Shown: in pieces, positions 1 through 64,000 of the stretch
Layout: every line of letters begins with the position of its first letter
Numbering within the stretch: the first letter of the stretch is position 1
Program-made: the position numbers and the translations under genes
The notes under the pieces: model-generated
What the model was told of the DNA's origin: nothing
The model's database searches: none
What the model saw: only the letters and a program-made list of their open reading frames with translations
Origin: Hoylesella buccalis ATCC 35310
Lineage (GTDB): Bacteria; Bacteroidota; Bacteroidia; Bacteroidales; Bacteroidaceae
Direction of reading: 5' to 3'
Assembly (NCBI RefSeq): GCF_025151385.1
Contig: NZ_CP102287.1
Location: forward strand, 1,426,001 to 1,490,000
Length of the DNA stretch: 64,000 nucleotides

Positions 1-26
1 GATTATTTTAGCTTATTTTGCAAACA

Positions 27-2249
27 ATGAAGAAATACCTGTTCATCCTATCTATATATATATGGTGCGCAGCCTCCCTGTATGGCCAGCGTACCGATTA
101 TGCGAAGATGTCTTCGCTGGTCAGGCAACTGGCTATTGAGCAGACGCAGCAACGACATCAAGCCGTGAGGAAATTGCCATCACCCCTGAACAGGCCTCGT
201 GACAAGCAGCCAGAACTATGTGCCTTTGTTCGAGTGACAAGTGATGCCCAACGTATTTTTAAGGAGAATGACTGTCGAGCCTTGGCTCAATTTGGTGACA
301 TCTACATCGTGAGCGTGCCATTTCAGCGGTTGGGACACCTGTCATCACTCAAGCAGGTGCAGCGCATTGAGGCAAGTCGAGGCAACTCCCTTCAGATGGA
401 TTCAGTGGCTTTTTGGCTCAACGCCACCCCAGTCTATCAGGGAACAGACCCACTGCCCCATGCCTTTACAGGGAAAGATGTGGTGGTAGGCGTACAAGAC
501 GTTGGCTTTGATCTCACCCACCCCAACTTCTACGATTCTACAGCTACCCACTATCGCATCAAGCGGTTCTGGGATCAGTTGTCGGCCGACACCCTGGGCA
601 GCACGCTCTACGTGGGTGCTGCCTATGAAGGACGTGACGCTTTGCTGGCCTACCAGCATTCGCGTGACGGACTAATACAGACACACGGCACCCATACGCT
701 GGGCATTGCGACCGGCAGCGGTTACGACAGTCCGTATCGGGGCATGGCCTATGAAAGCGATATCTGCCTGGTGAGCAATGCCGTGTCAGACGATGAACAG
801 TTCATCGACTCGGCTGATTACTATAAATATACCTATGCCACCGACGCCCTTGGCTTTAAGTACATCATGGACTATGCCCAGGAACGCAACCTACCCTGCG
901 TCATTTCGTTCAGCGAAGGTTCCAACCAAGACTTCCATGGCGATGACCAACTCTACTACGCCATTCTGGACAGTTTGTCAGGCCCTGGCCGTATCATCGT
1001 AGCCTCTGCCGGAAACGAAGGAGCCAAGAAGTCGTTTTTCCGCAAACCAATAGGGAAAAAATCGGCCGGCACGTTCGTTTCCGACAGCAGGAACTCGCTT
1101 TATTTCACGCTGAAATCACCCCAACCCTTCACACTCCGCCTGACCAGCTATGGCCAGAACACCGAAACGCTGACCATACCAACGACACAAGTGTTGGCCT
1201 GTGCCGACTCACTCTTCACCGACACCGTTACACTGGGCGGCAAGACCTATCGCTTGCGCATCATGGGCTATGCGTCCAGCTACCATTCAACAGAAACCGC
1301 ATACGATGTCTTGGTGAAGACGGATGACGAGGTGGGACTGTCCATACCGTTTTCATTCGAAGTAGTGGGGGCCGACTGTGAGATAGAAGCCTATCGCGGC
1401 AGTGGCAATTGGACCGATAACACCTTGGCTCCGCAACTCAACGCAGGCGAGCGATCACACAACATCCTCTCACCTGGCAGCGCGCCATCCGTGATATGCG
1501 TGGGTGCCTCATCCTACCGAACGGCCATCACCAACTACAAAGGCGAACGACGCGTGTACGATCAGGGCACACATGGACAACGAGGCGAATACAGTTCGGT
1601 AGGTCCCACCTACGACGGACGCATGAAACCTGATGTGTTGGCACCCGGCACCAACATCATCTCATCATACAGCAGCTATTACCTGGAGGCCAATCCCAAC
1701 GCCTTTGACGTGCAGTCTGATGTAGCCCATTTCAACTTCAAGGGTCGGCAGTACGCTTGGAACAGCAATTCAGGCACCTCGATGTCAACCCCTGTCGTTG
1801 CGGGTGCCATCGCCCTGTGGCTACAAGCCAAGCCTACGCTGACGAGAGAAGAGATTATGAACGTACTGGCGCACACCTGTTCGCATACCGCCCCGTCACT
1901 CACCTACCCCAACAACAAGTATGGACATGGACAGATAGATGTCTACAAAGGTCTGCTATATATATTAGGTGTAAGTGGCATCAAGACCATCACGCAGCAT
2001 CAACCCAGAGGAATCCGTTTTTCCGTACAGCATGATGGCTTGGTACAAATGCGGTTACACGATGTGGCTTCTCATCATTTCTCGGTATCGGTATACGCCG
2101 TATCAGGTGGGTTGGTAAAACGAATTTCCTTTCCAGCAGGCCAAACATCCTACTCGCTGGACTTATCAACCTTGCCAAAAGGCGTGTATGTGGTGCAGGT
2201 AAACAGCCACGCAGCATCCATGACCGGCTCAACACTCATCCGACGATGA
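27..2249 (+). CDS. Secreted S8 family serine peptidase (subtilase) with type IX-like C-terminal domain
   Basis: Subtilisin-like endopeptidase, probably exported and surface-anchored. The ATG at 27 is preferred over the in-frame TTG at 18 because it begins a clean signal peptide (MKK, a hydrophobic stretch, then SLYGQ). The triad is visible as Asp158 (VQDVGFD), His220 (HGTHTLG) and Ser585 (SGTSMSTPVVAGA), with an inserted beta-rich region between His and Ser. The last ~75 residues (LPKGVYVVQV, ending STLIRR) resemble a type A type IX secretion sorting domain, which fits with porQ at 32475. At 740 residues it is long for a bare subtilase, as expected with the added domains. The stop overlaps the next ATG (ATGA), suggesting co-translation. 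The family call is firm; type IX export is inferred. Confidence 0.93.
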   Translation: MKKYLFILSIYIWCAASLYGQRTDYAKMSSLVRQLAIEQTQQRHQAVRKLPSPLNRPRDKQPELCAFVRVTSDAQRIFKENDCRALAQFGDIYIVSVPFQRLGHLSSLKQVQRIEASRGNSLQMDSVAFWLNATPVYQGTDPLPHAFTGKDVVVGVQDVGFDLTHPNFYDSTATHYRIKRFWDQLSADTLGSTLYVGAAYEGRDALLAYQHSRDGLIQTHGTHTLGIATGSGYDSPYRGMAYESDICLVSNAVSDDEQFIDSADYYKYTYATDALGFKYIMDYAQERNLPCVISFSEGSNQDFHGDDQLYYAILDSLSGPGRIIVASAGNEGAKKSFFRKPIGKKSAGTFVSDSRNSLYFTLKSPQPFTLRLTSYGQNTETLTIPTTQVLACADSLFTDTVTLGGKTYRLRIMGYASSYHSTETAYDVLVKTDDEVGLSIPFSFEVVGADCEIEAYRGSGNWTDNTLAPQLNAGERSHNILSPGSAPSVICVGASSYRTAITNYKGERRVYDQGTHGQRGEYSSVGPTYDGRMKPDVLAPGTNIISSYSSYYLEANPNAFDVQSDVAHFNFKGRQYAWNSNSGTSMSTPVVAGAIALWLQAKPTLTREEIMNVLAHTCSHTAPSLTYPNNKYGHGQIDVYKGLLYILGVSGIKTITQHQPRGIRFSVQHDGLVQMRLHDVASHHFSVSVYAVSGGLVKRISFPAGQTSYSLDLSTLPKGVYVVQVNSHAASMTGSTLIRR

Positions 2250-2572
2250 CGAAGATAGAACGCGACCAAGAAACCATCCGGTTGATGATAAACCTCTATT
2301 GTCGGCATCGCCTACACTTAAATGAGGTACCCGAAGCATACAGGCAGCTGGGCGATTATGCCTGTGAACGACTGCAACGATGTAAGTTTGGCGAGCAAAA
2401 GCCCGCATGTAAAGACTGTCCCGTGCATTGTTACAGACCCGAAATGCGCCAAAAGGTTCGTGAGGTGATGCGCTGGGCAGGCCCTCGCATGGTATTCTAT
2501 GCACCGATAGCCACTTGTCGACATTTGATACAAATTCTTCGCTTTTCGTTTAAGGCTGGTTCTATAAATTAG
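2246..2572 (+). CDS. Nitrous oxide-stimulated promoter family protein, C-terminus formed by a repeat element
   Basis: Small cytoplasmic Cys-rich protein of the family named for a nitrous-oxide-stimulated promoter; its biochemical role is unknown. Recognised by IERDQETIRLMINLYCRH near the N-terminus and by CKFGEQKPACKDCPVHCYRP followed by RWAGPRM. The four clustered Cys look like a metal site. It begins inside the stop of the subtilase gene (ATGA overlap). The last six codons (KAGSIN) and the stop lie inside the terminal repeat of the MITE-like element at 2549-2751, so the native C-terminus was probably replaced on insertion. The core domain appears intact. Confidence 0.8.
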   Translation: MTKIERDQETIRLMINLYCRHRLHLNEVPEAYRQLGDYACERLQRCKFGEQKPACKDCPVHCYRPEMRQKVREVMRWAGPRMVFYAPIATCRHLIQILRFSFKAGSIN

Positions 2573-2751
2573 CTTTGTTAGATTTTGAACTTATTTTTGA
2601 GGTCAAAATGCAAGAGAGTGAAGGAGTGTAGCGAGCTACACGACTGAACGAACTTACATTTTGAACCCAAAAGAAGCCAAAAGATAACAAAACGTATTTC
2701 ATAAAAATTTAATGACTTTATGCGGCGGTAATTTATAGAATCAGCCTTAAA
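2549..2751. mobile_element. MITE-like element with 23-bp terminal inverted repeats
   Basis: The sequence at 2549-2571 is the reverse complement of 2729-2751 with one mismatch in 23. The inner part of each repeat is GGCTGGTTCTATAAATTA on the left and its complement with one change on the right. TTAA sits at the outer edge of both ends and may be part of the repeat or a target duplication. A perfect hairpin GTGTAG-CGAG-CTACAC lies inside at 2626-2641. No coding capacity is seen. About 200 bp, terminal repeats and no ORF fit a non-autonomous element that needs a transposase supplied elsewhere. It fills most of the gap between 2572 and the fldA promoter. Confidence 0.65.
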
Positions 2752-2822
2752 AAGCATCCCCATCATTAGGTATTTTGTAAAAACCATTATTTTTAGGTAT
2801 TGTCGGGTCATCAAATTGTTCA

Positions 2823-2830
2823 TACCTTTG
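2823..2830 (+). promoter_or_regulatory. Bacteroidetes-type promoter for fldA
   Basis: TACCTTTG matches the -7 consensus TAnnTTTG. A TTG at 2800-2802 lies 20 bp upstream, the spacing expected for the -33 element. Transcription would start near 2836, leaving a leader of about 35 nt before the ATG at 2872. This rules out an in-frame start at 2800. Confidence 0.7.
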
Positions 2831-2871
2831 CATCGAACAAAAGTAAAAACGTAAAATTAAATAGAACAATC

Positions 2872-3360
2872 ATGAAACCAACAGTAGTTATATATGGCTC
2901 ATCGACAGGAACCTGTCAGGCCATCGCAGAGAAAATTGCCAAGAAATTGGGTGTTGAAGCCGTTGACGTAACCGACCTCACAGCTGATATTGTAAACAGC
3001 CACGACAATCTTATTCTCGGAACATCCACTTGGGGTTCTGGCGACATGCAGGACGATTGGTACGAAGGAGTTGAGGTACTTAAAGGCGCAGGCCTGTCAG
3101 GAAAGACCGTAGCCCTGTTTGGATGCGGCGACTGCGAATCTTACTCCGACACATTTTGCAGCGGCATGTCTGAGCTATATCAAGCCGTGGAAGGCGCCAA
3201 CATCATAGGTGCCGTATCAACCGACGGATACACCTTCGATGACAGTGATGCCGTGGTGGATGGAAAGTTCGTTGGATTGGCACTTGACGACCTCAACGAA
3301 GAGGACAAGACCGATGAACGCATCGACGCATGGATTAACGATATCAAGGGAAGTCTGTAA
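2872..3360 (+). CDS. fldA: Flavodoxin
   Basis: FMN-binding electron carrier of the long-chain flavodoxin type, 162 residues, cytoplasmic. The phosphate-binding loop GSSTGTCQAIAEKIAKKLG is near the N-terminus, followed by the STWGSGDMQDDWY loop and GCGDCESYSDTFCSGM, the segments that hold the isoalloxazine ring. The ATG at 2872 is chosen because it follows the promoter at 2823 and begins exactly at the first beta strand. The DUF2023 gene follows 39 bp downstream, a pairing often seen in this phylum. The family call is certain; the redox partner is unknown. Confidence 0.95.
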   Translation: MKPTVVIYGSSTGTCQAIAEKIAKKLGVEAVDVTDLTADIVNSHDNLILGTSTWGSGDMQDDWYEGVEVLKGAGLSGKTVALFGCGDCESYSDTFCSGMSELYQAVEGANIIGAVSTDGYTFDDSDAVVDGKFVGLALDDLNEEDKTDERIDAWINDIKGSL

Positions 3361-3399
3361 ACGTGACGAAGAAACTATAACCCCATTGGCTCGACAAGC

Positions 3400-3801
3400 A
3401 TGAAAACCGCTGAAACCATACCAGGAGAGTTGAAGGTGCTCATGAACCATATCTATGAGTACAAGAAGGGAGTGCGACAAATGGTGCTCTATACCTTCAA
3501 CAAAAAATACGAGGAATTTGCGGTGAACCGTTTGGAGAACCAAAACATCGACTATTTCATTCAGCCGGCGGGTAACCATACGCTGAATCTGTTTTTTGGC
3601 AGAACAGCTTGCATCGATGCCGTTCGCCACATGATTGACAAACCGCTCAACAAGCTGACACCCGAAGAGGATTTCATCCTGGGTGCCATGTTAGGCTACG
3701 ACATTCGCCTACAATGCGAACGGTATTGTCAACGCAAATGTAAAAAATGTAATGGGACGTGCGCCGAGTGCGACACCGCTATCAAGCAAGAAACCTCATG
3801 A
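3400..3801 (+). CDS. DUF2023 family protein with C-terminal Cys cluster
   Basis: Protein of 133 residues without assigned function. The N-terminal block MNHIYEYKKGVRQMVLYT and the block EDFILGAMLGYDIRLQCERY are characteristic of DUF2023. The C-terminus adds a Cys-rich tail (CERYCQRKCKKCNGTCAECD, six Cys), which could bind a metal or an iron-sulfur cluster. It lies 39 bp after fldA on the same strand and is probably cotranscribed, suggesting a role linked to flavodoxin, but this is only inferred from position. The terminator-like hairpin at 3875 follows. Confidence 0.8.
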   Translation: MKTAETIPGELKVLMNHIYEYKKGVRQMVLYTFNKKYEEFAVNRLENQNIDYFIQPAGNHTLNLFFGRTACIDAVRHMIDKPLNKLTPEEDFILGAMLGYDIRLQCERYCQRKCKKCNGTCAECDTAIKQETS

Positions 3802-3874
3802 AATATAAAATAAACTTTTTTTTAGATCTTGTTCGCTAAATAAAGTATTCATAATGTTTTTGTATAATATGTCA

Positions 3875-3899
3875 AAGCTGCCTGTGAAGGTGGCTTTTT
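3875..3899 (+). terminator. Probable Rho-independent terminator after the fldA/DUF2023 operon
   Basis: AAGCTGCC and GGTGGCTT form an 8-bp stem (two G-T wobbles) around a six-base loop, followed at once by a T run. Confidence 0.6.
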
Positions 3900-3926
3900 C
3901 ATTTTCATGCGGCAGCGCAAACTGGC

Positions 3927-4223
3927 TCAACACCCCGAACCGTCAATGCGACAGCTGGTGGGTTCAGGCCTTCCCGACTTCAGTCCGGCTTCTTCAGGGT
4001 TCAGCGTCACCGTTCCATCTTCCAAAACGAAGCACGGAATGCCCGCATATCCTTTTTTCTTAGCCTCGTCAAAGACCGGATTGTTGTCACGTAGGCGCAA
4101 AAACTCTTTCAACAGCGATACATGCTCACCGATGTCAAACATCTGATACCTGCTATCGCCTTCCACCTGTTTGCCAACTGCCACGCAATCGGGGCACGAC
4201 TTCATACCATAAATCTTAATCAT
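3927..4223 (-). CDS. Glutaredoxin-like thioredoxin-fold protein
   Basis: Protein of 98 residues starting MIKIYGMKSCPDCVAVGKQ, with the redox motif CPDC at residues 10-13 and the cis-proline motif GIPCFVLEDG at about 62-71. This is the glutaredoxin/thioredoxin fold, so a cytoplasmic thiol-disulfide or glutaredoxin-like role is likely. A TATATTTG promoter on the same strand lies at 4300-4307. The gene converges on the fldA operon. The tail holds two further Cys of unknown use. The exact substrate cannot be told. Confidence 0.8.
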   Translation of the reverse strand: MIKIYGMKSCPDCVAVGKQVEGDSRYQMFDIGEHVSLLKEFLRLRDNNPVFDEAKKKGYAGIPCFVLEDGTVTLNPEEAGLKSGRPEPTSCRIDGSGC

Positions 4224-4299
4224 ACCGTCACTTTTTTATTTCATAAAATCATTTTCAAAACCACCTTCAATCTTTACTGAAACGGGTTCGCTTACAATG

Positions 4300-4307
4300 C
4301 AAATATA
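4300..4307 (-). promoter_or_regulatory. Promoter for the glutaredoxin-like gene
   Basis: Reverse-strand TATATTTG (TAnnTTTG consensus), about 77 bp upstream of the ATG at 4223. Confidence 0.5.
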
Positions 4308-4360
4308 AGTTTTTTATCTTACAAAAACAAACAAAAAACATAAAGAATAAAGCCTTAAAT

Positions 4361-4448
4361 CCAAAGTCATGGAGATTGGGCGGCAAAGTCATTGAGTTTG
4401 GAGGTCAAAGTCATTGAGATTGGAGGGTAAAGTCATTGAGATTGGAAA
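4361..4448. repeat. 22-bp x 4 dyad array, locus A
   Basis: Four consecutive units of exactly 22 bp begin at 4361, 4383, 4405 and 4427. Three carry the core AAAGTCATTGAG; the first has AAAGTCATGGAG. Each is left half-site CAAAGTCA (one TAAAGTCA) joined to TGAGATTG or TGAGTTTG. The fourth ends TTGGAAA. The array occupies the middle of the 468-bp gene-free stretch 4224-4691, between divergent genes. The rest of that stretch is AT-rich and shows only the promoter at 4300. Confidence 0.85.
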
Positions 4449-4691
4449 CAGAGAAAAATGTGCCGTAAAATTAAAAAAAACAATTAAAAAAGTTTGGGAT
4501 AAACTTAAAATTTCATTATCTTTGAAAGTAATAATCACTTTATCTAGGAAAATTCAGTTAACTTCCCTACTTAGACAATAAGATTGTCCACCAAGGCTCT
4601 ATGTAAAATTGAAAAAAGCCGTGATGAATGTGCAAAGCAAACATATACCAAGCTAATGTGGGAATGAAGAAAGATTTGAAACTTTCAGAGC

Positions 4692-5063
4692 ATGATGACT
4701 AAATACACATTTATAGTAATAACACTAATTTCATTTCTTTTTGCTGGTTGTACAAAAGATGATGACTTTGATGTAACTTACAAATTCATCAAAAAAGATA
4801 CCATAACCGTATTATCACATAAAGAATACTATTTCTATCCAGGTACTTCCATCCAGTCAACGAATAAAGGATACGTTATAGTAAAAAGAAACATGGAAAA
4901 GGAAATTATCCCTACCATCATAGGATTTGATAGCATCTATGAAGAGGGGTATGAATACCTCATTACTGTTAAGATATCAAGACCCAAGCAAACAATGCCA
5001 GATTTATATGGTGATAGATACGAATATGTTAGGTTAGTAAGTAAAAAGAAAATTACGAACTAA
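4692..5063 (+). CDS. Hypothetical lipoprotein
   Basis: Protein of 123 residues with a lipoprotein signal peptide: MMTKYTFIVITLISFLFAGC, Cys at about 20, followed by acidic KDDDFD, typical of a lipoprotein sent to the outer membrane in this phylum. No domain is recognised in the mature part. The gene is clearly more AT-rich than most of the window and stands alone between array A and the SRP RNA, which hints at recent acquisition. Two start codons in tandem (4692 and 4695) are equally possible. Confidence 0.6.
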   Translation: MMTKYTFIVITLISFLFAGCTKDDDFDVTYKFIKKDTITVLSHKEYYFYPGTSIQSTNKGYVIVKRNMEKEIIPTIIGFDSIYEEGYEYLITVKISRPKQTMPDLYGDRYEYVRLVSKKKITN

Positions 5064-5075
5064 CCAACTAAATAT

Positions 5076-5153
5076 AGAACGATCATCAGCCGAGCCGCAC
5101 AAGTCTTCTCTTGGCAGAAATATGGCAAGCATTATGGAGTTGAAATCTACTAA
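5076..5153 (+). pseudogene. Possible 3' remnant of a glycosyltransferase gene
   Basis: One frame reads ISRAAQVFSWQKYGKHYGVE then IY and a stop at 5151. This resembles the extreme C-terminus of GT4-type glycosyltransferases (Arg-Ala-x-x-Phe-Ser-Trp-x-Lys-Tyr). No upstream start or donor domain remains. It is only about 25 codons, so chance similarity is possible. Confidence 0.25.
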
Positions 5154-5198
5154 AAAGTATTTTTTTGCACATTTCTTGTGTCAATCAATTCTTTTTCT

Positions 5199-5206
5199 TA
5201 CCTTTG
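5199..5206 (+). promoter_or_regulatory. Promoter for SRP RNA / tRNA-Thr
   Basis: TACCTTTG with TTG at 5176-5178, spacer 20 bp, a textbook Bacteroidetes promoter. The start would be near 5212, ten bases before the SRP RNA. Confidence 0.75.
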
Positions 5207-5221
5207 CAACCGCTAAGAAAC

Positions 5222-5317
5222 GGGCAAGTCTTTTACGGCCAGCTCCCTTTGAATCCCCCAGGGTGGGAACGCAGCAAGGGTATTAGGTTGTAGCGGCGCG
5301 ATAAGAGTAGCTTGCCC
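5222..5317 (+). ncRNA. ffs: Signal recognition particle RNA (bacterial small type)
   Basis: The ends GGGCAAG (5222-5228) and CTTGCCC (5311-5317) pair perfectly. The apical region CCCCCAGGGTGGGAACGCAG followed by CAAGGGTA is the conserved SRP loop that binds Ffh. About 96 nt, the length usual for this phylum. It is transcribed just ahead of tRNA-Thr, with only four bases between them. Confidence 0.9.
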
Positions 5318-5321
5318 ACCC

Positions 5322-5395
5322 GCCTCTTTAGCTCAGTTGGCCAGAGCACGTGATTTGTAATCTCGGGGTCGTTGGTTCGAATCCGACAAGAGGCT
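5322..5395 (+). tRNA. tRNA-Thr (TGT)
   Basis: Acceptor arms GCCTCTT (5322-5328) and AAGAGGC (5388-5394) pair; D-arm GCTCAGTTGGCCAGAGC; anticodon TGT at 5356-5358; T-arm GTTGGTTCGAATCCGAC. CCA is not encoded. The anticodon stem has one T-T mismatch. Confidence 0.95.
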
Positions 5396-5415
5396 CACTT
5401 ATTTCAGAAATCAAC

Positions 5416-5449
5416 GAGGGTGTATCAGAATAATGATACCCCCTCTTTT
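5416..5449 (+). terminator. Terminator after SRP RNA / tRNA-Thr
   Basis: GAGGGTGTATCA and TGATACCCCCTC pair (one mismatch in 12) around GAATAA, followed by TTTT. Confidence 0.75.
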
Positions 5450-5553
5450 GTTTTGTGGCAGATGATGCTGACGCCAGCAAAAAATGTGACCACGAATGCT
5501 TGGTTTACTTGATAAAGGTAAGCGCGCAATGGCAATCTTTCATTCCTTTTTAT

Positions 5554-5561
5554 TATATTTG
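5554..5561 (+). promoter_or_regulatory. Promoter for the DNPH1-like gene
   Basis: TATATTTG matches TAnnTTTG, 25 bp ahead of the ATG at 5587, and excludes an earlier in-frame GTG at 5455. Confidence 0.6.
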
Positions 5562-5586
5562 CACAGGCGACCTATATCAATCAAAC

Positions 5587-6042
5587 ATGAAGAAAATCTA
5601 TTTTGCAGGTTCCATCCGAGGCGGGCGTGAGGATGCCAACCTCTACAAACAAATCATCGAGTACATCCAAAGAAGTCACAAAGTTCTCACCGAACACATC
5701 GGCAACCGCTCACTGTCTACCACCAGTAAGGGTCGTGAAGCGGATGAAAAAATCTACCTTCAGGACACAGAGTGGTTGAGAGTCTGCGACTTGGTCATTG
5801 CCGAATGCACCTCACCTTCCTTGGGCGTGGGATATGAATTGGCATACGCAGAACGTCATCACAAGCCCTGTTTCATCCTTTACGACAAGAGTCGTACACA
5901 TCTCTCGGCCATGCTCACGGGTAACAATTATTATCACATCTTTGCTTACGAACGCCCCGAAGAGGTGTTTGACATACTGGATAAGATATTAGGAATCACG
6001 TCAACAGATGCCTTGTCAAACAATCATCGTCAAACAACATGA
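5587..6042 (+). CDS. Nucleoside 2-deoxyribosyltransferase / DNPH1-like nucleotide hydrolase
   Basis: About 151 residues with MKKIYFAGSIRGGREDANLY at the start, matching the first strand and nucleotide loop of the 2-deoxyribosyltransferase fold, and later SPSLGVGYELAYAE, which carries the likely catalytic Glu. The SIRGGRED motif is close to the DNPH1/Rcl group, which hydrolyses deoxynucleoside 5'-monophosphates; a transferase role is the alternative. The ATG at 5587 is chosen because a TATATTTG promoter ends at 5561. The gene stands alone after the SRP/tRNA terminator. Confidence 0.75.
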   Translation: MKKIYFAGSIRGGREDANLYKQIIEYIQRSHKVLTEHIGNRSLSTTSKGREADEKIYLQDTEWLRVCDLVIAECTSPSLGVGYELAYAERHHKPCFILYDKSRTHLSAMLTGNNYYHIFAYERPEEVFDILDKILGITSTDALSNNHRQTT

Positions 6043-6173
6043 ACCCTGCGAACGACAATGCTCGCACTTTTGCCGGCTACCGTGGCATAGATATTGGAAA
6101 TTTTTAACGTCAACGCCGTGGAACCATCTATAAAATCTCTCATGTACGTACAATATATATGAGATAAAATGCG

Positions 6174-6181
6174 TACTTTTG
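6174..6181 (+). promoter_or_regulatory. Promoter abutting the DUF4199 start
   Basis: TACTTTTG ends only eight bases before the ATG at 6190, so the transcript would have almost no leader. Confidence 0.55.
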
Positions 6182-6189
6182 CAGATAGA

Positions 6190-6723
6190 ATGATAAACGT
6201 ACCCTCACTGATTCAGCTTAAGGCGTTCGCCCGCATTGACGGACTTTGGCTGGCACTGTTATGGACAGCCAGTTTCATGAGTATGATGTACATACCCAAG
6301 AGTGCATTGGGAGGCCTGCTGATGCTGGCCACGCCCCCTTTCATGCTATGGCGATTCATCAAGTTTCGCAACTATGCACTCGATGGTGTCATATCCTTTG
6401 CGCGAGGATTGACATACGGTTGCTACTGCATCTTCTACGCTTCCCTGCTCTTTGCTTTGGTTCAAACGGCGTATTTCCAGTTCTTGGACGGCGGACATTT
6501 CGTTCAGATTATGCATCAAGCCCTACAGACCATGGAGGGCGTATATCAGCAAAACGGCGTTGACGTCAAGCAAGCCATGGAGACAGTTGACCTCATGGGC
6601 ACGCTGAAACCCATTGAACTGGCCTTTGTCTTCATGACGCAAAACCTCTTGCTTGGCGCCCTTCTGAGTGTCATCGTGGCCGCCATTGGCATGAAACGAG
6701 TGAAAAATCATACAAGAATATAA
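6190..6723 (+). CDS. DUF4199 family membrane protein
   Basis: About 177 residues with four hydrophobic segments: roughly 20-40 (GLWLALLWTASFMSMMY), 43-58, 72-97 and the C-terminal FMTQNLLLGALLSVIVAAIG. The order and length match DUF4199 inner-membrane proteins of Bacteroidetes, whose function is unknown. It leads a conserved group with the GT2 glycosyltransferase. The ATG at 6190 is chosen over one at 6169 because the latter lies upstream of the promoter. Confidence 0.75.
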   Translation: MINVPSLIQLKAFARIDGLWLALLWTASFMSMMYIPKSALGGLLMLATPPFMLWRFIKFRNYALDGVISFARGLTYGCYCIFYASLLFALVQTAYFQFLDGGHFVQIMHQALQTMEGVYQQNGVDVKQAMETVDLMGTLKPIELAFVFMTQNLLLGALLSVIVAAIGMKRVKNHTRI

Positions 6724-6901
6724 AGCATCAACGGCATCCGGCATGACAAATATCGGAAAGTCTTGATGCCAACGTTCTTCTACTTCCATGTGATACGAAA
6801 CATTTTATACATAACATCAAATTCAACATCCACACCAAAGGGCCACAAAAGCATATCACGATGAGTGAACAGATGGACCACATGGTGGAAAGATGCTTGG
6901 T

Positions 6902-6909
6902 TATTTTTG
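6902..6909 (+). promoter_or_regulatory. Promoter abutting the GT2 start
   Basis: TATTTTTG ends nine bases before the ATG at 6919. This again suggests a near-leaderless message. Confidence 0.5.
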
Positions 6910-6918
6910 CAGAATACT

Positions 6919-7881
6919 ATGGACATATCCGTTGTCATCCCTCTCTTCAACGAGGAAGAATCACTACCCGAACTATACGCTTGGATTGAGCGTGTCATGC
7001 AACAAAACGCCTATTCGTACGAAGTTATCTTCGTAAACGATGGCTCTACCGACGGCTCTTGGAACGTCATCCAACGCCTTGCCAGTCAGTCAGAGCACGT
7101 GCGAGGCATCTGCTTTCGTCGTAATTACGGAAAGAGTCCAGCACTTTACTGTGGATTCAAGGAGGCTCAAGGCAACGTGGTCATCACGATGGATGCCGAC
7201 TTGCAAGACTCTCCCGACGAAATTCCAGAACTGTATCGCATGATTACCGTTGATGGCTACGACTTGGTTTCGGGTTATAAGCAAAAACGTTACGACCCAT
7301 TGAGCAAGACCTTGCCCACCAAACTCTTCAATGCCACGGCCCGTAAGATCAGCGGCATCAAGAACTTGCACGACTTCAACTGTGGACTGAAAGCCTACAA
7401 ACGGGAAGTTGTAAAGAATATTGAGGTGTATGGCGAGATGCATCGCTACATTCCCTACCTGGCAAAGAGTGCCGGTTTCGATAAAATTGGTGAGAAGGTG
7501 GTGCATCACCAGGCGCGAAAATACGGTACATCCAAGTTTGGTTTCAACCGATTCTTCAACGGTTACCTCGACCTTATCACCCTTTGGTTTCTGTCAAACT
7601 TCGGTAAAAAGCCGATGCACGTGTTCGGTTTCCTCGGCTCGTTGATGTTCTTGGTGGGATTGATTGCCGTGATTATCCTCGGAGCAGAGAAGGTTTACGC
7701 CCTGTCGAACGGCATCCCGATGCGCCTGATCACCGACTCGCCCTACTTTTTCATCGCCCTCACCACCATGCTCATTGGCACCCAACTGTTCTTAGCGGGC
7801 TTCTTAGGCGACCTCATCAGCCGCTCTAACCCCGGCAGGAACGATTACCAGATAGAAAAAACCATACGATGCGAAAAATAA
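6919..7881 (+). CDS. Polyprenyl-phosphate glycosyltransferase (GT2, DPM1/GtrB-like)
   Basis: Inner-membrane glycosyltransferase that transfers a sugar from a nucleotide donor to a lipid phosphate. The GT-A domain begins MDISVVIPLFNEEESLPELY; the metal motif is VITMDADLQDSPDE (about residues 90-104), followed by SGYKQKRYDP. Two C-terminal membrane helices (around 230-255 and 270-295) match the DPM1/GtrB/ArnC group. About 320 residues is usual. The start at 6919 opens the first strand of the fold; the upstream in-frame ATG at 6865 lies before the promoter. It overlaps the DUF6452 gene by 13 bp. The sugar is unknown. Confidence 0.88.
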   Translation: MDISVVIPLFNEEESLPELYAWIERVMQQNAYSYEVIFVNDGSTDGSWNVIQRLASQSEHVRGICFRRNYGKSPALYCGFKEAQGNVVITMDADLQDSPDEIPELYRMITVDGYDLVSGYKQKRYDPLSKTLPTKLFNATARKISGIKNLHDFNCGLKAYKREVVKNIEVYGEMHRYIPYLAKSAGFDKIGEKVVHHQARKYGTSKFGFNRFFNGYLDLITLWFLSNFGKKPMHVFGFLGSLMFLVGLIAVIILGAEKVYALSNGIPMRLITDSPYFFIALTTMLIGTQLFLAGFLGDLISRSNPGRNDYQIEKTIRCEK

Positions 7882-8348
7882 TTGACGTTCTTTTGATGGT
7901 ATTGGCCATCACCTCGTGCTCTACAATCGATTGTCCGCTGAACAACACGGTGACCACTTCGTACAAGCTCAAAGGTGATGTGGCCAAACTGCAAGACACG
8001 CTTACCATCACCACTCCACGCACTACGAGCGGCGATACGGTGCTGCTGAACAAAGCAATCGGCATAGACAGCTTCCTACTGCCCATGAGTTATGCGCAAC
8101 CCGAGGACATCCTTTATTTCAAGATGACCACTCAGCAGAACCAAAGTTTCATCGATACGCTGCGCATCACCAAGGAAGATCATCCGCATTTCGAGTCGGT
8201 TGACTGTCCACCGGCCGTCTTCCATCAAATCAAGCGAGTGGATTACTCCAAACATACCATCGACTCTGTGGTCATACACAATGAAAACGTGAACTACGAT
8301 GCTACAAAAGCACATTTCTATATCTATTTCAAGAGCTATCTGCATTAG
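7869..8348 (+). CDS. DUF6452 family lipoprotein
   Basis: About 159 residues, starting MRKIIDVLLMVLAITSCSTI with a lipobox Cys at about 17. The mature part (DCPLNNTV at the start, CPPAVFHQIKRVDYSKHTID near the end) fits DUF6452, small proteins of unknown function that occur in Bacteroidetes beside DUF6048. It overlaps the GT2 gene by 13 bp upstream and the DUF6048 gene by 50 bp downstream, so the three are surely one transcript. Confidence 0.75.
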   Translation: MRKIIDVLLMVLAITSCSTIDCPLNNTVTTSYKLKGDVAKLQDTLTITTPRTTSGDTVLLNKAIGIDSFLLPMSYAQPEDILYFKMTTQQNQSFIDTLRITKEDHPHFESVDCPPAVFHQIKRVDYSKHTIDSVVIHNENVNYDATKAHFYIYFKSYLH

Positions 8349-8991
8349 CCTCTTGCTCGTGGCACAAGTGGCCGTTATGGCACAAAGGCACAAGGCCATC
8401 GTCATCCAACCCAAAGATACGCTGTCCTTTTTCAGGCACATTGCCGTTTCTGGTGATCTGGTGGGACTCGCACAAATGCAGTTTTCCGACTACGGACAGT
8501 ATGAAGTAGCCGCAAGAGTAAGCCTGCGCAACAAATATTTCCCCATTGTCGAGTTGGGTTACGGTCAAGCCGACAGCGAAGATCCGAGCACGCACTTGCA
8601 TTACACATCGAAAGCTCCATACGGAAGAATAGGCGTTGACTTCAACATGATGAAGAACAAGAACGACGACTACCGACTGTATGTTGGCGTGCGATATGGT
8701 TACAGCAAGTTCAAATACTCGGTAACACATCCGGGCCTCAACGACCCCGTTTGGAAAACACAGATTCCTTTTGATCTGACTGACATCGACAACCAGTTTC
8801 ATTGGATGGAAGGGGTTGTAGGCGTAGATGCCAAAATTTGGGGGCCTTTTCGTTTGGGATGGAGCGTTCGTTACAAGCGACGTCTTGCCAATACCAAGAA
8901 CGAAGCGGGTCATCCTTGGTACGTTCCAGGCTTTGGAAAGTACAGTGGAACGCCTCTGGGTGGAACATTTAACGTAATCATTGAATGGTAG
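8299..8991 (+). CDS. DUF6048 family outer-membrane beta-barrel protein
   Basis: About 230 residues with a signal peptide (ISLLLVAQVAVMAQ) and a mature part of alternating beta strands ending in an aromatic residue (FNVIIEW), typical of small outer-membrane barrels. DUF6048 by length and by the pairing with DUF6452. The start at 8299 overlaps the upstream gene by 50 bp; no later start would leave a whole signal peptide, so the overlap is likely real. Function unknown. Confidence 0.72.
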   Translation: MLQKHISISISRAICISLLLVAQVAVMAQRHKAIVIQPKDTLSFFRHIAVSGDLVGLAQMQFSDYGQYEVAARVSLRNKYFPIVELGYGQADSEDPSTHLHYTSKAPYGRIGVDFNMMKNKNDDYRLYVGVRYGYSKFKYSVTHPGLNDPVWKTQIPFDLTDIDNQFHWMEGVVGVDAKIWGPFRLGWSVRYKRRLANTKNEAGHPWYVPGFGKYSGTPLGGTFNVIIEW

Positions 8992-9103
8992 ACAAGGGAT
9001 GAGAAGCGTGCTTCTTCCATCATCTTCCAAGGCAATGAAGAGCGAATAAGCGGCACTGGCCGAAAGAATGACAAGTTAGTTTGAACTTAATGACAGTATA
9101 AGT

Positions 9104-10219
9104 ATGAATGATAGGCAAAGCAATTCACACGAAATAAACAAAGACCAGCGGGATCGCAGCAACGCTCCACTTGACGAACAGCGCAAAACTGTCCCTTCCA
9201 ACCCATTGCGTTGGAAGAAGTTGCTCAAGCTGTTTTTCCTCCTTTTCCTCATCGTTGGTTCGGTCATCATCATCCGTCAACAGCAGAGCATGCCGTACCA
9301 ACACAACTCAGGACAAGTCTTCGGCACCACATACAATATTACTTACCAGTCGAACAAGGACTTACACAAAGAGATATTGGCGCAACTTCACAAGGTAGAC
9401 ATGACCTTCTCGACCTTTGAAGAACAGTCCATCATCTCAAAAATCAACCGCAACATCCCCGTTCAACTCAACCAAATGTTCGTCGAAGTGTTCGACTTAG
9501 CCAAGCAAGTGTCGAAAGATACCAACGGAGCCTTCGACATTACCGTGGCTCCTTTGGTGAATGCATGGGGATTTGGCTTCAAGTCTGGCATACAACCCAC
9601 CAAGCAAGTCATAGACAGTTTGCTGGCTCTCACAGGTTATGACAAAGTATCTGTCATGGGAAGTACCGTAAAGAAGCAAGATTCACGCATCATGCTCGAC
9701 TGCTCGGGCATTGCCAAAGGCTACGGATGCGATGCTGTTGCCCAACTATTGCGGTCGAAAGACGTGAAGAATTTCATGGTGGAGATTGGGGGTGAGGTCA
9801 TCACCAGCGGCAACAGCGACAAGCGATTGCCGTGGAAGATTGGCGTCACCAAGCCGACAGACGACTCCACTCAGACGAACAACGAACTGCAAACGGTGCT
9901 CAATGTCACCGACAAGGCCATGGCGACCAGCGGCAATTACCGCCGATTCTACTACAAGAACGGCAAGAAATACGCACACACCATCGACCCAAAGACAGGT
10001 TATCCCGTGCAGCACAGCATCCTCTCGGCCACCGTCTTGGCCAACACATGCGCCAAAGCTGACGCATATGCCACGGCATTCATGGTGCTAGGACTGGACA
10101 AGACAAAAGAAGTATTGCAACGACATCCTGACCTGATGGTCTATCTGATATACACCAACGCCGACGGACGCTATGATGTTTGGTTCTCACCCTCGCTGAA
10201 AAACAAAATCAGCAAATGA
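9104..10219 (+). CDS. apbE: FAD:protein FMN transferase (ApbE family)
   Basis: Attaches FMN covalently to Thr of flavoproteins such as NqrB, NqrC and RnfG. The protein has 371 residues: an N-terminal polar stretch, a membrane anchor at about 43-59 (LFFLLFLIVGSVIIIRQQ), then the ApbE domain with GTTYNITYQ, FSTFEEQSIISKINRN, FDITVAPLVNAWGFG, LDCSGIAKGYGCDAV, the FMN/metal region MVEIGGEV and AHTIDPKTGYPVQH. The anchor places it facing the periplasm. The stop overlaps the start of the Crp-like gene (ATGA). The long basic N-terminus before the anchor is unusual but poses no problem for function. Confidence 0.92.
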   Translation: MNDRQSNSHEINKDQRDRSNAPLDEQRKTVPSNPLRWKKLLKLFFLLFLIVGSVIIIRQQQSMPYQHNSGQVFGTTYNITYQSNKDLHKEILAQLHKVDMTFSTFEEQSIISKINRNIPVQLNQMFVEVFDLAKQVSKDTNGAFDITVAPLVNAWGFGFKSGIQPTKQVIDSLLALTGYDKVSVMGSTVKKQDSRIMLDCSGIAKGYGCDAVAQLLRSKDVKNFMVEIGGEVITSGNSDKRLPWKIGVTKPTDDSTQTNNELQTVLNVTDKAMATSGNYRRFYYKNGKKYAHTIDPKTGYPVQHSILSATVLANTCAKADAYATAFMVLGLDKTKEVLQRHPDLMVYLIYTNADGRYDVWFSPSLKNKISK

Positions 10220-10875
10220 CCTCCTACGACAAACTCCTCACCCTTCCCCTCTTCCAAGGACTCAGTCAGCAAGATTTATGGGCCATGGCGGAAAGTATTC
10301 CTTTTGCTTTCCTGCAACATCAGGCAGGGGATGTGATGGTGAGAGAGGACATGCCATGCCACCAGTTGACCTTTTTGCTGGATGGAATGATGAGCGTCAC
10401 GACACACGCCGATGACCATGGCTACACGCTGACGGAACCTCTGAGGGCGCCACAGGTCATCGAACCAGAACATCTCTTTGGCCTCAACCAACATTTCATG
10501 CGCACCTACACGGCCATAACACCTTGCAACACGATGTCCATCAGCAAGGCCCACGTCGTACAACTCACCAACCAACTCATCGTGTTCCGCCTCAATTTGC
10601 TGAACATCATCACCACCCAAAGCCAACGCCTACAGCGACAGCCATGGCATCCTCAACCTACTGACCTCCGTCAACGCATCATCCACTTCTTCAAAGACCG
10701 CTCGCTGCGACCCGCGGGAGAAAAGGTTTTCAAAATCAAGATGGTAAGACTGGCCACCGAACTCAACGCCAGTCGCCTGGACATATCCATTGCTTTGAAC
10801 GCCATGCAGGCCGATGGTCTGATAAAACTCACCAGAGGACACATCACGGTGCCAGCACTGGAGCGACTAACCTAA
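10216..10875 (+). CDS. Crp/Fnr family transcriptional regulator
   Basis: About 219 residues: a cyclic-nucleotide-binding-like beta barrel (FLQHQAGDVMVREDMPCHQL) and a C-terminal winged helix (VRLATELNASRLDISIALNA) that would recognise DNA. No Cys cluster is seen, so it is not a classical oxygen-sensing Fnr. The ATG at 10216 overlaps the apbE stop as ATGA and is preferred over an earlier in-frame ATG inside apbE. Effector and targets are unknown; position suggests control of, or response to, flavin-dependent respiration. Confidence 0.8.
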   Translation: MTSYDKLLTLPLFQGLSQQDLWAMAESIPFAFLQHQAGDVMVREDMPCHQLTFLLDGMMSVTTHADDHGYTLTEPLRAPQVIEPEHLFGLNQHFMRTYTAITPCNTMSISKAHVVQLTNQLIVFRLNLLNIITTQSQRLQRQPWHPQPTDLRQRIIHFFKDRSLRPAGEKVFKIKMVRLATELNASRLDISIALNAMQADGLIKLTRGHITVPALERLT

Positions 10876-10909
10876 CGAACTACCGAATAAAAATATACAT
10901 CAATCATAT

Positions 10910-13822
10910 ATGAACCTGAAAAGAACATCTCTCCTATGCTGGGCTTTGTTGCTGTTATTCACACAAGCCTTACCACAGACAGCACGCCACAAGAAAGAGC
11001 GCACCGTAAGCATCCTCGGTCGTGTGGTCGACTCTTTCACCCATCTCTGCGTGCTTGACGCCAAGATTACCATCATGACTTCCGACAGCGTGATGGTGGA
11101 CACCTGCCGAACCGTCACATGGAATAAAGAGGCCATACACCCCGATGCCTACTTCTATCTACGAAAGAAGCTGAGCGAAGACACCTACATCTTCAAGATA
11201 GAGCACCCCGATTACCAAACTACCTACATCAACCACGAACTACTTTTCAAAGGTAGACAGAGCAGCATAGCCCTGGATGACATGCCCATCCAGCGCAAAC
11301 GCATGGAAGACAAAGAGCATACGCTGGACGAAGTGGTGGTGAAAAGCACCAAAATCAAGATGGTGATGAAAGGTGACACCTTGGTCTTCAACGCCGAAGC
11401 CTTTAACCTTCCACAGGGAAGTATGCTCGACGCGCTGATTAGGCAGCTGCCGGGAGCCACGCTCAACAGCCACGGAGAGATTTTCATCAATGGCCGAAAG
11501 CTGGATTATCTGACGCTCAACGGAAAAGATTTCTTCAAGAAAGACAATAAAACACTGATAGAAAACCTGCCCAGCTACACCGTGAAAGACTTGCAGGTGT
11601 TTGAGAAAAGCACCGAGAAGAGCAAAGCCTTGGGCGTGGATGTGGAGAAGAAAGACTACGTTATGGACATCCAACTGAAGAAAGAGTATGAGAAAAACTT
11701 CATCGCCAACGCCGACATAGCCGGAGGTACCAACAGCCGATACGCCACAAAGCTATTCGGTCTGTATTTCAACCCACGACTACAGATGTCTGTCTTCGCC
11801 AACCTCAACAACGTGAACGAAGACCGCAAGCCCGGAGAGAAAGGCGACTGGGACCCAACTAAGATGCCCAATGGACAGGTAACGCAGAAGACAGTGGGAC
11901 TGAACCTTGCAACCAGCAACGATAAAAACACGATTACGGACAACGTGTCGACCAGTGTTTCCTGGCAAAACAGCCACAATGTGAGCCAAACAGCCTCCGA
12001 ATCGTTCCTCAACACAGGCAACAACAGCTATTCAAGAAGCGTGTCAGACAGTAGATCGAAAGATTTCGAGACCCAGCTCCAACACCAATTTCAGATGAGT
12101 AAACCCTTCTGGCTACGTGTTGAGAACGCCCTCACATACCGCAAAAGTGACAACTGGAGCAACCTACGTGCTGGCTCCTTCAAACAAGACCCGGCACCCT
12201 GGGGCGACACTCAAGCCGTTCTTGACACCTTGTTCACCACGCCATGGAGCCGTCGAGTGCAAGACGCAGCCCTCAACAGACAGCGAAATCAAAGCTTTGG
12301 AGAAGGTCATTCGTTCCAGACATCCAATCGCCTATATGGTTCCTACCCATTGAAGTCGGGAGACGACATCTTCTTCCAAGGTTATTTCAGCTATGACAAC
12401 ACCAAACGAACGGCATTCGAACAATATCGATTAGAATATCTCCAGAGTGCGACAGCCAAAGATCAACGCGACAGATACGATGACACGCCCTCGCACAGCT
12501 ACGAGTATAACGCATTCGTGGGCTATACATACCAACTTCCAAGTGGCTGGACTTTCTTTCCGGGATTGGCCTTCACCCAACAAATGAAATACACCAACAA
12601 CTCAAAATACCGACTGGATCAGCTGCAAGAGTGGCAACAGCAAGCACACGAATTGGGAACCCTGCCCTCGTCACGCGACGCTCTGAGGCGAGCATTGGAC
12701 TCCAACAACAGTTATCAAGGATATTTGAAGACACAGACACAGGAATTGTCTTTAACCGTCGACTACCGTAAACAAAGTGGCAAGAACTCATTCTTTATGG
12801 GTCTCAACATCCCCGTTCAACACAAAAAGCAACGTTTAGACTACAGGAGTACTGCTCTCAACACCAACATCAGTCAACAGACATGGAAGACATCATATAA
12901 TCTGAACATGAGTGGCACCTATAATCAATACAGCATCTGGGCTTATGGCCAAATGAGAATCGACATGCCTGACCTGTATTCGAAAATCGACAGGCGCGAC
13001 GACTCCAACCCCTTGGCGATCTCGTTGGGCAACCCAAATCTCAAAAACATCACGACCTACTTTGCCATGATTCACATTGCAGACCAACACAACAGACGAT
13101 TCAAGTGGCCAACCTTGGATTTTACGCTTAATGTGCAACAAAACGCCGTGGCCAACGGCTTCACCTTCAACCCTACAACGGGCGTTTACACCTACAAACC
13201 GCAGAATGTGAAAGGCAACTGGGATGGCACGGCAGACATCTATTACAACTGCCCGTTAGACAGTGCCAAATACTTCACACTGGACAATAAATTGGAATAC
13301 CGTTACAGTCGCAACGTAGACCTCACGGCTGTGGAGGGACATACCGAGAGCGTACTGAGCAAGGTGAACAACCACTGGACGCGAAACGAACTCTCGCTGA
13401 ACTACCAAAAAGAAGATGCCACCTGCAGTTTGGTAGGCTCTTTGGGCTGGCGCAACGTCAATAGTAGGCGGGAAAACTTCCACACCATCAACGCTTACGA
13501 TTTCAACTACGGCATCGTGGGCTCTTATCATTTCGGCTTCGGACTGGAAACAGGCATGGATCTGAAGATGTTCAGCCGCAGAGGATACGACGACCCGTCG
13601 TTCAACACCGATGATTGGGTGTGCAACGCCTACCTCAGTCAGTCGTTCTGCAAGGGGAAGTTAAGCGCCAAACTCGAAGCCTACGACCTTTTCCAACAAC
13701 TTAAGAGCGTGTCGTACAACGTCAACGGACAAGGCAAGACCGAGACACGCTTCAACACCATTCCCCATTACGTCATGCTGCACCTGATGTACAAGCTGAA
13801 CATCAGCGGAAAGAAAAAATAA
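10910..13822 (+). CDS. TonB-dependent receptor-like outer-membrane beta-barrel protein
   Basis: 970 residues. A signal peptide (LLCWALLLLFTQALPQ) is followed by a carboxypeptidase regulatory-like beta sandwich (ILGRVVDSFTHLCVLDAKIT), a short TonB-box-like HTLDEVVVKSTKIK, a plug-like part (GSMLDALIRQLPGATLNSHG, INGRKLDYLTLNGKDFF) and a long barrel ending MYKLNISGKKK. This is the outer-membrane beta-barrel family related to TonB receptors without a clear SusC signature and without a SusD partner nearby. The substrate is unknown. The gene stands alone; array B follows. Confidence 0.82.
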   Translation: MNLKRTSLLCWALLLLFTQALPQTARHKKERTVSILGRVVDSFTHLCVLDAKITIMTSDSVMVDTCRTVTWNKEAIHPDAYFYLRKKLSEDTYIFKIEHPDYQTTYINHELLFKGRQSSIALDDMPIQRKRMEDKEHTLDEVVVKSTKIKMVMKGDTLVFNAEAFNLPQGSMLDALIRQLPGATLNSHGEIFINGRKLDYLTLNGKDFFKKDNKTLIENLPSYTVKDLQVFEKSTEKSKALGVDVEKKDYVMDIQLKKEYEKNFIANADIAGGTNSRYATKLFGLYFNPRLQMSVFANLNNVNEDRKPGEKGDWDPTKMPNGQVTQKTVGLNLATSNDKNTITDNVSTSVSWQNSHNVSQTASESFLNTGNNSYSRSVSDSRSKDFETQLQHQFQMSKPFWLRVENALTYRKSDNWSNLRAGSFKQDPAPWGDTQAVLDTLFTTPWSRRVQDAALNRQRNQSFGEGHSFQTSNRLYGSYPLKSGDDIFFQGYFSYDNTKRTAFEQYRLEYLQSATAKDQRDRYDDTPSHSYEYNAFVGYTYQLPSGWTFFPGLAFTQQMKYTNNSKYRLDQLQEWQQQAHELGTLPSSRDALRRALDSNNSYQGYLKTQTQELSLTVDYRKQSGKNSFFMGLNIPVQHKKQRLDYRSTALNTNISQQTWKTSYNLNMSGTYNQYSIWAYGQMRIDMPDLYSKIDRRDDSNPLAISLGNPNLKNITTYFAMIHIADQHNRRFKWPTLDFTLNVQQNAVANGFTFNPTTGVYTYKPQNVKGNWDGTADIYYNCPLDSAKYFTLDNKLEYRYSRNVDLTAVEGHTESVLSKVNNHWTRNELSLNYQKEDATCSLVGSLGWRNVNSRRENFHTINAYDFNYGIVGSYHFGFGLETGMDLKMFSRRGYDDPSFNTDDWVCNAYLSQSFCKGKLSAKLEAYDLFQQLKSVSYNVNGQGKTETRFNTIPHYVMLHLMYKLNISGKKK

Positions 13823-13920
13823 ACTTTGGCAAGCAATGGCGCATCCGTAAAAAGTCTAAGGATGACGGGCATGAAACCTATAAAATAACGACAAAAACGG
13901 AAGCCGGCCCGGCACCCACA

Positions 13921-14008
13921 CCAATCTCATTGACTTTGACCACCAAACTCATTGACTTTGACCTCCAATCTCAATGAGTTTGGGCATCAATCTCAATGAG
14001 ATTGGAAA
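13921..14008. repeat. 22-bp x 4 dyad array, locus B (fold-back form)
   Basis: Units start at 13921, 13943, 13965 and 13987. Unit 1 (CCAATCTCATTGA) is complementary to unit 4 (TCAATGAGATTGG) and unit 2 (CCAAACTCATTGA) to unit 3 (TCAATGAGTTTGG), 13 bp each without mismatch, so the array can fold as two nested stems. The fourth unit ends TTGGAAA. It fills the middle of the 312-bp gap 13823-14134, which also holds the promoter at 14099 and nothing else recognised. Confidence 0.88.
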
Positions 14009-14098
14009 AACGCCCTATGACGGTGCCTCAACCCATGGATGCGTGTCTAATATTCGTTAAATGTCCCTATAATAATTAGGTGTATCTGATATTTTTCG

Positions 14099-14106
14099 TA
14101 CTTTTG
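14099..14106 (+). promoter_or_regulatory. Promoter for the M3 peptidase gene
   Basis: TACTTTTG, 28 bp before the ATG at 14135. Confidence 0.6.
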
Positions 14107-14134
14107 CATCACACATCAAGAAGATTGTACGAGT

Positions 14135-16237
14135 ATGGATGAAAACAGCATAGAGAAAGCAAAACACGACAACGTTTTTTTTAATGAATACGACACGCCC
14201 CACCACACCGTGCCGTTCAACCGCATTCGCTTCGAACACTATGAGGAGGCGTTCATGGAGGGCATACGCCGCGATGACGAAATCATCGAAAAGACCATCA
14301 ACGACCCCGAGGAGCCTACGTTCGAGAACACCATCGCGCGCGTTGACACCTCGAAAGGCGAGCATTATTATGACTTGCTGGACCGCGTGTCAACCGTTTT
14401 CTCGTGTATGCTGTCGGCCGAAACCAATGACCAGTTGGACGAGCTGGCACAGAAGCTCAGTCCCATCCTCACCAAACATGCGAACGACGTGATGCTGAAC
14501 AAGCGGTTGTTCGAGCGCGTGAAACATGTTTACGAGCATCATCGCGAGCTGACGCCCGAAGAGCAGATGCTGCTGGAGAAGTCGTACGATGGCTTTGTGC
14601 GCAGTGGTGCGTTGCTCGACGATGAAGGAAAGGACCACCTGCGCAAGCTAACCGAAGAGGCTGGCGTGCTGTCACTGCAGTTCTCACAAAACCTGCTCAA
14701 AGAGAACAAGGCGTACACGCTGCACATTACCGACGAGAAACAACTGGACGGGCTGCCCGACACCGCGCGCGAGGCTGCCGCCATGACGGCGAAAGAGCGG
14801 AATCTGGACGGCTGGGTGTTCACGCTCGACATGCCCAGCTACTCGCCGTTCATGACCTACTCAACCCAAAGAGACCTGCGCCGCCAAATGTACATGGCCC
14901 GCAACACGGTGTGCACGCACCAAAATGATGAGAACAACCTGGCCATCTGCCAACGCCTCATCAACCTGCGTCGCGAGATAGCCCAACTCTTGGGTTACGA
15001 CACGTATGCCGACTATGTGCTGAAACACCGCATGGCATCCAAGGTGGAGAATGTATACCAGCTGCTCAACGACCTGATAGCGGCCTACAAGCCCACGGCA
15101 CTGGAAGAGAAAGAGGCGCTCAGCGAGATTGCCAAGCGCCAGGAGGGAGCCGACTTTGTGATGGAGCCGTGGGACACAGCCTATTACAGTCATCAACTAC
15201 AGATGGAGAAATACAACCTTGACGCAGAGATGTTGCGCCCTTACTTCAAGCTGGAGAACGTCATCAAGGGCGTCTTCGGACTGGCTACCCGCCTGTACGG
15301 CATCACCTTCAAGGAGAACAAAGCCATCCCGGTGTATCATCCCGACGTGAAAGCCTATGAGGTATCCGACAGTGACGGCTCGTATCTGGCCGTGCTGTAC
15401 GCCGACTTCTTTCCGCGCAAGGGCAAGCAGGGCGGTGCCTGGATGACCGAATTTCAAGGTCAGTGGATAGACCGCAAGGGCAACAACGTGCGTCCCCATG
15501 CGTCGCTGGTGATGAACTTCACCAAGCCTACGGATGACAAACCGGCCCTGCTGACACTGGGTGAGGTGGAAACTTTCCTGCACGAGTTCGGCCATTCGCT
15601 GCACGGCATGTTCGCCAACACGCGGTTCGAGAGCCTCTCGGGCACCAACGTGTGGTGGGATTTCGTGGAGTTGCCCTCGCAGTTTATGGAGAATTTCGCC
15701 GTAGAGCGCGAGTTCTTGCAGACCTTCGCCTTTCATTACAAGACGGGTGAGGTGATTCCCGACGAACTGATCGACCGCATCGTGCGCAGCCGAAACTTCA
15801 TGGCAGGCATGGCATGTCTGCGCCAGGTGAGCTTCGGACTGCTCGACATGGCCTACTATACACAGCGCGAAGCGTTCGAGGAAGACATCATCCCCTTTGA
15901 AAAGAAAGCCTGGGAGAAGGCCATCCTCGGCAAACAGCTGCCCGAGACGTGCATGACGGTACAGTTTTCGCACATCATGGCCGGCGGCTATGCGGCGGGC
16001 TACTACAGCTACAAGTGGGCCGAGGTGCTGGATGCCGACGCTTTCAGCGTGTTCAAACGTAACGGCATCTTCGACCAAGCCACTGCCCAGCGGTTCCGCG
16101 ACAACATCCTTTCGAAGGGTGGAACGGAGCATCCCATGACGCTGTACAAGCGTTTTCGTGGACAAGAGCCCACCATCGACGCCCTGTTGGAGCGCAACGG
16201 CATCAAGCGACAACAGCGGGAAACGCAATTGCCCTAA
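14135..16237 (+). CDS. M3 family zinc metallopeptidase (peptidyl-dipeptidase Dcp-like)
   Basis: Cytoplasmic zinc peptidase that trims peptides; 700 residues, the usual length for Dcp/oligopeptidase A. The zinc motif HEFGHSLHGMF is at about 483-493 with the third ligand Glu in the following WDFVELPSQFMENF. The substrate loop FSHIMAGGYAAGYYSYKWAE near the C-terminus is typical. No signal peptide. Codon use is distinctly GC-rich from about 14.2 to 16.2 kb. The dCMP deaminase gene follows 59 bp later. Dcp versus OpdA cannot be settled by eye. Confidence 0.92.
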   Translation: MDENSIEKAKHDNVFFNEYDTPHHTVPFNRIRFEHYEEAFMEGIRRDDEIIEKTINDPEEPTFENTIARVDTSKGEHYYDLLDRVSTVFSCMLSAETNDQLDELAQKLSPILTKHANDVMLNKRLFERVKHVYEHHRELTPEEQMLLEKSYDGFVRSGALLDDEGKDHLRKLTEEAGVLSLQFSQNLLKENKAYTLHITDEKQLDGLPDTAREAAAMTAKERNLDGWVFTLDMPSYSPFMTYSTQRDLRRQMYMARNTVCTHQNDENNLAICQRLINLRREIAQLLGYDTYADYVLKHRMASKVENVYQLLNDLIAAYKPTALEEKEALSEIAKRQEGADFVMEPWDTAYYSHQLQMEKYNLDAEMLRPYFKLENVIKGVFGLATRLYGITFKENKAIPVYHPDVKAYEVSDSDGSYLAVLYADFFPRKGKQGGAWMTEFQGQWIDRKGNNVRPHASLVMNFTKPTDDKPALLTLGEVETFLHEFGHSLHGMFANTRFESLSGTNVWWDFVELPSQFMENFAVEREFLQTFAFHYKTGEVIPDELIDRIVRSRNFMAGMACLRQVSFGLLDMAYYTQREAFEEDIIPFEKKAWEKAILGKQLPETCMTVQFSHIMAGGYAAGYYSYKWAEVLDADAFSVFKRNGIFDQATAQRFRDNILSKGGTEHPMTLYKRFRGQEPTIDALLERNGIKRQQRETQLP

Positions 16238-16296
16238 TCAACTTAATCAGCTTAATCAGCCCAACATCCACGATAACCCCCAAAAACAACATCGCC

Positions 16297-16737
16297 ATGA
16301 GCAATGACAAACTTCATCAACTGGACCAACGCTACCTGCGCATGGCTCGCATCTGGGCCGAAAACTCGTACTGCCGCCGCCGACAGGTGGGTGCGTTGGT
16401 GGTGAAAGGCAACATGATCATCAGCGACGGGTACAACGGTACGCCGAGTGGATTTGATAATGTGTGCGAAGACGAGAATGGAGTTACCCATCCCTACGTG
16501 CTGCATGCGGAGGCCAATGCCATCACCAAACTGGCACGAAGTTCGAACAACAGCGACGGCTCTACGCTCTATGTGACGGCCTCACCGTGCATAGAATGCG
16601 CCAAACTCATCATACAAGCGGGCATCAAGCGGGTGGTGTATGCCGAGAAATACAGACTGGAAGACGGCATCAACCTGCTGAAGAGAGCTGGCATAGAAGT
16701 GATCTATCTAAACATCAATGACAATGAAACCAAATAA
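16297..16737 (+). CDS. Deoxycytidylate (dCMP) deaminase family protein
   Basis: Zinc-dependent deaminase of 146 residues, converting dCMP to dUMP for dTTP synthesis or a related substrate (ComEB group). Zinc and catalytic motifs are HAEANAI (about 69-75) and SPCIECAKLII (about 97-107), with SYCRRRQVGALVVKG near the N-terminus. The stop lies inside the next gene: the S41 protease ATG at 16724 precedes this TAA at 16735-16737, so the two are translationally coupled. Confidence 0.9.
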   Translation: MSNDKLHQLDQRYLRMARIWAENSYCRRRQVGALVVKGNMIISDGYNGTPSGFDNVCEDENGVTHPYVLHAEANAITKLARSSNNSDGSTLYVTASPCIECAKLIIQAGIKRVVYAEKYRLEDGINLLKRAGIEVIYLNINDNETK

Positions 16738-18448
16738 GTCGAATCGATTCGTGCCTCTGCTGATGGCCCTTTGTGGCATCATCGGCATCGGAGTGGGGTC
16801 GTTCTACTCCAATCATTTCTCGGGAAACCGACTGAACATCATCAATACGGGTACCAACCGAATCAACAACCTGTTGCACATCATCGACGACCAGTATGTG
16901 GACAAAGTGAATCTTGACTCGCTTGTGGAGGATGCCATGCCGAAGATTCTCACGGGCTTGGACCCTCATAGCGTTTACATCAGTGCCAAGGATGTGCAGG
17001 CAGCCAACCAAGAATTGCAGGGATCGTTCTCGGGTGTGGGCATCGAGTTCACCATCCGTGAGGACACCATCCATGTACAAAACGTCATTCAGAACGGTCC
17101 TGCCGAGCGTGCTGGCATCCTGGCAGGCGACAAAATCGTGGCGGTTGACGACAAACCCTTCGTGGGGAAAGTGGTGACCAATCAGGAAGCGATGAAACGA
17201 CTCAAGGGTCCCAAGAACACAAAGGTGAAGATTGGCGTGGTGAGATATGGCGACAAAAAGCCACAGTCGTTTGTTGTCACCCGTGGAGACATCCCGCTGA
17301 AGAGCGTTTCGGCCACCTACATGATTGACGACAGCACAGGCTACATCCGCATCAAGAGCTTCGGTGAGACCACCTATGCCGAACTGTTGGTGGCGTTGGT
17401 GAAGCTGGGTGAGCAAGGATTCAAGAACCTTATCATCGACCTTCGCGACAACACGGGCGGCTATTTGCAATCGGCCGTACAGATGGCCAACGAGTTCTTG
17501 CCCAAAAACCGGCTCATCGTCTACACCGAAGGACGCAAGTCGCCCAGGCAGGAGTTCAGGTCAGACGGGCGAGGCAGCTACAAACAAATGCCATTGGTGG
17601 TGCTCATCAACGAAGGGTCGGCATCGGCCAGCGAGATTTTCGCTGGAGCCATGCAGGACAACGACCGTGCCACCATCATCGGACGGCGTTCGTTTGGCAA
17701 GGGACTGGTGCAGAAACAGATTGAATTTTCCGACGGAAGCATGGTCCGACTGACCATCGCACGCTATTATACCCCATCGGGACGCTGCATTCAGAAGCCC
17801 TACGTGCCGGGGGATGAACAAGACTATGCGCAAGATTTGCTAAGCCGTTATCAGCATGGGGAGTTCTTCTCGGAAGACTCTATCAAACATACCGGACCGG
17901 CATACCATACCGCCAACGGGCGTACCGTATATGGTGGAGGCGGTATTACGCCAGACCTCTTCGTGCCGGAAGACACCACGAACTACACCTCTTATTATAA
18001 GCAAGCCAGCATGAGCGGACTGATTTTACAGTTTGCCTTCTCGTATACGGACGATAATCGATTGAAACTGAACAACTTCAAGGAGATGATGGAAATGGAA
18101 GACTATCTCAAGAAGCAGAATCTGGTGGACAAGTTCGCCACCTATGCCGATAAGAAAGGACTGAAACGGCGCAACCTGATGATTAGAAAGTCGTACGACT
18201 TGCTCGACCGCTACATCAACAGTCGCGTGATATACAACATGCTCAACGAACAAGCTTGGCTGCAATACATCAATCAGGACGATGCATCCATTCGGGAAGC
18301 ACTGAAAACATTCAGAAACAATGCAGCGTTCCCGAAGGCTCCTGAGCAGCAGAAAAATGGGAAGAAAGATTACAAGAAGGTGGCCAAAGCCAACCTTTTG
18401 CAACGACAACCCGAGGTAAGGCGACTGCCAGAAACCTACAGGGCATAG
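16724..18448 (+). CDS. S41 family C-terminal processing peptidase (CtpA-like)
   Basis: Periplasmic serine protease of about 574 residues. An N-terminal signal anchor (RFVPLLMALCGIIGIGVGS), a PDZ domain (SGVGIEFTIREDTI to VAVDDKPFVGK) and the catalytic domain with GYIRIKSFGETTYAEL, the nucleophile region EGSASASEIFAGAMQ (Ser within 299-303) and the Lys in RRSFGKGLVQKQ (about 327-338). The C-terminal ~120 residues are an extension typical of Bacteroidetes members. ATGs at 16718 and 16724 are both possible; the second is followed directly by the basic MKPNKSNR. It overlaps the deaminase gene by 14 bp. Confidence 0.92.
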   Translation: MKPNKSNRFVPLLMALCGIIGIGVGSFYSNHFSGNRLNIINTGTNRINNLLHIIDDQYVDKVNLDSLVEDAMPKILTGLDPHSVYISAKDVQAANQELQGSFSGVGIEFTIREDTIHVQNVIQNGPAERAGILAGDKIVAVDDKPFVGKVVTNQEAMKRLKGPKNTKVKIGVVRYGDKKPQSFVVTRGDIPLKSVSATYMIDDSTGYIRIKSFGETTYAELLVALVKLGEQGFKNLIIDLRDNTGGYLQSAVQMANEFLPKNRLIVYTEGRKSPRQEFRSDGRGSYKQMPLVVLINEGSASASEIFAGAMQDNDRATIIGRRSFGKGLVQKQIEFSDGSMVRLTIARYYTPSGRCIQKPYVPGDEQDYAQDLLSRYQHGEFFSEDSIKHTGPAYHTANGRTVYGGGGITPDLFVPEDTTNYTSYYKQASMSGLILQFAFSYTDDNRLKLNNFKEMMEMEDYLKKQNLVDKFATYADKKGLKRRNLMIRKSYDLLDRYINSRVIYNMLNEQAWLQYINQDDASIREALKTFRNNAAFPKAPEQQKNGKKDYKKVAKANLLQRQPEVRRLPETYRA

Positions 18449-18488
18449 GAATTTTGGTCCAAACATGACAATAAAAAATAACCGAAAG

Positions 18489-19040
18489 ATGAGCAAACAG
18501 AATCTCAGACAAGAAATGCGACAACGCAAAAAGACTTACGGCAGTGAACAATTGCGCCGGATGTCGCAACCCATCATCGAGGCTTTGCTTGCTCATCCGC
18601 GTTTAATGTCGGCTCACACCATCCTGCTTTATGCGTCACTGGCCGATGAAGTGAATACACATGAACTCATCAACACGCTGTTACAGCAGGGGAAAACACT
18701 ACTCCTGCCCGTCGTAGTGGATGACCACACGATGAAAATATGTCGCTATACACACGATACAAACGTAGGGCATGGATCCTTTGGCATCATGGAACCCCAA
18801 GCAGAAGCGTTCACTGATTATGAGCAAATCGACCTGATATTAGTCCCAGGAATGGCCTTTGACCGCCATGGTCATCGTCTCGGTCGGGGAAAAGGCTATT
18901 ACGATCGATTTCTTTCACAAGCGAAAGACTGTTATAAAATAGGTGTATGTTTTCCGTTTCAACTGGTTGACGAAGTGCCAACCGATGAACATGACGTGAG
19001 AATGGACGAGGTCATCACGCAAAAGTGCGCCGAGGATTGA
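18489..19040 (+). CDS. 5-formyltetrahydrofolate cyclo-ligase
   Basis: ATP-dependent conversion of 5-formyl-THF to 5,10-methenyl-THF in the cytoplasm; about 183 residues. The C-terminal motif GHRLGRGKGYYDRFL binds phosphate and folate; PGMAFDRHG precedes it and LRQEMRQRKK opens the fold. The ATG at 18489 (MSKQNLRQEMRQ) fits the family start better than one 24 bases upstream. It lies 40 bp after the S41 gene and converges with the DUF721 gene, whose stop is four bases away. Confidence 0.92.
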   Translation: MSKQNLRQEMRQRKKTYGSEQLRRMSQPIIEALLAHPRLMSAHTILLYASLADEVNTHELINTLLQQGKTLLLPVVVDDHTMKICRYTHDTNVGHGSFGIMEPQAEAFTDYEQIDLILVPGMAFDRHGHRLGRGKGYYDRFLSQAKDCYKIGVCFPFQLVDEVPTDEHDVRMDEVITQKCAED

Positions 19041-19044
19041 GCGC

Positions 19045-19335
19045 TTAGTATATCCTCACCTCGGTGATGACCAAGGCTCCCACTTGCTCGTTGAGCCGTT
19101 TCACCAGTTGCGTTCGCATCATGGAAAGGTCTTGTCGCAAAGCCGGATTGAGTATTTTGACAAAGAGTGTCTGATTTTTAATAAAGCGTTCACCCGTATA
19201 TTCATCGATGGTTTTGCCCACAACTGTGGGCCATGCGTCAATCAGACGACGCTGCAACAAGGGCGTTTCCAATCCGTTTTCACGCAAAGTCTGCTGCAAG
19301 ATGTCCGCAAGTGTCTGTACTTTTCGTCTAAACAT
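19045..19335 (-). CDS. DUF721 (DciA-like) protein
   Basis: Small protein of 96 residues (MFRRKVQTLADILQQTLREN, then LIDAWPTVVGKTIDEYTGE), matching DUF721. In many bacteria this domain occurs in DciA, a loader of the replicative helicase, but short Bacteroidetes members are not characterised, so that role is only possible. It starts inside the last codons of recF (8-bp overlap), strongly indicating coupling to a replication/repair gene. Confidence 0.8.
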   Translation of the reverse strand: MFRRKVQTLADILQQTLRENGLETPLLQRRLIDAWPTVVGKTIDEYTGERFIKNQTLFVKILNPALRQDLSMMRTQLVKRLNEQVGALVITEVRIY

Positions 19336-20500
19336 CCTTCTCCTCCGTCTCTTTTTTGGTGGCTAAAGCATCACTACCAGCAGCGTTTTGCCCACTTGTT
19401 AACCGCTCGCTGATCTCTCCATGCACCACCTCAAACAACTTATAATCAAACGAATGGCGGCTGAGGATGCTGTCCAAATGGTCACGATTGGTGTCGGTGA
19501 TGAAGATTTGTCCATACGCATCACCCGCCACCATGTTCACAATGCGCTCTACCCGACCCGCATCCAGCTTGTCGAAGATATCGTCTAACAGGAGAAGTGG
19601 CGTGGTTGACGAGGCTGTTCGCTTGAGAAAATCAAACTGAGCCAGCTTCAATGCCAGCACATAGGTCTTGTTTTGTCCTTGACTTCCCTCGCGTTTGAGC
19701 TGATAACCACCAATCATCATCTCCAAATCATCACGATGTACCCCGTGAAGCGAATAGCCCACGGCACGGTCTTTGTGTCGGTCACGCTGGATGACATCAA
19801 GCAACGGCCCACGCTGTGCATGCGAGATATATTGCAATGATACCGTTTCGTGACACCCCGAAACATGGTCATAAATCGTTTGAAACACGGGAATGAACTC
19901 ACGGACGAATGCATCGCGCTTGGCATAGATGGCCTCTCCCTGCGTTGCCATCTCCTGTTCAAGAATTTCCATCAACGCCCCATCTGGCTCTTGTTCGGCT
20001 TTCAACAGGGCATTTCGTTGTGTCAAGGCCTTGTTGTAACGACTCAACAGCTCTATATACGAATGATCCAACTGCGAAATAACCATGTCCAGGAAACGAC
20101 GACGACCGTCACTTCCGCCCTCAATCAAGGCGGTATCAGCTGGAGAAACAAAGATGAGCGGAACCAATCCAATGTGTTGCGACAGACGTTTGTATTCCTT
20201 CTGATTGCGTTTGAATCGCTTTCTCGTGCCTCGTTTCATGCCACAATAGATGCGTTCTTCATCACCCATGTCATTGAGGTACATGCCGTCGAGTACAAAG
20301 AAGTCGCGATCATGCGTGATAACTTGCGAATCAATGGGATTAAAAGCACTGCGACAAAAGGACAAATAATACACGGCATCCAGCAGATTGGTCTTACCTT
20401 CGCCATTGTGTCCAATGAGACAATTCAACTTAGGCGAAAAGGTAAGGTCGGCTACCTGAATGTTCTTATAATTAAGTATGGATATCTTTTTGAGGATCAT
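19328..20500 (-). CDS. recF: DNA replication and repair protein RecF
   Basis: SMC-like ATPase that helps RecO/RecR load RecA at gaps; about 390 residues with leader segment MILKKISILNYKNIQVADL. Walker A GHNGEGKTN at residues 30-38; Walker B TPLLLLDDIFDKLD near 300; signature-like LKREGSQGQNKTYVLALKLAQ just before. The ATG at 20500 is chosen because the longer in-frame ATG at 20545 lies one base after the -7 box at 20547-20554 and could hardly be translated. recR is also present, at 46988. Confidence 0.94.
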   Translation of the reverse strand: MILKKISILNYKNIQVADLTFSPKLNCLIGHNGEGKTNLLDAVYYLSFCRSAFNPIDSQVITHDRDFFVLDGMYLNDMGDEERIYCGMKRGTRKRFKRNQKEYKRLSQHIGLVPLIFVSPADTALIEGGSDGRRRFLDMVISQLDHSYIELLSRYNKALTQRNALLKAEQEPDGALMEILEQEMATQGEAIYAKRDAFVREFIPVFQTIYDHVSGCHETVSLQYISHAQRGPLLDVIQRDRHKDRAVGYSLHGVHRDDLEMMIGGYQLKREGSQGQNKTYVLALKLAQFDFLKRTASSTTPLLLLDDIFDKLDAGRVERIVNMVAGDAYGQIFITDTNRDHLDSILSRHSFDYKLFEVVHGEISERLTSGQNAAGSDALATKKETEEKDV

Positions 20501-20546
20501 AGCAAATATGCCCTTGACAGACTGCGTTACAGCCGTCGGGTTCATG

Positions 20547-20554
20547 CAAAGTTA
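20547..20554 (-). promoter_or_regulatory. Promoter for recF/DUF721
   Basis: Reverse-strand TAACTTTG, about 46 bp upstream of the recF ATG at 20500. It decides the recF start. Confidence 0.65.
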
Positions 20555-20618
20555 AGTGTTTTAGAGGGGAAAAACGAAAAAAGTAAGCAATATATTTCAA
20601 TATATGAGATAAATGCGT

Positions 20619-20626
20619 TAATTTTG
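20619..20626 (+). promoter_or_regulatory. Promoter for the TPR/ribH genes
   Basis: TAATTTTG, leaving a leader of about 80 nt before the ATG at 20714; divergent from the recF promoter. Confidence 0.6.
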
Positions 20627-20713
20627 CAACGCATCATAGTCGGGAAGGCACTTCACGTCAGGAACCGACGTCACTGCTTATCAGAAAAAACAATAAAAAA
20701 ACATCATCAATAA

Positions 20714-21415
20714 ATGGCAAACAATCAAGTGAAGAGAGATCAGGAAAACAAAGATACTCTCACCCAATCACAGGCTTTCTTTGAGAAATACAAAAAGCCC
20801 ATCATCATTGCAGTCGTAGCCCTCGTTGTCATCATCGTCGGGGCATTCCTTTACAATGCTTACGTTTCCAAACCACGAGCTGAAAAAGCCAGTACAGAGC
20901 TGGGTAAGGGTCAACAGTATTTCAATGAAGGCGATTATGAAAAAGCGCTTAACGGCGACAAGATTAAATATGGAGGCTTTGTAAAGGTCGCCAGCGACTA
21001 CAGCAGCACTGATGCAGGCAACTTGGCCAACCTCTATGCCGGCCTCTGTTATGCCAACCTGGGCAAGTGGAAGGAAGCCGTGAAATACTTGAGCGAATAC
21101 AATGGTGCCAATGATGCCATGGTAAGTCCGGCTGCTTTGGCCGCACTTGGCAACGCATACGCACACCTCAACCAACTGGATAAGGCGGTAGAAAACCTGA
21201 AAAAGGCTGCCAAGAAAGCTGACAGCAAAGGGGATGACGGCGTAAACAACAGTCTGTCGCCTACTTTCTTGATGCAGGCTGCTAAGATTTTGGAAAGCCA
21301 GAACAAGAAAAGCGATGCACTATCGATGTATCAAGACATCAAGAAAACGTATGTCAACTCGGCTGTTGTACAGAGTGGAGAGATTGACAAATACATCGAA
21401 CGCACTTCTCGATAA
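20714..21415 (+). CDS. Membrane-anchored tetratricopeptide repeat protein
   Basis: About 233 residues with an N-terminal cytoplasmic tail (~30), one membrane helix ([19 protein letters not shown], about 31-49) and TPR-type helix pairs ([55 protein letters not shown]). The layout resembles YfgM-type proteins that help proteins fold at the outer face of the inner membrane. It lies six bases ahead of ribH and is surely cotranscribed. Confidence 0.82.
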
Positions 21416-21420
21416 GACTC

Positions 21421-21897
21421 ATGGCAACCTCATTACACCCCCTCTCCAGCTACGATGCGTCGAAAGTGCCTGATGCCAGCAACATGTGTTTCGGCATTGT
21501 GGTGTCCGAATGGAATCCCGAAATAACGGGTGCCCTACTGGATGGATGCGTAGCTACGCTCGAGAAACATGGCACTTTGCCCGAGAACATCCATGTAAAG
21601 ACGGTACCTGGCAGCTTCGAACTCATCTATGGTGCCCATCAGATGGTGCTCAATGGCGGGTATGACGCCGTCATCATCTTGGGAAGTGTTATTCGTGGAG
21701 AGACGCCCCACTTTGACTATATCTGCCAAGGTGTTACCCAGGGAATCGCTCACATCAATGCCAAAAGTGAGATACCGGTAGTCTTCGGCTTGCTGACAAC
21801 CAACGATTTGCAGCAAGCTCAAGACAGAAGCGGTGGCAAACTGGGCAACAAGGGAGATGAATGTGCCGTGGTAGCCATCAAAATGGCTAAGTTTTAA
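21421..21897 (+). CDS. ribH: 6,7-dimethyl-8-ribityllumazine synthase
   Basis: Penultimate step of riboflavin synthesis: condenses the ribityl-aminouracil with 3,4-dihydroxy-2-butanone 4-phosphate. 158 residues, the usual size. Motifs: [55 protein letters not shown] (His is the catalytic base) and [18 protein letters not shown]. It follows the TPR gene by six bases. No FMN riboswitch is seen upstream. Confidence 0.96.
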
Positions 21898-21947
21898 CAA
21901 GCCAGAACAAGGCTCATCAAACAAAAAGAACATATCAGCAGCGAACA

Positions 21948-22445
21948 TTGAAAGACTTCGCAGCCATAGATTTTGAAACTGCCAACAGCTGCAGAAGCAG
22001 CGTTTGCAGCGTAGGTGTGGTGATAGTAGAGAATGGGAAGATTACCGATTCGTACTATCACCTCATTCGTCCTTACCCCAATTACTACCATCCACGCAAC
22101 ATCGCCGTGCATGGTATTTTACCCTCAGACACGCAAGATGCGCCCACTTTCCCTGAAGTGTGGGCCGAAATAGCGCCCCTCATCAAGCACCTTCCATTGG
22201 TGGCGCACAACAAAGCTTTTGATGAGAGCTGCCTGAAGGCCTGCTTTGCATCCTACGGCATGGCCTATCCCAACTATCCTTTCTATTGTACGTTGATCGC
22301 TTCACGCAGAGTTTTCTGCCATCACGAATTGGCCAATCACCAGTTACACACGGTAGCGGCCCATTTGGGTTACAACTTAGTGAACCATCACCACGCCTTA
22401 GCCGATGCTGAAGCCTGCTCGGTTATCGCATTAAACATCCTCTGA
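21948..22445 (+). CDS. 3'-5' exonuclease (DnaQ-like DEDDh family), TTG start
   Basis: About 165 residues. Exo I FAAIDFETANS with the first Asp/Glu pair, Exo II VAHNKAFDESCLKACF, and Exo III HHHALADAEACSVIAL with catalytic His and Asp; this is the DEDDh arrangement. It resembles short proofreading-type exonucleases without a polymerase domain. No ATG is available ahead of the first strand; translation would start at TTG 21948, 50 bp after ribH. Role in repair or RNA trimming cannot be distinguished. Confidence 0.82.
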   Translation: MKDFAAIDFETANSCRSSVCSVGVVIVENGKITDSYYHLIRPYPNYYHPRNIAVHGILPSDTQDAPTFPEVWAEIAPLIKHLPLVAHNKAFDESCLKACFASYGMAYPNYPFYCTLIASRRVFCHHELANHQLHTVAAHLGYNLVNHHHALADAEACSVIALNIL

Positions 22446-22599
22446 CGAACGAGAAACGAAGACGAAAAACGTGTCTAAAAACCAGCACACACGCCCCATG
22501 CAGATAGGATGAACGATGTTAAAAGCCACTACTTTCAACCCATACAGCACACGCATCCATACACACTGAATACAATAAAGACAACAATATCAAAGAATT

Positions 22600-22983
22600 A
22601 TGAAACTATTTCACCTTTTACAAGCCTACGAATTCGATGAAATCATGCCCGTCATCAATGACATGTTTCCCGGAACCAACAAGTTTCGTCCACAGCTGAA
22701 GATGGCATACGACATGCTGCTCACCATGAAACCAGTGAACAACAGCAAGGCCATCCGTTACAAGGTCATGCCCGGCGACAAGCCCGACCACTCGTATGTG
22801 GGTGCTGAAGACAGCTGTTTCAACGCTACCTGGGAGGTATGTCTGGGCAAGGACATATCGCGTGGGCAAGGTGTTGACTTGGATGACGCTGAATTGCTGG
22901 CCAACGCGCTGGTCAACCTCTGTCTGCAAGCCAAATATCCCAAAGAGTTCGAGCCAGCACACCAGAAACTAATGCGGGGGTAA
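22600..22983 (+). CDS. DUF6557 family protein
   Basis: 127 residues, cytoplasmic, no signal peptide. It begins MKLFHLLQAYEFDEIMPVIN and contains WEVCLGKDISRGQGVDLDDA and ANALVNLCLQAKYP. I take it for DUF6557 by length and pattern; its function is unknown. It stands alone 154 bp after the exonuclease gene and converges with the anti-sigma gene. Confidence 0.6.
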   Translation: MKLFHLLQAYEFDEIMPVINDMFPGTNKFRPQLKMAYDMLLTMKPVNNSKAIRYKVMPGDKPDHSYVGAEDSCFNATWEVCLGKDISRGQGVDLDDAELLANALVNLCLQAKYPKEFEPAHQKLMRG

Positions 22984-23054
22984 GGTGCAACAACGGCATG
23001 CACCGAACCATCTTTCAACCAGCGTGAACAAACACCCAATCCCCCTTCTGACGC

Positions 23055-24332
23055 TTACTGGATGTTCCACCTCAGCCCCACTTGCAGGTGAACGTTCAGC
23101 GGTTTGTCCTTAAAGAAGTTCTGCGTTTCGCTCTTGTTGTCGAAGTAATATTTCACGCCAGGCTCGAAATAAGCGCCAAGATGCGGCGTAAAGTCATACT
23201 GCAAGCCCAAAGCAGCCTGGGTAGACAGCTGCAATTTGTCCTTGGGCATGTCGTGTTTGATGCCCTCTTTCACCGTTTTGGCATCCACATTGAAGTCGAC
23301 TTGCCCACCTGCGGTGACGTATGTTTTTAGTTTTTTGTTGCCCCAAACCATGAAATTCACATTCAGTGGTATTCCCACATAGTGCAAAGTTTGGCGACGG
23401 GTAAGCCTACTGTCATCCAATACTTGAATGAAATCGGAAGACAGTTTCGTGTACACCAACCCCGATGTCAATGTCCATCGCTGGTTGAGGGCATATCCTG
23501 CCGTCAATCCAAACGACACTGGCTGGTGATGATCCGTCTCCTCGTGTGACTGAAGGGCGATGGGCGATGCCGCCTCTGCATAGAACAATTCAGGAGCGGC
23601 CTTTGCCAAATTGTAGTTAGCCACCATCTCTGCAGGCGCTGCAAGACCGTTACGTCCCGAATAAGTACCCACCGAATTAGCCGCATAGAGATTCATCGTC
23701 ACCTTCGCATCCTGGCGTGAACCATGGATGCGCTGCCTCTCGGCAGGCAAAAACGTTTGCGAAGGCCTTCCACCCTCGTTCTTTCGCACGGCCGATGGTT
23801 GCGGTTGTTCAGCTACTTTGGCTGCTGTTTCGGCGGATGACTCTTCGGGTTGTCCGCCCTTTTCCATATCCTTATTCATCAAATCTTGTGGCCTGTCCGA
23901 AGGTTCTGCCGCCTTTTCCTGCACCAAAGCCATCAACGGTTGATTACTATCTGCGCCTCGCCGCACGGCCGACAACGCCTTTTTAACACGCGATACCACC
24001 GACTCGTGTGCTTGTTCGGCAAGCACCATCGGTTCAATCTGTTGGGTGCTGGGTTGCAAACCAGCCGGTTGCTGTTCGGTTTCCGTCCGTGCCACCTCTT
24101 TTCCCATCTGTTCTTGATGGTTGAACAGCACATATCCTGCTCCGCCCATCAAAGCTAAAACGATGGCCGCCGCTGCTGCATAACGCCGCCAGCGCATCAC
24201 CACAGCCGGCTTCCCAACAATCTTTTGTTGGTCAAGCGCCTGTTCAATGCCAGCCCATAAGTCATCCTTAACAGGTTCCTGATGGTCCGCAATGCGCCGT
24301 TGTATATCTTTTATCCAATCATCATTCTTCAT
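23055..24332 (-). CDS. Dual membrane-spanning anti-sigma factor (Dma-like) with outer-membrane barrel
   Basis: 425 residues in three parts: a cytoplasmic N-terminus (MKNDDWIKDIQRRIADHQE, residues 1-48), one inner-membrane helix (about 49-69, YAAAAAIVLALMGGAGYVLF), a polar linker of about 160 residues rich in Gln, Glu and Pro, and a C-terminal beta barrel (about 250-425, VSFGLTAGYALNQRWTLTSG to LQVGLRWNIQ) ending in strands with aromatic residues. The gene overlaps the ECF sigma gene by four bases (ATGA). The layout matches the dual membrane-spanning anti-sigma (Dma) proteins reported in Bacteroides thetaiotaomicron to control vesicle formation. Topology is inferred. Confidence 0.75.
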   Translation of the reverse strand: MKNDDWIKDIQRRIADHQEPVKDDLWAGIEQALDQQKIVGKPAVVMRWRRYAAAAAIVLALMGGAGYVLFNHQEQMGKEVARTETEQQPAGLQPSTQQIEPMVLAEQAHESVVSRVKKALSAVRRGADSNQPLMALVQEKAAEPSDRPQDLMNKDMEKGGQPEESSAETAAKVAEQPQPSAVRKNEGGRPSQTFLPAERQRIHGSRQDAKVTMNLYAANSVGTYSGRNGLAAPAEMVANYNLAKAAPELFYAEAASPIALQSHEETDHHQPVSFGLTAGYALNQRWTLTSGLVYTKLSSDFIQVLDDSRLTRRQTLHYVGIPLNVNFMVWGNKKLKTYVTAGGQVDFNVDAKTVKEGIKHDMPKDKLQLSTQAALGLQYDFTPHLGAYFEPGVKYYFDNKSETQNFFKDKPLNVHLQVGLRWNIQ

Positions 24333-24874
24333 ATTGTCGTCGTCTTTGAATATTCTTGAATCATTTTTGCCAACAAGTTTTTCGCCCTAAAATATTGCGA
24401 AGCCGATGTACTCTCCTTGATACCCAGGTCTGATGCGATTTCACGATGGCTTTTCTCCTCGAACACAAACTGGTTGAACACCGTCCTGTAGCCAGCAGGG
24501 AGCTGCTGTATCATCTGCATCACCACACTCATGGGAATGTTTTTCACATCCACCTCTTCATCCTCATCAGCCACGTCGGGCATCTCATCCACGAATTGTA
24601 GCCGCTGGTTTTGCTTGAGATAGTTCAGCGATTCGTTGGCCACAATTCGCATCACCCACGCCTTCAGCGAGCCCTCACCGCGGTAACTGAACCCGTTGAT
24701 GGCTGCGAACACTTTCACGAAGCTGTCCTGCAACACATCTTGCACAGCGTCACGGTCGGCTATATACCGCAGCCCAACGGCCATGGCATATCCACTATAA
24801 CGCTCATACAACCGGCGCATGGCCGTACGTTTACCTTGAAGTATATCCTCCAAAAGACTTTTTTCAGTCTCCAC
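24329..24874 (-). CDS. RNA polymerase ECF sigma factor
   Basis: 181 residues. Sigma region 2 (MRRLYERYSGYAMAVGLRYI, then DAVQDVLQDSFVKVFAAI and FSYRGEGSLKAWVMRIVANE) and region 4 (VMQMIQQLPAGYRTVFNQFV, FEEKSHREIASDLGIKESTS). No region 3 or extra domain, so extracytoplasmic-function type. It lies between a lipoprotein gene (11-bp overlap upstream) and the anti-sigma gene (4-bp overlap downstream), so all three are cotranscribed and the sigma factor is probably held by the downstream product. Confidence 0.93.
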   Translation of the reverse strand: METEKSLLEDILQGKRTAMRRLYERYSGYAMAVGLRYIADRDAVQDVLQDSFVKVFAAINGFSYRGEGSLKAWVMRIVANESLNYLKQNQRLQFVDEMPDVADEDEEVDVKNIPMSVVMQMIQQLPAGYRTVFNQFVFEEKSHREIASDLGIKESTSASQYFRAKNLLAKMIQEYSKTTTI

Positions 24875-25445
24875 TTGTTCTGGTTTTCTTCGTAGATTTA
24901 AATTGAATGGTCTGCGACGGCTTGTATTCCTTCAGCAACTCCCCGTCTAATCGAACCTCGGCCAACTGCAAAAAGGCGACGAAGGCCGTGGTCTGCTTGT
25001 CGTACACCGCCTTGCTATTGTTCAGTTCCATAACCAACTGCACCTTGTGTGTGTGGCCCTTGGCCTTCACCGTTATCTCGACATCGTGTGGCAAGAGCGT
25101 AAAATAGCGCGAACTGGCCGAGTAAGCGGTTTCCAAATAAGACACACTATAGCTGCCACTCCGCACATCGTCCAACGCCTCAACGCCCAGTTTGCGCGCG
25201 ATGGTCTGTTGCACGTCGTGGGCCAACGGCAGGGTTGAATACACTTGTTGCAGGCCCATCTCTAATTCAGCCGAGCCAATGTTCTGACCATTGATGCTCC
25301 ATATCCCTTCAAACTGCCCGTAATATTCTGGCGACAGATGCGCTGAATCCAAGGTTCCAAGGCCCATTTCGTCCCCGTCACCAACCGCACAACTCGCGCA
25401 CAGCAGACCTATCAAGAAGTAAAAAACATATTTCATCATTCTCAT
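24864..25445 (-). CDS. Hypothetical lipoprotein cotranscribed with the sigma factor
   Basis: 193 residues, MRMMKYVFYFLIGLLCASCA with a probable lipoprotein Cys at 19. The mature part (YYGQFEGIWSINGQNIGSAE, LAHDVQQTIARKLGV, LLPHDVEITVKAKGHTHKVQ) looks like a DUF of Bacteroides lipoproteins, but I cannot name it. Three in-frame ATGs (25445, 25439, 25436) are possible. Its last codons overlap the sigma gene by 11 bp, which suggests it is part of the same envelope-sensing unit. Confidence 0.65.
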   Translation of the reverse strand: MRMMKYVFYFLIGLLCASCAVGDGDEMGLGTLDSAHLSPEYYGQFEGIWSINGQNIGSAELEMGLQQVYSTLPLAHDVQQTIARKLGVEALDDVRSGSYSVSYLETAYSASSRYFTLLPHDVEITVKAKGHTHKVQLVMELNNSKAVYDKQTTAFVAFLQLAEVRLDGELLKEYKPSQTIQFKSTKKTRTSGD

Positions 25446-25521
25446 TTTATCTCTTCTGCATTCCCGGCATCATCCCCTTGATTTCTACCTTGAATACAGT
25501 TACCTTTCATCATTATAACTA

Positions 25522-25529
25522 CAAATATA
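25522..25529 (-). promoter_or_regulatory. Promoter for the lipoprotein/ECF sigma/anti-sigma operon
   Basis: Reverse-strand TATATTTG, about 76 bp upstream of 25445. A housekeeping-type box; no ECF-specific promoter was recognised. Confidence 0.45.
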
Positions 25530-25748
25530 AAAAATCTTGCATGGCAATCGCAAGTTTTTGCCATTTATTTTGTTTCAGCTATGGTTCTTACATTTAAAGG
25601 CGATGTCGTGGAACTACGAATGAATCCAATCAAACCAATGAACTGAACAAGATAATGAACGCAAGCGTTCTGCGAATGGAACGAATCTGCCGAGCGAACA
25701 ATAACAATTTGATAATCAATACGTTGCACAATCACAAGATTTCTACTT

Positions 25749-25836
25749 CCAATAGCATTGAGTTTGGCATTCAAAGTCATTGGGTTTGGCAGCTAAAAGC
25801 ATTGAGTTTGGCAGCTAAAAGCATGGAGATTGAAAT
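25749..25836. repeat. 22-bp x 4 dyad array, locus C
   Basis: Units start at 25749, 25771, 25793 and 25815; cores AGCATTGAG, GTCATTGGG, AGCATTGAG and AGCATGGAG, each followed by TTTGG or ATTGA. Left half-sites CAATAGCA, CAAAGTCA and TAAAAGCA (twice). The last unit ends ATTGAAAT. It lies in the 512-bp divergent gap 25446-25957; the remainder of that gap shows only the reverse promoter at 25522. Confidence 0.82.
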
Positions 25837-25957
25837 ACAGCCTCAATAGGCGGGGTACGGCATGGTTCAAATCAAAAAAATAAAAAAAATGGCAGAGTCG
25901 ATGCAAGATTTTACCACTTATTGTGTTTAGTTATAAAAAGTCAAATTAACAAACACG

Positions 25958-26605
25958 ATGAAAGAAAAATTCTACCATGCGAAAAGGCATTTCGTAGCAA
26001 CGGCTCTGCTGCTTTTCGCCACCTCGCCTTTGTGGGCACAACAACCAGAAAACAAGGGTTATCCGTATCAAAAATATGAGGTAACATTCGCTGTGGGTAT
26101 GCCTATCGAAGACGCTTCCAACTTTTTCGGCTACCCCTCTACATCGCTGCCCAATGAAACGCCTTTGGACAAGTACCACTGGGGCAAGTACTACCTCAAG
26201 GGTGAACGCACCTCACCCATTTTCTCCCTGGGTCTACACTATCACTTCAGCAAACATTGGGCCGTGGGTTTGCAAGCCTCCTATCACCATATGTGGCGAC
26301 AATGCTTCGAAACCACGACTGGCAACCATGCCTATAGTTTCAACCTGCACCATACGGCGTTGATGGCAAGTATGAGATATTATTATGCCATTCGGGCGAA
26401 ACATTGCTTTTACAGCGGCCTATCGCTCGGTGTGGGGCAGCTGTTATACAAAAGTTATACCGACCACAACTTCACCAGTTCGTACAACATCGCAGCCGAT
26501 TTTACCTTGTTTGGTTTCATGATTGGCACCAAGTTGTATGGCTTTGGCGAACTGGGCTCTTATCAAATGGGCTCGCTTAGGGCCGGCATGGGTTACAGAT
26601 TTTAA
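25958..26605 (+). CDS. Hypothetical outer-membrane beta-barrel protein
   Basis: 215 residues. Signal peptide (VATALLLFATSPLWAQQ) and mature part of alternating strands with many Tyr/His residues (SLGLHYHFSKHWAVGLQASY, MASMRYYYAIRAKHCFYSGL), ending GSLRAGMGYRF with a terminal Phe, the usual signal for outer-membrane insertion. No family recognised. The lipoprotein gene follows by 20 bp, so the two may act together. Confidence 0.65.
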   Translation: MKEKFYHAKRHFVATALLLFATSPLWAQQPENKGYPYQKYEVTFAVGMPIEDASNFFGYPSTSLPNETPLDKYHWGKYYLKGERTSPIFSLGLHYHFSKHWAVGLQASYHHMWRQCFETTTGNHAYSFNLHHTALMASMRYYYAIRAKHCFYSGLSLGVGQLLYKSYTDHNFTSSYNIAADFTLFGFMIGTKLYGFGELGSYQMGSLRAGMGYRF

Positions 26606-26625
26606 AAACAAACACAGACAGAAAA

Positions 26626-27555
26626 ATGAAAACAAAACTATTGACAGGCATCATGGCCATACTGGTTCTTTCGGGATGTGAAAGAGGCTTGACCGAATAC
26701 AACAACAGTGACGAAAGCACCACGGCGACGAAAGCCGGATATCGGGCATACGGATACACCGAAGAATACCTCGAATATTTTACCGACATCATCGCTTACA
26801 CGCGCATGTTCAGGGAATATATCCGCCAAAACACCCTCGAAGGTCGTGACTCGGTGAACGCGCTTTACTTCAAAAACATCAACATCGTGAAGCAGAAAGA
26901 CCCCAAGAACCTGGAAGACATCTATATGCTGAAGGCCTGGAACATGCCTGGAAGGAACAACTATACCATCAGTTACACCCGCCCCGAAGGTGATACATGG
27001 AAGATTCAAGCGGTCGTGGAGCACTTGGATGTAGAGCTGATTTTCTTTCTCACCATTGACAACATCTACGCACAGCAATGGACGATAAGTGAAAGTTCGT
27101 GCCTCCCCAAGGCACTGCTCTACATGAAGAACAGTCAAAAGACAAAGACCCGAGTGTATGATGACGAATATATCAAATACGAACCGTACGACAAAACCTT
27201 CCAAGTGACCAACAAACCGCTCACCGTAGAATGGTGGAAGACGAAGGTTGACTTATTTATTTTTGAACTGTCGGGAAGCGGAATGCTGGAAAGTTACGCC
27301 AAACCTAAGCTGCGCATGACCTACCAGTTCACCTCACCCATCACCGTGGTCACCCATGGTGCCTTTCTCGAAGACCCCAAAAATATCAAATGGGAAAATC
27401 GATGCAACCAGTTAACCACCCTTCAGACAGGTCAACTGGAACTGAATGTGGCTGACAGCATCAGCAACACCACAGACAAATATGTCGTTCGGCTCAACGA
27501 CGACAAGCTACAGATTGTCACCCCAAAGGCCAACGATGAATGGATGAGGAACTGA
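26626..27555 (+). CDS. Hypothetical lipoprotein
   Basis: 309 residues; MKTKLLTGIMAILVLSGCER with the lipobox VLSGC (Cys 18). The mature part has no domain I recognise; it contains YGYTEEYLEYFTDIIAYTRM and a beta-rich C-terminal half. It is cotranscribed with the upstream barrel gene (20 bp apart). It converges with the PagL-like gene, whose stop lies 33 bp further on. Confidence 0.6.
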   Translation: MKTKLLTGIMAILVLSGCERGLTEYNNSDESTTATKAGYRAYGYTEEYLEYFTDIIAYTRMFREYIRQNTLEGRDSVNALYFKNINIVKQKDPKNLEDIYMLKAWNMPGRNNYTISYTRPEGDTWKIQAVVEHLDVELIFFLTIDNIYAQQWTISESSCLPKALLYMKNSQKTKTRVYDDEYIKYEPYDKTFQVTNKPLTVEWWKTKVDLFIFELSGSGMLESYAKPKLRMTYQFTSPITVVTHGAFLEDPKNIKWENRCNQLTTLQTGQLELNVADSISNTTDKYVVRLNDDKLQIVTPKANDEWMRN

Positions 27556-27587
27556 CAAGCCATCAAGTTGTTAAGACAGCGATTGAC

Positions 27588-28835
27588 CTACAACCTCACG
27601 GGAATGGCAACGACCAGCTCCGTGAGGTCGGCTTTGGTTTGATGGGCTTTGATGTTGATGCCCGCTTTCAATCCGCCCAGCACCGGAAAGGCATAATGCA
27701 AGCCAATGCGTTCGTAATATTTCGATTCGTTGAACAAAGCGTTGTAGCCCATCTGTCGGTGCAAGTACCAGCCAAACGACAGGCCCAGCGACAGCCGGTG
27801 ATAGAACACTTCGTGCTTGGCAGCGATTCCTAACGACCACGGACTGTGCTTGGCAACGTTGCCTTGCCGCGCATCTAAGTCGGCAATGTGCGAAGCATAG
27901 GTTCCATAAAACCAATCAATGCCCACACCCGAGGCCCACCTGCGCGCATAACGGCACATCACGTCGGCCTGTAACGAGTAGGCTGCATACACCTTAAAAT
28001 GTTCGGTACGATAATCAGGATGCGAGGGATCGGTTCTAAATTGCGTGGTGAGCCAATCCTCCAACATGGTTTTAGCACCTACGCCTGCTGCAAAATTGAG
28101 GTACCAATAGCGTTGAAAAGGTTGATAAAAACGAGGATGGGCGGTATTAATCAACTGTTTGTAATACGGTTCGTACACCACTCCAAGGGATGTACCCACC
28201 GCATTGGAACCTTTGTTGGGCCGATATAAAGCACCATTGCTGTGATGGACGAATTCGATGGCACCGCGTATGCCACATTGATTGTTGAGATGATAGGTAG
28301 CATGCACACCGGCACCGAAATAAATAAGAGCATGGGTCCCAATCAACTCGTTGTCAATATTGTTTTGTTTGTTGTACTTTAGGTGGCTGTACCCCACACC
28401 AAAGCTGAACGAATAGGCCATTTCCCACCGCAAATGGCGAAAGAAAGGGCGATAAAACTTACCATACAGCGACACCGTGTTGCCCAAACGAGAATTGTAA
28501 TCCACCTCTTTTGCCTGTCCCCATGCAGGGTCTGGGTCACGATGTAGGCTCACTTGATTATTCAAAGTGTAACGCAAGCCCAAGGTGAGCGATGGATATC
28601 CAAAGTCAGAAGCAAAGGCATCACTGTCGTTAGGCAATGCCACGCGCCCTATTTCTGCGGCCAACGAGAGGTTTGGCGTCTTCTTAATCCACCGTTCAGC
28701 GTATTGGTCAAGGGCGACTAACCTACCAGGCATGACCTGCAAAGAATAATTATAATGGTGCAACGAGTCGGCCTGTTCGGCGCAAACATCGGTACTCATC
28801 AAGAGCAATCCTACAATCAACGGCAACACTCTCAT
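27588..28835 (-). CDS. Acyloxyacyl hydrolase (PagL-like lipid A 3-O-deacylase)
   Basis: 415 residues with a signal peptide (MRVLPLIVGLLLMSTDVCAE). The motif EFVHHSNGALYRPNKGSNAV (about 215) matches the PagL catalytic region His-x-Ser-Asn...Pro-Asn-x-Gly; the preceding GAGVHATYHLNNQCGIRGAI is a barrel strand pair. This outer-membrane enzyme removes the 3-linked acyl chain from lipid A. It is longer than classical PagL because of extra strands at both ends. It begins three bases after the TatD stop. Confidence 0.82.
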   Translation of the reverse strand: MRVLPLIVGLLLMSTDVCAEQADSLHHYNYSLQVMPGRLVALDQYAERWIKKTPNLSLAAEIGRVALPNDSDAFASDFGYPSLTLGLRYTLNNQVSLHRDPDPAWGQAKEVDYNSRLGNTVSLYGKFYRPFFRHLRWEMAYSFSFGVGYSHLKYNKQNNIDNELIGTHALIYFGAGVHATYHLNNQCGIRGAIEFVHHSNGALYRPNKGSNAVGTSLGVVYEPYYKQLINTAHPRFYQPFQRYWYLNFAAGVGAKTMLEDWLTTQFRTDPSHPDYRTEHFKVYAAYSLQADVMCRYARRWASGVGIDWFYGTYASHIADLDARQGNVAKHSPWSLGIAAKHEVFYHRLSLGLSFGWYLHRQMGYNALFNESKYYERIGLHYAFPVLGGLKAGINIKAHQTKADLTELVVAIPVRL

Positions 28836-28838
28836 CCA

Positions 28839-29663
28839 TCAAACGGCTTTATCCATCACACCTGCCCCAAACACTCGTTGTACATTGGCATTGGTTTGGC
28901 TTGCAACTTCTTCCTCACTCACCTGATAACTCTGTGCCAACTGCTTCAGTACTAAGGCCACGAAGGCACTTTCGTTGCGCTTACCACGATTGGGAGTGGG
29001 CGCCATGTACGGACTGTCGGTTTCCAAGACGATGCGGTTGAGCGGCACATGGGTGGGCAACATCTCTCGCAGGTTACTGCTCTTGAACGTCAACACGCCG
29101 CCAATACCCAGCACAAATCGTTGGAAGCTCAACAGTTCCGCAGCCTCTTTGTCGTTACCAGTGAAACAATGAAACACGCCACCCGGCAAGTCTTTTTCGT
29201 ATTTTCGTAACAATTTCACCATTTCGTTTTGCGCCTTTCGGCAGTGTATCATCAGTGGCAGCTGACATTCCACGGCCCACTTCACTTGTTCTTCAAAAGC
29301 CTCAAGTTGCTCGTGTTCGTATTCTCGGCTCCAATAATAGTCCAATCCAACCTCACCAACGGCGATACATCGTGGCTCATCGTTCGTTCCAACCAAGTTG
29401 TCAAGCAAGTGTTGTTTCATGTTTTTCAACACGTCCTTCCAGTCGTCCCTCACCTCTTCCGGATGCAATCCTATCATGGGATGCAGCGTATCGGGATATT
29501 TTCGACACACATTCATCAATTCAGACAAATGAACAAGGTCGATGGCGGGCACGAATATCTTTTCCACACCGGCCGCTTTGGCACGTGCGATAACCTCGGG
29601 AAGGTCGTCTTGAAACTCTTCTCCATCCAAATGAGCGTGTGTATCTATGAAAGTTGTCGTCAT
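28839..29663 (-). CDS. TatD family metal-dependent hydrolase
   Basis: 274 residues, cytoplasmic DNase/hydrolase of the TIM-barrel type. Metal-binding motifs FIDTHAHLDGEEF (His-x-His), GLHPEE, AVGEVGLDYYW (Glu), MIHCRKAQNE, GVFHCFTGN and the final LETDSPYMAPTPNRGKRNES (catalytic Asp). All are present, so it should be active. It precedes the PagL-like gene by three bases. The biological role of TatD (DNA repair or turnover) is not settled. Confidence 0.93.
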   Translation of the reverse strand: MTTTFIDTHAHLDGEEFQDDLPEVIARAKAAGVEKIFVPAIDLVHLSELMNVCRKYPDTLHPMIGLHPEEVRDDWKDVLKNMKQHLLDNLVGTNDEPRCIAVGEVGLDYYWSREYEHEQLEAFEEQVKWAVECQLPLMIHCRKAQNEMVKLLRKYEKDLPGGVFHCFTGNDKEAAELLSFQRFVLGIGGVLTFKSSNLREMLPTHVPLNRIVLETDSPYMAPTPNRGKRNESAFVALVLKQLAQSYQVSEEEVASQTNANVQRVFGAGVMDKAV

Positions 29664-29826
29664 AAAAATTGTGATTGAATGTGACGGAAGTTGTTATAAA
29701 ATGTGACAGTCGTTGTTATAGAACGTAGAATTAGTAAAGACAAAACGTGCAGAAAAGCGCTTGTTTCACTTGCCTGTCAAGCCTTTTGCATTTGCTCCAC
29801 AACCTTGTGGCAAGCCATGGGTAAGA

Positions 29827-30531
29827 CTATTCGCCATACAGATGCTCCTCGTGTCTGCGATAATAATACACCACGCCGAGCTTCCGACAGGCAGGAAAGC
29901 GCACTTCGGGCGGTTCGTTCTCAAAATGTTTCTCTATTTGATTCCAAATATCCAACAGTACTTCATCTACCTCTGGGCGCAAGAGGGCGATTTCTTCCTG
30001 CGTCTTTTTTGTCTTGGCCGTCAGTGTTTGCAGTTGTTCATGTGCCTCTTTGAATATGTCATGATGCGTAAACACCATGCTGATAGTAGGATTATAGATG
30101 GGACATCCGCCTTTCTTGATTCGCTCTTTCTCTCCCTTTACCACCTTTTTCCCCCACTCTTTCAAGGCTTCTGCATTCTTGATGTCGGGCAAACTCGCTG
30201 CATTTGGCTCCAAACCGTAGAGCTGTAGCTGCTTATTCTTGATTTCTCCCCGCTCAACGCACATGAACAAAACTTGCAAGAAATGACTAAGATACAGGGT
30301 AGCATTACGCTGTAGCTTGTTCACCCTTCGGCTCTGTCGAGCCTGAACCTGCTTACTGATGCGGTATTGGTCGCAAGCTGTGAGCAATCTGTCGTACAAT
30401 TGTTGAGCCTTGTTGAGCAACTTCCAGTCCACGAATCTATTCCTAACGGTATAGATATCGTTATTGTCCAGCAGCGTCTTGAGAGCTTTCAATCGTGCGG
30501 CATCAGTCTTTGGGAGTCTTCTATAGGGCAA
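29827..30531 (-). CDS. Hypothetical conserved protein
   Basis: 234 residues, no signal peptide or membrane segment, largely helical and charged (MPYRRLPKTDAARLKALKTL, QARQSRRVNKLQRNATLYLS, LTAKTKKTQEEIALLRPEVD). The charged helices are compatible with a coiled-coil or nucleic-acid-binding role, but no family is recognised. It lies between the polyprenyl synthase and TatD genes on the same strand, with gaps of 78 and 163 bp. Confidence 0.6.
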   Translation of the reverse strand: MPYRRLPKTDAARLKALKTLLDNNDIYTVRNRFVDWKLLNKAQQLYDRLLTACDQYRISKQVQARQSRRVNKLQRNATLYLSHFLQVLFMCVERGEIKNKQLQLYGLEPNAASLPDIKNAEALKEWGKKVVKGEKERIKKGGCPIYNPTISMVFTHHDIFKEAHEQLQTLTAKTKKTQEEIALLRPEVDEVLLDIWNQIEKHFENEPPEVRFPACRKLGVVYYYRRHEEHLYGE

Positions 30532-30609
30532 AACAAACGAATTTTAACAGGGTGAATAGGTTATAGGTGAGGTGGGTTGCAGGAGCTGTAGACGATGATT
30601 GGAGCCACC

Positions 30610-31584
30610 TTAGTAGGTTCTTTTCATCATTTGCTGCGCATAAGCCGTCAGTTCCCGCTTCTTTTCAGTTGGCACATGTACCGCAGCGAGGTATTTCTTG
30701 CTCTCCTCATAGTAGGTCGCCATCTTGTCTTGTGCCAGACGATCGATGCCCATGTCGTTGTAAAGAGCCGTCACCGCATCGATTTTCTCCTGTCTGTCAA
30801 AGTCCTTGAGCTGTGTCCAACGTTCCAATTCGGCACGTTGTTGGGCATTAGCCCTATTGAAAGCGTTGATGAGCATGTAGGTTTTCTTGTTGCTGACGAT
30901 GTCACCTCCGATGGCCTTACCAAAGACTTTAGGGTCGCCATACACATCCAGAAAGTCGTCTTGCAGCTGGAATGCCAAGCCTATTTTCTCGCCGAAGCGA
31001 TACAAGTTATCGGCATCTTCGGCGGAAGCATCGCCCAAGATGGCGCCAATCTTCAACGCACAAGCCAGCAAGACGCTTGTCTTGAGACGAATCATCTCAA
31101 TGTATTCGGCTTCCGTAACATCGTTGCGATGTTCAAAATCCATATCATACTGCTGTCCTTCACCTATCTCTAAGGCTGTTTGTGTAAACAGGTCGATGAC
31201 CTCTTTCAGCTTGTCGGGCCTGCATTGCGCCATGCGTTGGTAGGCCAGCACCAGCATTGAGTCGCCACTGAGGATGGCCGTGTTGGCATCCCAACGCTTG
31301 TGAACGGTTTCATGGCCACGCCGTAGGTCGGCCTGATCCATCAAGTCATCGTGCAAGAGCGTATAGTTATGGTAGGTTTCGATGCCACAAGCAGGCATCA
31401 GAATGTCCTCCGGATGTTCCCGATACAGGTTATAAGCCAACAACATGAGCGTGGGTCGGATGCGTTTGCCACCCAGACTGAGCACATATTCTATAGGTTC
31501 GTACAGATGGCGGGGTTGCCGTTCATCGGCCAAACTGTCGAGATGATTGTTAACCAGTTTGAGGATTTCTTGAGATGTCATCAT
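30610..31584 (-). CDS. Polyprenyl diphosphate synthase
   Basis: Trans-prenyltransferase of 324 residues that extends isoprenoid chains for quinones. First Asp-rich motif LLHDDLMDQADLRRG (about 93-107) and second QLQDDFLDVYGD (about 212-223), plus LGGKRIRPTLMLLAY at the N-terminus. A small side chain before the first motif would permit long products; chain length cannot be stated from sequence. It follows tonB by 24 bp. Confidence 0.92.
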   Translation of the reverse strand: MMTSQEILKLVNNHLDSLADERQPRHLYEPIEYVLSLGGKRIRPTLMLLAYNLYREHPEDILMPACGIETYHNYTLLHDDLMDQADLRRGHETVHKRWDANTAILSGDSMLVLAYQRMAQCRPDKLKEVIDLFTQTALEIGEGQQYDMDFEHRNDVTEAEYIEMIRLKTSVLLACALKIGAILGDASAEDADNLYRFGEKIGLAFQLQDDFLDVYGDPKVFGKAIGGDIVSNKKTYMLINAFNRANAQQRAELERWTQLKDFDRQEKIDAVTALYNDMGIDRLAQDKMATYYEESKKYLAAVHVPTEKKRELTAYAQQMMKRTY

Positions 31585-31608
31585 AGATTATTGTATTTTA
31601 ATCAATTG

Positions 31609-32325
31609 CTAAATTTTGAATACCACCGGCACAGCCACCATGGTGCGGCACGGTTGGTTGTTGTGCACACCCGGTTTCCACCGGGGCATCATACGGATGA
31701 CGCGCAATGCCTCACGATCCAGAAGGGTATTAACCGACTTTTCCAACTTCACATCGGCAATGCTTCCGTCCTTGTTGACAATGAACGACACCACCACTCT
31801 GCCCTGTATTCTCTGACTTTGAGCCAATGGTGGATATCGCAGTTGACGCGTGAGCCACTGAATGAACGCTGATCCACCACCGGGAAACTCGGGCATTTGC
31901 TGAACAATGCGAAAGTTTAAGGGCTGTTCAGAGGCCACGGGGACGGGTGGAAGTGCCGCCGACAGCTTGGCATTCAACGCCTCGGCCTCGCCATCACCAA
32001 CCAAGAGTGGACTGGTAGTGGAAGCCGATAGTTTCTCAATTTGTTGTTTCAGCGGCTGATCCACCGCCTTGATTCGTTCGCTGAAGGTTTTTTGTGGCGG
32101 TTGAACGGCCATGGTGTTAACCATCTCCTTGTCATCCATGGCGGGGTGCAATTCGATATCTTGCACCAGCTCGTCAAGCGATTGGTCAGACAAAGCCATG
32201 CCTTGCGGTGCGCTATTGTATTGAAATGCCACATACAAGACCGACAGAATCAACACGAGCCCCAGCAAGAATGCCGTGGCACGATGCTCTTCTACTGTGG
32301 GGATGTCTGATTTTTGTTGCTTCAC
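31609..32325 (-). CDS. Energy transducer TonB
   Basis: 238 residues: short N-terminus, membrane anchor (LLGLVLILSVLYVAFQY, about 20-36), a periplasmic linker, and the C-terminal TonB domain (PEFPGGGSAFIQWLTRQLRY, then GRVVVSFIVNKDGSIADVKL and RMMPRWKPGVHNNQPCRTMV). It would couple the proton-motive force to TonB-dependent receptors such as those at 10910 and 59265. The linker is rather short and poor in Pro-Lys repeats. First gene of the reverse operon, with its own promoter at 32416. Confidence 0.93.
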   Translation of the reverse strand: MKQQKSDIPTVEEHRATAFLLGLVLILSVLYVAFQYNSAPQGMALSDQSLDELVQDIELHPAMDDKEMVNTMAVQPPQKTFSERIKAVDQPLKQQIEKLSASTTSPLLVGDGEAEALNAKLSAALPPVPVASEQPLNFRIVQQMPEFPGGGSAFIQWLTRQLRYPPLAQSQRIQGRVVVSFIVNKDGSIADVKLEKSVNTLLDREALRVIRMMPRWKPGVHNNQPCRTMVAVPVVFKI

Positions 32326-32415
32326 GATGAGAATAATCGGACGCCGTGCAATGACTGCTGAACGACCGCAATAAACACTTCTTTTTTACGTTGTTTACCA
32401 AACAGATTAGATGTA

Positions 32416-32423
32416 CAAAGATA
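32416..32423 (-). promoter_or_regulatory. Promoter for tonB
   Basis: Reverse-strand TATCTTTG, about 90 bp before the ATG; only 22 bp from the divergent porQ promoter. Confidence 0.6.
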
Positions 32424-32445
32424 ACGAGTTATTTGAAAATAGTAG

Positions 32446-32453
32446 TATCTTTG
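32446..32453 (+). promoter_or_regulatory. Promoter for porQ
   Basis: TATCTTTG, 21 bp before the ATG at 32475. Confidence 0.65.
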
Positions 32454-32474
32454 CCCATAAATTAGGAAAAATAA

Positions 32475-33419
32475 ATGAAAAAAGCCCTTTTCGTCCTCTT
32501 GCTCACAGCAGTTGCCACAACCACCGTCGCGCAAGAAAGTAAGAATGTGTACAACTTTCTACGTCTACCAGCAAGTGCTCACGCCTCAGCATTGGGGGGT
32601 GAGAACATCTCGTTGGTGGAAGACGACGAGGCACTGATATTCCATAACCCGGCACTGCTGTCGACTGTGAGCGACAAGACCATCAACCTGAACTACATGA
32701 ACTATATGGCCGGGACCAACATGTTGAGCGCTGCGTTCAACAAAGTGATTAAAGAGCGGGCCTCGGCAGCCGTTTCCGCACTATACATTGACTATGGTAA
32801 AATGAAACAAACCACGGCCGAGAACCAGCAACTTGGCGAATTTTCGGCCAAAGACATTGCCTTGTCTGGCTATTTCTCGTACCTGCTCACCGACCAATTG
32901 GCCGGAGGTATCACCGCTAAGTTCATCACCTCGTACATCGCCGGCTACAACTCGCTGGCCATGGGCGTTGACCTCGGACTTAATTATTACGATGCTGAGC
33001 GCGAACTGTCACTGTCGTTCGTGGCCAAAAACCTGGGCGGACAGCTCAAAAGCTACGACGACACCTACGAAAGCATGCCCTTAGACGTGCAGCTTGGCGT
33101 AAGCAAAAGACTGGTACACACGCCACTACGGTTTCACGCCACACTGGTTGACCTCACGCATTGGAACTATAAATTCATGAATCACCTGGTGGGCGGCATT
33201 GATATTCTGCTGTCTGACCGCATTTGGGTGGGTGCTGGTTACAACTTCCGGCGTGCCGACGAGATGACCATTGCCGGCACAGACGAGGAGAGCAACCACG
33301 GTGCAGGCTTCTCATGTGGCGCAGGCATCAACCTCAACCGCTTTAAGTTGAACCTGGCCTACGGCAAGTATCACGTTTCAAGCCAGTCGATTGTTATCAG
33401 TACAGCGTTTCAATTATAA
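32475..33419 (+). CDS. porQ: Type IX secretion system protein PorQ
   Basis: 314 residues: signal peptide (MKKALFVLLLTAVATTTVAQ), then the start of the FadL-like barrel, YNFLRLPASAHASALGGENI and ALIFHNPALLSTVSDKTINL, typical of PorQ/PorV-related proteins, ending GKYHVSSQSIVISTAFQL. PorQ belongs to the outer-membrane attachment complex of the type IX system. It supports export of the subtilase at 27. The other por genes are not in the window. Confidence 0.85.
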   Translation: MKKALFVLLLTAVATTTVAQESKNVYNFLRLPASAHASALGGENISLVEDDEALIFHNPALLSTVSDKTINLNYMNYMAGTNMLSAAFNKVIKERASAAVSALYIDYGKMKQTTAENQQLGEFSAKDIALSGYFSYLLTDQLAGGITAKFITSYIAGYNSLAMGVDLGLNYYDAERELSLSFVAKNLGGQLKSYDDTYESMPLDVQLGVSKRLVHTPLRFHATLVDLTHWNYKFMNHLVGGIDILLSDRIWVGAGYNFRRADEMTIAGTDEESNHGAGFSCGAGINLNRFKLNLAYGKYHVSSQSIVISTAFQL

Positions 33420-33432
33420 AGAAAACTTACTG

Positions 33433-33465
33433 CTCAGATACGTCGGTTTTTTGTACTGAGTTTTC
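33433..33465. terminator. Terminator-like hairpin after porQ
   Basis: CTCAG (bulged A) TAC pairs with GTA-CTGAG around an 11-base loop, followed by TTTT. Convergent end of porQ and the YecH gene. Confidence 0.45.
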
Positions 33466-33551
33466 TGTAAATTAGCATCAAACAGGTTATTTCATGTGCC
33501 TTATTTGACACGTTTTATCCTCTTTGCATTCAAAAGCAAAGCTTTTAACAT

Positions 33552-33639
33552 GCAAACTCAATGACTTTATCGTACAAAAGCATAGCAATAAGAGGGCAAA
33601 AGATAGCTTATTACACGCTCAAAAAGGCACAAAAGCAGT
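33552..33639. repeat. 22-bp x 4 dyad array, locus D (degenerate)
   Basis: Units near 33552, 33574, 33596 and 33618. The first (CAAACTCAATGACTTTA) is good, the next two (ACAAAAGCATAGCAATA, GCAAAAGATAGCTTATT) are worn, and the fourth is barely recognisable. Placed by the 22-bp phase. Confidence 0.55.
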
Positions 33640-33689
33640 GCTTTTACCAAGAAAACAGATGAGATTCTGGTGAGCAAAGAGCCTATATT

Positions 33690-33834
33690 GCTGATTATCA
33701 ACGCCTCCTATTTTCAGCGTATTTGGAAGCAACTTACCTTGCGTTGGCGAATATTGAAATTATAGAGCCGAAAAAACGTACAGTTTTCTGTTTTTCGCCT
33801 TGTATTTTATCAAAAATCAGGAGGGCGTTGATAC
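33690..33834. repeat. Imperfect inverted repeat of about 145 bp
   Basis: Left arm TATCAACGCC-TCCT (33696-33709) is matched by the complement of AGGAGGGCGTTGATA (about 33819-33833) with one extra base; flanks TTTT/AAAA extend it. A short non-autonomous element or a structured RNA is possible. Confidence 0.4.
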
Positions 33835-33873
33835 CTTTATTGATAAGAAAAATAAAGGTGCAAGTTTGCCGCT

Positions 33874-34107
33874 TTAATGGTTACACACTTTTGACGTATC
33901 AACGGTAAAACCATCTGAATGCGCAGGCTTAAACTTGCCGCGCTGCTCGAGAAAGTCGACCAACTGCGCCGCTGTCATTCCTTCTGCCGAACAAGTATAA
34001 AAGCGTTCGACTTCTCCGAAACGACTGATAATTGCTTTTACTAATTCTTCTTTGCTTGAATAGCTGTTTCCCTGCATCATTTGCAGGACTTCATGTCCAT
34101 GTATCAT
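33874..34107 (-). CDS. YecH family metal-binding protein (DUF2492)
   Basis: 77 residues. MIHGHEVLQMMQGNSYSSKE at the start, RFYTCSAEGMTAAQLVDFLE in the middle and SKVCNH at the end carry the His and Cys residues conserved in this family. Small cytoplasmic protein, probably metal-binding; function unknown. It is the last gene of the reverse strand before porQ, separated from the DKNYY gene by a run of short repeats. Confidence 0.85.
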   Translation of the reverse strand: MIHGHEVLQMMQGNSYSSKEELVKAIISRFGEVERFYTCSAEGMTAAQLVDFLEQRGKFKPAHSDGFTVDTSKVCNH

Positions 34108-34213
34108 TTGTGAGTTTTTGAGTTTATAAGTTTATAAGTTGGTGAGTTTGTGAGATTATATGTTTATGAGTTTGGTGAGTTTATAAGTTCGTAAGCTGAT
34201 AAGTTTGGTGAGT
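34108..34213. repeat. Degenerate simple repeat (GAGTTTATAAGTTT type)
   Basis: About a dozen variants of GAGTTTATAAGTT / GGTGAGTTT follow each other between the DKNYY and YecH genes. Low-complexity, probably variable in length between strains. Confidence 0.6.
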
Positions 34214-34861
34214 TTAGTCAGCGATTTTCTGCCCTTGATAATAGGTGTTGAAAGTATCTTCGGCATAGCCATCGCCCACAACTTGAAAGGAACTAGCACT
34301 GGCACCGTTAACTTTACGGCCCATGAAATAAACGTCAAAAGAATCTTTCGCATAACCATCGCCTAAATACCGAAACGAATTACCGCTGGCACCAGACAGC
34401 TTGCGTCCCATATAGAACACGTTGAAAGTATCTTTTCCGTAATATCCACCCAGGTCTTGAAAGCTTCGCGCCGAGGCTCCTTCTACGTTCTTGCCATTGA
34501 ACAGCACGGCATGCGACATAATCATATACCCCCGTGTACGATACATAAAACCCTCATCACCATCGTACGGACGATGGTAGTCATCACGTTTTAACCTGAA
34601 TGTACGAGGATCAACATACCGCAACACATCGCCAAGATAGTAAACATGATAAGCATCTTTAGCATAACCATGCCCCAAATTGACAAAAGAATATACATCG
34701 GCCATGGATAAAGGCGTGCCGCAATAAAGCACCACACCTCCTGCTACTTGGTAATCGGCAGGACGACGCTGCGCCTTTACTTGGACAGTGAGCGTAACAA
34801 ACAGCGCAAGGGCCAAGAGGCGAAAGGCCGAACTAAATGAAATCGATTTGCTCATCTTCAT
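34214..34861 (-). CDS. DKNYY family repeat protein
   Basis: 215 residues, signal peptide (LLALALFVTLTVQVKAQ), then about five repeats of roughly 33 residues with a Tyr-x-Lys-Asp-x-(Phe/Tyr)-x-Val-Tyr-(Phe/Tyr)-x-Gly core (YYGKDTFNVFYMGRKLSGAS, YAKDSFDVYFMGRKVNGASA). This is the DKNYY pattern, found in exported beta-rich proteins of unknown role. The ORF ends just before the simple repeat at 34108-34213. Confidence 0.8.
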   Translation of the reverse strand: MKMSKSISFSSAFRLLALALFVTLTVQVKAQRRPADYQVAGGVVLYCGTPLSMADVYSFVNLGHGYAKDAYHVYYLGDVLRYVDPRTFRLKRDDYHRPYDGDEGFMYRTRGYMIMSHAVLFNGKNVEGASARSFQDLGGYYGKDTFNVFYMGRKLSGASGNSFRYLGDGYAKDSFDVYFMGRKVNGASASSFQVVGDGYAEDTFNTYYQGQKIAD

Positions 34862-34945
34862 AATTGTTTAAAATTAAATTTGTATATCGTTACATCCAAC
34901 GAGAGCTTTGTCTATGAGAAGGACAACTGTCAAAAAGGGTCATCA

Positions 34946-35641
34946 CTACCCCTGTTGAAGCACTTTGTCTACTTGATGCAACAACCATTGTTGTTGTTCA
35001 TCAATCGTCAGGTTACTGTTGTCCAGTTCGATGGCATCATCAGCCTTGCGAAGAGGCGACACCTCACGATGAGAGTCGATGTAATCGCGCTCTTGCACGT
35101 TCTTCAATATGTCGTCATAACGAGCAGACATGCCCTTTTGCTGCAACTCATCATAGCGACGTTGCGCACGAACTTCGGCAGAAGCCGTTACAAATATTTT
35201 GAGTTCGGCATGCGGAAACACCACCGTTCCGATGTCACGACCATCCATCACGATGCCCTTGTCCACACCCATGCGCTGTTGTTGAGCCACCAAGGCAGTG
35301 CGGACAAAGGGGAGAGCCGCAATCTTACTAACCTTTTCGCTCACCTGCATCGTCCTGATTTCTTGTTCCACTAGCTCGTCATTCAGGTAAGTGTCGGGCT
35401 TGCCCGTCTGTGCATTGAATTGGAAAGAAATGCGGATGTCAGGCATGGCCCGTTGCAAGGATGCCGCATCCGCCTCACCATCGGCTTCAAACAACTGATG
35501 GCGCAGCGCATAGAGCGTCACGGCGCGGTACATAGCACCCGTGTCTACATAGACATATCCTAACTGGCGAGCCAAATTTTTGGCCATGGTACTTTTGCCA
35601 CATGATGAATAGCCGTCAATGGCAATCACGATTTTCTTCAT
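34946..35641 (-). CDS. cmk: (d)CMP kinase
   Basis: 231 residues; phosphorylates CMP and dCMP with ATP. P-loop [15 protein letters not shown] (about 10-24), [29 protein letters not shown] and the lid with [13 protein letters not shown]. Complete. It follows the RluA-type gene by seven bases. In other Bacteroidetes cmk often lies near porQ, which agrees with this location. Confidence 0.95.
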
Positions 35642-35648
35642 ATCTTAT

Positions 35649-36332
35649 TTAGGGTATAACGGCCGATGCCAATGCCTCCCACAATTTATCATTGGGCGGC
35701 AACGGAGCCTCAACAACAATATTTTCTTTTGAAACGGGGTGAACAAACATTATTCGGCGTGCCAACAGACTGATGCTGCCATCGGGATTGCTGCGAGGTG
35801 CGCCATATTTTAGGTCGCCCTTGATAACACATCCCATATTAGCAAGTTGACAACGAATCTGGTGATGTCGCCCTGTCAGCAAGTTCACCTCTATAAGATG
35901 ATAACGATCCGAATGGGCGATGACACGATATTTGAGTACTGCTTTCTTCGCATTTGGCACCTCTTGCGGATGCGCATAACTCTTGTTCTGCCGTTCGTTG
36001 CGCACCAACCAATCGGTCAGCACACCTTCTTCTGCTGGTGGCGCATTCTTGGTGATGGCCCAATACGTTTTATGTACCTGTCCTTCCTTGAACATCTTGT
36101 TGAGTCGTGTCAACGCCTTGGATGTTTTGGCGAAGACAACAAGTCCCCAAACAGGACGGTCAAGACGATGAACCACGCCCAAGAAAACATTTCCCGGCTT
36201 GTGGTATTTCTCCTTGATGTACTGTTTAACTGTTTCCGAAAGCGGTTCATCTCCGGTTTTATCACCTTGAACAATTTCACCGCTCCGCTTGGAAACAATA
36301 ATGATGTGATTGTCTTCGTAAAGAGGGAGCAT
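35649..36332 (-). CDS. RluA family pseudouridine synthase
   Basis: 227 residues without an S4 domain. The catalytic region is VVHRLDRPVWGLVVFAKTSK with Asp in HRLDRP; INLL-like VNLLTGRHHQIRCQLANMG and GCVIKGDLKYGAP follow. It modifies uridine in rRNA or tRNA; the target cannot be predicted. Short form of the family, resembling RluA/TruC-type proteins. First gene of the pair with cmk. The 88-bp tandem repeat lies directly upstream. Confidence 0.9.
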   Translation of the reverse strand: MLPLYEDNHIIIVSKRSGEIVQGDKTGDEPLSETVKQYIKEKYHKPGNVFLGVVHRLDRPVWGLVVFAKTSKALTRLNKMFKEGQVHKTYWAITKNAPPAEEGVLTDWLVRNERQNKSYAHPQEVPNAKKAVLKYRVIAHSDRYHLIEVNLLTGRHHQIRCQLANMGCVIKGDLKYGAPRSNPDGSISLLARRIMFVHPVSKENIVVEAPLPPNDKLWEALASAVIP

Positions 36333-36344
36333 GGAAGGATTGGT

Positions 36345-36810
36345 TATTTAGTTGACAAGTTGACAAGTTAACAAGTTGACAAGCTGTTAGACCTTTTATT
36401 GATTTGGCCAATAACGAAACTATGTACTCGTCTGCTTATCATTTTAGTTAACGAGTTAACAAGTTGACAAGCTGTTAGACCTTTTATTGATTTGGCCAAT
36501 AACGAAACTATGTACTCGTCTGCTTATCATTTTAGTTAACGAGTTAACAAGTTGACAAGCTGTTAGACCTTTTATTGACTTGCCCAATAACGAAACTATG
36601 TACTCGTCTGCTTATCATTTTAGTTAACGAGTTAACAAGTTGACAAGCTGTTAGACCTTTTATTGATTTGGCCAATAACGAAACTATTTATTCGTGAGCT
36701 TGTCATTTTGTTGACGAGTTAACAAGCTGTTAGACCTTTTGTTAACGCGCCAGATAACGAAACTATTAACTCGTCAACTTGTGAACTCGTCAACTCGTCA
36801 ACTCTCAAAA
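36345..36810. repeat. 88-bp tandem repeat (about 4.5 copies) with flanking short repeats
   Basis: The marker CTGTTAGACCTTTT recurs at 36384, 36472, 36560, 36648 and 36727: three steps of 88 bp, then a shortened copy (79 bp). Copies 1-3 are nearly identical. The left edge is a run of the 8-mer GTTGACAA (36351-36382) and the right edge AACTCGTC repeats, which are the complement of GACGAGTT in the unit, so the edges can pair. It fills the gap between rluA and fabG. Confidence 0.85.
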
Positions 36811-36813
36811 ACT

Positions 36814-37566
36814 CTACATATTCATCCCCCCATCAACCTGGATTACCTGGCCGCTGATGTAGCTTGAGAGGTCGGAAGCCAAGAACAATGCACAGCTGGC
36901 AATATCCTCAACCGTGCCACCACGGCGCAAAGGAATCTTATCAATCCACTCCTGACGAATCTTCTCAGGCAATGTCTGGGTCATAGCCGTATCGATAAAT
37001 CCCGGTGCAATGGCGTTAGCACGGATGCCTTTGGGACCCATTTCCTGCCCAACCGACTTAGCCAACGCAATCATACCCGCCTTTGATGCGGCGTAATTAG
37101 CCTGACCGGCATTGCCATGAACACCCACCACGGAAGCCATGTTGATGATAGAACCTTGGCGTTGACGCATCATGACAGGCACACAAGCATGGATGAAATT
37201 GAACGCGCTTTTCAAGTTGACGTTAATCACGGCGTCCCATTGAGCCTCGGTCATGCGCAACATCAAGCCATCTTTGGTGATACCAGCATTGTTGACCAAG
37301 ATGTCAATAGATCCGAATTCTTCTTTAATTTGACTAACCAATGCGGCTGTACTTTCAAAATCGGCAGCATTGCCCGCATAACCTTTCGCTTGTACGCCCA
37401 ATGCGGCAAGCTCACGCTCGGTTTCTTTACCGCCATGTTCTTCGTCAATCACTAAATCTGTGAATGCGATGTTGGCACCTTCCTGAGCGAATCGCATGGC
37501 GATGGCCTTTCCTATTCCGCGTGCAGCACCTGTGATGAGGGCTGTTTTTCCTGTTAATATTCCCAT
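36814..37566 (-). CDS. fabG: 3-oxoacyl-ACP reductase
   Basis: 250 residues, short-chain dehydrogenase. NADPH loop TGAARGIGKAIAMRFAQEG (about 12-30), NNAGITKDG, catalytic Ser of INMASVVGVHGNAG, YAASKAG with Tyr-x-x-x-Lys, and C-terminal ISGQVIQVDGGMNM. This matches FabG of fatty-acid synthesis. It follows the TetR gene by 48 bp and probably shares its transcript. Confidence 0.94.
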   Translation of the reverse strand: MGILTGKTALITGAARGIGKAIAMRFAQEGANIAFTDLVIDEEHGGKETERELAALGVQAKGYAGNAADFESTAALVSQIKEEFGSIDILVNNAGITKDGLMLRMTEAQWDAVINVNLKSAFNFIHACVPVMMRQRQGSIINMASVVGVHGNAGQANYAASKAGMIALAKSVGQEMGPKGIRANAIAPGFIDTAMTQTLPEKIRQEWIDKIPLRRGGTVEDIASCALFLASDLSSYISGQVIQVDGGMNM

Positions 37567-37614
37567 AATTGAATGTGTTAATATTGAAGTTAATATTTGA
37601 TTGTGAATTTCTTG

Positions 37615-38214
37615 CTACTCTTTTTTAGGACTCAACTTGCCCAAAGCACCGTAAACCACCTTGGCAACCAGTGGCTTGCTACTCTCTTCTGTCAGTCCAT
37701 GTCCCAAGCGTCCGTAGATGAATGGCACCTCAAGTCCTTTGATGCAATAATGCGTGATGTCGGCCACCAATTGAACGTTCTCGATGTCGAACTCTCCATC
37801 CTCCTTCCCTTCCGAATATACGCGACGGAAGAGTTCAATCTCATCTTCATCAAAATTCTTCCTCATCTTCTCCACCATCCAGATGTTACGGAAGAACTCT
37901 GCGCGCAAGTTGCCATTGCGCACCACCGTTTCGCGTATCATACTGAGATGGGTATAAATGAGTTCGATGATCTTATCTTGTGGCGCAATCTTCTTGTTGG
38001 CCACCTCATCCAACTTGTCACTGAGGCGTTCGAGTTCAGACTCGATGACTGCATAGAACACAGCCTCCTTGGAACTAAAATAGGTGTACAGCGTGCGTCT
38101 CCCCTTACCAGAGGCCAACGCAATGTCATTCATGGTGGTATTGGCCACGCCATTCTTGGCAAACAATTGCCTCGCCACGTCCACCAATAACCGTCTTGTT
38201 TTTGATATTGACAT
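37615..38214 (-). CDS. TetR/AcrR family transcriptional regulator
   Basis: 199 residues. N-terminal helix-turn-helix (ARQLFAKNGVANTTMNDIAL ASGKGRRTLYTYFSSKEA) followed by a helical ligand domain. It lies upstream of fabG, 48 bp apart on the same strand, and probably regulates lipid metabolism, though its ligand is unknown. Promoter at 38264. Confidence 0.88.
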   Translation of the reverse strand: MSISKTRRLLVDVARQLFAKNGVANTTMNDIALASGKGRRTLYTYFSSKEAVFYAVIESELERLSDKLDEVANKKIAPQDKIIELIYTHLSMIRETVVRNGNLRAEFFRNIWMVEKMRKNFDEDEIELFRRVYSEGKEDGEFDIENVQLVADITHYCIKGLEVPFIYGRLGHGLTEESSKPLVAKVVYGALGKLSPKKE

Positions 38215-38263
38215 CTATTTTCCTCCTTTCTTCAGGTTGATTGCACAAACCTTCTATGATGTG

Positions 38264-38271
38264 CAAATGTA
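38264..38271 (-). promoter_or_regulatory. Promoter for tetR/fabG
   Basis: Reverse-strand TACATTTG, 49 bp upstream of the ATG at 38214. Confidence 0.55.
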
Positions 38272-38412
38272 TGTTTTTTATTTTATGCGTGCAAGCATAC
38301 AAGACAGAAAAAAGGTTTTTTAAGACACTCTTTACAGGATGGGCGTCCATTATTTAGTGATTTAGTTTGAGTAAACCATCCAACTGGCACACAAGCGCAT
38401 CCACCCCGAAAA

Positions 38413-38500
38413 CCAATGTCAATGACATTGGCATCCAAACTCATTGACTTTGACGTCCAATTGCATTGACTTTGGCGTCCAAAGTCAATGCTATTGAAAA
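38413..38500. repeat. 22-bp x 4 dyad array, locus E
   Basis: Units start at 38413, 38435, 38457 and 38479. Unit 1 is a perfect 19-bp palindrome, CCAATGTCAATGACATTGG. Units 3 and 4 are complementary over 12 bp (CATTGACTTTGG / CCAAAGTCAATG). The last unit ends ATTGAAAA. It sits in the 525-bp gap 38215-38739 between tetR and the initiator tRNA; the rest is AT-rich, with only the two promoters recognised. Confidence 0.87.
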
Positions 38501-38707
38501 CACGAAAACATACCGCATTTTCAAAGGTCTTTGAGGTATGTTTTGCGAGAAATGAAAGACTGAGGCAAGATGGTTTATACTACCGTTGAATAGATACGCA
38601 GGATGACATCCGTATTATCCAACTGATTTCTAATCATTTAGAAGGATTATCTACCATATTTCAACAAAATTAAGAAAGAAATATTTGTTTATCTCGCAAA
38701 AAAGCCG

Positions 38708-38715
38708 TACCTTTG
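38708..38715 (+). promoter_or_regulatory. Promoter for initiator tRNA
   Basis: TACCTTTG, 24 bp before the tRNA. Confidence 0.65.
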
Positions 38716-38739
38716 CAATCGCAAACAAGAAAACAACAT

Positions 38740-38812
38740 CGCGGAGTGGAGCAGTTGGTAGCTCGCCAGGCTCATAACCTGGAGGTCACATGTTCGAGTC
38801 ATGTCTCCGCAA
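38740..38812 (+). tRNA. tRNA-fMet (CAT), initiator
   Basis: C1-A72 mismatch at the acceptor end (CGCGGAG...CTCCGCA), anticodon CAT in GGCTCATAACC, with G-rich anticodon stem and T-arm TGTTCGAGTCATG. These are initiator features. Confidence 0.93.
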
Positions 38813-38817
38813 CTATA

Positions 38818-38858
38818 ACGCTTGGAAGTCCTGTAAATAAGGAGTTTCAAGCGTTTTT
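38818..38858 (+). terminator. Terminator after initiator tRNA
   Basis: ACGCTTG pairs with CAAGCGT (plus AA/TT and CC/GG inside), then TTTTT. Confidence 0.75.
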
Positions 38859-38989
38859 CGTTTGGGTATGACAGGACGCATGCAGCACGTCATCATGAAC
38901 TGCAATTGTGCTGAAACACGATTCGTCTATATCATAATTCGAGGAAAAGGAGGGGTCAGTCGTAAAACCCAGTTGCAACCCTCTCCCCC

Positions 38990-39982
38990 TCATGCACATA
39001 ATTTCATAAGCCTATAAAGGAAGAAAGGAATATCCGTTACTCCCCTGAACTGTGCCCTGAAGGCTTTGACTTTTGCGTTGAAGGATTCAGCATTGGCATT
39101 TGTGGCTCTGTTGACAAAGAAATTGAGTATGGTATCATAATGGTTCTTAAAGGTGTCAATTACCGTATAGAAATTATCCACGCCCAACTTCTCTACCTCG
39201 TTAAACCACTTAGCCAGTTTCAATCTTGCAGCGTCCTTGATGCTTCTGGCATTATAAATATCGGTAAGTTCCATGGCCAGGTCATAGGCTTTTTTGAGTT
39301 CCGGGTAGTTTTCAAAGATTATTTCAGCCCTTAGCCTTTGCGATTCTGTCCACTTTGACTTGTGTTTAGTCAGTATAAACTTCGCCCTGGCAAGCAGTTG
39401 CTTGCGTGTGTCACCGTTGCTGTATCTGAATGGCCTGTAGGTTTCGTTCTTGGCTTTGGCTTCCTTCATCTCCTCATTTTCTCTGTCCCTTGCCATCCAC
39501 CTGTAGGCTATGCGCATGTCGTCCAAAGCGTCATAGTAAAGCTTCTGCACATGAAACCTGTCATTGGTGATGAGTGCCTTGGGGAACACCGTGCGCGCAA
39601 TGATCATCATAGAGGAAGACAAGTCGAGCGTTATCTCCTTGACAGTCTTTCTTTTGGAAAGGTCAATCTTTTCCAGAACACGAATCACATCTTCGGCTTT
39701 TGTTCCCCTGACCACAGCTACCAGCGTACCCCTGCCACCTTTGCCAGCCTTGTTGGTCAGAAACGTATAGACCTCACCGCTGCTCAGACAAGTCTCATCG
39801 ATACTCAGGCTCTCTCCCAGGTTCTCATCAAACAGCAGCCAGTCTCCCGCATGCGACAACTGCTCCCACTGGCGATAATCGCTGAAATGCTCCTTGTATT
39901 GGGTGGAAAGCTGCTTGCCGTCTACGCCATAGTGAGAGCCGATACCTGTAATGCTCTCCGCAGTAGACTCAATTCTATTCTT
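38990..39982 (-). CDS. ISL3-family transposase (ISAon1-like), orfB
   Basis: DDE-type transposase domain. LSIDETCLSSGEVYTFLTNK contains the first Asp; later ITNDRFHVQKLYYDALDDMR (second Asp) and ATNANAESFNAKVKAFRAQF (catalytic Glu). The frame is open from 39982, after an in-frame TAA at 39985, and reads KNRIESTAESITGIGSHYGV. It has no ATG at the front; the first plausible separate start is TTG at 39859. It is offset +1 relative to orfA, so a fusion by frameshift is likely. The stop lies inside the left inverted repeat. Confidence 0.88.
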   Translation of the reverse strand, partial: KNRIESTAESITGIGSHYGVDGKQLSTQYKEHFSDYRQWEQLSHAGDWLLFDENLGESLSIDETCLSSGEVYTFLTNKAGKGGRGTLVAVVRGTKAEDVIRVLEKIDLSKRKTVKEITLDLSSSMMIIARTVFPKALITNDRFHVQKLYYDALDDMRIAYRWMARDRENEEMKEAKAKNETYRPFRYSNGDTRKQLLARAKFILTKHKSKWTESQRLRAEIIFENYPELKKAYDLAMELTDIYNARSIKDAARLKLAKWFNEVEKLGVDNFYTVIDTFKNHYDTILNFFVNRATNANAESFNAKVKAFRAQFRGVTDIPFFLYRLMKLCA

Positions 39983-40319
39983 TTAAAAAAGAAACGAACT
40001 CAGGGGAAAGTTTGCTGCCCTCAGTTGTCAAGTCATCGTAAGAATAACTGAATATCTCACCCGTGGAACTGTCACGCCATTTTCGACGGCGGACATGAAG
40101 GTAAACGGGCTTGCCACGAAGGGGAAAGTCATGGACAACCCGTTCGGCGGTAAAGCCGTAACTGCTTACCGTGCCGGACTTGCGGTCAACCTCTTCCATA
40201 AAGTTACGCTCATCCAACCAGAAGTCTATCTGGGAAATACTCTCTTGGATATCTATCACATCAAAATAATCTGCGAGTATCTCTGGAAAGATACAACGCA
40301 ACAATTGCTCGGTCTTCAT
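39975..40319 (-). CDS. ISAon1-type transposase N-terminal region, orfA
   Basis: 114 residues, MKTEQLLRCIFPEILADYFD at the start and LHVRRRKWRDSSTGEIFSYS in the middle, the small N-terminal protein of ISAon1-type elements, probably DNA-binding. It ends FLKE-stop at 39975, a few bases into orfB. The ATG is five bases after the TATCTTTG box at 40324-40331. Longer frames from 40493 run through the inverted repeat and the promoter and are rejected. Confidence 0.82.
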   Translation of the reverse strand: MKTEQLLRCIFPEILADYFDVIDIQESISQIDFWLDERNFMEEVDRKSGTVSSYGFTAERVVHDFPLRGKPVYLHVRRRKWRDSSTGEIFSYSYDDLTTEGSKLSPEFVSFLKE

Positions 40320-40323
40320 GATG

Positions 40324-40331
40324 CAAAGATA
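40324..40331 (-). promoter_or_regulatory. Promoter of the insertion sequence
   Basis: Reverse-strand TATCTTTG only four bases before the orfA ATG. It would give a leaderless message. Confidence 0.55.
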
Positions 40332-40448
40332 ACAAATACTTATGAAATTATGTGCATGAGAGGGAGAGGGTTGCAACTGGGTTTTACGACTGACCCAAAA
40401 GGAGTAAATTCTTATCCATCCACACCTATTATATCTTAAGTTTTTTCG

Positions 40449-40456
40449 TATCTTTG
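40449..40456 (+). promoter_or_regulatory. Promoter for glnS
   Basis: TATCTTTG, 73 bp before the ATG at 40530. The insertion sequence ends only 52 bp upstream, so the -33 region lies just outside it. Confidence 0.6.
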
Positions 40457-40529
40457 CAGTCATTACAAAGATCATGTAGACGACAAGACGCATGGAAACA
40501 TGGTTCTTGCATCACTAACATTAAATATT

Positions 40530-42245
40530 ATGACAGTAAAAGAGGATCATAGCACGGAAGAGAAGAAGAGTTTGAGTTTTGTGGAGCAACTCGTTGAAGA
40601 CGATCTTGCCAAAGGTAAGAATGGCGGTCGCATTCAAACACGCTTCCCTCCAGAACCCAATGGCTATCTGCATATAGGTCACGCCAAGGCCATTTGCATG
40701 GACTTTGGCATCGCCGAAAAATACAACGGAGTGTGCAATCTTCGGTTCGACGACACCAATCCCAGCAAAGAAAACAACGAATATGTGGAGAACATCCTGC
40801 ATGACATCAGTTGGTTGGGATTCAAATGGGGAAATGTTTATTATGCTTCCGACTATTTTGAGAAGCTTTGGGACTTTGCAGTGTGGATGATTAAGCAAGG
40901 ACTCGCCTACATTGACGAGCAGACCTCTGAAGAGATTGCACAGCAAAAAGGCACGCCCACCACACCTGGTACGGCCTCACCTTACCGCGACCGACCTATC
41001 GAGGAGTCGTTGGAGCTGTTCAACAAGATGAACACTCCTGAGGCTGTGGAAGGCAGCATGGTGCTTCGTGCCAAGTTAGACATGGCCAACCCGAACATGC
41101 ACTTCCGCGATCCTATCATCTATCGCATCATACACATTCCGCATCACAGGACAGGAACCAAATGGAACGCATACCCCATGTACGACTTCGCCCATGGACA
41201 GAGTGACTATTTCGAAGGTGTTACCCACTCTATTTGTACGCTCGAGTTTGTTCCTCACCGCCCATTGTACGACCATCTTGTTGACTTTCTCAAGACGATG
41301 GATGGTTCGGATGACAACATGCAGGACAACCGTCCGCGACAGATTGAGTTCAATCGACTGAATCTCACTTACACCGTGATGAGCAAGCGCAAGCTGCACT
41401 CACTGGTAGAAGAGCGATTGGTATCAGGATGGGACGACCCTCGTATGCCCACCTTGTGCGGTATGCGTCGCCGTGGCTATTCGCCTGAAAGCATTAGGAA
41501 ATTCATCAACTCCATTGGTTACACCAAGTTTGACGCCTTGAACGACGTTGCCTTGCTCGAAGCTGCCGTGCGCGATGACCTCAATAAGAGGGCATGCCGA
41601 GTGAGTGCAGTACTTGATCCGGTGAAACTGGTCATCACCAACTATCCCGAAGGGAAATCAGAAGAGATGGAAGCCATCAACAATCCGGAGAACGAGGCCG
41701 ATGGTACACACAACATCACCTTCAGTAGGAATCTCTGGATAGAGCGTGGTGACTTCATGGAGGACGCTCCGAAGAAGTTCTTCCGCATGACCCCAGGCAA
41801 GGAAGTTCGATTGAAGAACGCTTACATCGTGAAGTGTACGGGATGCACGAAGGACGAGGAAGGCAACATTATAGAGATACAAGCAGAGTATGACCCACTG
41901 AGCAAGAGCGGCTTGGAGGGAGCCAACAGAAAGGTAAAAGGCACCCTACACTGGGTATCTGCCGACCATTGTAGGCAGGCAGAGGTGCGAGAGTACGACC
42001 GATTGTTCTTCGTTGAGAACCCTAGTGCAGACGAAAGGGACTTCCACGAACTGCTCAATCCTAACAGTCTGCGCGTGTTCCCGAACTGTTACGTTGAAGC
42101 ATACGCGGCAGACAAACAGCCGGGAGAGTATCTACAGTTCCAAAGAATCGGCTATTTCATGGCCGATCCGGACAGAACAGACGACCACTTAGTATTCAAT
42201 AAGACAGTAGGACTGAAAGACACCTGGGCAAAGGTTAACAAATAA
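40530..42245 (+). CDS. glnS: Glutaminyl-tRNA synthetase
   Basis: Class I synthetase of about 571 residues. HIGH motif FPPEPNGYLHIGHAKAICMD near residue 40; VMSKRKLHSLVEERLV (KMSKS) near 285; GCTKDEEGNIIEIQAEYDPL in the C-terminal anticodon-binding beta barrels. The ATG at 40530 follows the promoter and begins MTVKEDHSTEEKKSLSFVEQ; an upstream in-frame ATG at 40500 is less likely. Complete. The insertion sequence upstream leaves the promoter in place. Confidence 0.95.
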   Translation: MTVKEDHSTEEKKSLSFVEQLVEDDLAKGKNGGRIQTRFPPEPNGYLHIGHAKAICMDFGIAEKYNGVCNLRFDDTNPSKENNEYVENILHDISWLGFKWGNVYYASDYFEKLWDFAVWMIKQGLAYIDEQTSEEIAQQKGTPTTPGTASPYRDRPIEESLELFNKMNTPEAVEGSMVLRAKLDMANPNMHFRDPIIYRIIHIPHHRTGTKWNAYPMYDFAHGQSDYFEGVTHSICTLEFVPHRPLYDHLVDFLKTMDGSDDNMQDNRPRQIEFNRLNLTYTVMSKRKLHSLVEERLVSGWDDPRMPTLCGMRRRGYSPESIRKFINSIGYTKFDALNDVALLEAAVRDDLNKRACRVSAVLDPVKLVITNYPEGKSEEMEAINNPENEADGTHNITFSRNLWIERGDFMEDAPKKFFRMTPGKEVRLKNAYIVKCTGCTKDEEGNIIEIQAEYDPLSKSGLEGANRKVKGTLHWVSADHCRQAEVREYDRLFFVENPSADERDFHELLNPNSLRVFPNCYVEAYAADKQPGEYLQFQRIGYFMADPDRTDDHLVFNKTVGLKDTWAKVNK

Positions 42246-42248
42246 CCT

Positions 42249-42268
42249 TGCCCTTCTGGGTGTTTTTT
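42249..42268 (+). terminator. Terminator after glnS
   Basis: TGCCC-TTCT-GGGTG with two wobble pairs, then TTTTTT. Confidence 0.55.
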
Positions 42269-42281
42269 CATTCGTTGTACG

Positions 42282-43721
42282 ATGGCAGAAGCATATAACT
42301 TTTTTGATAATAAGGAATTCAAGGATAACCTAAAACGATATGAAGAGGCTCATATCCAGGGACTTTCCATCTATCTGGATGCGGATGATTTTGCCGATAT
42401 CGCAGAGTATTACCGTGGAAAAGGTCGCATAAACGAAGCGCATGCGGTGTTAGACGAGGCGATAAATCTGTTTCCTGGCTCAACAACCCTATGGACTGTC
42501 AAAGCCAGAATAACGCTTTTGGAAGGCGGTGATGTGGAGCGTGCTTACGAATATATCAGTCATGTTGACGACAAGGACGACGTGGAATATACTTATACGT
42601 TAGCCGAAATCATGATTATAGATGGAAAAGCAAAGCAGGCAGATCAACTGTTGCACCGTCGATTTGAGCGGGTTGATGATGAGGAGCGGGAGGAATTCAA
42701 GCAAGACGTTGCCACTATATACGCAGATTACGAAGAGTTTGACCTCGCCAAAGAGTGGTTCGACCGGCTTGAACCCAATGAAGACAACAGTTATAAAGAA
42801 CTGAAAGGACGCATTGCATTGGGAACTGGCAACCTTGAAGACTGCGAGAACATCTTCCAAGAGCTGATTGATGAAGACCCTTACTCAACGAGCTACTGGA
42901 ACAATCTGGCGATGCTGCAATTCTTGAAGAGTAATTTCAACGACTCAATCACCAGCAGCGAGTTCTCCATTGCCATCAACCCCGATGATGCAGAAGCGAT
43001 TCTTACCAAAGCAAACGGACTCTTCAGTTTGGGCAATTACGAAGAGGCGCTGAATTATTTCGACCGATATAGCAAGCTGGTTCCTGATGATTTGTCGGTA
43101 GTGATGCTAAAAGGTGTGACGCTTTTACACCTCAATAAACCAGAAGAAGCACTCACTCACTTCAAGAAAGCAGAGAAGATGGGGCGTCATTCAGATTCCA
43201 ACTTGCCTGAAATCTATCAGGAAATAGCCTTCACTCTATCACAACAAGGGCGCGTAGAAGAAGCTCTCGCCTACTTGGACAAGAAGGAAAAGCTGCCCAA
43301 CGACAACCACTGTGATACCTTGCTGCTCAAAGGACATATCCTCTTGGAGAACGATTATCTAGAGAAGGCACAAGAGGTTTTTCAGGAAGCAATTAGAATT
43401 TCTGACAATTCACCCAGCACTTTTTTACAGATAGCCATATCCGTTTACGACTGTCGATATGTCCACTTGGCATACAACTTATTCTTATCATATTTCAAAG
43501 ACATGGGCGACAGCTGCCAAGACGGCTACGCTTACTTCGCTCGCTGTGCCAATGAACTGGGAAAAAAGAAAGAATTTGCCCACGCCGTAAAGCTGGCTTG
43601 TGAGAGAAATCCGATGGAAGCGAAAATGGTTTTGGCCGACTTGTTTCCCGAAGGAATGAGTACTGAAGAGTATTATCCCTACCTGCTTTCAACAAATACG
43701 GATGAGAGAAAGCAAAAATAA
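42282..43721 (+). CDS. Tetratricopeptide repeat protein
   Basis: 479 residues made almost entirely of TPR helix pairs (ADIAEYYRGKGRINEAHAVL, NNLAMLQFLKSNFNDSITSS, TKANGLFSLGNYEEALNYFD, YQEIAFTLSQQGRVEEALAY). No signal peptide. It would be a cytoplasmic scaffold; the partner is unknown. It starts 36 bp after glnS and ends 21 bp before dedA, so the two genes probably form an operon. Confidence 0.85.
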   Translation: MAEAYNFFDNKEFKDNLKRYEEAHIQGLSIYLDADDFADIAEYYRGKGRINEAHAVLDEAINLFPGSTTLWTVKARITLLEGGDVERAYEYISHVDDKDDVEYTYTLAEIMIIDGKAKQADQLLHRRFERVDDEEREEFKQDVATIYADYEEFDLAKEWFDRLEPNEDNSYKELKGRIALGTGNLEDCENIFQELIDEDPYSTSYWNNLAMLQFLKSNFNDSITSSEFSIAINPDDAEAILTKANGLFSLGNYEEALNYFDRYSKLVPDDLSVVMLKGVTLLHLNKPEEALTHFKKAEKMGRHSDSNLPEIYQEIAFTLSQQGRVEEALAYLDKKEKLPNDNHCDTLLLKGHILLENDYLEKAQEVFQEAIRISDNSPSTFLQIAISVYDCRYVHLAYNLFLSYFKDMGDSCQDGYAYFARCANELGKKKEFAHAVKLACERNPMEAKMVLADLFPEGMSTEEYYPYLLSTNTDERKQK

Positions 43722-43742
43722 CCAGCCAAAATAGACAAAACA

Positions 43743-44396
43743 ATGAATTGGTTTTCTTCCCTGATGGGGAATCTTAACTATTGGACAGTATTCTTATTAA
43801 TGTATATAGAAGGAACAGTGATCCCCGTTCCCTCCGAGTTGATTGTCTCACCCGCTGCATATCATGCCGCAGCTGGTCACCTGGACGTCACGCTCGTCAT
43901 CATCTTTGCCACCCTGGGCGCTGTCCTTGGGTCGGCAACCAACTATGTGGCAGCCTACTATCTGGGCCGCCCCATCGTCTATAGGTTTGCCAACAGCAAG
44001 TTAGGACACCTGTGTTTGCTGAATCAAGAGAAGATACAAAAGAGCGAAAAATATTTTAATGATCATGGCGTGATAGCCACCTTGACCGGCAGATTGTTGC
44101 CCGGAATCAGGCAAGTGATATCGGTTCCCGCCGGCTTGGCCAAGATGAAGTTTTGGAAATTCATACTCTACACCACCATCGGAGCCGGCATTTGGAATTG
44201 TGTGCTGGCCGCCTTGGGTTGGTATTTGCACTCCATCGTACCGGAAGAACAGCTCAACGACAAGATTTTAGAGTACAACGACCATATCAAGGTGGTGATT
44301 TTAAGCCTGTTTGGCTTGATGGTAGCCTATTTTGTTATCAAGCATTTTCACAACAAGCGCAAGAAAAATAAGAACCAATCTTCCAATCCTTCCTGA
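43743..44396 (+). CDS. DedA family membrane protein
   Basis: 217 residues, several membrane helices. NYWTVFLLMYIEGTVIPVPS and the motif LTGRLLPGIRQVISVPAGLA (Arg residues of the DedA motif) identify it. DedA proteins are lipid scramblases or flippases of the undecaprenyl-phosphate type; substrate here unknown. The basic C-terminus (KHFHNKRKKNKNQSSNPS) is cytoplasmic. It follows the TPR gene by 21 bp. Confidence 0.9.
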   Translation: MNWFSSLMGNLNYWTVFLLMYIEGTVIPVPSELIVSPAAYHAAAGHLDVTLVIIFATLGAVLGSATNYVAAYYLGRPIVYRFANSKLGHLCLLNQEKIQKSEKYFNDHGVIATLTGRLLPGIRQVISVPAGLAKMKFWKFILYTTIGAGIWNCVLAALGWYLHSIVPEEQLNDKILEYNDHIKVVILSLFGLMVAYFVIKHFHNKRKKNKNQSSNPS

Positions 44397-44516
44397 AAAG
44401 AATCAACCAGCTAAAAAACTTGAGGAATCCAACTTCAGCAGCTGATTGTATGTTAACTTTCGTTAATAGCATAACAACTGCAAGCATTTCTGTTATTGTT
44501 TGTCAATCAAAATGCC

Positions 44517-44524
44517 TATCTTTG
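44517..44524 (+). promoter_or_regulatory. Promoter for the tRNA-Thr/tRNA-Gly pair
   Basis: TATCTTTG with TTG at 44496-44498, spacer 18 bp. Confidence 0.65.
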
Positions 44525-44544
44525 CACTCACTTTAACGAGAATC

Positions 44545-44617
44545 GCCGATATGGCTCAGTTGGTAGAGCAACTCATTCGTAATGAGTAGGTCCCCGGTTC
44601 GAGTCCGGGTATCGGCT
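44545..44617 (+). tRNA. tRNA-Thr (CGT)
   Basis: Acceptor GCCGATA / TATCGGC, D-arm GCTCAGTTGGTAGAGC, anticodon CGT at 44578-44580, T-arm CCCGGTTCGAGTCCGGG. CCA not encoded. Confidence 0.95.
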
Positions 44618-44622
44618 CTCTT

Positions 44623-44693
44623 GCGGAATTAGCACATCGGTAGTGCGTGGGCTTCCCAAGCCTGAGAGGCGGGTTCGATTCCCGTATTCCGCT
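44623..44693 (+). tRNA. tRNA-Gly (CCC)
   Basis: Acceptor GCGGAAT / ATTCCGC, anticodon CCC at 44655-44657 in GGGCTTCCCAAGCCT, T-arm CGGGTTCGATTCCCG. Five bases after tRNA-Thr and six before the stop of the convergent GNAT gene; no terminator is seen between them. Confidence 0.94.
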
Positions 44694-44699
44694 CAATCT

Positions 44700-45242
44700 T
44701 TATTTATTCTCCCCCTTATTTTTCGCTTCCTCTTCAGCACTGAAGATATATTGCATCACGACAGCGTCACGATAGGCCGTTCCATTGTAAAGCCAATCGG
44801 CCAACTTGCACCCCTCGGTGAAGCCCAACTGTGCGAACAAAGCCAAGATATTGCCCTTGTCAACGGCTACCACGACATAGATTTGATGCAGGTGCAACAC
44901 GCGTTTGGCATATTTCAACACTTCCTGTACCACCGCCTTACCATAGCCTTTGCCACGAAACTGCTCTTGAATCACGATGCCCAGCTCGGCTCTTCGGTGT
45001 TGCGGAGCGAAGTTAACGATATCAACCATGCCAATGGTCTTGCCATGTTCGTTCTCAATTATCAGTCTTACTTGCTTGTCGGTATAGATGTCTCCCGAGG
45101 AATGTGCAATGTAGTCATGCAGCACATACCTGGAATAAGGAACATTAGTCGCACTGACATTCCACAACTTCACATCGTTTTCAATCTTATACAACAAGTC
45201 AAGATCTTCGGGCTCCATGGCCCTTAGCTGCGCATGTATCAT
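44700..45242 (-). CDS. GNAT family N-acetyltransferase
   Basis: 180 residues (MIHAQLRAMEPEDLDLLYKI, then GMVDIVNFAPQHRRAELGIV and FRGKGYGKAVVQEVL, the acetyl-CoA loop Gln/Arg-x-x-Gly-x-Gly). Resembles SpeG/RimJ-like acetyltransferases. Substrate unknown. It is the last gene of the reverse operon, 15 bp after the glycosyltransferase gene. Confidence 0.88.
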   Translation of the reverse strand: MIHAQLRAMEPEDLDLLYKIENDVKLWNVSATNVPYSRYVLHDYIAHSSGDIYTDKQVRLIIENEHGKTIGMVDIVNFAPQHRRAELGIVIQEQFRGKGYGKAVVQEVLKYAKRVLHLHQIYVVVAVDKGNILALFAQLGFTEGCKLADWLYNGTAYRDAVVMQYIFSAEEEAKNKGENK

Positions 45243-45257
45243 GATTTTGGCTATGAT

Positions 45258-46457
45258 TTATGAGAATATTTCCGATTCGGTAACCACCATTTTCGTTTCT
45301 GGCAGATACGTTCCGAGGCACACCTTCTCGCTAGGTTGTGAGGCAAATATATTCAATACCTCATCAAAATTGTAGGTTTGGGTATCGTAAACCACGTACA
45401 CCTTGTCGGCTTGTGGCAACTTCAAAGTCAGATGACCATCGGGATGATCGTCGTAGGTGGATGTCACAAACTGTGCGCAAAGTCCTTTTCGCCGCGCAAT
45501 CTCCTCACACTCGCGCATGGATTGGCTACTTCCGATGAAGACATACTGCACAGTCTCTTGTTTCTTTCTCCGAAAAAGTCCCACTCCCTGTTTGGCCTTC
45601 ACCATCTGCATGCTCACCAAAGCCATGAATGCCTTAGCGTAGATGGCCATCTTAATGGGCAACCCCAGCAGGATACTCATGCCGCCATAATGCTTTTTAA
45701 AGAATATCAGCATGGCTTGATAGAACACATGCACATAACGATAGGACGATTTTTGCGTGCTTTCTCCTTTATAATGCAGGATTCTCAACGGCAGATACCA
45801 GTTGTGGTAACCCTTCTGAAGCAAGCGGTAAGACAGGTCTATGTCCTCTCCATACATGAAGAAATCTTCGTCGAGCAAGCCCACATCCTCGAGTGCTTTA
45901 CGCGGAACGGCGAAAAACGCACCGCTGACAATTTCTATCTCGGCTGGTTCATCCCAGGGCAGATGCCCCATATAGTACTTTGCAAAGCGTTTACTCGTGG
46001 GATATTTCGCACACAATCCGCACATTTTGTAAAAGGCCGTCCATGGTGTTGGCACCCCTCTTCGCGACTCTTTCGCATCAAAGCCCTGCTGATTCATCAT
46101 CCGAACGCCCACGCCACCTACGCCTTCGTGCGAATCCATCCAATCAATGAGCTGGCACATGGTATGCTCACCGACGATTGTATCGGGATTCAACAGCAAG
46201 ACATACTCACCCTTGCTTTGCCTGATGGCGAGATTGTTGGCCCTGGCGAAGCCCAAATTATGATTGCTGCTGATGAGATTCACCGTGGGGAACCTACCTG
46301 AAAGATAGTCTACCGACCCGTCTACGGAGGCATTGTCTACCACAAAAATCTCGGCATCTACATCCTTGAGCGACCGTGTTAATGAAATTAAACACTGCTC
46401 AAGATAGTACTTTACATTGTAGTTGACGATGATGACAGACAGCTTCACTCCTTGCAT
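45258..46457 (-). CDS. Glycosyltransferase family 2 (rhamnosyltransferase-like)
   Basis: 399 residues. The GT-A fold begins LSVIIVNYNVKYYLEQCLIS; VVDNASVDGSVDYL and the metal motif LLLNPDTIVGEHT follow, then EIVSGAFFAVPRKALEDVGL and FFMYGEDIDLSYRLLQKGYH. This pattern is typical of enzymes building O-antigen or capsule. The last ~110 residues add an unassigned alpha/beta part. It follows the membrane protein gene by 12 bp. Confidence 0.9.
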   Translation of the reverse strand: MQGVKLSVIIVNYNVKYYLEQCLISLTRSLKDVDAEIFVVDNASVDGSVDYLSGRFPTVNLISSNHNLGFARANNLAIRQSKGEYVLLLNPDTIVGEHTMCQLIDWMDSHEGVGGVGVRMMNQQGFDAKESRRGVPTPWTAFYKMCGLCAKYPTSKRFAKYYMGHLPWDEPAEIEIVSGAFFAVPRKALEDVGLLDEDFFMYGEDIDLSYRLLQKGYHNWYLPLRILHYKGESTQKSSYRYVHVFYQAMLIFFKKHYGGMSILLGLPIKMAIYAKAFMALVSMQMVKAKQGVGLFRRKKQETVQYVFIGSSQSMRECEEIARRKGLCAQFVTSTYDDHPDGHLTLKLPQADKVYVVYDTQTYNFDEVLNIFASQPSEKVCLGTYLPETKMVVTESEIFS

Positions 46458-46469
46458 GATTATTCACGG

Positions 46470-46919
46470 TTAAACCTTCACGTCACCTTTTGTCTCCGCC
46501 ACGCAACGATCCAAGGAGGGATAGATGAAAAACAAACTTAGAAAAACAATGACTGCCATGTAGCAAAACGCTGCATGGACGAAGAGATAATAAAACAAGA
46601 CGTTGACCACCAGCAGCACGCCCAACACGTCCAAGCGCACACTGCCCCACCTTTGGAGCGCGCGTACCGCCTGTGCGTCATCGCTTTTCAGTGCCTCTGC
46701 CACCTTTTTATACTTAAACAAGCGTAACGAAAGCGGAATGCAACAGATGGTGAGTAGCTCCATGACCACCAGACAAACAAACTCTTTCTGGCCCGAACCG
46801 GCCCAACAACCTGCCTCCAGGGCACCCGTTTCAAACAGGACCACCATCAACAAAGACAGGATGATGGGCAAAAAAAACTGAATCATCAACAGGCGTTGCA
46901 CGTTTCTTATCTGGTTCAT
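46470..46919 (-). CDS. Hypothetical membrane protein
   Basis: About 149 residues, four predicted membrane helices (MIQFFLPIILSLLMVVLFET, FVCLVVMELLTICCIPLSLR, VLGVLLVVNVLFYYLFVHAA, YMAVIVFLSLFFIYPSL) and a short helical loop between the second and third. No family recognised. The ATG at 46919 is chosen over a TTG at 46928. It lies between recR and the glycosyltransferase gene. Confidence 0.65.
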   Translation of the reverse strand: MNQIRNVQRLLMIQFFLPIILSLLMVVLFETGALEAGCWAGSGQKEFVCLVVMELLTICCIPLSLRLFKYKKVAEALKSDDAQAVRALQRWGSVRLDVLGVLLVVNVLFYYLFVHAAFCYMAVIVFLSLFFIYPSLDRCVAETKGDVKV

Positions 46920-46987
46920 GGAATTCAATGTATATCAATGTAACACCCAACCCATCTCCTCCGAGCTTGGTCAGATGTGCTTTTTGC

Positions 46988-47599
46988 TTATCGTTCAAAC
47001 GGCGTTCTGTTCACAATCGAGCGTCCCAAAGTCACTTCGTCCGTGTACTCCAGCTCATCACCTACGGAGATTCCGCGCGCTATCACAGAGAGCTTCACGT
47101 CTAAAGGAGCCAATTTTCGCGAGATATAAAAATTGGTTGTGTCGCCTTCCATCGTCGAACTCAAGGCCAAAATCACCTCCGAAACGCCACCTTGCTCAAC
47201 CCGTTGCACCAACGACTGTATTTCCAGCTGGTCGGGACCGATGCCATCCATGGGTGAGATGATGCCTCCCAGCACATGATAAAGTCCGCGAAACTGCTGC
47301 GTGTTCTCCACCGCCATCACGTCTTGTATGTTCTCCACCACACAAATCAGCGACGTGTCACGACGTGGATCCGAACAAATAGGACACACATCGTCATCAC
47401 TGATGTTGTGACACACCCGACAGTATTTCACCTCCTGCTTCACTTTGGCGATGGCCGAGGCAAACTGTTCAACGTCACTGTTGCTTTGTCGCAGCAGGTG
47501 CAGAACCAACCTCAAGGCCGTTTTTCGCCCTATTCCGGGAAGTTTGGAGAACTCGTTGACGGCTTTTTCGAGTAGAACAGACGGATATTGTTGTTCCAT
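46988..47599 (-). CDS. recR: Recombination protein RecR
   Basis: 203 residues: helix-hairpin-helix ([17 protein letters not shown], about 17-33), zinc finger [16 protein letters not shown] (about 57-72) and Toprim domain ([31 protein letters not shown]). It acts with RecF/RecO in gap repair; recF is at 19328. It begins at the base after the stop of the outer-membrane protein gene. Confidence 0.95.
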
Positions 47600-48091
47600 T
47601 TACAGGTACACGCCAATCCCTATCTTGAAGCCAATGGTGGAAAAGTCACTGTGCTTCTTGAACGATTGGTCATAGTACACGGCGGGTTCAACGGTCACCG
47701 TACGACTTAAAAAGTAAGCATAACCTACCTCTACACCAGGCATCACATCGTTGTAATTGTGGTTGGCATGAATCAACTTGCAGTTAACGCCCAGGTAGAT
47801 GCCATTTTGAACAATGTAGTAACGTCCACCAACACCCACAGAAATATAATCGGGAACCGACTCATATCCGCTGTGCTGATAGCTCAAATTGCCCAAAACC
47901 ATCAAGTTGTCTTCAAAAAGATAGCCAGCATGTGCCTGAATACCCAGGTTGAGCTTGTCCAAGCCGCTGTAACTCAGATTCAATCCGGTCAATGAGCCGC
48001 CGATATACACCTTGTCTTGTTCAAACTGTGCGCTGGCCGTGAGGGTCATCAGCAACGCCGCAATCATTGTTAATAGCTTCTTCATTTTCAT
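47600..48091 (-). CDS. Outer-membrane beta-barrel protein
   Basis: About 163 residues. Signal peptide MKKLLTMIAALLMTLTASAQ and a mature part of alternating strands (VYIGGSLTGLNLSYSGL, LMVLGNLSYQHSGYESVPDY, FSTIGFKIGIGVYL), like small OmpX/OprF-type barrels. Two starts, 48091 (MKMKK) and 48085 (MKK), are possible; the longer frame from 48163 lacks a good signal. Its stop abuts the recR start with no gap. Confidence 0.75.
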   Translation of the reverse strand: MKMKKLLTMIAALLMTLTASAQFEQDKVYIGGSLTGLNLSYSGLDKLNLGIQAHAGYLFEDNLMVLGNLSYQHSGYESVPDYISVGVGGRYYIVQNGIYLGVNCKLIHANHNYNDVMPGVEVGYAYFLSRTVTVEPAVYYDQSFKKHSDFSTIGFKIGIGVYL

Positions 48092-48241
48092 CAAAGAATT
48101 ATTATGTAAGTATATTTTCCATCTCCTCAACAGGCTCCACTCACACCGTTTTTCTCCGCACACACAAGTGTTTCTGCACCAAGGTTGATGCTGACTTGCA
48201 GCCTGAATTGAACGCTACGGCTGGAGCAGTGATGTATTTTG

Positions 48242-48249
48242 CAAAAGTA
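48242..48249 (-). promoter_or_regulatory. Possible promoter for the omp/recR operon
   Basis: Reverse-strand TACTTTTG, about 150 bp upstream of 48091; divergent from the promoter at 48282. Confidence 0.4.
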
Positions 48250-48281
48250 CATAATATATTTGAGAACCGAAAAAATATCCG

Positions 48282-48289
48282 TATCTTTG
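48282..48289 (+). promoter_or_regulatory. Promoter for the glycosyl hydrolase-like gene
   Basis: TATCTTTG, 31 bp before the ATG at 48321. Confidence 0.6.
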
Positions 48290-48320
48290 TCAGCATAATT
48301 CTTTTGAACGAACAGACAGG

Positions 48321-50015
48321 ATGAAACGATTCTCACTATCCATCATATTGGCAACGCTCTCTCTTCTTGTATCCGCCCAATCTACCACCCCTTTGCTGCA
48401 AAACGCCCTATGCTCCTCGCCCAAACGCGAGGTGAGAGCCGTGTGGCTGACTACCATCGGCGGACTGGATTGGCCTAAAACCTACGCACACACCGCGTAC
48501 ACAAAGGAAAAACAGCAGGAAGAATTGCGAAAACTGCTCGACCTATACCAGCGTGCCGGCATCAACACTATCTTGCTACAAACCCGCATCAGGGGGACGA
48601 TGATTTACCCATCCACCCACGAACCATGGGACGGCTGCCTGTCGGGCGTGCCGGGAAGAAGTCCGGGGTACGACGCTTTGGCATTTGCCATTGACGAATG
48701 CCACCGCCGCGGCATGGAGTTGCACGCCTGGGTAGTCACCATACCGCTGGGAAAATGGAACGGGTTGGGCTGCAAAACCATGAGGAGAAAGCTGCCGGCA
48801 CTGGTCAGAAGGATTGGCGCCGATGGCTATATGAACCCCGAAAAGCCTCAAACTGCTGATTATCTGGCCACCATTTGCGAAGAAATAACCCGCAACTACG
48901 ACATCGACGGCATTCATCTCGACTACATTCGCTATCCCGAAAACTGGCCCCTTCGCATCAACAGAACGGAAGGCCGCCGCAACATCACCCGCATCGTGGA
49001 AGCCATTCACGCCAAAGTGAAGCGGCTCAAGCCCTGGGTGAAGATGAGTTGTTCGCCCATTGGCAAGTACGATGATCTGCCCAGATATACCAGTCGGGGA
49101 TGGAACGCCTACACCAAGGTGTGCCAAGATGCGCAAGGATGGCTCAAAACGGGACTGATGGATCAGCTCTACCCCATGCTGTATTTCAAAGATAACAACT
49201 TCTTTCCCTTCGCCATCAACTGGAAAGAAGAGAGCTGCGGCAAGATGATTGTTCCCGGACTGGGCATCTATTTCATGTCGCCCAATGAGCGTAACTGGCC
49301 CATCGATGTCATCAAACAAGAGCTGAACGTTGTCAGACAATATGGTATGGGGCACGCATACTTCAGAGGAAAGTTCCTGACAGACAACACCAAGGGCATC
49401 TACGACTTCACAGAGAACGATTTTACCCGCTATCCGGCACTCGTGCCAGCCATGACTTGGCAACATAGTACGCCGCCAATGCCGCCATCCCACCTCCGTC
49501 TGGACAGCACCAAAGCCACGTTGAGTTGGACGGGAGCGAAAGATCGCAGTGACGCTCCCTACCTGGTGTACAACGTTTATGCCAGTCGGCAGGCGCCCGT
49601 TGACATTCATGACGCGCGCAACATCGTGGCCGCACGCATCCCCTCAACCTCCACCCGCGTGCCTACCGCGCAAGGTATGGCGTACGCCGTGACGGCCATG
49701 GATCGCTATGGCAACGAGAGCGAACCGCTACAAACGCACCAAAAGCCCATCAAGACCACCCACTTTCCACCGGCAACGCTGTTGCCCTGTGACGGAAAGC
49801 GCCTGCAACTGCCCGACAAGGGACAAACACTGGATGCCCTTTTCGTGCTTATCGAATCGCTGCAAGGCACCATGGTCACCACCCGTGTATACCAAGGAAA
49901 GTATGCCGACGTGTCAAATCTGCCCGAGGGGATGTATGTGCTGCGGTCTATCAACAGGAAAGGCTATCGGCATCGCCTCGGCCATTTCATGGTGAAGCGG
50001 AATCCGAATTTATAG
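48321..50015 (+). CDS. Family 10-like glycosyl hydrolase (GHL10, DUF187)
   Basis: 564 residues. Signal peptide (LSIILATLSLLVSAQ), then the GHL10 TIM barrel: REVRAVWLTTIGGLDWPKTY, AGINTILLQTRIRGTMIYPS, ELHAWVVTIPLGKWNGLGCK, YDIDGIHLDYIRYPENWPLR (catalytic Asp region) and VKMSCSPIGKYDDLPRYTSR. C-terminal ~170 residues are beta sandwiches (fibronectin-like, ending RLGHFMVKRNPNL). Probably a secreted or surface glycan hydrolase; substrate unknown. It has no polysaccharide-use genes around it. Confidence 0.88.
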   Translation: MKRFSLSIILATLSLLVSAQSTTPLLQNALCSSPKREVRAVWLTTIGGLDWPKTYAHTAYTKEKQQEELRKLLDLYQRAGINTILLQTRIRGTMIYPSTHEPWDGCLSGVPGRSPGYDALAFAIDECHRRGMELHAWVVTIPLGKWNGLGCKTMRRKLPALVRRIGADGYMNPEKPQTADYLATICEEITRNYDIDGIHLDYIRYPENWPLRINRTEGRRNITRIVEAIHAKVKRLKPWVKMSCSPIGKYDDLPRYTSRGWNAYTKVCQDAQGWLKTGLMDQLYPMLYFKDNNFFPFAINWKEESCGKMIVPGLGIYFMSPNERNWPIDVIKQELNVVRQYGMGHAYFRGKFLTDNTKGIYDFTENDFTRYPALVPAMTWQHSTPPMPPSHLRLDSTKATLSWTGAKDRSDAPYLVYNVYASRQAPVDIHDARNIVAARIPSTSTRVPTAQGMAYAVTAMDRYGNESEPLQTHQKPIKTTHFPPATLLPCDGKRLQLPDKGQTLDALFVLIESLQGTMVTTRVYQGKYADVSNLPEGMYVLRSINRKGYRHRLGHFMVKRNPNL

Positions 50016-50068
50016 GTTTATTTCGTTTCCCCAAATTATCCCCACAACAACTTGATGACTAACGGGTT

Positions 50069-50156
50069 GCAATCTCCATGACTTTACCTTGTAAAAGCAT
50101 AGCTATTGAAGGCCAATGTCATTGACATTGCACGCCAAAGTCAATGAGATTGAAAA
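50069..50156. repeat. 22-bp x 4 dyad array, locus F
   Basis: Units start at 50069, 50091, 50113 and 50135. Unit 3 contains the perfect palindrome CAATGTCATTGACATTG. Unit 1 is complementary to unit 4 with two mismatches in 16. The last unit ends GATTGAAAA. It lies between the convergent ends of the GHL10 and vsr genes. Confidence 0.85.
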
Positions 50157-50180
50157 GCGTGGACAACTTCCTTCCCTGCT

Positions 50181-50693
50181 TTATGGGTTTCCATACCCGT
50201 CCGGTCGGTCTTCCGCTGCCATCGAAGGCTCTTCTTCCGGCATTTGATAGTTTTTGATTCGGCGGTCTTGGAGAAAGATTCTGTCGAGTGTAAACGTCAA
50301 GGATTCCAGCGTGTGTGTTCGTCGCAATGGCTTCAACTCGCATTCCCAAATCACGATGCTGTGCCACCCCATTGCCGCCAGTTGGCGGCACACCTCACGA
50401 TCTCTTTCTTGATTCCTTCGTATTTTTTTCACCCAGAATTCCGTGTTGGATTTAGGTATTCTGTAATATCTGCACCCCTCGTGCCCATGCCAAAAGCAGC
50501 CATTGACGAAGATGCAAGTGCGGTATTTCCGCATCACGATGTCGGGCTTGCCTGGAAGGCGGGGATGATTCAACCGATAGCGGTATCCATGGCTCCACAA
50601 CCATTTACGCACAATCATCTCTGGCCTGGTGTTCTTACTGTGAACGGCGGCCATGTTCGCATGACGTTGTTGTGGGGTAAGTATATCACTCAT
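50181..50693 (-). CDS. vsr: Very short patch repair endonuclease
   Basis: About 170 residues starting MSDILTPQQRHANMAAVHSK. Vsr motifs: KNTRPEMIVRKWLWSHGYRY, LPGKPDIVMRKYRTCIFVNG (catalytic Asp), CFWHGHEGC (His and Cys of the zinc site) and VKKIRRNQERDREV. It nicks at T/G mismatches produced by deamination of 5-methylcytosine, so it presupposes a cytosine-5 methylase; here that methylase is broken (52253). The longer frame from 50738 is not needed. Probably functional in itself. Confidence 0.9.
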   Translation of the reverse strand: MSDILTPQQRHANMAAVHSKNTRPEMIVRKWLWSHGYRYRLNHPRLPGKPDIVMRKYRTCIFVNGCFWHGHEGCRYYRIPKSNTEFWVKKIRRNQERDREVCRQLAAMGWHSIVIWECELKPLRRTHTLESLTFTLDRIFLQDRRIKNYQMPEEEPSMAAEDRPDGYGNP

Positions 50694-50780
50694 GGGCTTT
50701 CGGCAATACGATGGCAGTGAGCAATCCGTGACTTTCATTCAATGTGAAGACATGAAAGGACGCGCTTTAGAATAATGTAA

Positions 50781-51416
50781 TTACTTGAAACGGACTTGCA
50801 GATTAAGTTTGAAATACAGTTTTCCATCCTGCTCACGGTAAAGCTCACCAAATCCATACTTGGTTAAAGAAGGAGTTTCGAGTCTTGTGTTGCAATAGAG
50901 ATACTCCTCAAAAAGATTACGGTCATAGAAATGATAACAGAGAACGTCACCATCATCTTTTACAATAAGATAACCTCCATTGGCTTCGTACTTTCCGTTC
51001 CAAGGTGTATGTGGCACCATGCCAAGAGCTGATGCCACTAAGAAGTTTTTCACCTTACATTCATAGTACTTATGATTGTGCGACATGTCGTATTTCAATG
51101 GATTTTTCGCTGCAATTTTCTCTGTAAGGTGTTTCATATCTTTGCCACCTCCTTGGTTGCTTTCCAGAAGAATGGCCGCCATGATGGTTGGCAGGCAACT
51201 GTCTATCAGAATGAAGTTGTTGCAACATATAGAATCGTCCATGGTCATGAACTCGAACAATCCACCCATTTCTTGTATTTTCTTTACTCGGTCAATCATC
51301 TTAGTCCGCGTGTTGATGGCGTTAACCGTTGCGATTTCAGAATCAGTGAACTCGTGGCCAGCTATCATAAATGTGAAATTAGTGGTTTTTCCAGCGTTGA
51401 AAAGGGTGCCTTTCAT
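50781..51416 (-). pseudogene. HpaII-family restriction endonuclease, C-terminal fragment
   Basis: 211 residues that align by eye with the C-terminal part of HpaII-family enzymes: LFNAGKTTNFTFMIAGHEFT, NAINTRTKMIDRVKKIQEMG, CNNFILIDSCLPTIMAAILL, KNFLVASALGMVPHTPWNGK, NGGYLIVKDDGDVLCYHFYD and the end KLYFKLNLQVRFK. Family members are about 350 residues, so the N-terminal ~140 are missing, and only 71 bp separate it from the HNH gene. A 5'-truncated gene; unlikely to be active on its own. Confidence 0.7.
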
Positions 51417-51487
51417 ATCTTGTATTTTTTACAACTGACATTGAAAAGTTAATGGCATAAATTCAAATATGTAAAGTCAAAATCATG

Positions 51488-52249
51488 CTATTTACTTAAA
51501 TATTTCTGATAATGATAATCTAAAAAATCTGGCTTTGGATAGAAACGATTAGGCAAAATCAACTTTTTATTTTGAAGGCCAAGCAGATAACATTTAAAGG
51601 ACTCGTCTTCTGTCTTTTCAATCATTTCATCCGAGACGATAATCTTATAGTCAGGCGTTATAGCAATAAGATATTTGTCATAAGCCTTATGGAACAACGA
51701 GTTTAAGCACAATCCATTTTCTGGATTGCTCCGATTATTTTTATCTTCACTCCAATCTAAGATGTGACATGCTTCCAAAAGTTCAGAATTTCCCACACCG
51801 GATATGCAGCACTTAAAATCATATGAACACATAACAGCGGAGCGGAAGAATGACTGATTTACCCTTTGTTTAACAATAGCCAAACGCTCTTTGCCTTCTG
51901 GTAAATGGTCAATGTCTACATTTGCCGCTTTTTCCATATCATTCTTGGTGTATTTTGCTATTAGGCACTCGCTTTCATATGCGAGTTTGTCGGGATTATC
52001 ATAAAAATCTTTCCACACCTCTTGCTCCATTTTAGCTCCATGTGTCAATCCTACAATACCCCTCTCTTTTAATTTTGGGTCAAGTCTGCCTAAATTACCA
52101 ATCTTCATATTAAGCGCACTTGGTGTCCTTCCAATGATTTTGGCATATTTTACAATCATTGGATGCGACTTGCTACTAACCTTAAAAGGTATCTTACAAT
52201 ATAAATTGAATGCAATGATAGTTTCTTCTCGTGTCCATTTATTTACCAT
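51488..52249 (-). CDS. HNH endonuclease, probably restriction type
   Basis: 253 residues. N-terminal helical part (MVNKWTREETIIAFNLYCKI) and C-terminal HNH domain: CCISGVGNSELLEACHILDW, then NNRSNPENGLCLNSLFHKAY. The His pairs and Asn of the HNH_2 type are all present, so it should be active. AT-rich relative to the chromosome. It begins three bases after the stop of the methylase fragment. Whether it is methylation-dependent or requires a lost methylase cannot be told. Confidence 0.82.
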   Translation of the reverse strand: MVNKWTREETIIAFNLYCKIPFKVSSKSHPMIVKYAKIIGRTPSALNMKIGNLGRLDPKLKERGIVGLTHGAKMEQEVWKDFYDNPDKLAYESECLIAKYTKNDMEKAANVDIDHLPEGKERLAIVKQRVNQSFFRSAVMCSYDFKCCISGVGNSELLEACHILDWSEDKNNRSNPENGLCLNSLFHKAYDKYLIAITPDYKIIVSDEMIEKTEDESFKCYLLGLQNKKLILPNRFYPKPDFLDYHYQKYLSK

Positions 52250-52252
52250 ATC

Positions 52253-52753
52253 TTAAGCCGCTAATGAATTATTACAAAAGCCATCAGATGTCACTTCACA
52301 ACTGTTTGCATAACATGTCTTTTCTCCTTGTTTGTCCCACTCTGAAGAATAAACACATTTACCTCCCAGATTCTGAAGAGCAATGCGGAAACCTCCAATG
52401 CCAGCAAACAAATCAATAAAGGTAAATCGAGGTTGTTTAGGAGTTGGGAAAGGCACATTGAAAAAGTCTGCAAAAAGATTATACTGCCGTGGGGATTCTG
52501 CTACCTTCCATATCTGCTCATCACTCAAATCATCATCGTTCATTGGCTGATGTGGCTTTTTACGAGCAATGAACTCACGGATAGCCAAAATGATTCTTTC
52601 TTTCTGAGTGGGATCTGTTCCCAACTGCTGGTTATGGAGGTAATGGCTTAATAAGGCCATCTGATTTTCATAAGAAGTTTCACCATAAATTTTGACTCCG
52701 TCTTTTGTTATTTCTTCTGGAAAATCCGTCAAGTTCATCTTTTTGTTTGCCAT
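52253..52753 (-). pseudogene. DNA (cytosine-5) methyltransferase, N-terminal fragment
   Basis: 166 residues. A helical front part (MANKKMNLTDFPEEITKDGV) and then motif I, RFTFIDLFAGIGGFRIALQN, and YSSEWDKQGEKTCYANSCEV, after which the frame soon stops. Motifs IV (Pro-Cys), VI (Glu-Asn-Val), VIII and the target domain are absent, so the enzyme cannot methylate. Its front part resembles HpaII-type methylases. The break lies next to the HNH gene start. Confidence 0.85.
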
Positions 52754-52910
52754 ATTGCTGTCTTTATACTTCTAAGTAATCAGAATATTATCATTTATCA
52801 ATCGTGAAATAATAAGATGCTATTTATTCAAAATTGTTTTTAAACACTTCAACGTTTTTTCTGATTTGTTAGGAAGGATGGATTCATATTTCATTATTCC
52901 CTGGATATTT

Positions 52911-52990
52911 TCAAAGATAGTGCAAGCCGAAGACAAAGGAAACTTGTTTACTTTGTTGAGGCGAAGCCTATCTTATGCAAAGATAAACAT
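52911..52990. repeat. Short interspersed repeat with internal hairpin
   Basis: CAAAGATAGTGCAAGCC at the left and GGCGAAGCCTATCTTATG at the right are loosely complementary. Inside, CAAAGGAAAC-TT-GTTTACTTTG (52934-52955) forms a stem with one mismatch. I have the impression of similar sequences elsewhere in this group, but no second copy was noticed in the window. Confidence 0.5.
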
Positions 52991-53134
52991 AATTGCTCAA
53001 ATAACGCCAAGCAACGTGCATGCGATTTCAATTCAGGCAATCATTTTCTTGATCGGTCACTGATCGCACCTCAACTTGAAGGCAAAATGTGCATGGAAAA
53101 ACAGAAAAGGACGGGCCAAATGCGGAAAATTTCT

Positions 53135-53142
53135 TAATTTTG
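53135..53142 (+). promoter_or_regulatory. Distal promoter upstream of kdsA
   Basis: TAATTTTG, 97 bp before the kdsA ATG; tandem with the box at 53208. Confidence 0.5.
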
Positions 53143-53207
53143 CAAGATAAGCTGGCAAGGAACAACGAATGAAATGTTAAAGCTTTGGCAATTAAACGCT
53201 ATTTCTG

Positions 53208-53215
53208 TAACTTTG
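53208..53215 (+). promoter_or_regulatory. Proximal promoter for kdsA
   Basis: TAACTTTG, 24 bp before the ATG at 53240. Confidence 0.6.
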
Positions 53216-53239
53216 TACACATAACTTATACGACGGATT

Positions 53240-53995
53240 ATGCAACCCATCTTTATCGCAGGCCCCTGCGTCATCGAATCGGAAGAACTGTTGGACACTG
53301 TTGCCCAACGACTGGTTGAGATTAACCAGAAGCTCGGTACGAACATCATCTTCAAGGCTTCGTTTGACAAGGCCAACCGCACGTCAATCCATTCGTTCAG
53401 AGGTCCTGGTCTAGAAAAAGGCCTGCAAATGCTCGCCCACATCAAAGAAACGTACAAACTGAGGATTACCACGGACATTCATGAGAGCTGGCAGGCGGAA
53501 GCAGTGGGTGAGGTGTGCGACATTTTGCAGATACCCGCATTCTTGTGTAGGCAGACTGATTTGCTGGTGGCGGCGGCTGCAACCGGCAAAATCGTGAACA
53601 TCAAGAAAGCACAGTTTCTCAGTGGAAAGGACATGAGGCACCCCGTAGAAAAAGCTATGGAGAGCGGTGCCAAGGAAATATGGCTCACCGAGCGCGGTAA
53701 CTGCTTTGGGTACAACAATCTGGTGGTTGATTTCAGGAACATCCCCGACATGAGAGAGATTGTCAAAACGGTAATCATGGACTGCACACACTGCGTTCAA
53801 AGACCTGGTGCGGGTGAGGGAAAAACCATCGGTGACCGACGATTCATACCGGCCATGGCACACGCTGCGAAGGCTTTTGGGGCAACGGGATATTTCTTTG
53901 AGACCCATCCAACACCGGATGAAGGACTAAGTGACGCTGCCAACATGCTGGAATTGGACAAGCTGGAACCGCTCATCGCATCACTACTACAATAG
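53240..53995 (+). CDS. kdsA: 3-deoxy-8-phosphooctulonate synthase
   Basis: Condenses phosphoenolpyruvate and arabinose 5-phosphate to Kdo-8-phosphate, for the lipopolysaccharide inner core. 251 residues: FIAGPCVIESEELLDTVAQR, FKASFDKANRTSIHSFRGPG, QIPAFLCRQTDLLVAAAATG, ERGNCFGYNNLVVDFRNIPD, DCTHCVQRPGAGEGKTIGDR and ATGYFFETHPTPDEGLSDA. The Cys at position 10 of the GPC motif suggests a metal-dependent type. kdsD follows by 27 bp. Confidence 0.96.
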   Translation: MQPIFIAGPCVIESEELLDTVAQRLVEINQKLGTNIIFKASFDKANRTSIHSFRGPGLEKGLQMLAHIKETYKLRITTDIHESWQAEAVGEVCDILQIPAFLCRQTDLLVAAAATGKIVNIKKAQFLSGKDMRHPVEKAMESGAKEIWLTERGNCFGYNNLVVDFRNIPDMREIVKTVIMDCTHCVQRPGAGEGKTIGDRRFIPAMAHAAKAFGATGYFFETHPTPDEGLSDAANMLELDKLEPLIASLLQ

Positions 53996-54022
53996 ACGCA
54001 CCGCATACATAATAACAGATTC

Positions 54023-54997
54023 ATGGAAGAAAATACGAAAGAATCGCTAAAACATGCAAGAGAATACGCCTCACAGTGCATCAAGGATGAAGCGCAGGCA
54101 CTGCTGGAGCTGATTCCACAGCTGGATGAAAACTTCGAAAAGGCTGTTGACATGATGTTCAACTGTAAGGGCAAAATCATCGTCACTGGTGTTGGCAAGA
54201 GTGGCAACATCGGTGCCAAGATAGCTGCCACACTGTCTTCAACGGGTACGCCAGCGTTCTATATCAATCCGCTGGACATCTACCATGGTGACTTGGGCGT
54301 GATGACACCCGACGATGTGGTGCTGGCCTTGAGCAACAGCGGACAGACTGATGAGCTGCTTCGCTTCCTGCCCATGGTGCTGCACATGAACGTGCCGGTG
54401 GTATCTATCAGCGGAAATCCCAAATCGTTGCTGGCCAAATACTCGACAGCGCACATCACATGCCGTGTAGAGAAAGAGGCCTGTCCGCTGAATCTGGCAC
54501 CTACGAGCAGCACAACGGCTGCTCTGGCCATGGGAGACGCACTGGCCATTGCCCTGATGATGGTGAGAAACTTTAAGCCAAACGACTTCGCACAGTTTCA
54601 TCCGGGTGGCGAACTGGGCAAGCGGTTGCTCACAACAGCCTCAGACGTGATGCGTTCGGACAACCTACCCATCATCCCCAAAGAGATGCATCTGGGCGAA
54701 GCCATCATTCATGTGAGTAAAGGAAAACTGGGTTTGGGTGTCTCGTTGGAGAACGAGAAAGTGGTAGGACTGATTACCGATGGCGACATCAGGCGTGCGA
54801 TGGAGAAGTGGCAAGCCCAGTTCTTCAATAAGACGGTAAGCGACATCATGACAACGAGTCCAAAAACGGTTTCACCGAACACAAAAATCACAGAGATACA
54901 AACCATCATGCACAAGTACAAAATACATACGGTACTGGTTGTTGACAGCGACAACCATTTGTTAGGGGTCGTCGACCACTATTCGTGCATGATTTAA
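54023..54997 (+). CDS. kdsD: Arabinose-5-phosphate isomerase (KpsF/GutQ family)
   Basis: Converts ribulose 5-phosphate to arabinose 5-phosphate, the substrate of KdsA. 324 residues: SIS domain (KIIVTGVGKSGNIGAKIAAT, LSNSGQTDELLRFLP, CRVEKEACPLNLAPTSSTTA) and two CBS domains (VMRSDNLPIIPKEMHLGEAI, DIMTTSPKTVSPNTKITEIQ, ending LLGVVDHYSCMI). Complete. It lies between kdsA and the PLD gene. Confidence 0.94.
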   Translation: MEENTKESLKHAREYASQCIKDEAQALLELIPQLDENFEKAVDMMFNCKGKIIVTGVGKSGNIGAKIAATLSSTGTPAFYINPLDIYHGDLGVMTPDDVVLALSNSGQTDELLRFLPMVLHMNVPVVSISGNPKSLLAKYSTAHITCRVEKEACPLNLAPTSSTTAALAMGDALAIALMMVRNFKPNDFAQFHPGGELGKRLLTTASDVMRSDNLPIIPKEMHLGEAIIHVSKGKLGLGVSLENEKVVGLITDGDIRRAMEKWQAQFFNKTVSDIMTTSPKTVSPNTKITEIQTIMHKYKIHTVLVVDSDNHLLGVVDHYSCMI

Positions 54998-55017
54998 AAG
55001 CCTCCATTGACTGAAAT

Positions 55018-56277
55018 TTGAGAGTTCTATTATTTATTTTATGTTTCATCGCCTGCACGTCAGTTGATGCGCAGAGCTCAGACTCACTCATCGTCCAGAC
55101 CTTGCGAGAAAAGGGTGTGAGGTTCTCACATGACAACAGTGTGACGCTGTTGATGGACGGACAAGAGAAGTTTGATGACCTATTTTTGGCCATCAAGCAA
55201 GCCAAGAGTAGCGTGCATCTGGAGTACTTCAACTTCAGAAATGATTCCATTGCGCGACTGTTATTCGACATCTTGGAAGAGAAAGCGGCTGAGGGTGTGG
55301 AGGTAAGAGCTTTGTTTGATGCCTTTGGCAACTCGTCGAACAACCGTCCACTGAAGAAACATCACCTGGACTCGATACGCGCCAAAGGTGTTGAAATCTA
55401 CAAATTTGACCCCATCACCTTTCCTTGGATCAATCATGTGCTAAGCCGCGACCATCGCAAGATTGTCGTCATTGATGGCGAGGTGGCCTATACGGGTGGC
55501 ATGAACGTGGCCGACTACTACATCAAAGGCACCCGTCAGGTGGGCAAATGGCACGACATGCACTGTAGAATTGAGGGTTTAGCGGTGAACGAACTGCAAC
55601 GTATCTTCCTGAAAATGTGGAATAAAACGGCGAAGCAGAACGTGCATGGCGCAAAATATTATAGAGGTCACCGCAACAGGGGGCATATCAAGGGACTCAA
55701 GTCGGACACTTGCTGCACCTCAGGCGATAAGATGGTAGGTATCGTGAACCGTGAACCACGCATCAGTAACGAGATGATCAGGGCGTTCTATGTGGGAGCT
55801 ATCGATGCAGCTCGAGACAGTTTGAAAATCATCAATCCTTACTTTACACTGAATCGGGGTATCAAGAAAGCCCTGAGGAAGGCCATCAAGCGAGGTGTGA
55901 AAGTAGAGATTATGCTATCGACCAGCAGCGACATTCCCTTAACACCCGACTGTGGGTTCTACAATGCGCACAAACTGATGAAGCAAGGGGCGAACGTGTG
56001 GATGTTTACGGATGGGTTCCACCATACCAAGGTGATTATGGTAGACGGAAAGTTCTGCACGGTAGGGAGTGCCAACCTCAATGCCAGGAGCCTTAATTTC
56101 GACTATGAAGAAAACGCTGTGATTGTTGATCGCTGCACTACTCGCCAGCTGGACAAGTTGTTTGATGATGATAAGAAAGATAGTTTTCTGCTCACTCCCA
56201 AGAGTTGGGATGAGTTTAGAACGCCTTGGCAGAAGCTGCGTGGATGGTTTGCTCACTTGTTAGCGCCCGTGTTATAA
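55018..56277 (+). CDS. Phospholipase D-like (cardiolipin synthase type) protein with signal peptide
   Basis: 419 residues. Two HKD motifs: HRKIVVIDGEVAYTGGMNVA (about 142-161) and HTKVIMVDGKFCTVGSANLN (about 340-360), each with the following Asp, as in cardiolipin synthases and other PLD enzymes. Unlike the usual Cls it has no pair of N-terminal membrane helices but a signal peptide (LLFILCFIACTSVDAQ, possibly a lipobox Cys at 13), so it works outside the cytoplasm. Translation starts at TTG 55018, no ATG being available. 20 bp after kdsD. Confidence 0.85.
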   Translation: MRVLLFILCFIACTSVDAQSSDSLIVQTLREKGVRFSHDNSVTLLMDGQEKFDDLFLAIKQAKSSVHLEYFNFRNDSIARLLFDILEEKAAEGVEVRALFDAFGNSSNNRPLKKHHLDSIRAKGVEIYKFDPITFPWINHVLSRDHRKIVVIDGEVAYTGGMNVADYYIKGTRQVGKWHDMHCRIEGLAVNELQRIFLKMWNKTAKQNVHGAKYYRGHRNRGHIKGLKSDTCCTSGDKMVGIVNREPRISNEMIRAFYVGAIDAARDSLKIINPYFTLNRGIKKALRKAIKRGVKVEIMLSTSSDIPLTPDCGFYNAHKLMKQGANVWMFTDGFHHTKVIMVDGKFCTVGSANLNARSLNFDYEENAVIVDRCTTRQLDKLFDDDKKDSFLLTPKSWDEFRTPWQKLRGWFAHLLAPVL

Positions 56278-56324
56278 GCATTAACAGCGGCCTAAAAGGT
56301 GCCATTGACCTAAAAAACAACCAA

Positions 56325-56344
56325 CGCCAAGAGGTTTCTTGACG
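56325..56344. terminator. Weak hairpin between convergent genes
   Basis: CAAGA-GGTT-TCTTG stem extended by CG/CG with a mismatch; no long T run. Only a possible terminator for the PLD gene. Confidence 0.3.
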
Positions 56345-56365
56345 CTGCATTGGTGGCTTACACCT

Positions 56366-56977
56366 TTATATTTTGTTGATATCTACATACCCATGCATCA
56401 CGGCATAGATGGTGAGAGCCGAAACACTCTTCACCCCCAGCTTGTCCATGATGTTCTTACGATGCGTGATAACCGTTGTCATGCCAATGTTCAATTGGTC
56501 AGCTATCTCCTTATTAATATATCCCTGAACAATGAGTGACAACACTTCAATCTCTCGATCAGACAGAATTTTGGTCTTCAGTGTTTTCAGTGTAGACGGG
56601 AAACGCTGTCCCCCGCCATGAGCATTTTGTTCCAACATCAACAACGAACGCACCAACTGCTCTTCCGGAACATTGACACAAAGACTATGAAAACCAGAAA
56701 GTTGGGTGGAGGGATCAGTGGAAGCAGCCAAGACAATCGTCTTTTTTTGTCGGTCAAGGAAGAACTGACGATGTTCCAACACAATGCTCATCGACACAAA
56801 GTAATGGAAAAAAGAGTCTACTGCACATTCGGTCAGCTCTTCAAACGAGCCGAACGTGGTTACGTCCATGACCGGCATCACATTCTGTAAAATCTGCTTC
56901 AATCCCAACACAGCCAGCGTGTTGGAATCAATGATGGCCAGTTGAGGACGCCCATTGATAATCTTTCCTTCCGTCAT
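56366..56977 (-). CDS. LuxR-type response regulator with degenerate receiver
   Basis: 203 residues. C-terminal LuxR helix-turn-helix (LSDREIEVLSLIVQGYINKE, then IADQLNIGMTTVITHRKNIM). The N-terminal receiver-like domain (QLAIIDSNTLAVLGLKQILQ) keeps the first Asp but lacks a clear phosphorylatable Asp at strand 3 (FFHYFVSMSIVLEH). No histidine kinase is nearby. It may act without phosphorylation or bind another signal. Promoter box 8 bp before the ATG. Confidence 0.82.
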   Translation of the reverse strand: MTEGKIINGRPQLAIIDSNTLAVLGLKQILQNVMPVMDVTTFGSFEELTECAVDSFFHYFVSMSIVLEHRQFFLDRQKKTIVLAASTDPSTQLSGFHSLCVNVPEEQLVRSLLMLEQNAHGGGQRFPSTLKTLKTKILSDREIEVLSLIVQGYINKEIADQLNIGMTTVITHRKNIMDKLGVKSVSALTIYAVMHGYVDINKI

Positions 56978-56985
56978 AACAGCCG

Positions 56986-56993
56986 CAAAGTTA
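56986..56993 (-). promoter_or_regulatory. Promoter for the LuxR regulator
   Basis: Reverse-strand TAACTTTG, eight bases before the ATG at 56977. Confidence 0.55.
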
Positions 56994-57116
56994 AATATTT
57001 TTCCTCATAACCGAAAGAATATGGATTGCAAACATTCGTATCTATCAGCAACTTGCCCTGTACATACGACAAAGATGTCGCCTTGATACATAACTGTTCA
57101 TGCTGGGAACATATTC

Positions 57117-57449
57117 TTAATGATGTTCTGGAACGATGGCAAAATAACGGACATCCGATGAGGTAAGGTTTTCCATGTAATGATGGTGTCCCATTGGACA
57201 ATAATGCACTTGTCCGGCTTGCACTTGTTTTGCCTCTCCGTCATCATGACACGTCAATGTTCCTTCCAAGACATAAACCACCTCACAATTATCAACGTGG
57301 GTATGAAGTCCGGTCGAAGCACCCGGCTTGAGTGTGCTCAACATGATTTTGCACTTATCATCCGCAAAGTTGCGCGTAACAAGTGTGCCTTTACCTCCCT
57401 TGAAACCTTCTATGGTCTGTTCGTCTAAATCATTGAAATCTATAACCAT
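57117..57449 (-). CDS. Cupin domain protein
   Basis: About 110 residues: MVIDFNDLDEQTIEGFKGGK, then GASTGLHTHVDNCEVVYVLE (first cupin motif with His/Glu ligands) and VQAGQVHYCPMGHHHYMENL (second motif). Small single-domain cupin, function unknown, probably metal-binding. The ATG at 57449 follows the promoter at 57478; an upstream frame from 57521 begins before it and is rejected. Confidence 0.85.
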   Translation of the reverse strand: MVIDFNDLDEQTIEGFKGGKGTLVTRNFADDKCKIMLSTLKPGASTGLHTHVDNCEVVYVLEGTLTCHDDGEAKQVQAGQVHYCPMGHHHYMENLTSSDVRYFAIVPEHH

Positions 57450-57477
57450 AATGTTTTTGTATGTTTTAGTTGTACGG

Positions 57478-57485
57478 CAAAGATA
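57478..57485 (-). promoter_or_regulatory. Promoter for the cupin gene
   Basis: Reverse-strand TATCTTTG, 28 bp before the ATG at 57449. Confidence 0.6.
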
Positions 57486-57549
57486 ATTAAATAATGACAC
57501 ACCACAAAGAGATGATACCATTTAATCTTCTGCTGAATTTCAAAGCAAA

Positions 57550-57577
57550 AGAGGGTATGCCGCGAAGCACACCCTCT
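57550..57577 (-). terminator. Terminator after the BACON lipoprotein gene
   Basis: AGAGGGTATG and CACACCCTCT pair with one mismatch; on the reverse strand TTTTGCTTT follows. Confidence 0.65.
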
Positions 57578-57602
57578 CAAAATAAATCTTAATCAGGAAT
57601 CG

Positions 57603-59225
57603 TTACTTATTACGAATCCATCTCTTGTCCCAGATATTCAATTGTTTTTTCGTCTTGTAAACAGAAGGGATGCAAACAACATTCACCTTACTGTCCTTGG
57701 CAGCCTGCACATAATAGTAAATATTCTTACCTTTGTACTTGCCTGTTCGTTGATGGTTCAAGGCAAAAGTGTTTGTGCCATCTGTCAACTCACCTGCACT
57801 TTTCACGCCCGAGTACTTCACGTCAATGGTCTTACCCACGGTAGCGTCTTTGATGAGAATATAACGGTTGATGTATTTTCCGTAGTCAGCCGCAAGCTGT
57901 GCAAGCGTCACTTCCGTAGGTTTGGGTGCATCACCCTTGGTAACTTTGGCCAATTCGGTTTGCAACGACGTGGCTTCAGGAAGTCCGTTGTACGCATAGC
58001 CAGCACCCCACACACGTCCATTGATGACATCACCCACAGCAAGACTTGAATTGCCACTGTAAAGTAGCAAGCCACCTGTTGCGTCCTCGACGAAAATGTT
58101 GCTGCCATTCTTGTAGGTTACCTTAGCATCGGTGAGCATAACATCGAAGTTTACCTGCTTATTTCTATCGGTACTGGCTGATATTGCAGATGAAATTCCA
58201 GCGATACCGCCTGTGGTGACAGGAGTAGTACCCAGCTGAATGATAGAAACTGTCAACACTGACTCTTCCTTTCCCTTGGTACTCTTGAACGTAAGTGTGC
58301 CTTCACGTTTCTTACCTGTCGCGTTCTCAGAAGGGTTGACGGTAAACACCAAGTCACCCTTCTTGTTGACTGTGTAGCCTGGCTCTATCGCCATCCAGTC
58401 GACATCCGACTTGAAACTCAATCCTTCGCCTTTCTGTGTGATAGTGATGTTGAACGGTTTGCCTTCCTTGTCGATGGTTTTGTTGGTCTCTTTGCTGAGC
58501 AAGAGCGCCTTCTTCACTGAAATAAATGTGGCATCCACAATCTCAACAGTCGACTTATAGGTTGTCCTGGCACCTTCAACAGTGACAAGATCACCAGGAG
58601 CGATATTGAACTTCTTCCAGTTATAAGCGCCTGATGCGTCCTTTGTACCATAGATATAGAGCTCGTTGCCCTCACCATCTACCATGTACCAGTTGCCGTA
58701 TGAGGTGTTAATGATTTTGCCACACAAACCTTTCACGCGGTAGGTTTTGCTGTCAACACCCTTCAATACGTCCTTCACAGTACTTACTGGCGTCGGAGAA
58801 TCGTCTACCTGAGCAACGATAATGTTCTGATATTTGTCACCGGCTTTTATGCGTATGGTAACCGAACGCGTAGCCGTTGTAGCGCCAACGGTGAAAGAAA
58901 TGTCAGTAGTTCCTGCGCCACCACTCAGTTGTGACACTTTGATCCAACTGTTTTCCTTGGTTGCCATCTGACTTGTTGGCACGTTGTATTTCACGATACC
59001 CTTTTCATCATCCAGCGAATCGGCCTTAACCGGAACCATGAAGTCCATGCTCCAGTCTTCCGTAGCCGTCACGGTAATCTTCTGCGTTCCACCTTTCACG
59101 TCGAAAGCCACATAAGAAGAAGATACCTTCAAGTTGCTCAGATAGGTGGGTTCGTTGTCGTCCGAGCAGCCTGTAAACATGGCAATGACTGCGATGAACG
59201 ATGGAATGATATATTTTAGTTTCAT
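57603..59225 (-). CDS. Lipoprotein with BACON-type and DUF5689-like domains
   Basis: 540 residues. Lipoprotein signal MKLKYIIPSFIAVIAMFTGC (Cys 20), an N-terminal immunoglobulin-like BACON domain (VAFDVKGGTQKITVTATEDW), an OB-fold-like part (YRVKGLCGKIINTSYGNWYM), a second BACON-like part (FNITITQKGEGLSFKSDVDW) and a second OB-like part with TYKNGSNIFVEDATGGLLLY. BACON domains bind glycans or mucin-like material, but nothing more specific can be said. It follows the TonB receptor gene by 39 bp and is probably its partner. Confidence 0.75.
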   Translation of the reverse strand: MKLKYIIPSFIAVIAMFTGCSDDNEPTYLSNLKVSSSYVAFDVKGGTQKITVTATEDWSMDFMVPVKADSLDDEKGIVKYNVPTSQMATKENSWIKVSQLSGGAGTTDISFTVGATTATRSVTIRIKAGDKYQNIIVAQVDDSPTPVSTVKDVLKGVDSKTYRVKGLCGKIINTSYGNWYMVDGEGNELYIYGTKDASGAYNWKKFNIAPGDLVTVEGARTTYKSTVEIVDATFISVKKALLLSKETNKTIDKEGKPFNITITQKGEGLSFKSDVDWMAIEPGYTVNKKGDLVFTVNPSENATGKKREGTLTFKSTKGKEESVLTVSIIQLGTTPVTTGGIAGISSAISASTDRNKQVNFDVMLTDAKVTYKNGSNIFVEDATGGLLLYSGNSSLAVGDVINGRVWGAGYAYNGLPEATSLQTELAKVTKGDAPKPTEVTLAQLAADYGKYINRYILIKDATVGKTIDVKYSGVKSAGELTDGTNTFALNHQRTGKYKGKNIYYYVQAAKDSKVNVVCIPSVYKTKKQLNIWDKRWIRNK

Positions 59226-59264
59226 ATCCTTTTGTTTTACTGTTAGTTAAATGTATGCTTGACT

Positions 59265-62200
59265 TTAGTTGAACGTATACTTGATACCCACCGACATGTA
59301 CCAGCACTGGCCGATAGAATAGCTCGGTGTGAACGTTTCTGTGTTGCCATTGATGGATTTTGGCGTAGAGAACTTAGCCACACCGTCTGTGTCAACACCC
59401 TCGTATTTGAGGATACGGGCATCCGAACCGATGGCTGGATTCAAGTATTTGGCCACACCCCACTTTGAGTCAAAGAGGTTGAGCAGGTTCTTAATGTCGA
59501 AGCTCAGCTGCAAACCATGCTTTGTCTTCCCTACGTTGAGTTTGAAATCGTGCTTGTAAGCGAAGTCAATGCGATGCACCCAAGGAGAGTAAAGCGCATA
59601 AGCCTCGGCATATTCTCCTTGATGTTTGCTCAGATAACCATTTGCATGCACATAGTCCATGAAACGAGTTTTGTCGTCTTCCGATACGAAACGGAATTGC
59701 TTGTCGGCCACTTGCTGATCGGTAGGAATGTAGATGGCGTCATAATTGTATCCGTCACCGTTCATATCATTGGTGGTCATGAACGAGTAGTTGGCTCCAC
59801 CTCTCCATCCTTCATAGAACAAACTATAGTGATTACCGCTCTTGTCGTGGATGGTAGCCGATGCCACCAATCGGTCGGGCGTGTTGTATTGCGAGTTGTG
59901 CAACTTGATGTGGTTCGGTCCCTCCACAGTTGGAACGTAGGTGAATGCCGACTCTGCGTTAGAACCTGGCATGCCCGTCACACTCTTAGCCACGTTGTGC
60001 GTATAGGCAGCCATCAAGCTAACCCAATCTGCCGGTTGTACATTGGCGGTTAAGTTAGCCGTCCAACCATAGCCGCGACTGGTATTCTCCAAGACAAAAG
60101 CCTTGGTGTTTGTACGGAATCCCGTAGGATAAATAGGACGGTTGTCCACACCATTCAATCGAGCGAACCCGCCTACAGAAGGAATACTCCAATCTGAGAT
60201 GGAGGTTTCGTTAAGCGTCTTGTTGTAAATAAACTCACCCGACAAGGTGAATGGGAACGATACTGGTACTTGATAATCGATAGCCACGGATGCTTTCCAT
60301 ACCTGTGGCAACTTAAAGTTTTCTGACACGGCAGCGATAGCAGATGGAACTGTTCCGTCCTCGGGTTTGATAGTAGAAGGATAGCCCAAAGAAATCAGTT
60401 TGTCATAGAGCGCTTTCTGCGTGGCCTTGCCATTGGCATCGGTCACCAGTCCGCCTGCAAAGGTATCCATGTCGAAGCCTCGTTTGGCAGCGTTGGCAGC
60501 GTTAATTTGTGCCTGATACTGCACCATACCACCGTTGGTAGGCATGTTGGTGAAGAACACCAGTGGCAAGTTACCGGCAAAGAGGCCCGTACCGCCACGC
60601 ACCTTGAGCGACTTGTCACCCAAGACATCCCAGGTAAATCCTACACGGGGTGAGAATATCCAGTTGGCTGAAGGCCACTTGCCCGTATCAATGCGGCGCC
60701 CATCGTAATCAAGGTCATAGATAGCCTTGTTGGTGATCAGGTCGCTGTTGACGAATGAGAGATTGTCAATGCGCAGACCATAAACCAACTTGAAGTTGTC
60801 CATCACCGACCATTCATCCTGTCCGTAAACAGAAATCTTGTTGCTGCGTACACGAGCGGCCGGCGCACTCTCGCCATCGTAGCCGTAAGTGAGGTTCACA
60901 ATCTCGGGAGCGGCACCATTGATGAAATCGTCCAAACTGCTATAGCGATAGTAGCCTGTACCATTACGCATGTAGGCATTGTCCGCCATCTTGTATTCGT
61001 AGGCCAGTCCACCGGTGATTTTATGCTTTCCTGCATAGTAAGTCAGCTCGTCCTTCACGTTCCAAACATCGTTATGAACGGCATTGTTCCATGTAAACAG
61101 CTCGTAACCCAACGACAGGTAAGCCTGTCCGCCTTTCAAGATATCGATGAAGGGGAATTCCGATGAATTAGAACTACGCAAGTCGTCCAACTTTGAATAG
61201 GTTGCCAACAACTGGTTAGAAAGATTCTCTGTCAAGCGACTGTTCAAGTCGAACGAGAACGAGTGTACCAGGTTGTCCATCGAATACATGGTATTAGCAT
61301 ACGCCATGGAAGCCTGTGACAGACGGCCTTCCGACATACGTGTGCCGCCATCCATAGACGATGCGTTAGGCGAGCGCCAGGTCATGTTCTTGGTGTAGTT
61401 GTAACGCAGAGCCAAACGGTGCTGGTCTGTGATATTCCAGTCTAAGCGTGCCAACAGCTTGGTATTGCTGATGTCAGCGGGGAAGCTGGTGTACGAACCG
61501 GTGTTGTATCCATATTTCTGGTTCACAAAGTCAGAAACGGTCTGCAAATCCTTGGCTGTTGTACGTGAAATATACTCTTGAACGTTGGCCACACCGTCCT
61601 CAGAGGCTCTCCAACGGTTAGCCACCGTAGGAACCTTTTCAGTTTCACCGTTCACGAAGAAGAACAACTTATTCTTGATAATCGGGCCACCCAACGTAAA
61701 ACCGTAGGTAGTCTTGCGATCTTTCTCGCGCGCACCGGGTATTTGGAATCCTTCGACAGCATCGCCACGCATGTTCTCATTTCTGTGATAAACGTACGCA
61801 CTGCCCTTGAAAGTATTGGTACCCGACTTGGTAATGGCATTCACACCACCACCGATGAAGTTGGTTTGGCGCACATCGTAGGGGGCAATCACCACCTGCA
61901 ACTCTTCAATAGCTTCGATGGAGATGGGGTTGCCACCACCGGGAAGAGCCGATGACAAACCAAAGTTGTTGTTGAAGTTGGCACCATCCACGGTGAAGTT
62001 GGCCGTACGACCATCCGTTCCGACAAAGCTCATGCCATTGCCTCCATAAGGAGAAAGACGCGTGATGTCGGTGATGCTGCGGCTCACCGTAGGCAGATTC
62101 ATCATCTGCGAATTGTTGATGTTGGTCGAAGCTCCAGTCTTCTCTTGCGCGAACTTGGAAGCCGTTGCACTGACAACGACCTCGCCCAGCATGGCGGCAT

Positions 62201-62534
62201 CTTCCGAAAGGGTCACGCCAAGGTTATACACCTCACCCAACTGAAGCGTGATATCCTTGTAAGTCTTCGTCTGGTGTCCCACATAGCTCACCGTAACGGC
62301 ATAAGGACCACCTGTACGCATACCCTGAATGTTAAAACGTCCGTTCACGTTGGTCACTGCCGAATAGGTAGTTCCAGAAGGCTCGTGTACCGCCTGTACG
62401 GTCGCACCAATGAGTTCTTCGCCGGTTCCCTCAAGGGTAACCTTACCACTCATTGCGGAAGTTGTAACCTGTGCCATCATTGATGTGCACAAACACATCA
62501 TCATGGACATCAGAAAAACAATTTTTTTCTGCAT
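59265..62534 (-). CDS. TonB-dependent receptor, Oar-like
   Basis: 1089 residues. Signal peptide (MQKKIVFLMSMMMCLCTSMM), a carboxypeptidase regulatory-like domain (MSGKVTLEGTGEELIGATVQ), plug domain (GEVVVSATASKFAQEKTGAS, IEAIEELQVVIAPYDVRQTN) and a long barrel ending SIGQCWYMSVGIKYTFN with a terminal aromatic residue. The FIGGGVNAITKSGTNTFKG stretch and length fit the Oar-like group. Substrate unknown. It and the lipoprotein form an operon; promoter at 62594. Confidence 0.9.
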   Translation of the reverse strand: MQKKIVFLMSMMMCLCTSMMAQVTTSAMSGKVTLEGTGEELIGATVQAVHEPSGTTYSAVTNVNGRFNIQGMRTGGPYAVTVSYVGHQTKTYKDITLQLGEVYNLGVTLSEDAAMLGEVVVSATASKFAQEKTGASTNINNSQMMNLPTVSRSITDITRLSPYGGNGMSFVGTDGRTANFTVDGANFNNNFGLSSALPGGGNPISIEAIEELQVVIAPYDVRQTNFIGGGVNAITKSGTNTFKGSAYVYHRNENMRGDAVEGFQIPGAREKDRKTTYGFTLGGPIIKNKLFFFVNGETEKVPTVANRWRASEDGVANVQEYISRTTAKDLQTVSDFVNQKYGYNTGSYTSFPADISNTKLLARLDWNITDQHRLALRYNYTKNMTWRSPNASSMDGGTRMSEGRLSQASMAYANTMYSMDNLVHSFSFDLNSRLTENLSNQLLATYSKLDDLRSSNSSEFPFIDILKGGQAYLSLGYELFTWNNAVHNDVWNVKDELTYYAGKHKITGGLAYEYKMADNAYMRNGTGYYRYSSLDDFINGAAPEIVNLTYGYDGESAPAARVRSNKISVYGQDEWSVMDNFKLVYGLRIDNLSFVNSDLITNKAIYDLDYDGRRIDTGKWPSANWIFSPRVGFTWDVLGDKSLKVRGGTGLFAGNLPLVFFTNMPTNGGMVQYQAQINAANAAKRGFDMDTFAGGLVTDANGKATQKALYDKLISLGYPSTIKPEDGTVPSAIAAVSENFKLPQVWKASVAIDYQVPVSFPFTLSGEFIYNKTLNETSISDWSIPSVGGFARLNGVDNRPIYPTGFRTNTKAFVLENTSRGYGWTANLTANVQPADWVSLMAAYTHNVAKSVTGMPGSNAESAFTYVPTVEGPNHIKLHNSQYNTPDRLVASATIHDKSGNHYSLFYEGWRGGANYSFMTTNDMNGDGYNYDAIYIPTDQQVADKQFRFVSEDDKTRFMDYVHANGYLSKHQGEYAEAYALYSPWVHRIDFAYKHDFKLNVGKTKHGLQLSFDIKNLLNLFDSKWGVAKYLNPAIGSDARILKYEGVDTDGVAKFSTPKSINGNTETFTPSYSIGQCWYMSVGIKYTFN

Positions 62535-62593
62535 TTTTGTGTTAATTTTTAATTAAAAAAGAGGCATGAAAACCTGTTATACTTATTTCACTG

Positions 62594-62601
62594 CAAAATT
62601 A
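62594..62601 (-). promoter_or_regulatory. Promoter for the Oar-like receptor
   Basis: Reverse-strand TAATTTTG, 59 bp before the ATG at 62534. Confidence 0.55.
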
Positions 62602-62928
62602 ACTAAATATTTTCATATAATCGTTACATATTGGTTACAATTTGGTTATGCATCTATCCGCAGGGGAAATTTTTACCAGTAGAGGCGAAATTTATCACGC
62701 CCGTAGAGCCATCCGCGTGTCGGAATGTGCTCAATCACACCCCTACGTATTTCGGAACGTGATGACGAGTGGATGAACCCAGCGAATAATCAGGCCTTAC
62801 GAATGTAAAATGTTTTGCCTGAAAAACACCCCAAAAACAGGGTTTCAAAACTTGCAAAATAGAAAAAATCAATAGGCTTGCAGGATGCAAAATAGGAGAT
62901 TGGCAGGGTGGAAAAAACGTATTTTTGA

Positions 62929-63016
62929 GTAAAAACATAGCGTTGGCCGCCCTATATGCATCCTTTTGGTGGCCAATCTGCATGCCATTGACCCACAAAG
63001 GCATACAGATTGACGT
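62929..63016. repeat. 22-bp x 4 dyad array, locus G (divergent sequence)
   Basis: Units in 22-bp phase at 62929, 62951, 62973 and 62995: TAAAAACATAGCGTTGG, TATATGCATCCTTTTGG, CAATCTGCATGCCATTG and CAAAGGCATACAGATTG. The central CAT and right-hand TTG are kept. The sequence is further from the consensus than loci A-C, E and F, so the call rests on phase. Confidence 0.55.
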
Positions 63017-63353
63017 GTTAAAGCAATGCTTTTCATCAAAAATCTATATTAAACGCATCTTTAAACACGCATAAAAACGACAAACTACTGAATACCAAGT
63101 GATTACAAAAGCAATCCATGCTTGCCGTATTTGCAACGACATTCACCGCCGCTTGCAAACAAGCCAAGGAGCGAAAGCCATGTTGTCAAGAAAATTCAGC
63201 ATCATGCTACGGCCCTCCTACTCATGAGATCAATCCTTGCTACCATGGCATGAGCAAGCCCACCAATAGCTAGAAATAACATTAAATAGGTACATTTAAT
63301 GAAGTTTAAATGTTCAACCGCCACAACCATTAGGATATTTCGATAAAAATAAG

Positions 63354-63361
63354 TACCTTTG
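63354..63361 (+). promoter_or_regulatory. Promoter for rpoD
   Basis: TACCTTTG, 68 bp before the ATG at 63430. Confidence 0.6.
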
Positions 63362-63429
63362 CAAGGTTTATTGTACATATTAATTCAATATTCAGATTAT
63401 CAATCAGTTAGAAGTTTAGGGTATTTAGG

Positions 63430-64000
63430 ATGAGACAATTAAAAATTCAGAAAAGCATTACCAATCGTTCAAGTGAAGCGTTAGACAAATATCTTGTAGA
63501 GATAGGCCGCGCACCCCTGATATCAATTGACGAGGAAATAGAACTCGCACAAAAGATTAAGAAGGGCGGACCAGAAGGCGAGAGAGCCAAAGACAAGCTT
63601 GTCACTGCCAATTTGCGATTCGTTGTTTCAGTAGCTAAACAATACCAGCATCAAGGACTATCACTGACAGACCTGATTGACGAAGGCAACATTGGGCTGA
63701 TTAAGGCAGCCCAGAAGTTTGACGAAACACGTGGATTCAAATTCATTTCGTATGCCGTTTGGTGGATTCGCCAAAGCATCTTGCAAGCTATTGCAGAACA
63801 GAGCCGCATCGTCAGACTGCCCCTCAACCAGGTGGGATCGCTCAACAAGATTAATCACGAAATCAACAGGTTTGAACAAGAGAACCATCGCCGCCCCTCT
63901 ATCTCTGAATTGTCGGATGCAACGAACATCGATGAAGACAAAATCAGTCAGAGCATGATGGCCGACGGGCACCATGTGAGTATAGATGCTCCTTTCCAGG
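63430..64000 (+). CDS. rpoD: Primary sigma factor RpoD/SigA, 5' part (runs off the window)
   Basis: 190 codons are in the window without a stop. It begins [20 protein letters not shown], the short N-terminus of Bacteroidetes primary sigma factors (no region 1.1), with region 1.2 ([20 protein letters not shown]), region 2 ([60 protein letters not shown]) and the start of region 3 (EIKQ-like [20 protein letters not shown]). This factor recognises the TAnnTTTG promoters seen throughout. Confidence 0.95.

What the first reader, a model, noticed from the sequence alone, without database searches (positions are those of the whole stretch)
4361..63016. A family of seven intergenic elements, each four 22-bp dyad units (88 bp)
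At 4361, 13921, 25749, 33552, 38413, 50069 and 62929 there are four tandem units in exact 22-bp phase. Each unit reads as two 8-bp half-sites meeting at a central base (for example CAAAGTCA-T-TGACTTTG), plus a 5-bp spacer. Half-sites recur in different pairings: CAAAGTCA, CAATCTCA, CAAACTCA, CAATGTCA, CAATAGCA, TAAAAGCA. They look like CAA-NN-(T/G)CA with a variable dinucleotide, mixed as a combinatorial set. 22 bp is about two helical turns, so four dyads would face the same side. All seven are outside genes, spaced 5-13 kb apart. I know no named element with this layout; a nucleoid-binding or chromosome-organising site is one idea.
Basis: partly seen in the sequence, partly recalled or inferred. 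Interest (0 to 1): 0.8.

Follow-up and report, generated by a model that had tools for sequence, protein, structure and literature searches.

The report
Four-site tandem DNA arrays in Prevotella
Scattered between the genes of this Prevotella-group bacterium are dozens of short DNA arrays, usually exactly four paired sites in strict 22-base steps, which evolution preserves like docking sites for an as yet unidentified DNA-binding protein.

Summary
Five of the seven listed arrays are clean four-dyad, 22-bp-phase arrays; 33552 and 62929 are degraded. They belong to a genome-wide family of at least 83 arrays (78 with three or more units); 65 of 83 have exactly four units, and all 83 lie outside called genes, favouring gene 3' ends and convergent gaps. 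In a sister genome, 24 of 24 full arrays examined match the place of an array here; three half-site positions (A2, A3, C7) changed in 2 of 546 comparisons, the other five in 110 of 910. Other Prevotella species have the same 17+5-bp geometry with their own half-site core; two period scans (1.36 Mb) found such chains at 22 bp and at no other step from 18 to 27. Hairpins are disfavoured: arrays fold less stably than unit-swapped controls, though most single arrays fold better than shuffles. No RAYT transposase in this genome. Lrp, HU, a TetR neighbour and ParB were tested as readers; none fits. Best reading: selected docking platforms for a multi-dimer DNA-binding protein with an architectural or insulating role and lineage-specific recognition. 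Reader and function are inferred. Four literature searches aimed at the arrays found no description.

The parts
4362..4444 (+). array 1, four 17-bp dyads at 22-bp steps
   Evidence: array-model match 87.3 bits; the array is one of five the model was built from; orthologous array in the sister genome, one flank matched
13922..14004 (+). array 2, four dyads, 99 bp after the stop of the gene ending at 13822
   Evidence: orthologous array in G046; irregular six-unit copy in G029
25750..25832 (+). array 3, four dyads, in a divergent gap
   Evidence: orthologous array in G046
33531..33646 (+). degraded array: dyads at 33531 and 33553 in phase, weak units near 33575, another dyad at 33630 out of the main phase
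   Evidence: (E 4.8e-7)
38414..38496 (+). array 4, four dyads, upstream of a TetR-family gene (37615-38214, minus strand)
   Evidence: orthologous array in G046; no array seen in G029, where the alignment across the gap is poor
50070..50152 (+). array 5, four dyads, 54 bp after the stop of the gene ending at 50015
   Evidence: orthologous four-unit array in Hoylesella buccalis ATCC 35310 and Prevotella sp. BV3P1
62974..63036 (+). degraded array, two scoring dyads (62974, 62996) plus weak ones
   Evidence: (E 7.4e-5)

Best explanation
Each array is a double-stranded docking platform for a sequence-specific DNA-binding protein that binds as several dimers side by side, one dimer per 17-bp dyad. 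The dimers lie two helical turns apart on one face or around a protein core, most often four dimers in the window's species. The bound complex would sit at gene 3' ends as an architectural anchor and/or an insulator that stops read-through, away from promoters. Shown: phase, unit number, location, selection on defined positions, lineage-specific core, folding weaker than a unit-swapped control. Inferred: that a protein binds, that it is multi-dimeric, and what it does.
For: Rigid 22-bp phase with AA/TT enriched at an 11-bp period in arrays (0.81 against 0.31; 3.1 in G039). Unit number 4 in 65 of 83, in 23 of 24 full arrays of G046 (profile scan; 19 of 24 by a looser frame scan) and in 16 of 16 in G039, although the scored unit number differs between G000 and G046 in 6 of 24 orthologous pairs. 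Substitutions between orthologous arrays: A2, A3 and C7 changed in 2 of 546, the other five half-site positions in 110 of 910, flanks in 464 of 2601. 24 of 24 full arrays of G046 examined match the place of a G000 array. 83 of 83 outside called genes; convergent gaps 31 of 83 against 37 of 184 intergenic gaps (P 0.004); divergent 12 of 83 against 51 of 184 (P 0.02); in tandem gaps 32 of 40 are nearer the 3' end. 7-16 kb spacing: 12 gaps against 4.9 expected, 0 of 5000 draws. Same geometry with other half-sites in other species. Arrays fold less stably than unit-swapped controls in G000 and in G039.
Against: No binder found. Lrp/AsnC proteins and a conserved TetR neighbour keep nearly the same recognition region across species with different half-sites. 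HU and HU-HIG genes are present with or without detected arrays. One main ParB per genome and no clear Noc-like paralogue. A relative at 68-78% nucleotide identity (G029) has a degraded array at one place, none seen at another, and R1 matches at one place only in its genome, so the system seems dispensable on that time scale. In G124, and partly in G027, arrays are near-identical dispersed copies with shared flanks, as a mobile repeat would be. Array positions are not demonstrably conserved at about 69% protein identity (6 of 15 against 10 of 36, P 0.5). The spacing test used two blocks partly chosen for being array-rich and counted four degraded arrays. Taken singly, 7 of 8 arrays folded as RNA are more stable than their shuffles (z -2.9 to -11.2). 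G005 has three units in 6 of 6 scored arrays and one array with a one-base phase slip. Curvature predicted by a wedge model is not above background in G000.
Confidence: 0.52

Rival explanations
1. The arrays are a non-autonomous dispersed repeat (MITE- or BrickBuilt-like) spread by transposition or gene conversion, with little or no host function; tandem structure and phase are inherited from a founder.
For: In G124, 10 of 12 aligned copies share flanks outside the array, with TGTAAA on the left and TTTACA on the right. Three of four G027 arrays share the start of a right flank. Positions are not clearly shared between distant species. Units within an array resemble each other in direct orientation more than expected (z 3.9 to 7.8).
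Against: In the window's genome no flanking k-mer stands out strongly (best 9-mer in 8 of 83 arrays, 1.2 expected). 24 of 24 examined G046 arrays match a G000 array's place, and A2, A3 and C7 are frozen while neighbouring positions drift. Unit number stays near four despite slippage. Positions favour 3' ends. No Y1/RAYT transposase in G000.
Confidence: 0.22
2. The bound array works mainly as a transcription roadblock or insulator at gene ends rather than as a nucleoid anchor.
For: Enriched in convergent gaps, nearer the 3' end in 32 of 40 tandem gaps, rare in divergent gaps.
Against: Some 80 arrays for over a thousand gaps (184 gaps of 100 bp or more in 464 kb), and the 7-16 kb spacing is not explained by read-through control.
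Confidence: 0.13
3. The arrays act as RNA or single-stranded DNA hairpins (terminators, mRNA 3' ends, REP-like elements).
For: Taken singly, 7 of 8 arrays tested fold better than their shuffles, for example 13921 (z -11.2) and 38413 (z -7.0). G039 arrays show array-level mirror order of units, 10 of 10 mixed arrays.
Against: Dyads fold somewhat by construction, so the fairer control swaps units between arrays: over 65 arrays the mean folding energy is weaker than with swapped units (-25.4 against -28.0, sd 0.6); the same in G039 (-32.8 against -38.3, sd 1.1); inverted complementarity between units is below the null for all six unit pairs (z -2.0 to -5.9). Perfect palindromic dyads number 10 where 31.6 are expected. 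Window array 25749 does not fold significantly (z -1.25). No Rfam family matches the arrays at gathering score.
Confidence: 0.06
4. The arrays are operators of one large transcriptional regulon.
For: Tandem dyads are typical of cooperative operators (recalled); an array lies upstream of a TetR-family gene in 5 of 19 genomes that have the gene, with different half-sites.
Against: 31 of 83 arrays lie between convergent genes with no start nearby, and divergent gaps are depleted.
Confidence: 0.07

Closest known systems
REP / BIME elements with RAYT transposases
   Same: Dispersed, extragenic, palindrome-like units in regular groups, said to bind proteins such as gyrase and IHF (PMC2817692, abstract and passages); sequence differs between lineages (recalled).
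   Different: Palindromy of units is avoided rather than kept, phase is a rigid 22 bp with mostly four units, and no Y1/RAYT gene was found in the window's complete genome.
BrickBuilt minisatellite-MITE of Porphyromonas gingivalis
   Same: Same order of bacteria; intergenic; tandem units of similar length (23 nt); dispersed copies (PMC4596501, passages).
   Different: BrickBuilt has 1 to 22.8 repeats, a 23-nt consensus (AGAYCATARTATCCTCTCRTRTG) without this dyad frame, leader and tail with IS5-type terminal inverted repeats, and predicted long stem loops. Here unit number is near four, the period is 22 bp, and no shared flank was found in the window's genome.
Nucleoid-occlusion and macrodomain site families (Noc NBS, SlmA SBS, MatP matS)
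   Same: Many specific sites scattered over a chromosome and bound by an architectural protein (starts of Noc and SlmA abstracts in the listing; matS recalled).
   Different: Those are mostly single palindromes (recalled); here several dyads in fixed phase. One main ParB and no clear Noc-like paralogue. Reader unknown.
Lrp/AsnC octamer sites
   Same: A four-dimer ring that can wrap DNA over phased dyads would explain four units (recalled model).
   Different: Recognition helices are nearly constant within each paralogue group across species with different half-sites (30 proteins aligned), and G005 has arrays but no PF13404 match in an 86%-complete draft.
Plasmid iterons
   Same: Tandem repeats of about 22 bp bound by a replication protein (recalled).
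   Different: About 80 chromosomal copies, and dyads rather than direct sites; linkage to replication genes was not tested.

Membership tests
REP/BIME | extragenic dispersed palindromic units in regular groups | tested here: met
   83 of 83 outside called genes, regular phase
REP/BIME | units kept as hairpin-forming palindromes | tested here: not met
   perfect palindromes avoided, 10 against 31.6; folding weaker than unit-swapped null; single arrays do fold better than shuffles in 7 of 8 cases
REP/BIME | RAYT/Y1 transposase partner gene in the genome | tested here: not met
   PF01797: no match in G000 and in 9 others of 16 genomes searched, among them G046, G039, G005, G012 and G124; 6 of 16 have one
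MITE / BrickBuilt | terminal inverted repeats and shared leader/tail around the array | tested here: not met
   no strongly enriched flank k-mer in 83 G000 arrays; shared flanks do occur in G124 (10 of 12) and G027
MITE / BrickBuilt | target-site duplication, empty sites | tested here: inconclusive
   24 of 24 examined G046 arrays have a G000 counterpart; G029 shows no array at one place but the alignment across that gap is poor; duplications were not searched for systematically
Noc/SlmA-type site family | many specific protein-binding sites over the chromosome | tested here: inconclusive
   number and selection fit; binding itself not testable here
Noc/SlmA-type site family | dedicated reader (ParB paralogue or specific TetR) | tested here: inconclusive
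   one main HTH_ParB protein per genome in 16 of 16 (G006 has an extra weak match; G208's match is split over two frames); the one TetR family tested has the same SGKGRRTLYTYF stretch in 19 of 19 genomes; other TetR genes not surveyed
Lrp/AsnC wrapped sites | reader specificity changes with the half-site | tested here: not met
   recognition helix nearly constant within each paralogue group in 30 aligned proteins; the second paralogue of G000 was not among them
HU/IHF sites | reader presence follows array presence | tested here: not met
   PF00216 and PF18291 matches in 12 of 12 genomes, including G003 and G024 where no array was detected
Curated RNA families (Rfam) | covariance-model match | tested here: not met
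   at gathering score only SRP RNA and four tRNAs in the window

The most novel reading that the evidence does not exclude
Prevotella-group chromosomes carry an undescribed chromosome-wide address system. Standardised arrays, usually of four dimer sites two helical turns apart, are held in place by selection at gene ends and read by a fast-evolving architectural protein whose inner half-site code changes between species while the 17+5-bp frame does not.
Probability: 0.35. Interest if true: 0.88.

Novelty: new variant of a known kind. Interest (0 to 1): 0.72.

Why it matters
Little seems to be known about how Bacteroidota organise their nucleoid beyond HU (recalled). An element with a preferred unit number, rigid phase, positions at gene ends and half-sites that change between species while the geometry stays points to a dedicated reader and to co-evolution of site and protein. 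It is directly testable: one array as bait should identify the protein. If instead the arrays are a mobile repeat, they show how a multi-site repeat keeps its geometry across a genus while its core sequence turns over.

Tried and rejected
RNA or ssDNA hairpins: disfavoured by the unit-swap control and palindrome avoidance, although 7 of 8 arrays tested singly fold better than shuffles. REP/RAYT: no Y1 transposase in the window's genome. Lrp octamer, my first favourite: recognition helices do not follow the half-site. HU/IHF and HU-HIG: present in 12 of 12 genomes. TetR gene beside array 38413: a close homologue in 19 of 20 genomes, with the same HTH stretch in 19 of 19; arrays lie upstream of it in G000, G046, G208, G039 and G105, but none was seen in the other 14 fetched loci, some of which are cut short. 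ParB/Noc paralogue: one main ParB each. Intrinsic curvature as common property: not above background in G000 (34 against 36 degrees), high in G039 (86 degrees). Conserved placement between distant species: inconclusive. Array deserts as acquired islands: of two 20-kb desert stretches, about 15.6 kb of one and about 8 kb of the other match G046. A strict purine-polarity order of units in G000: not found, though centre base T precedes A 123 to 41. Strand polarity against transcription or replication direction: no clear pattern, except that 6 of 9 divergent-gap arrays have the same extreme polarity, which I could not explain. Literature: four searches aimed at the arrays gave no description of them; four more were aimed at comparison elements.
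Full report
What is there. The window is bases 1,426,001-1,490,000 of a single-contig genome of 3,307,707 bases. The nearest named relative met is Hoylesella buccalis ATCC 35310 (97% amino-acid identity for one window protein; the tool notes that the window's own record may be left out). At 4361, 13921, 25749, 38413 and 50069 there are four 17-bp dyads, each two 8-bp half-sites around a central base (A or T in nearly all), with 5-bp spacers, in exact 22-bp phase. Perfect consensus dyads number 17 in the window and 0 in each of five shuffles. The two other listed places are weaker: 33531-33646 holds two in-phase scoring dyads plus outliers, 62974-63036 holds two.

Genome-wide family. A sequence-only profile of the five arrays (R1) finds 175 matches on both strands at E up to 10 in the window's genome. 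That search scored 150 of 1215 first-look candidates, so it is a lower bound. From fetched stretches (26% of the chromosome, centred on the matches) I catalogued 83 arrays, defined by two neighbouring dyads with a summed score of at least 20: 65 with four units, 7 with five, 2 with six, 4 with three and 5 with two. Two of them lie 154 bp apart and may be one. The best dyad pair in 40 shuffles of two contiguous blocks (464 kb, 20 shuffles each) scores 12.1. In or near these arrays the distance between neighbouring strong dyads is 22 bp in 193 cases, 44 in 15, 66 in 1, 77 in 1 and 110 in 2, with none at 21 or 23. Eighteen isolated dyads above 14 bits exist in the two blocks against 2.5 in shuffles; five of them are one identical 17-mer or its complement.

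Half-sites. From 308 units the half-site is C/T-A-A-A/T-N-T/G-C-A, with positions 2, 3 and 7 almost invariant (614, 616 and 601 of 616). The two half-sites of one dyad avoid being the same: 10 perfect palindromes against 31.6 expected (0 of 2000 shuffles as low), and at position 5 the halves prefer to be one C and one G, 134 against 101. Units of one array share their strand polarity (variance 22.5 against 7.8, sd 1.3) and resemble each other directly (z 3.9 to 7.8). AA/TT steps peak at an 11-bp period (0.81 against 0.31 in other intergenic DNA).

Selection. I fetched 20 stretches around its best R1 matches; they hold 24 full arrays, and 24 of 24 have at least one flank matching the DNA beside a G000 array (both flanks in 19, one flank in 5; identity of the best matches mostly 89-96%, lowest 80%). 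A 25th, two-unit match (L156:6012) was left out. Aligning the 24 pairs, half-site positions 2, 3 and 7 differ in 1, 0 and 1 of 182 comparisons each; positions 1, 4, 5, 6 and 8 in 24, 18, 30, 21 and 17 of 182; the centre in 4 of 91; spacers in 66 of 340; flanks in 464 of 2601. The flank figure includes some misalignment. The contrast of 2 of 546 with 110 of 910 inside the same half-sites does not depend on flanks (P 3e-21). The scored unit number differs between the two genomes in 6 of 24 pairs, with clean whole-unit gains or losses in three of them; yet 65 of 83 and 23 of 24 arrays have four units, which argues for selection on number.

Place. All 83 arrays fall outside genes called by my own hexamer-based caller. 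31 lie between convergent genes, 40 in tandem gaps and 12 in divergent gaps; 184 intergenic gaps of at least 100 bp in the two blocks are 37, 96 and 51 (Fisher P 0.004 for convergent, 0.02 for divergent). In tandem gaps 32 of 40 are nearer the 3' end of the upstream gene, median 109 bp against 249 bp to the next start. In the two blocks, which I chose partly because arrays were dense there and whose 21 arrays include four degraded ones, 12 gaps between arrays measure 7-16 kb where random intergenic placement gives 4.9 (0 of 5000 draws), and 2 are under 7 kb against 4.9 (P 0.07). There are also deserts of over 100 kb. Of two sampled 20-kb desert stretches, about 15.6 kb of one and 8 kb of the other match G046, so deserts are not simply acquired islands. 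Base skew of the fetched pieces puts the origin near 2.45 Mb and the terminus near 0.8 Mb; arrays occur in both halves.

Other species. R1 matched 13 of 100 genomes searched, the window's own among them. One of these, in another family, looks like a coding-type repeat by eye (L038). Reading those loci showed the same 17+5 geometry with other cores: CAAAAGC(TAT or ATA)GCTTTTG in G039 (16 of 16 arrays found in the fetched stretches have four units), CAAAATCAGTGATATTG in G005 (6 of 6 scored arrays have three units; a seventh stretch holds an array with a one-base phase slip), CAAAGTTATTAACTTTG and, as a second family, CAATATAGGCTATTTTG in G028, CAAAACC-type in G006. A profile of the G039 arrays matched 59 of 200 genomes of the genus, G000 and G039 included, under strict filters. 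A scan that asks only for AA...TT-framed dyads found chains of three or more units at a step of 22 bp and at no other step from 18 to 27: 8 chains in 504 kb from 10 genomes, three of which had any, and 7 chains in 80 named loci of 852,971 bases. A few of these chains look doubtful singly; the contrast with nine empty steps is the point. The geometry is therefore shared across the genus while the core is lineage-specific. In G039 the units have a direction (CTATG or CATAG), and all 10 mixed arrays have every CTATG unit before every CATAG unit, chance 4e-7. A weaker mirror tendency exists in G000, centre T before A 123 to 41 (these pairs are not independent).

What it is not. Hairpins: taken singly, 7 of 8 arrays folded as RNA are more stable than dinucleotide shuffles (z -2.9 to -11.2; 25749 is not, z -1.25), which any dyad array would tend to show. 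Swapping units between arrays makes the predicted RNA more stable, not less, in G000 (-25.4 observed, -28.0 null, sd 0.6) and in G039 (-32.8, -38.3, sd 1.1). Rfam finds none at gathering score. RAYT transposase: none in G000. A MITE in this genome: no strongly shared flank, although G124 copies do share flanks in 10 of 12, so a mobile origin or spread in some lineages is possible.

Who reads it. Four protein candidates were tested and none explains a half-site that changes between species. Lrp/AsnC: in 30 aligned proteins the recognition helix is nearly constant within each paralogue group; the second G000 paralogue was not among them. HU and HU-HIG: in 12 of 12 genomes. The TetR-family neighbour of array 38413: 19 of 20 genomes, same SGKGRRTLYTYF stretch in 19 of 19. 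ParB: one main protein per genome in 16 of 16. G029, a relative at 68-78% nucleotide identity over the longer matches of the window stretch searched, has an irregular six-unit version of array 13921, no array seen at 38413, and R1 matches at one place only (both strands of it).

Judgement. That the arrays are real, phased, mostly four-unit and under selection is shown. That they bind a multi-dimer protein follows from the pattern of constraint, the phase and the tests against hairpins, and I hold it likely. That the role is architectural or insulating is inferred from position alone. In print I found REP/BIME (PMC2817692, abstract and passages) and BrickBuilt (PMC4596501, passages) as nearest relatives, and both fail defining tests here. 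PMC5771137 was seen in passages only. Four searches aimed at the arrays gave no paper on them; the library lacks most subscription journals.

Noticed in passing
window 52912-52986: A repeat of about 74 bp with many single and tandem copies in relative G029; a similar sequence lies at L071:14055-14125 with tandem copies in G046. A separate dispersed repeat family.
   Followed up: partly
window 36350-36808: 88-bp tandem repeat (4.2 copies) and 8-bp AGTTGACA-type repeats; stretches of about 44 bp recur on many contigs of G029.
   Followed up: no
window 34107-34216: Degenerate TTTATGAG / 33-bp tandem repeat in an intergenic region near the degraded array.
   Followed up: no
G000 567364, 573188, 1545163, 1583853, 1585882: The identical dyad CAATGTCTATGCGTTTG (or its complement) occurs five times as an isolated site outside arrays; probably part of another repeat.
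   Followed up: no
G124, 12 copies in L222, L269, L270, L278-L284: Near-identical four-dyad arrays; 10 of 12 share flanks containing TGTAAA on the left and TTTACA on the right, possibly a mobile form of the element.
   Followed up: partly
G000 450974-451530 and counterparts in 10 more of the 12 genomes searched: A small HU gene (101 aa) directly followed by a long frame (475 aa) with an HU domain at its start; a conserved neighbouring pair, also in genomes without detected arrays.
   Followed up: no
G000 divergent gaps: Six of nine four-unit arrays in divergent gaps have the same extreme purine polarity on the + strand; other contexts are mixed. Unexplained, perhaps chance.
   Followed up: no
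L299 after the gene ending at 6620: In MAG SUG2085 the place of array 50069 is followed by different sequence that looks like the start of a transposase gene (by eye only).
   Followed up: no
window 38990-39859: ISL3-type transposase (PF01610) near tRNA-Met and array 38413.
   Followed up: no
G208:C80:157016-157320: The HTH_ParB match is split over two frames, perhaps a sequencing or real frameshift; left as it is.
   Followed up: no
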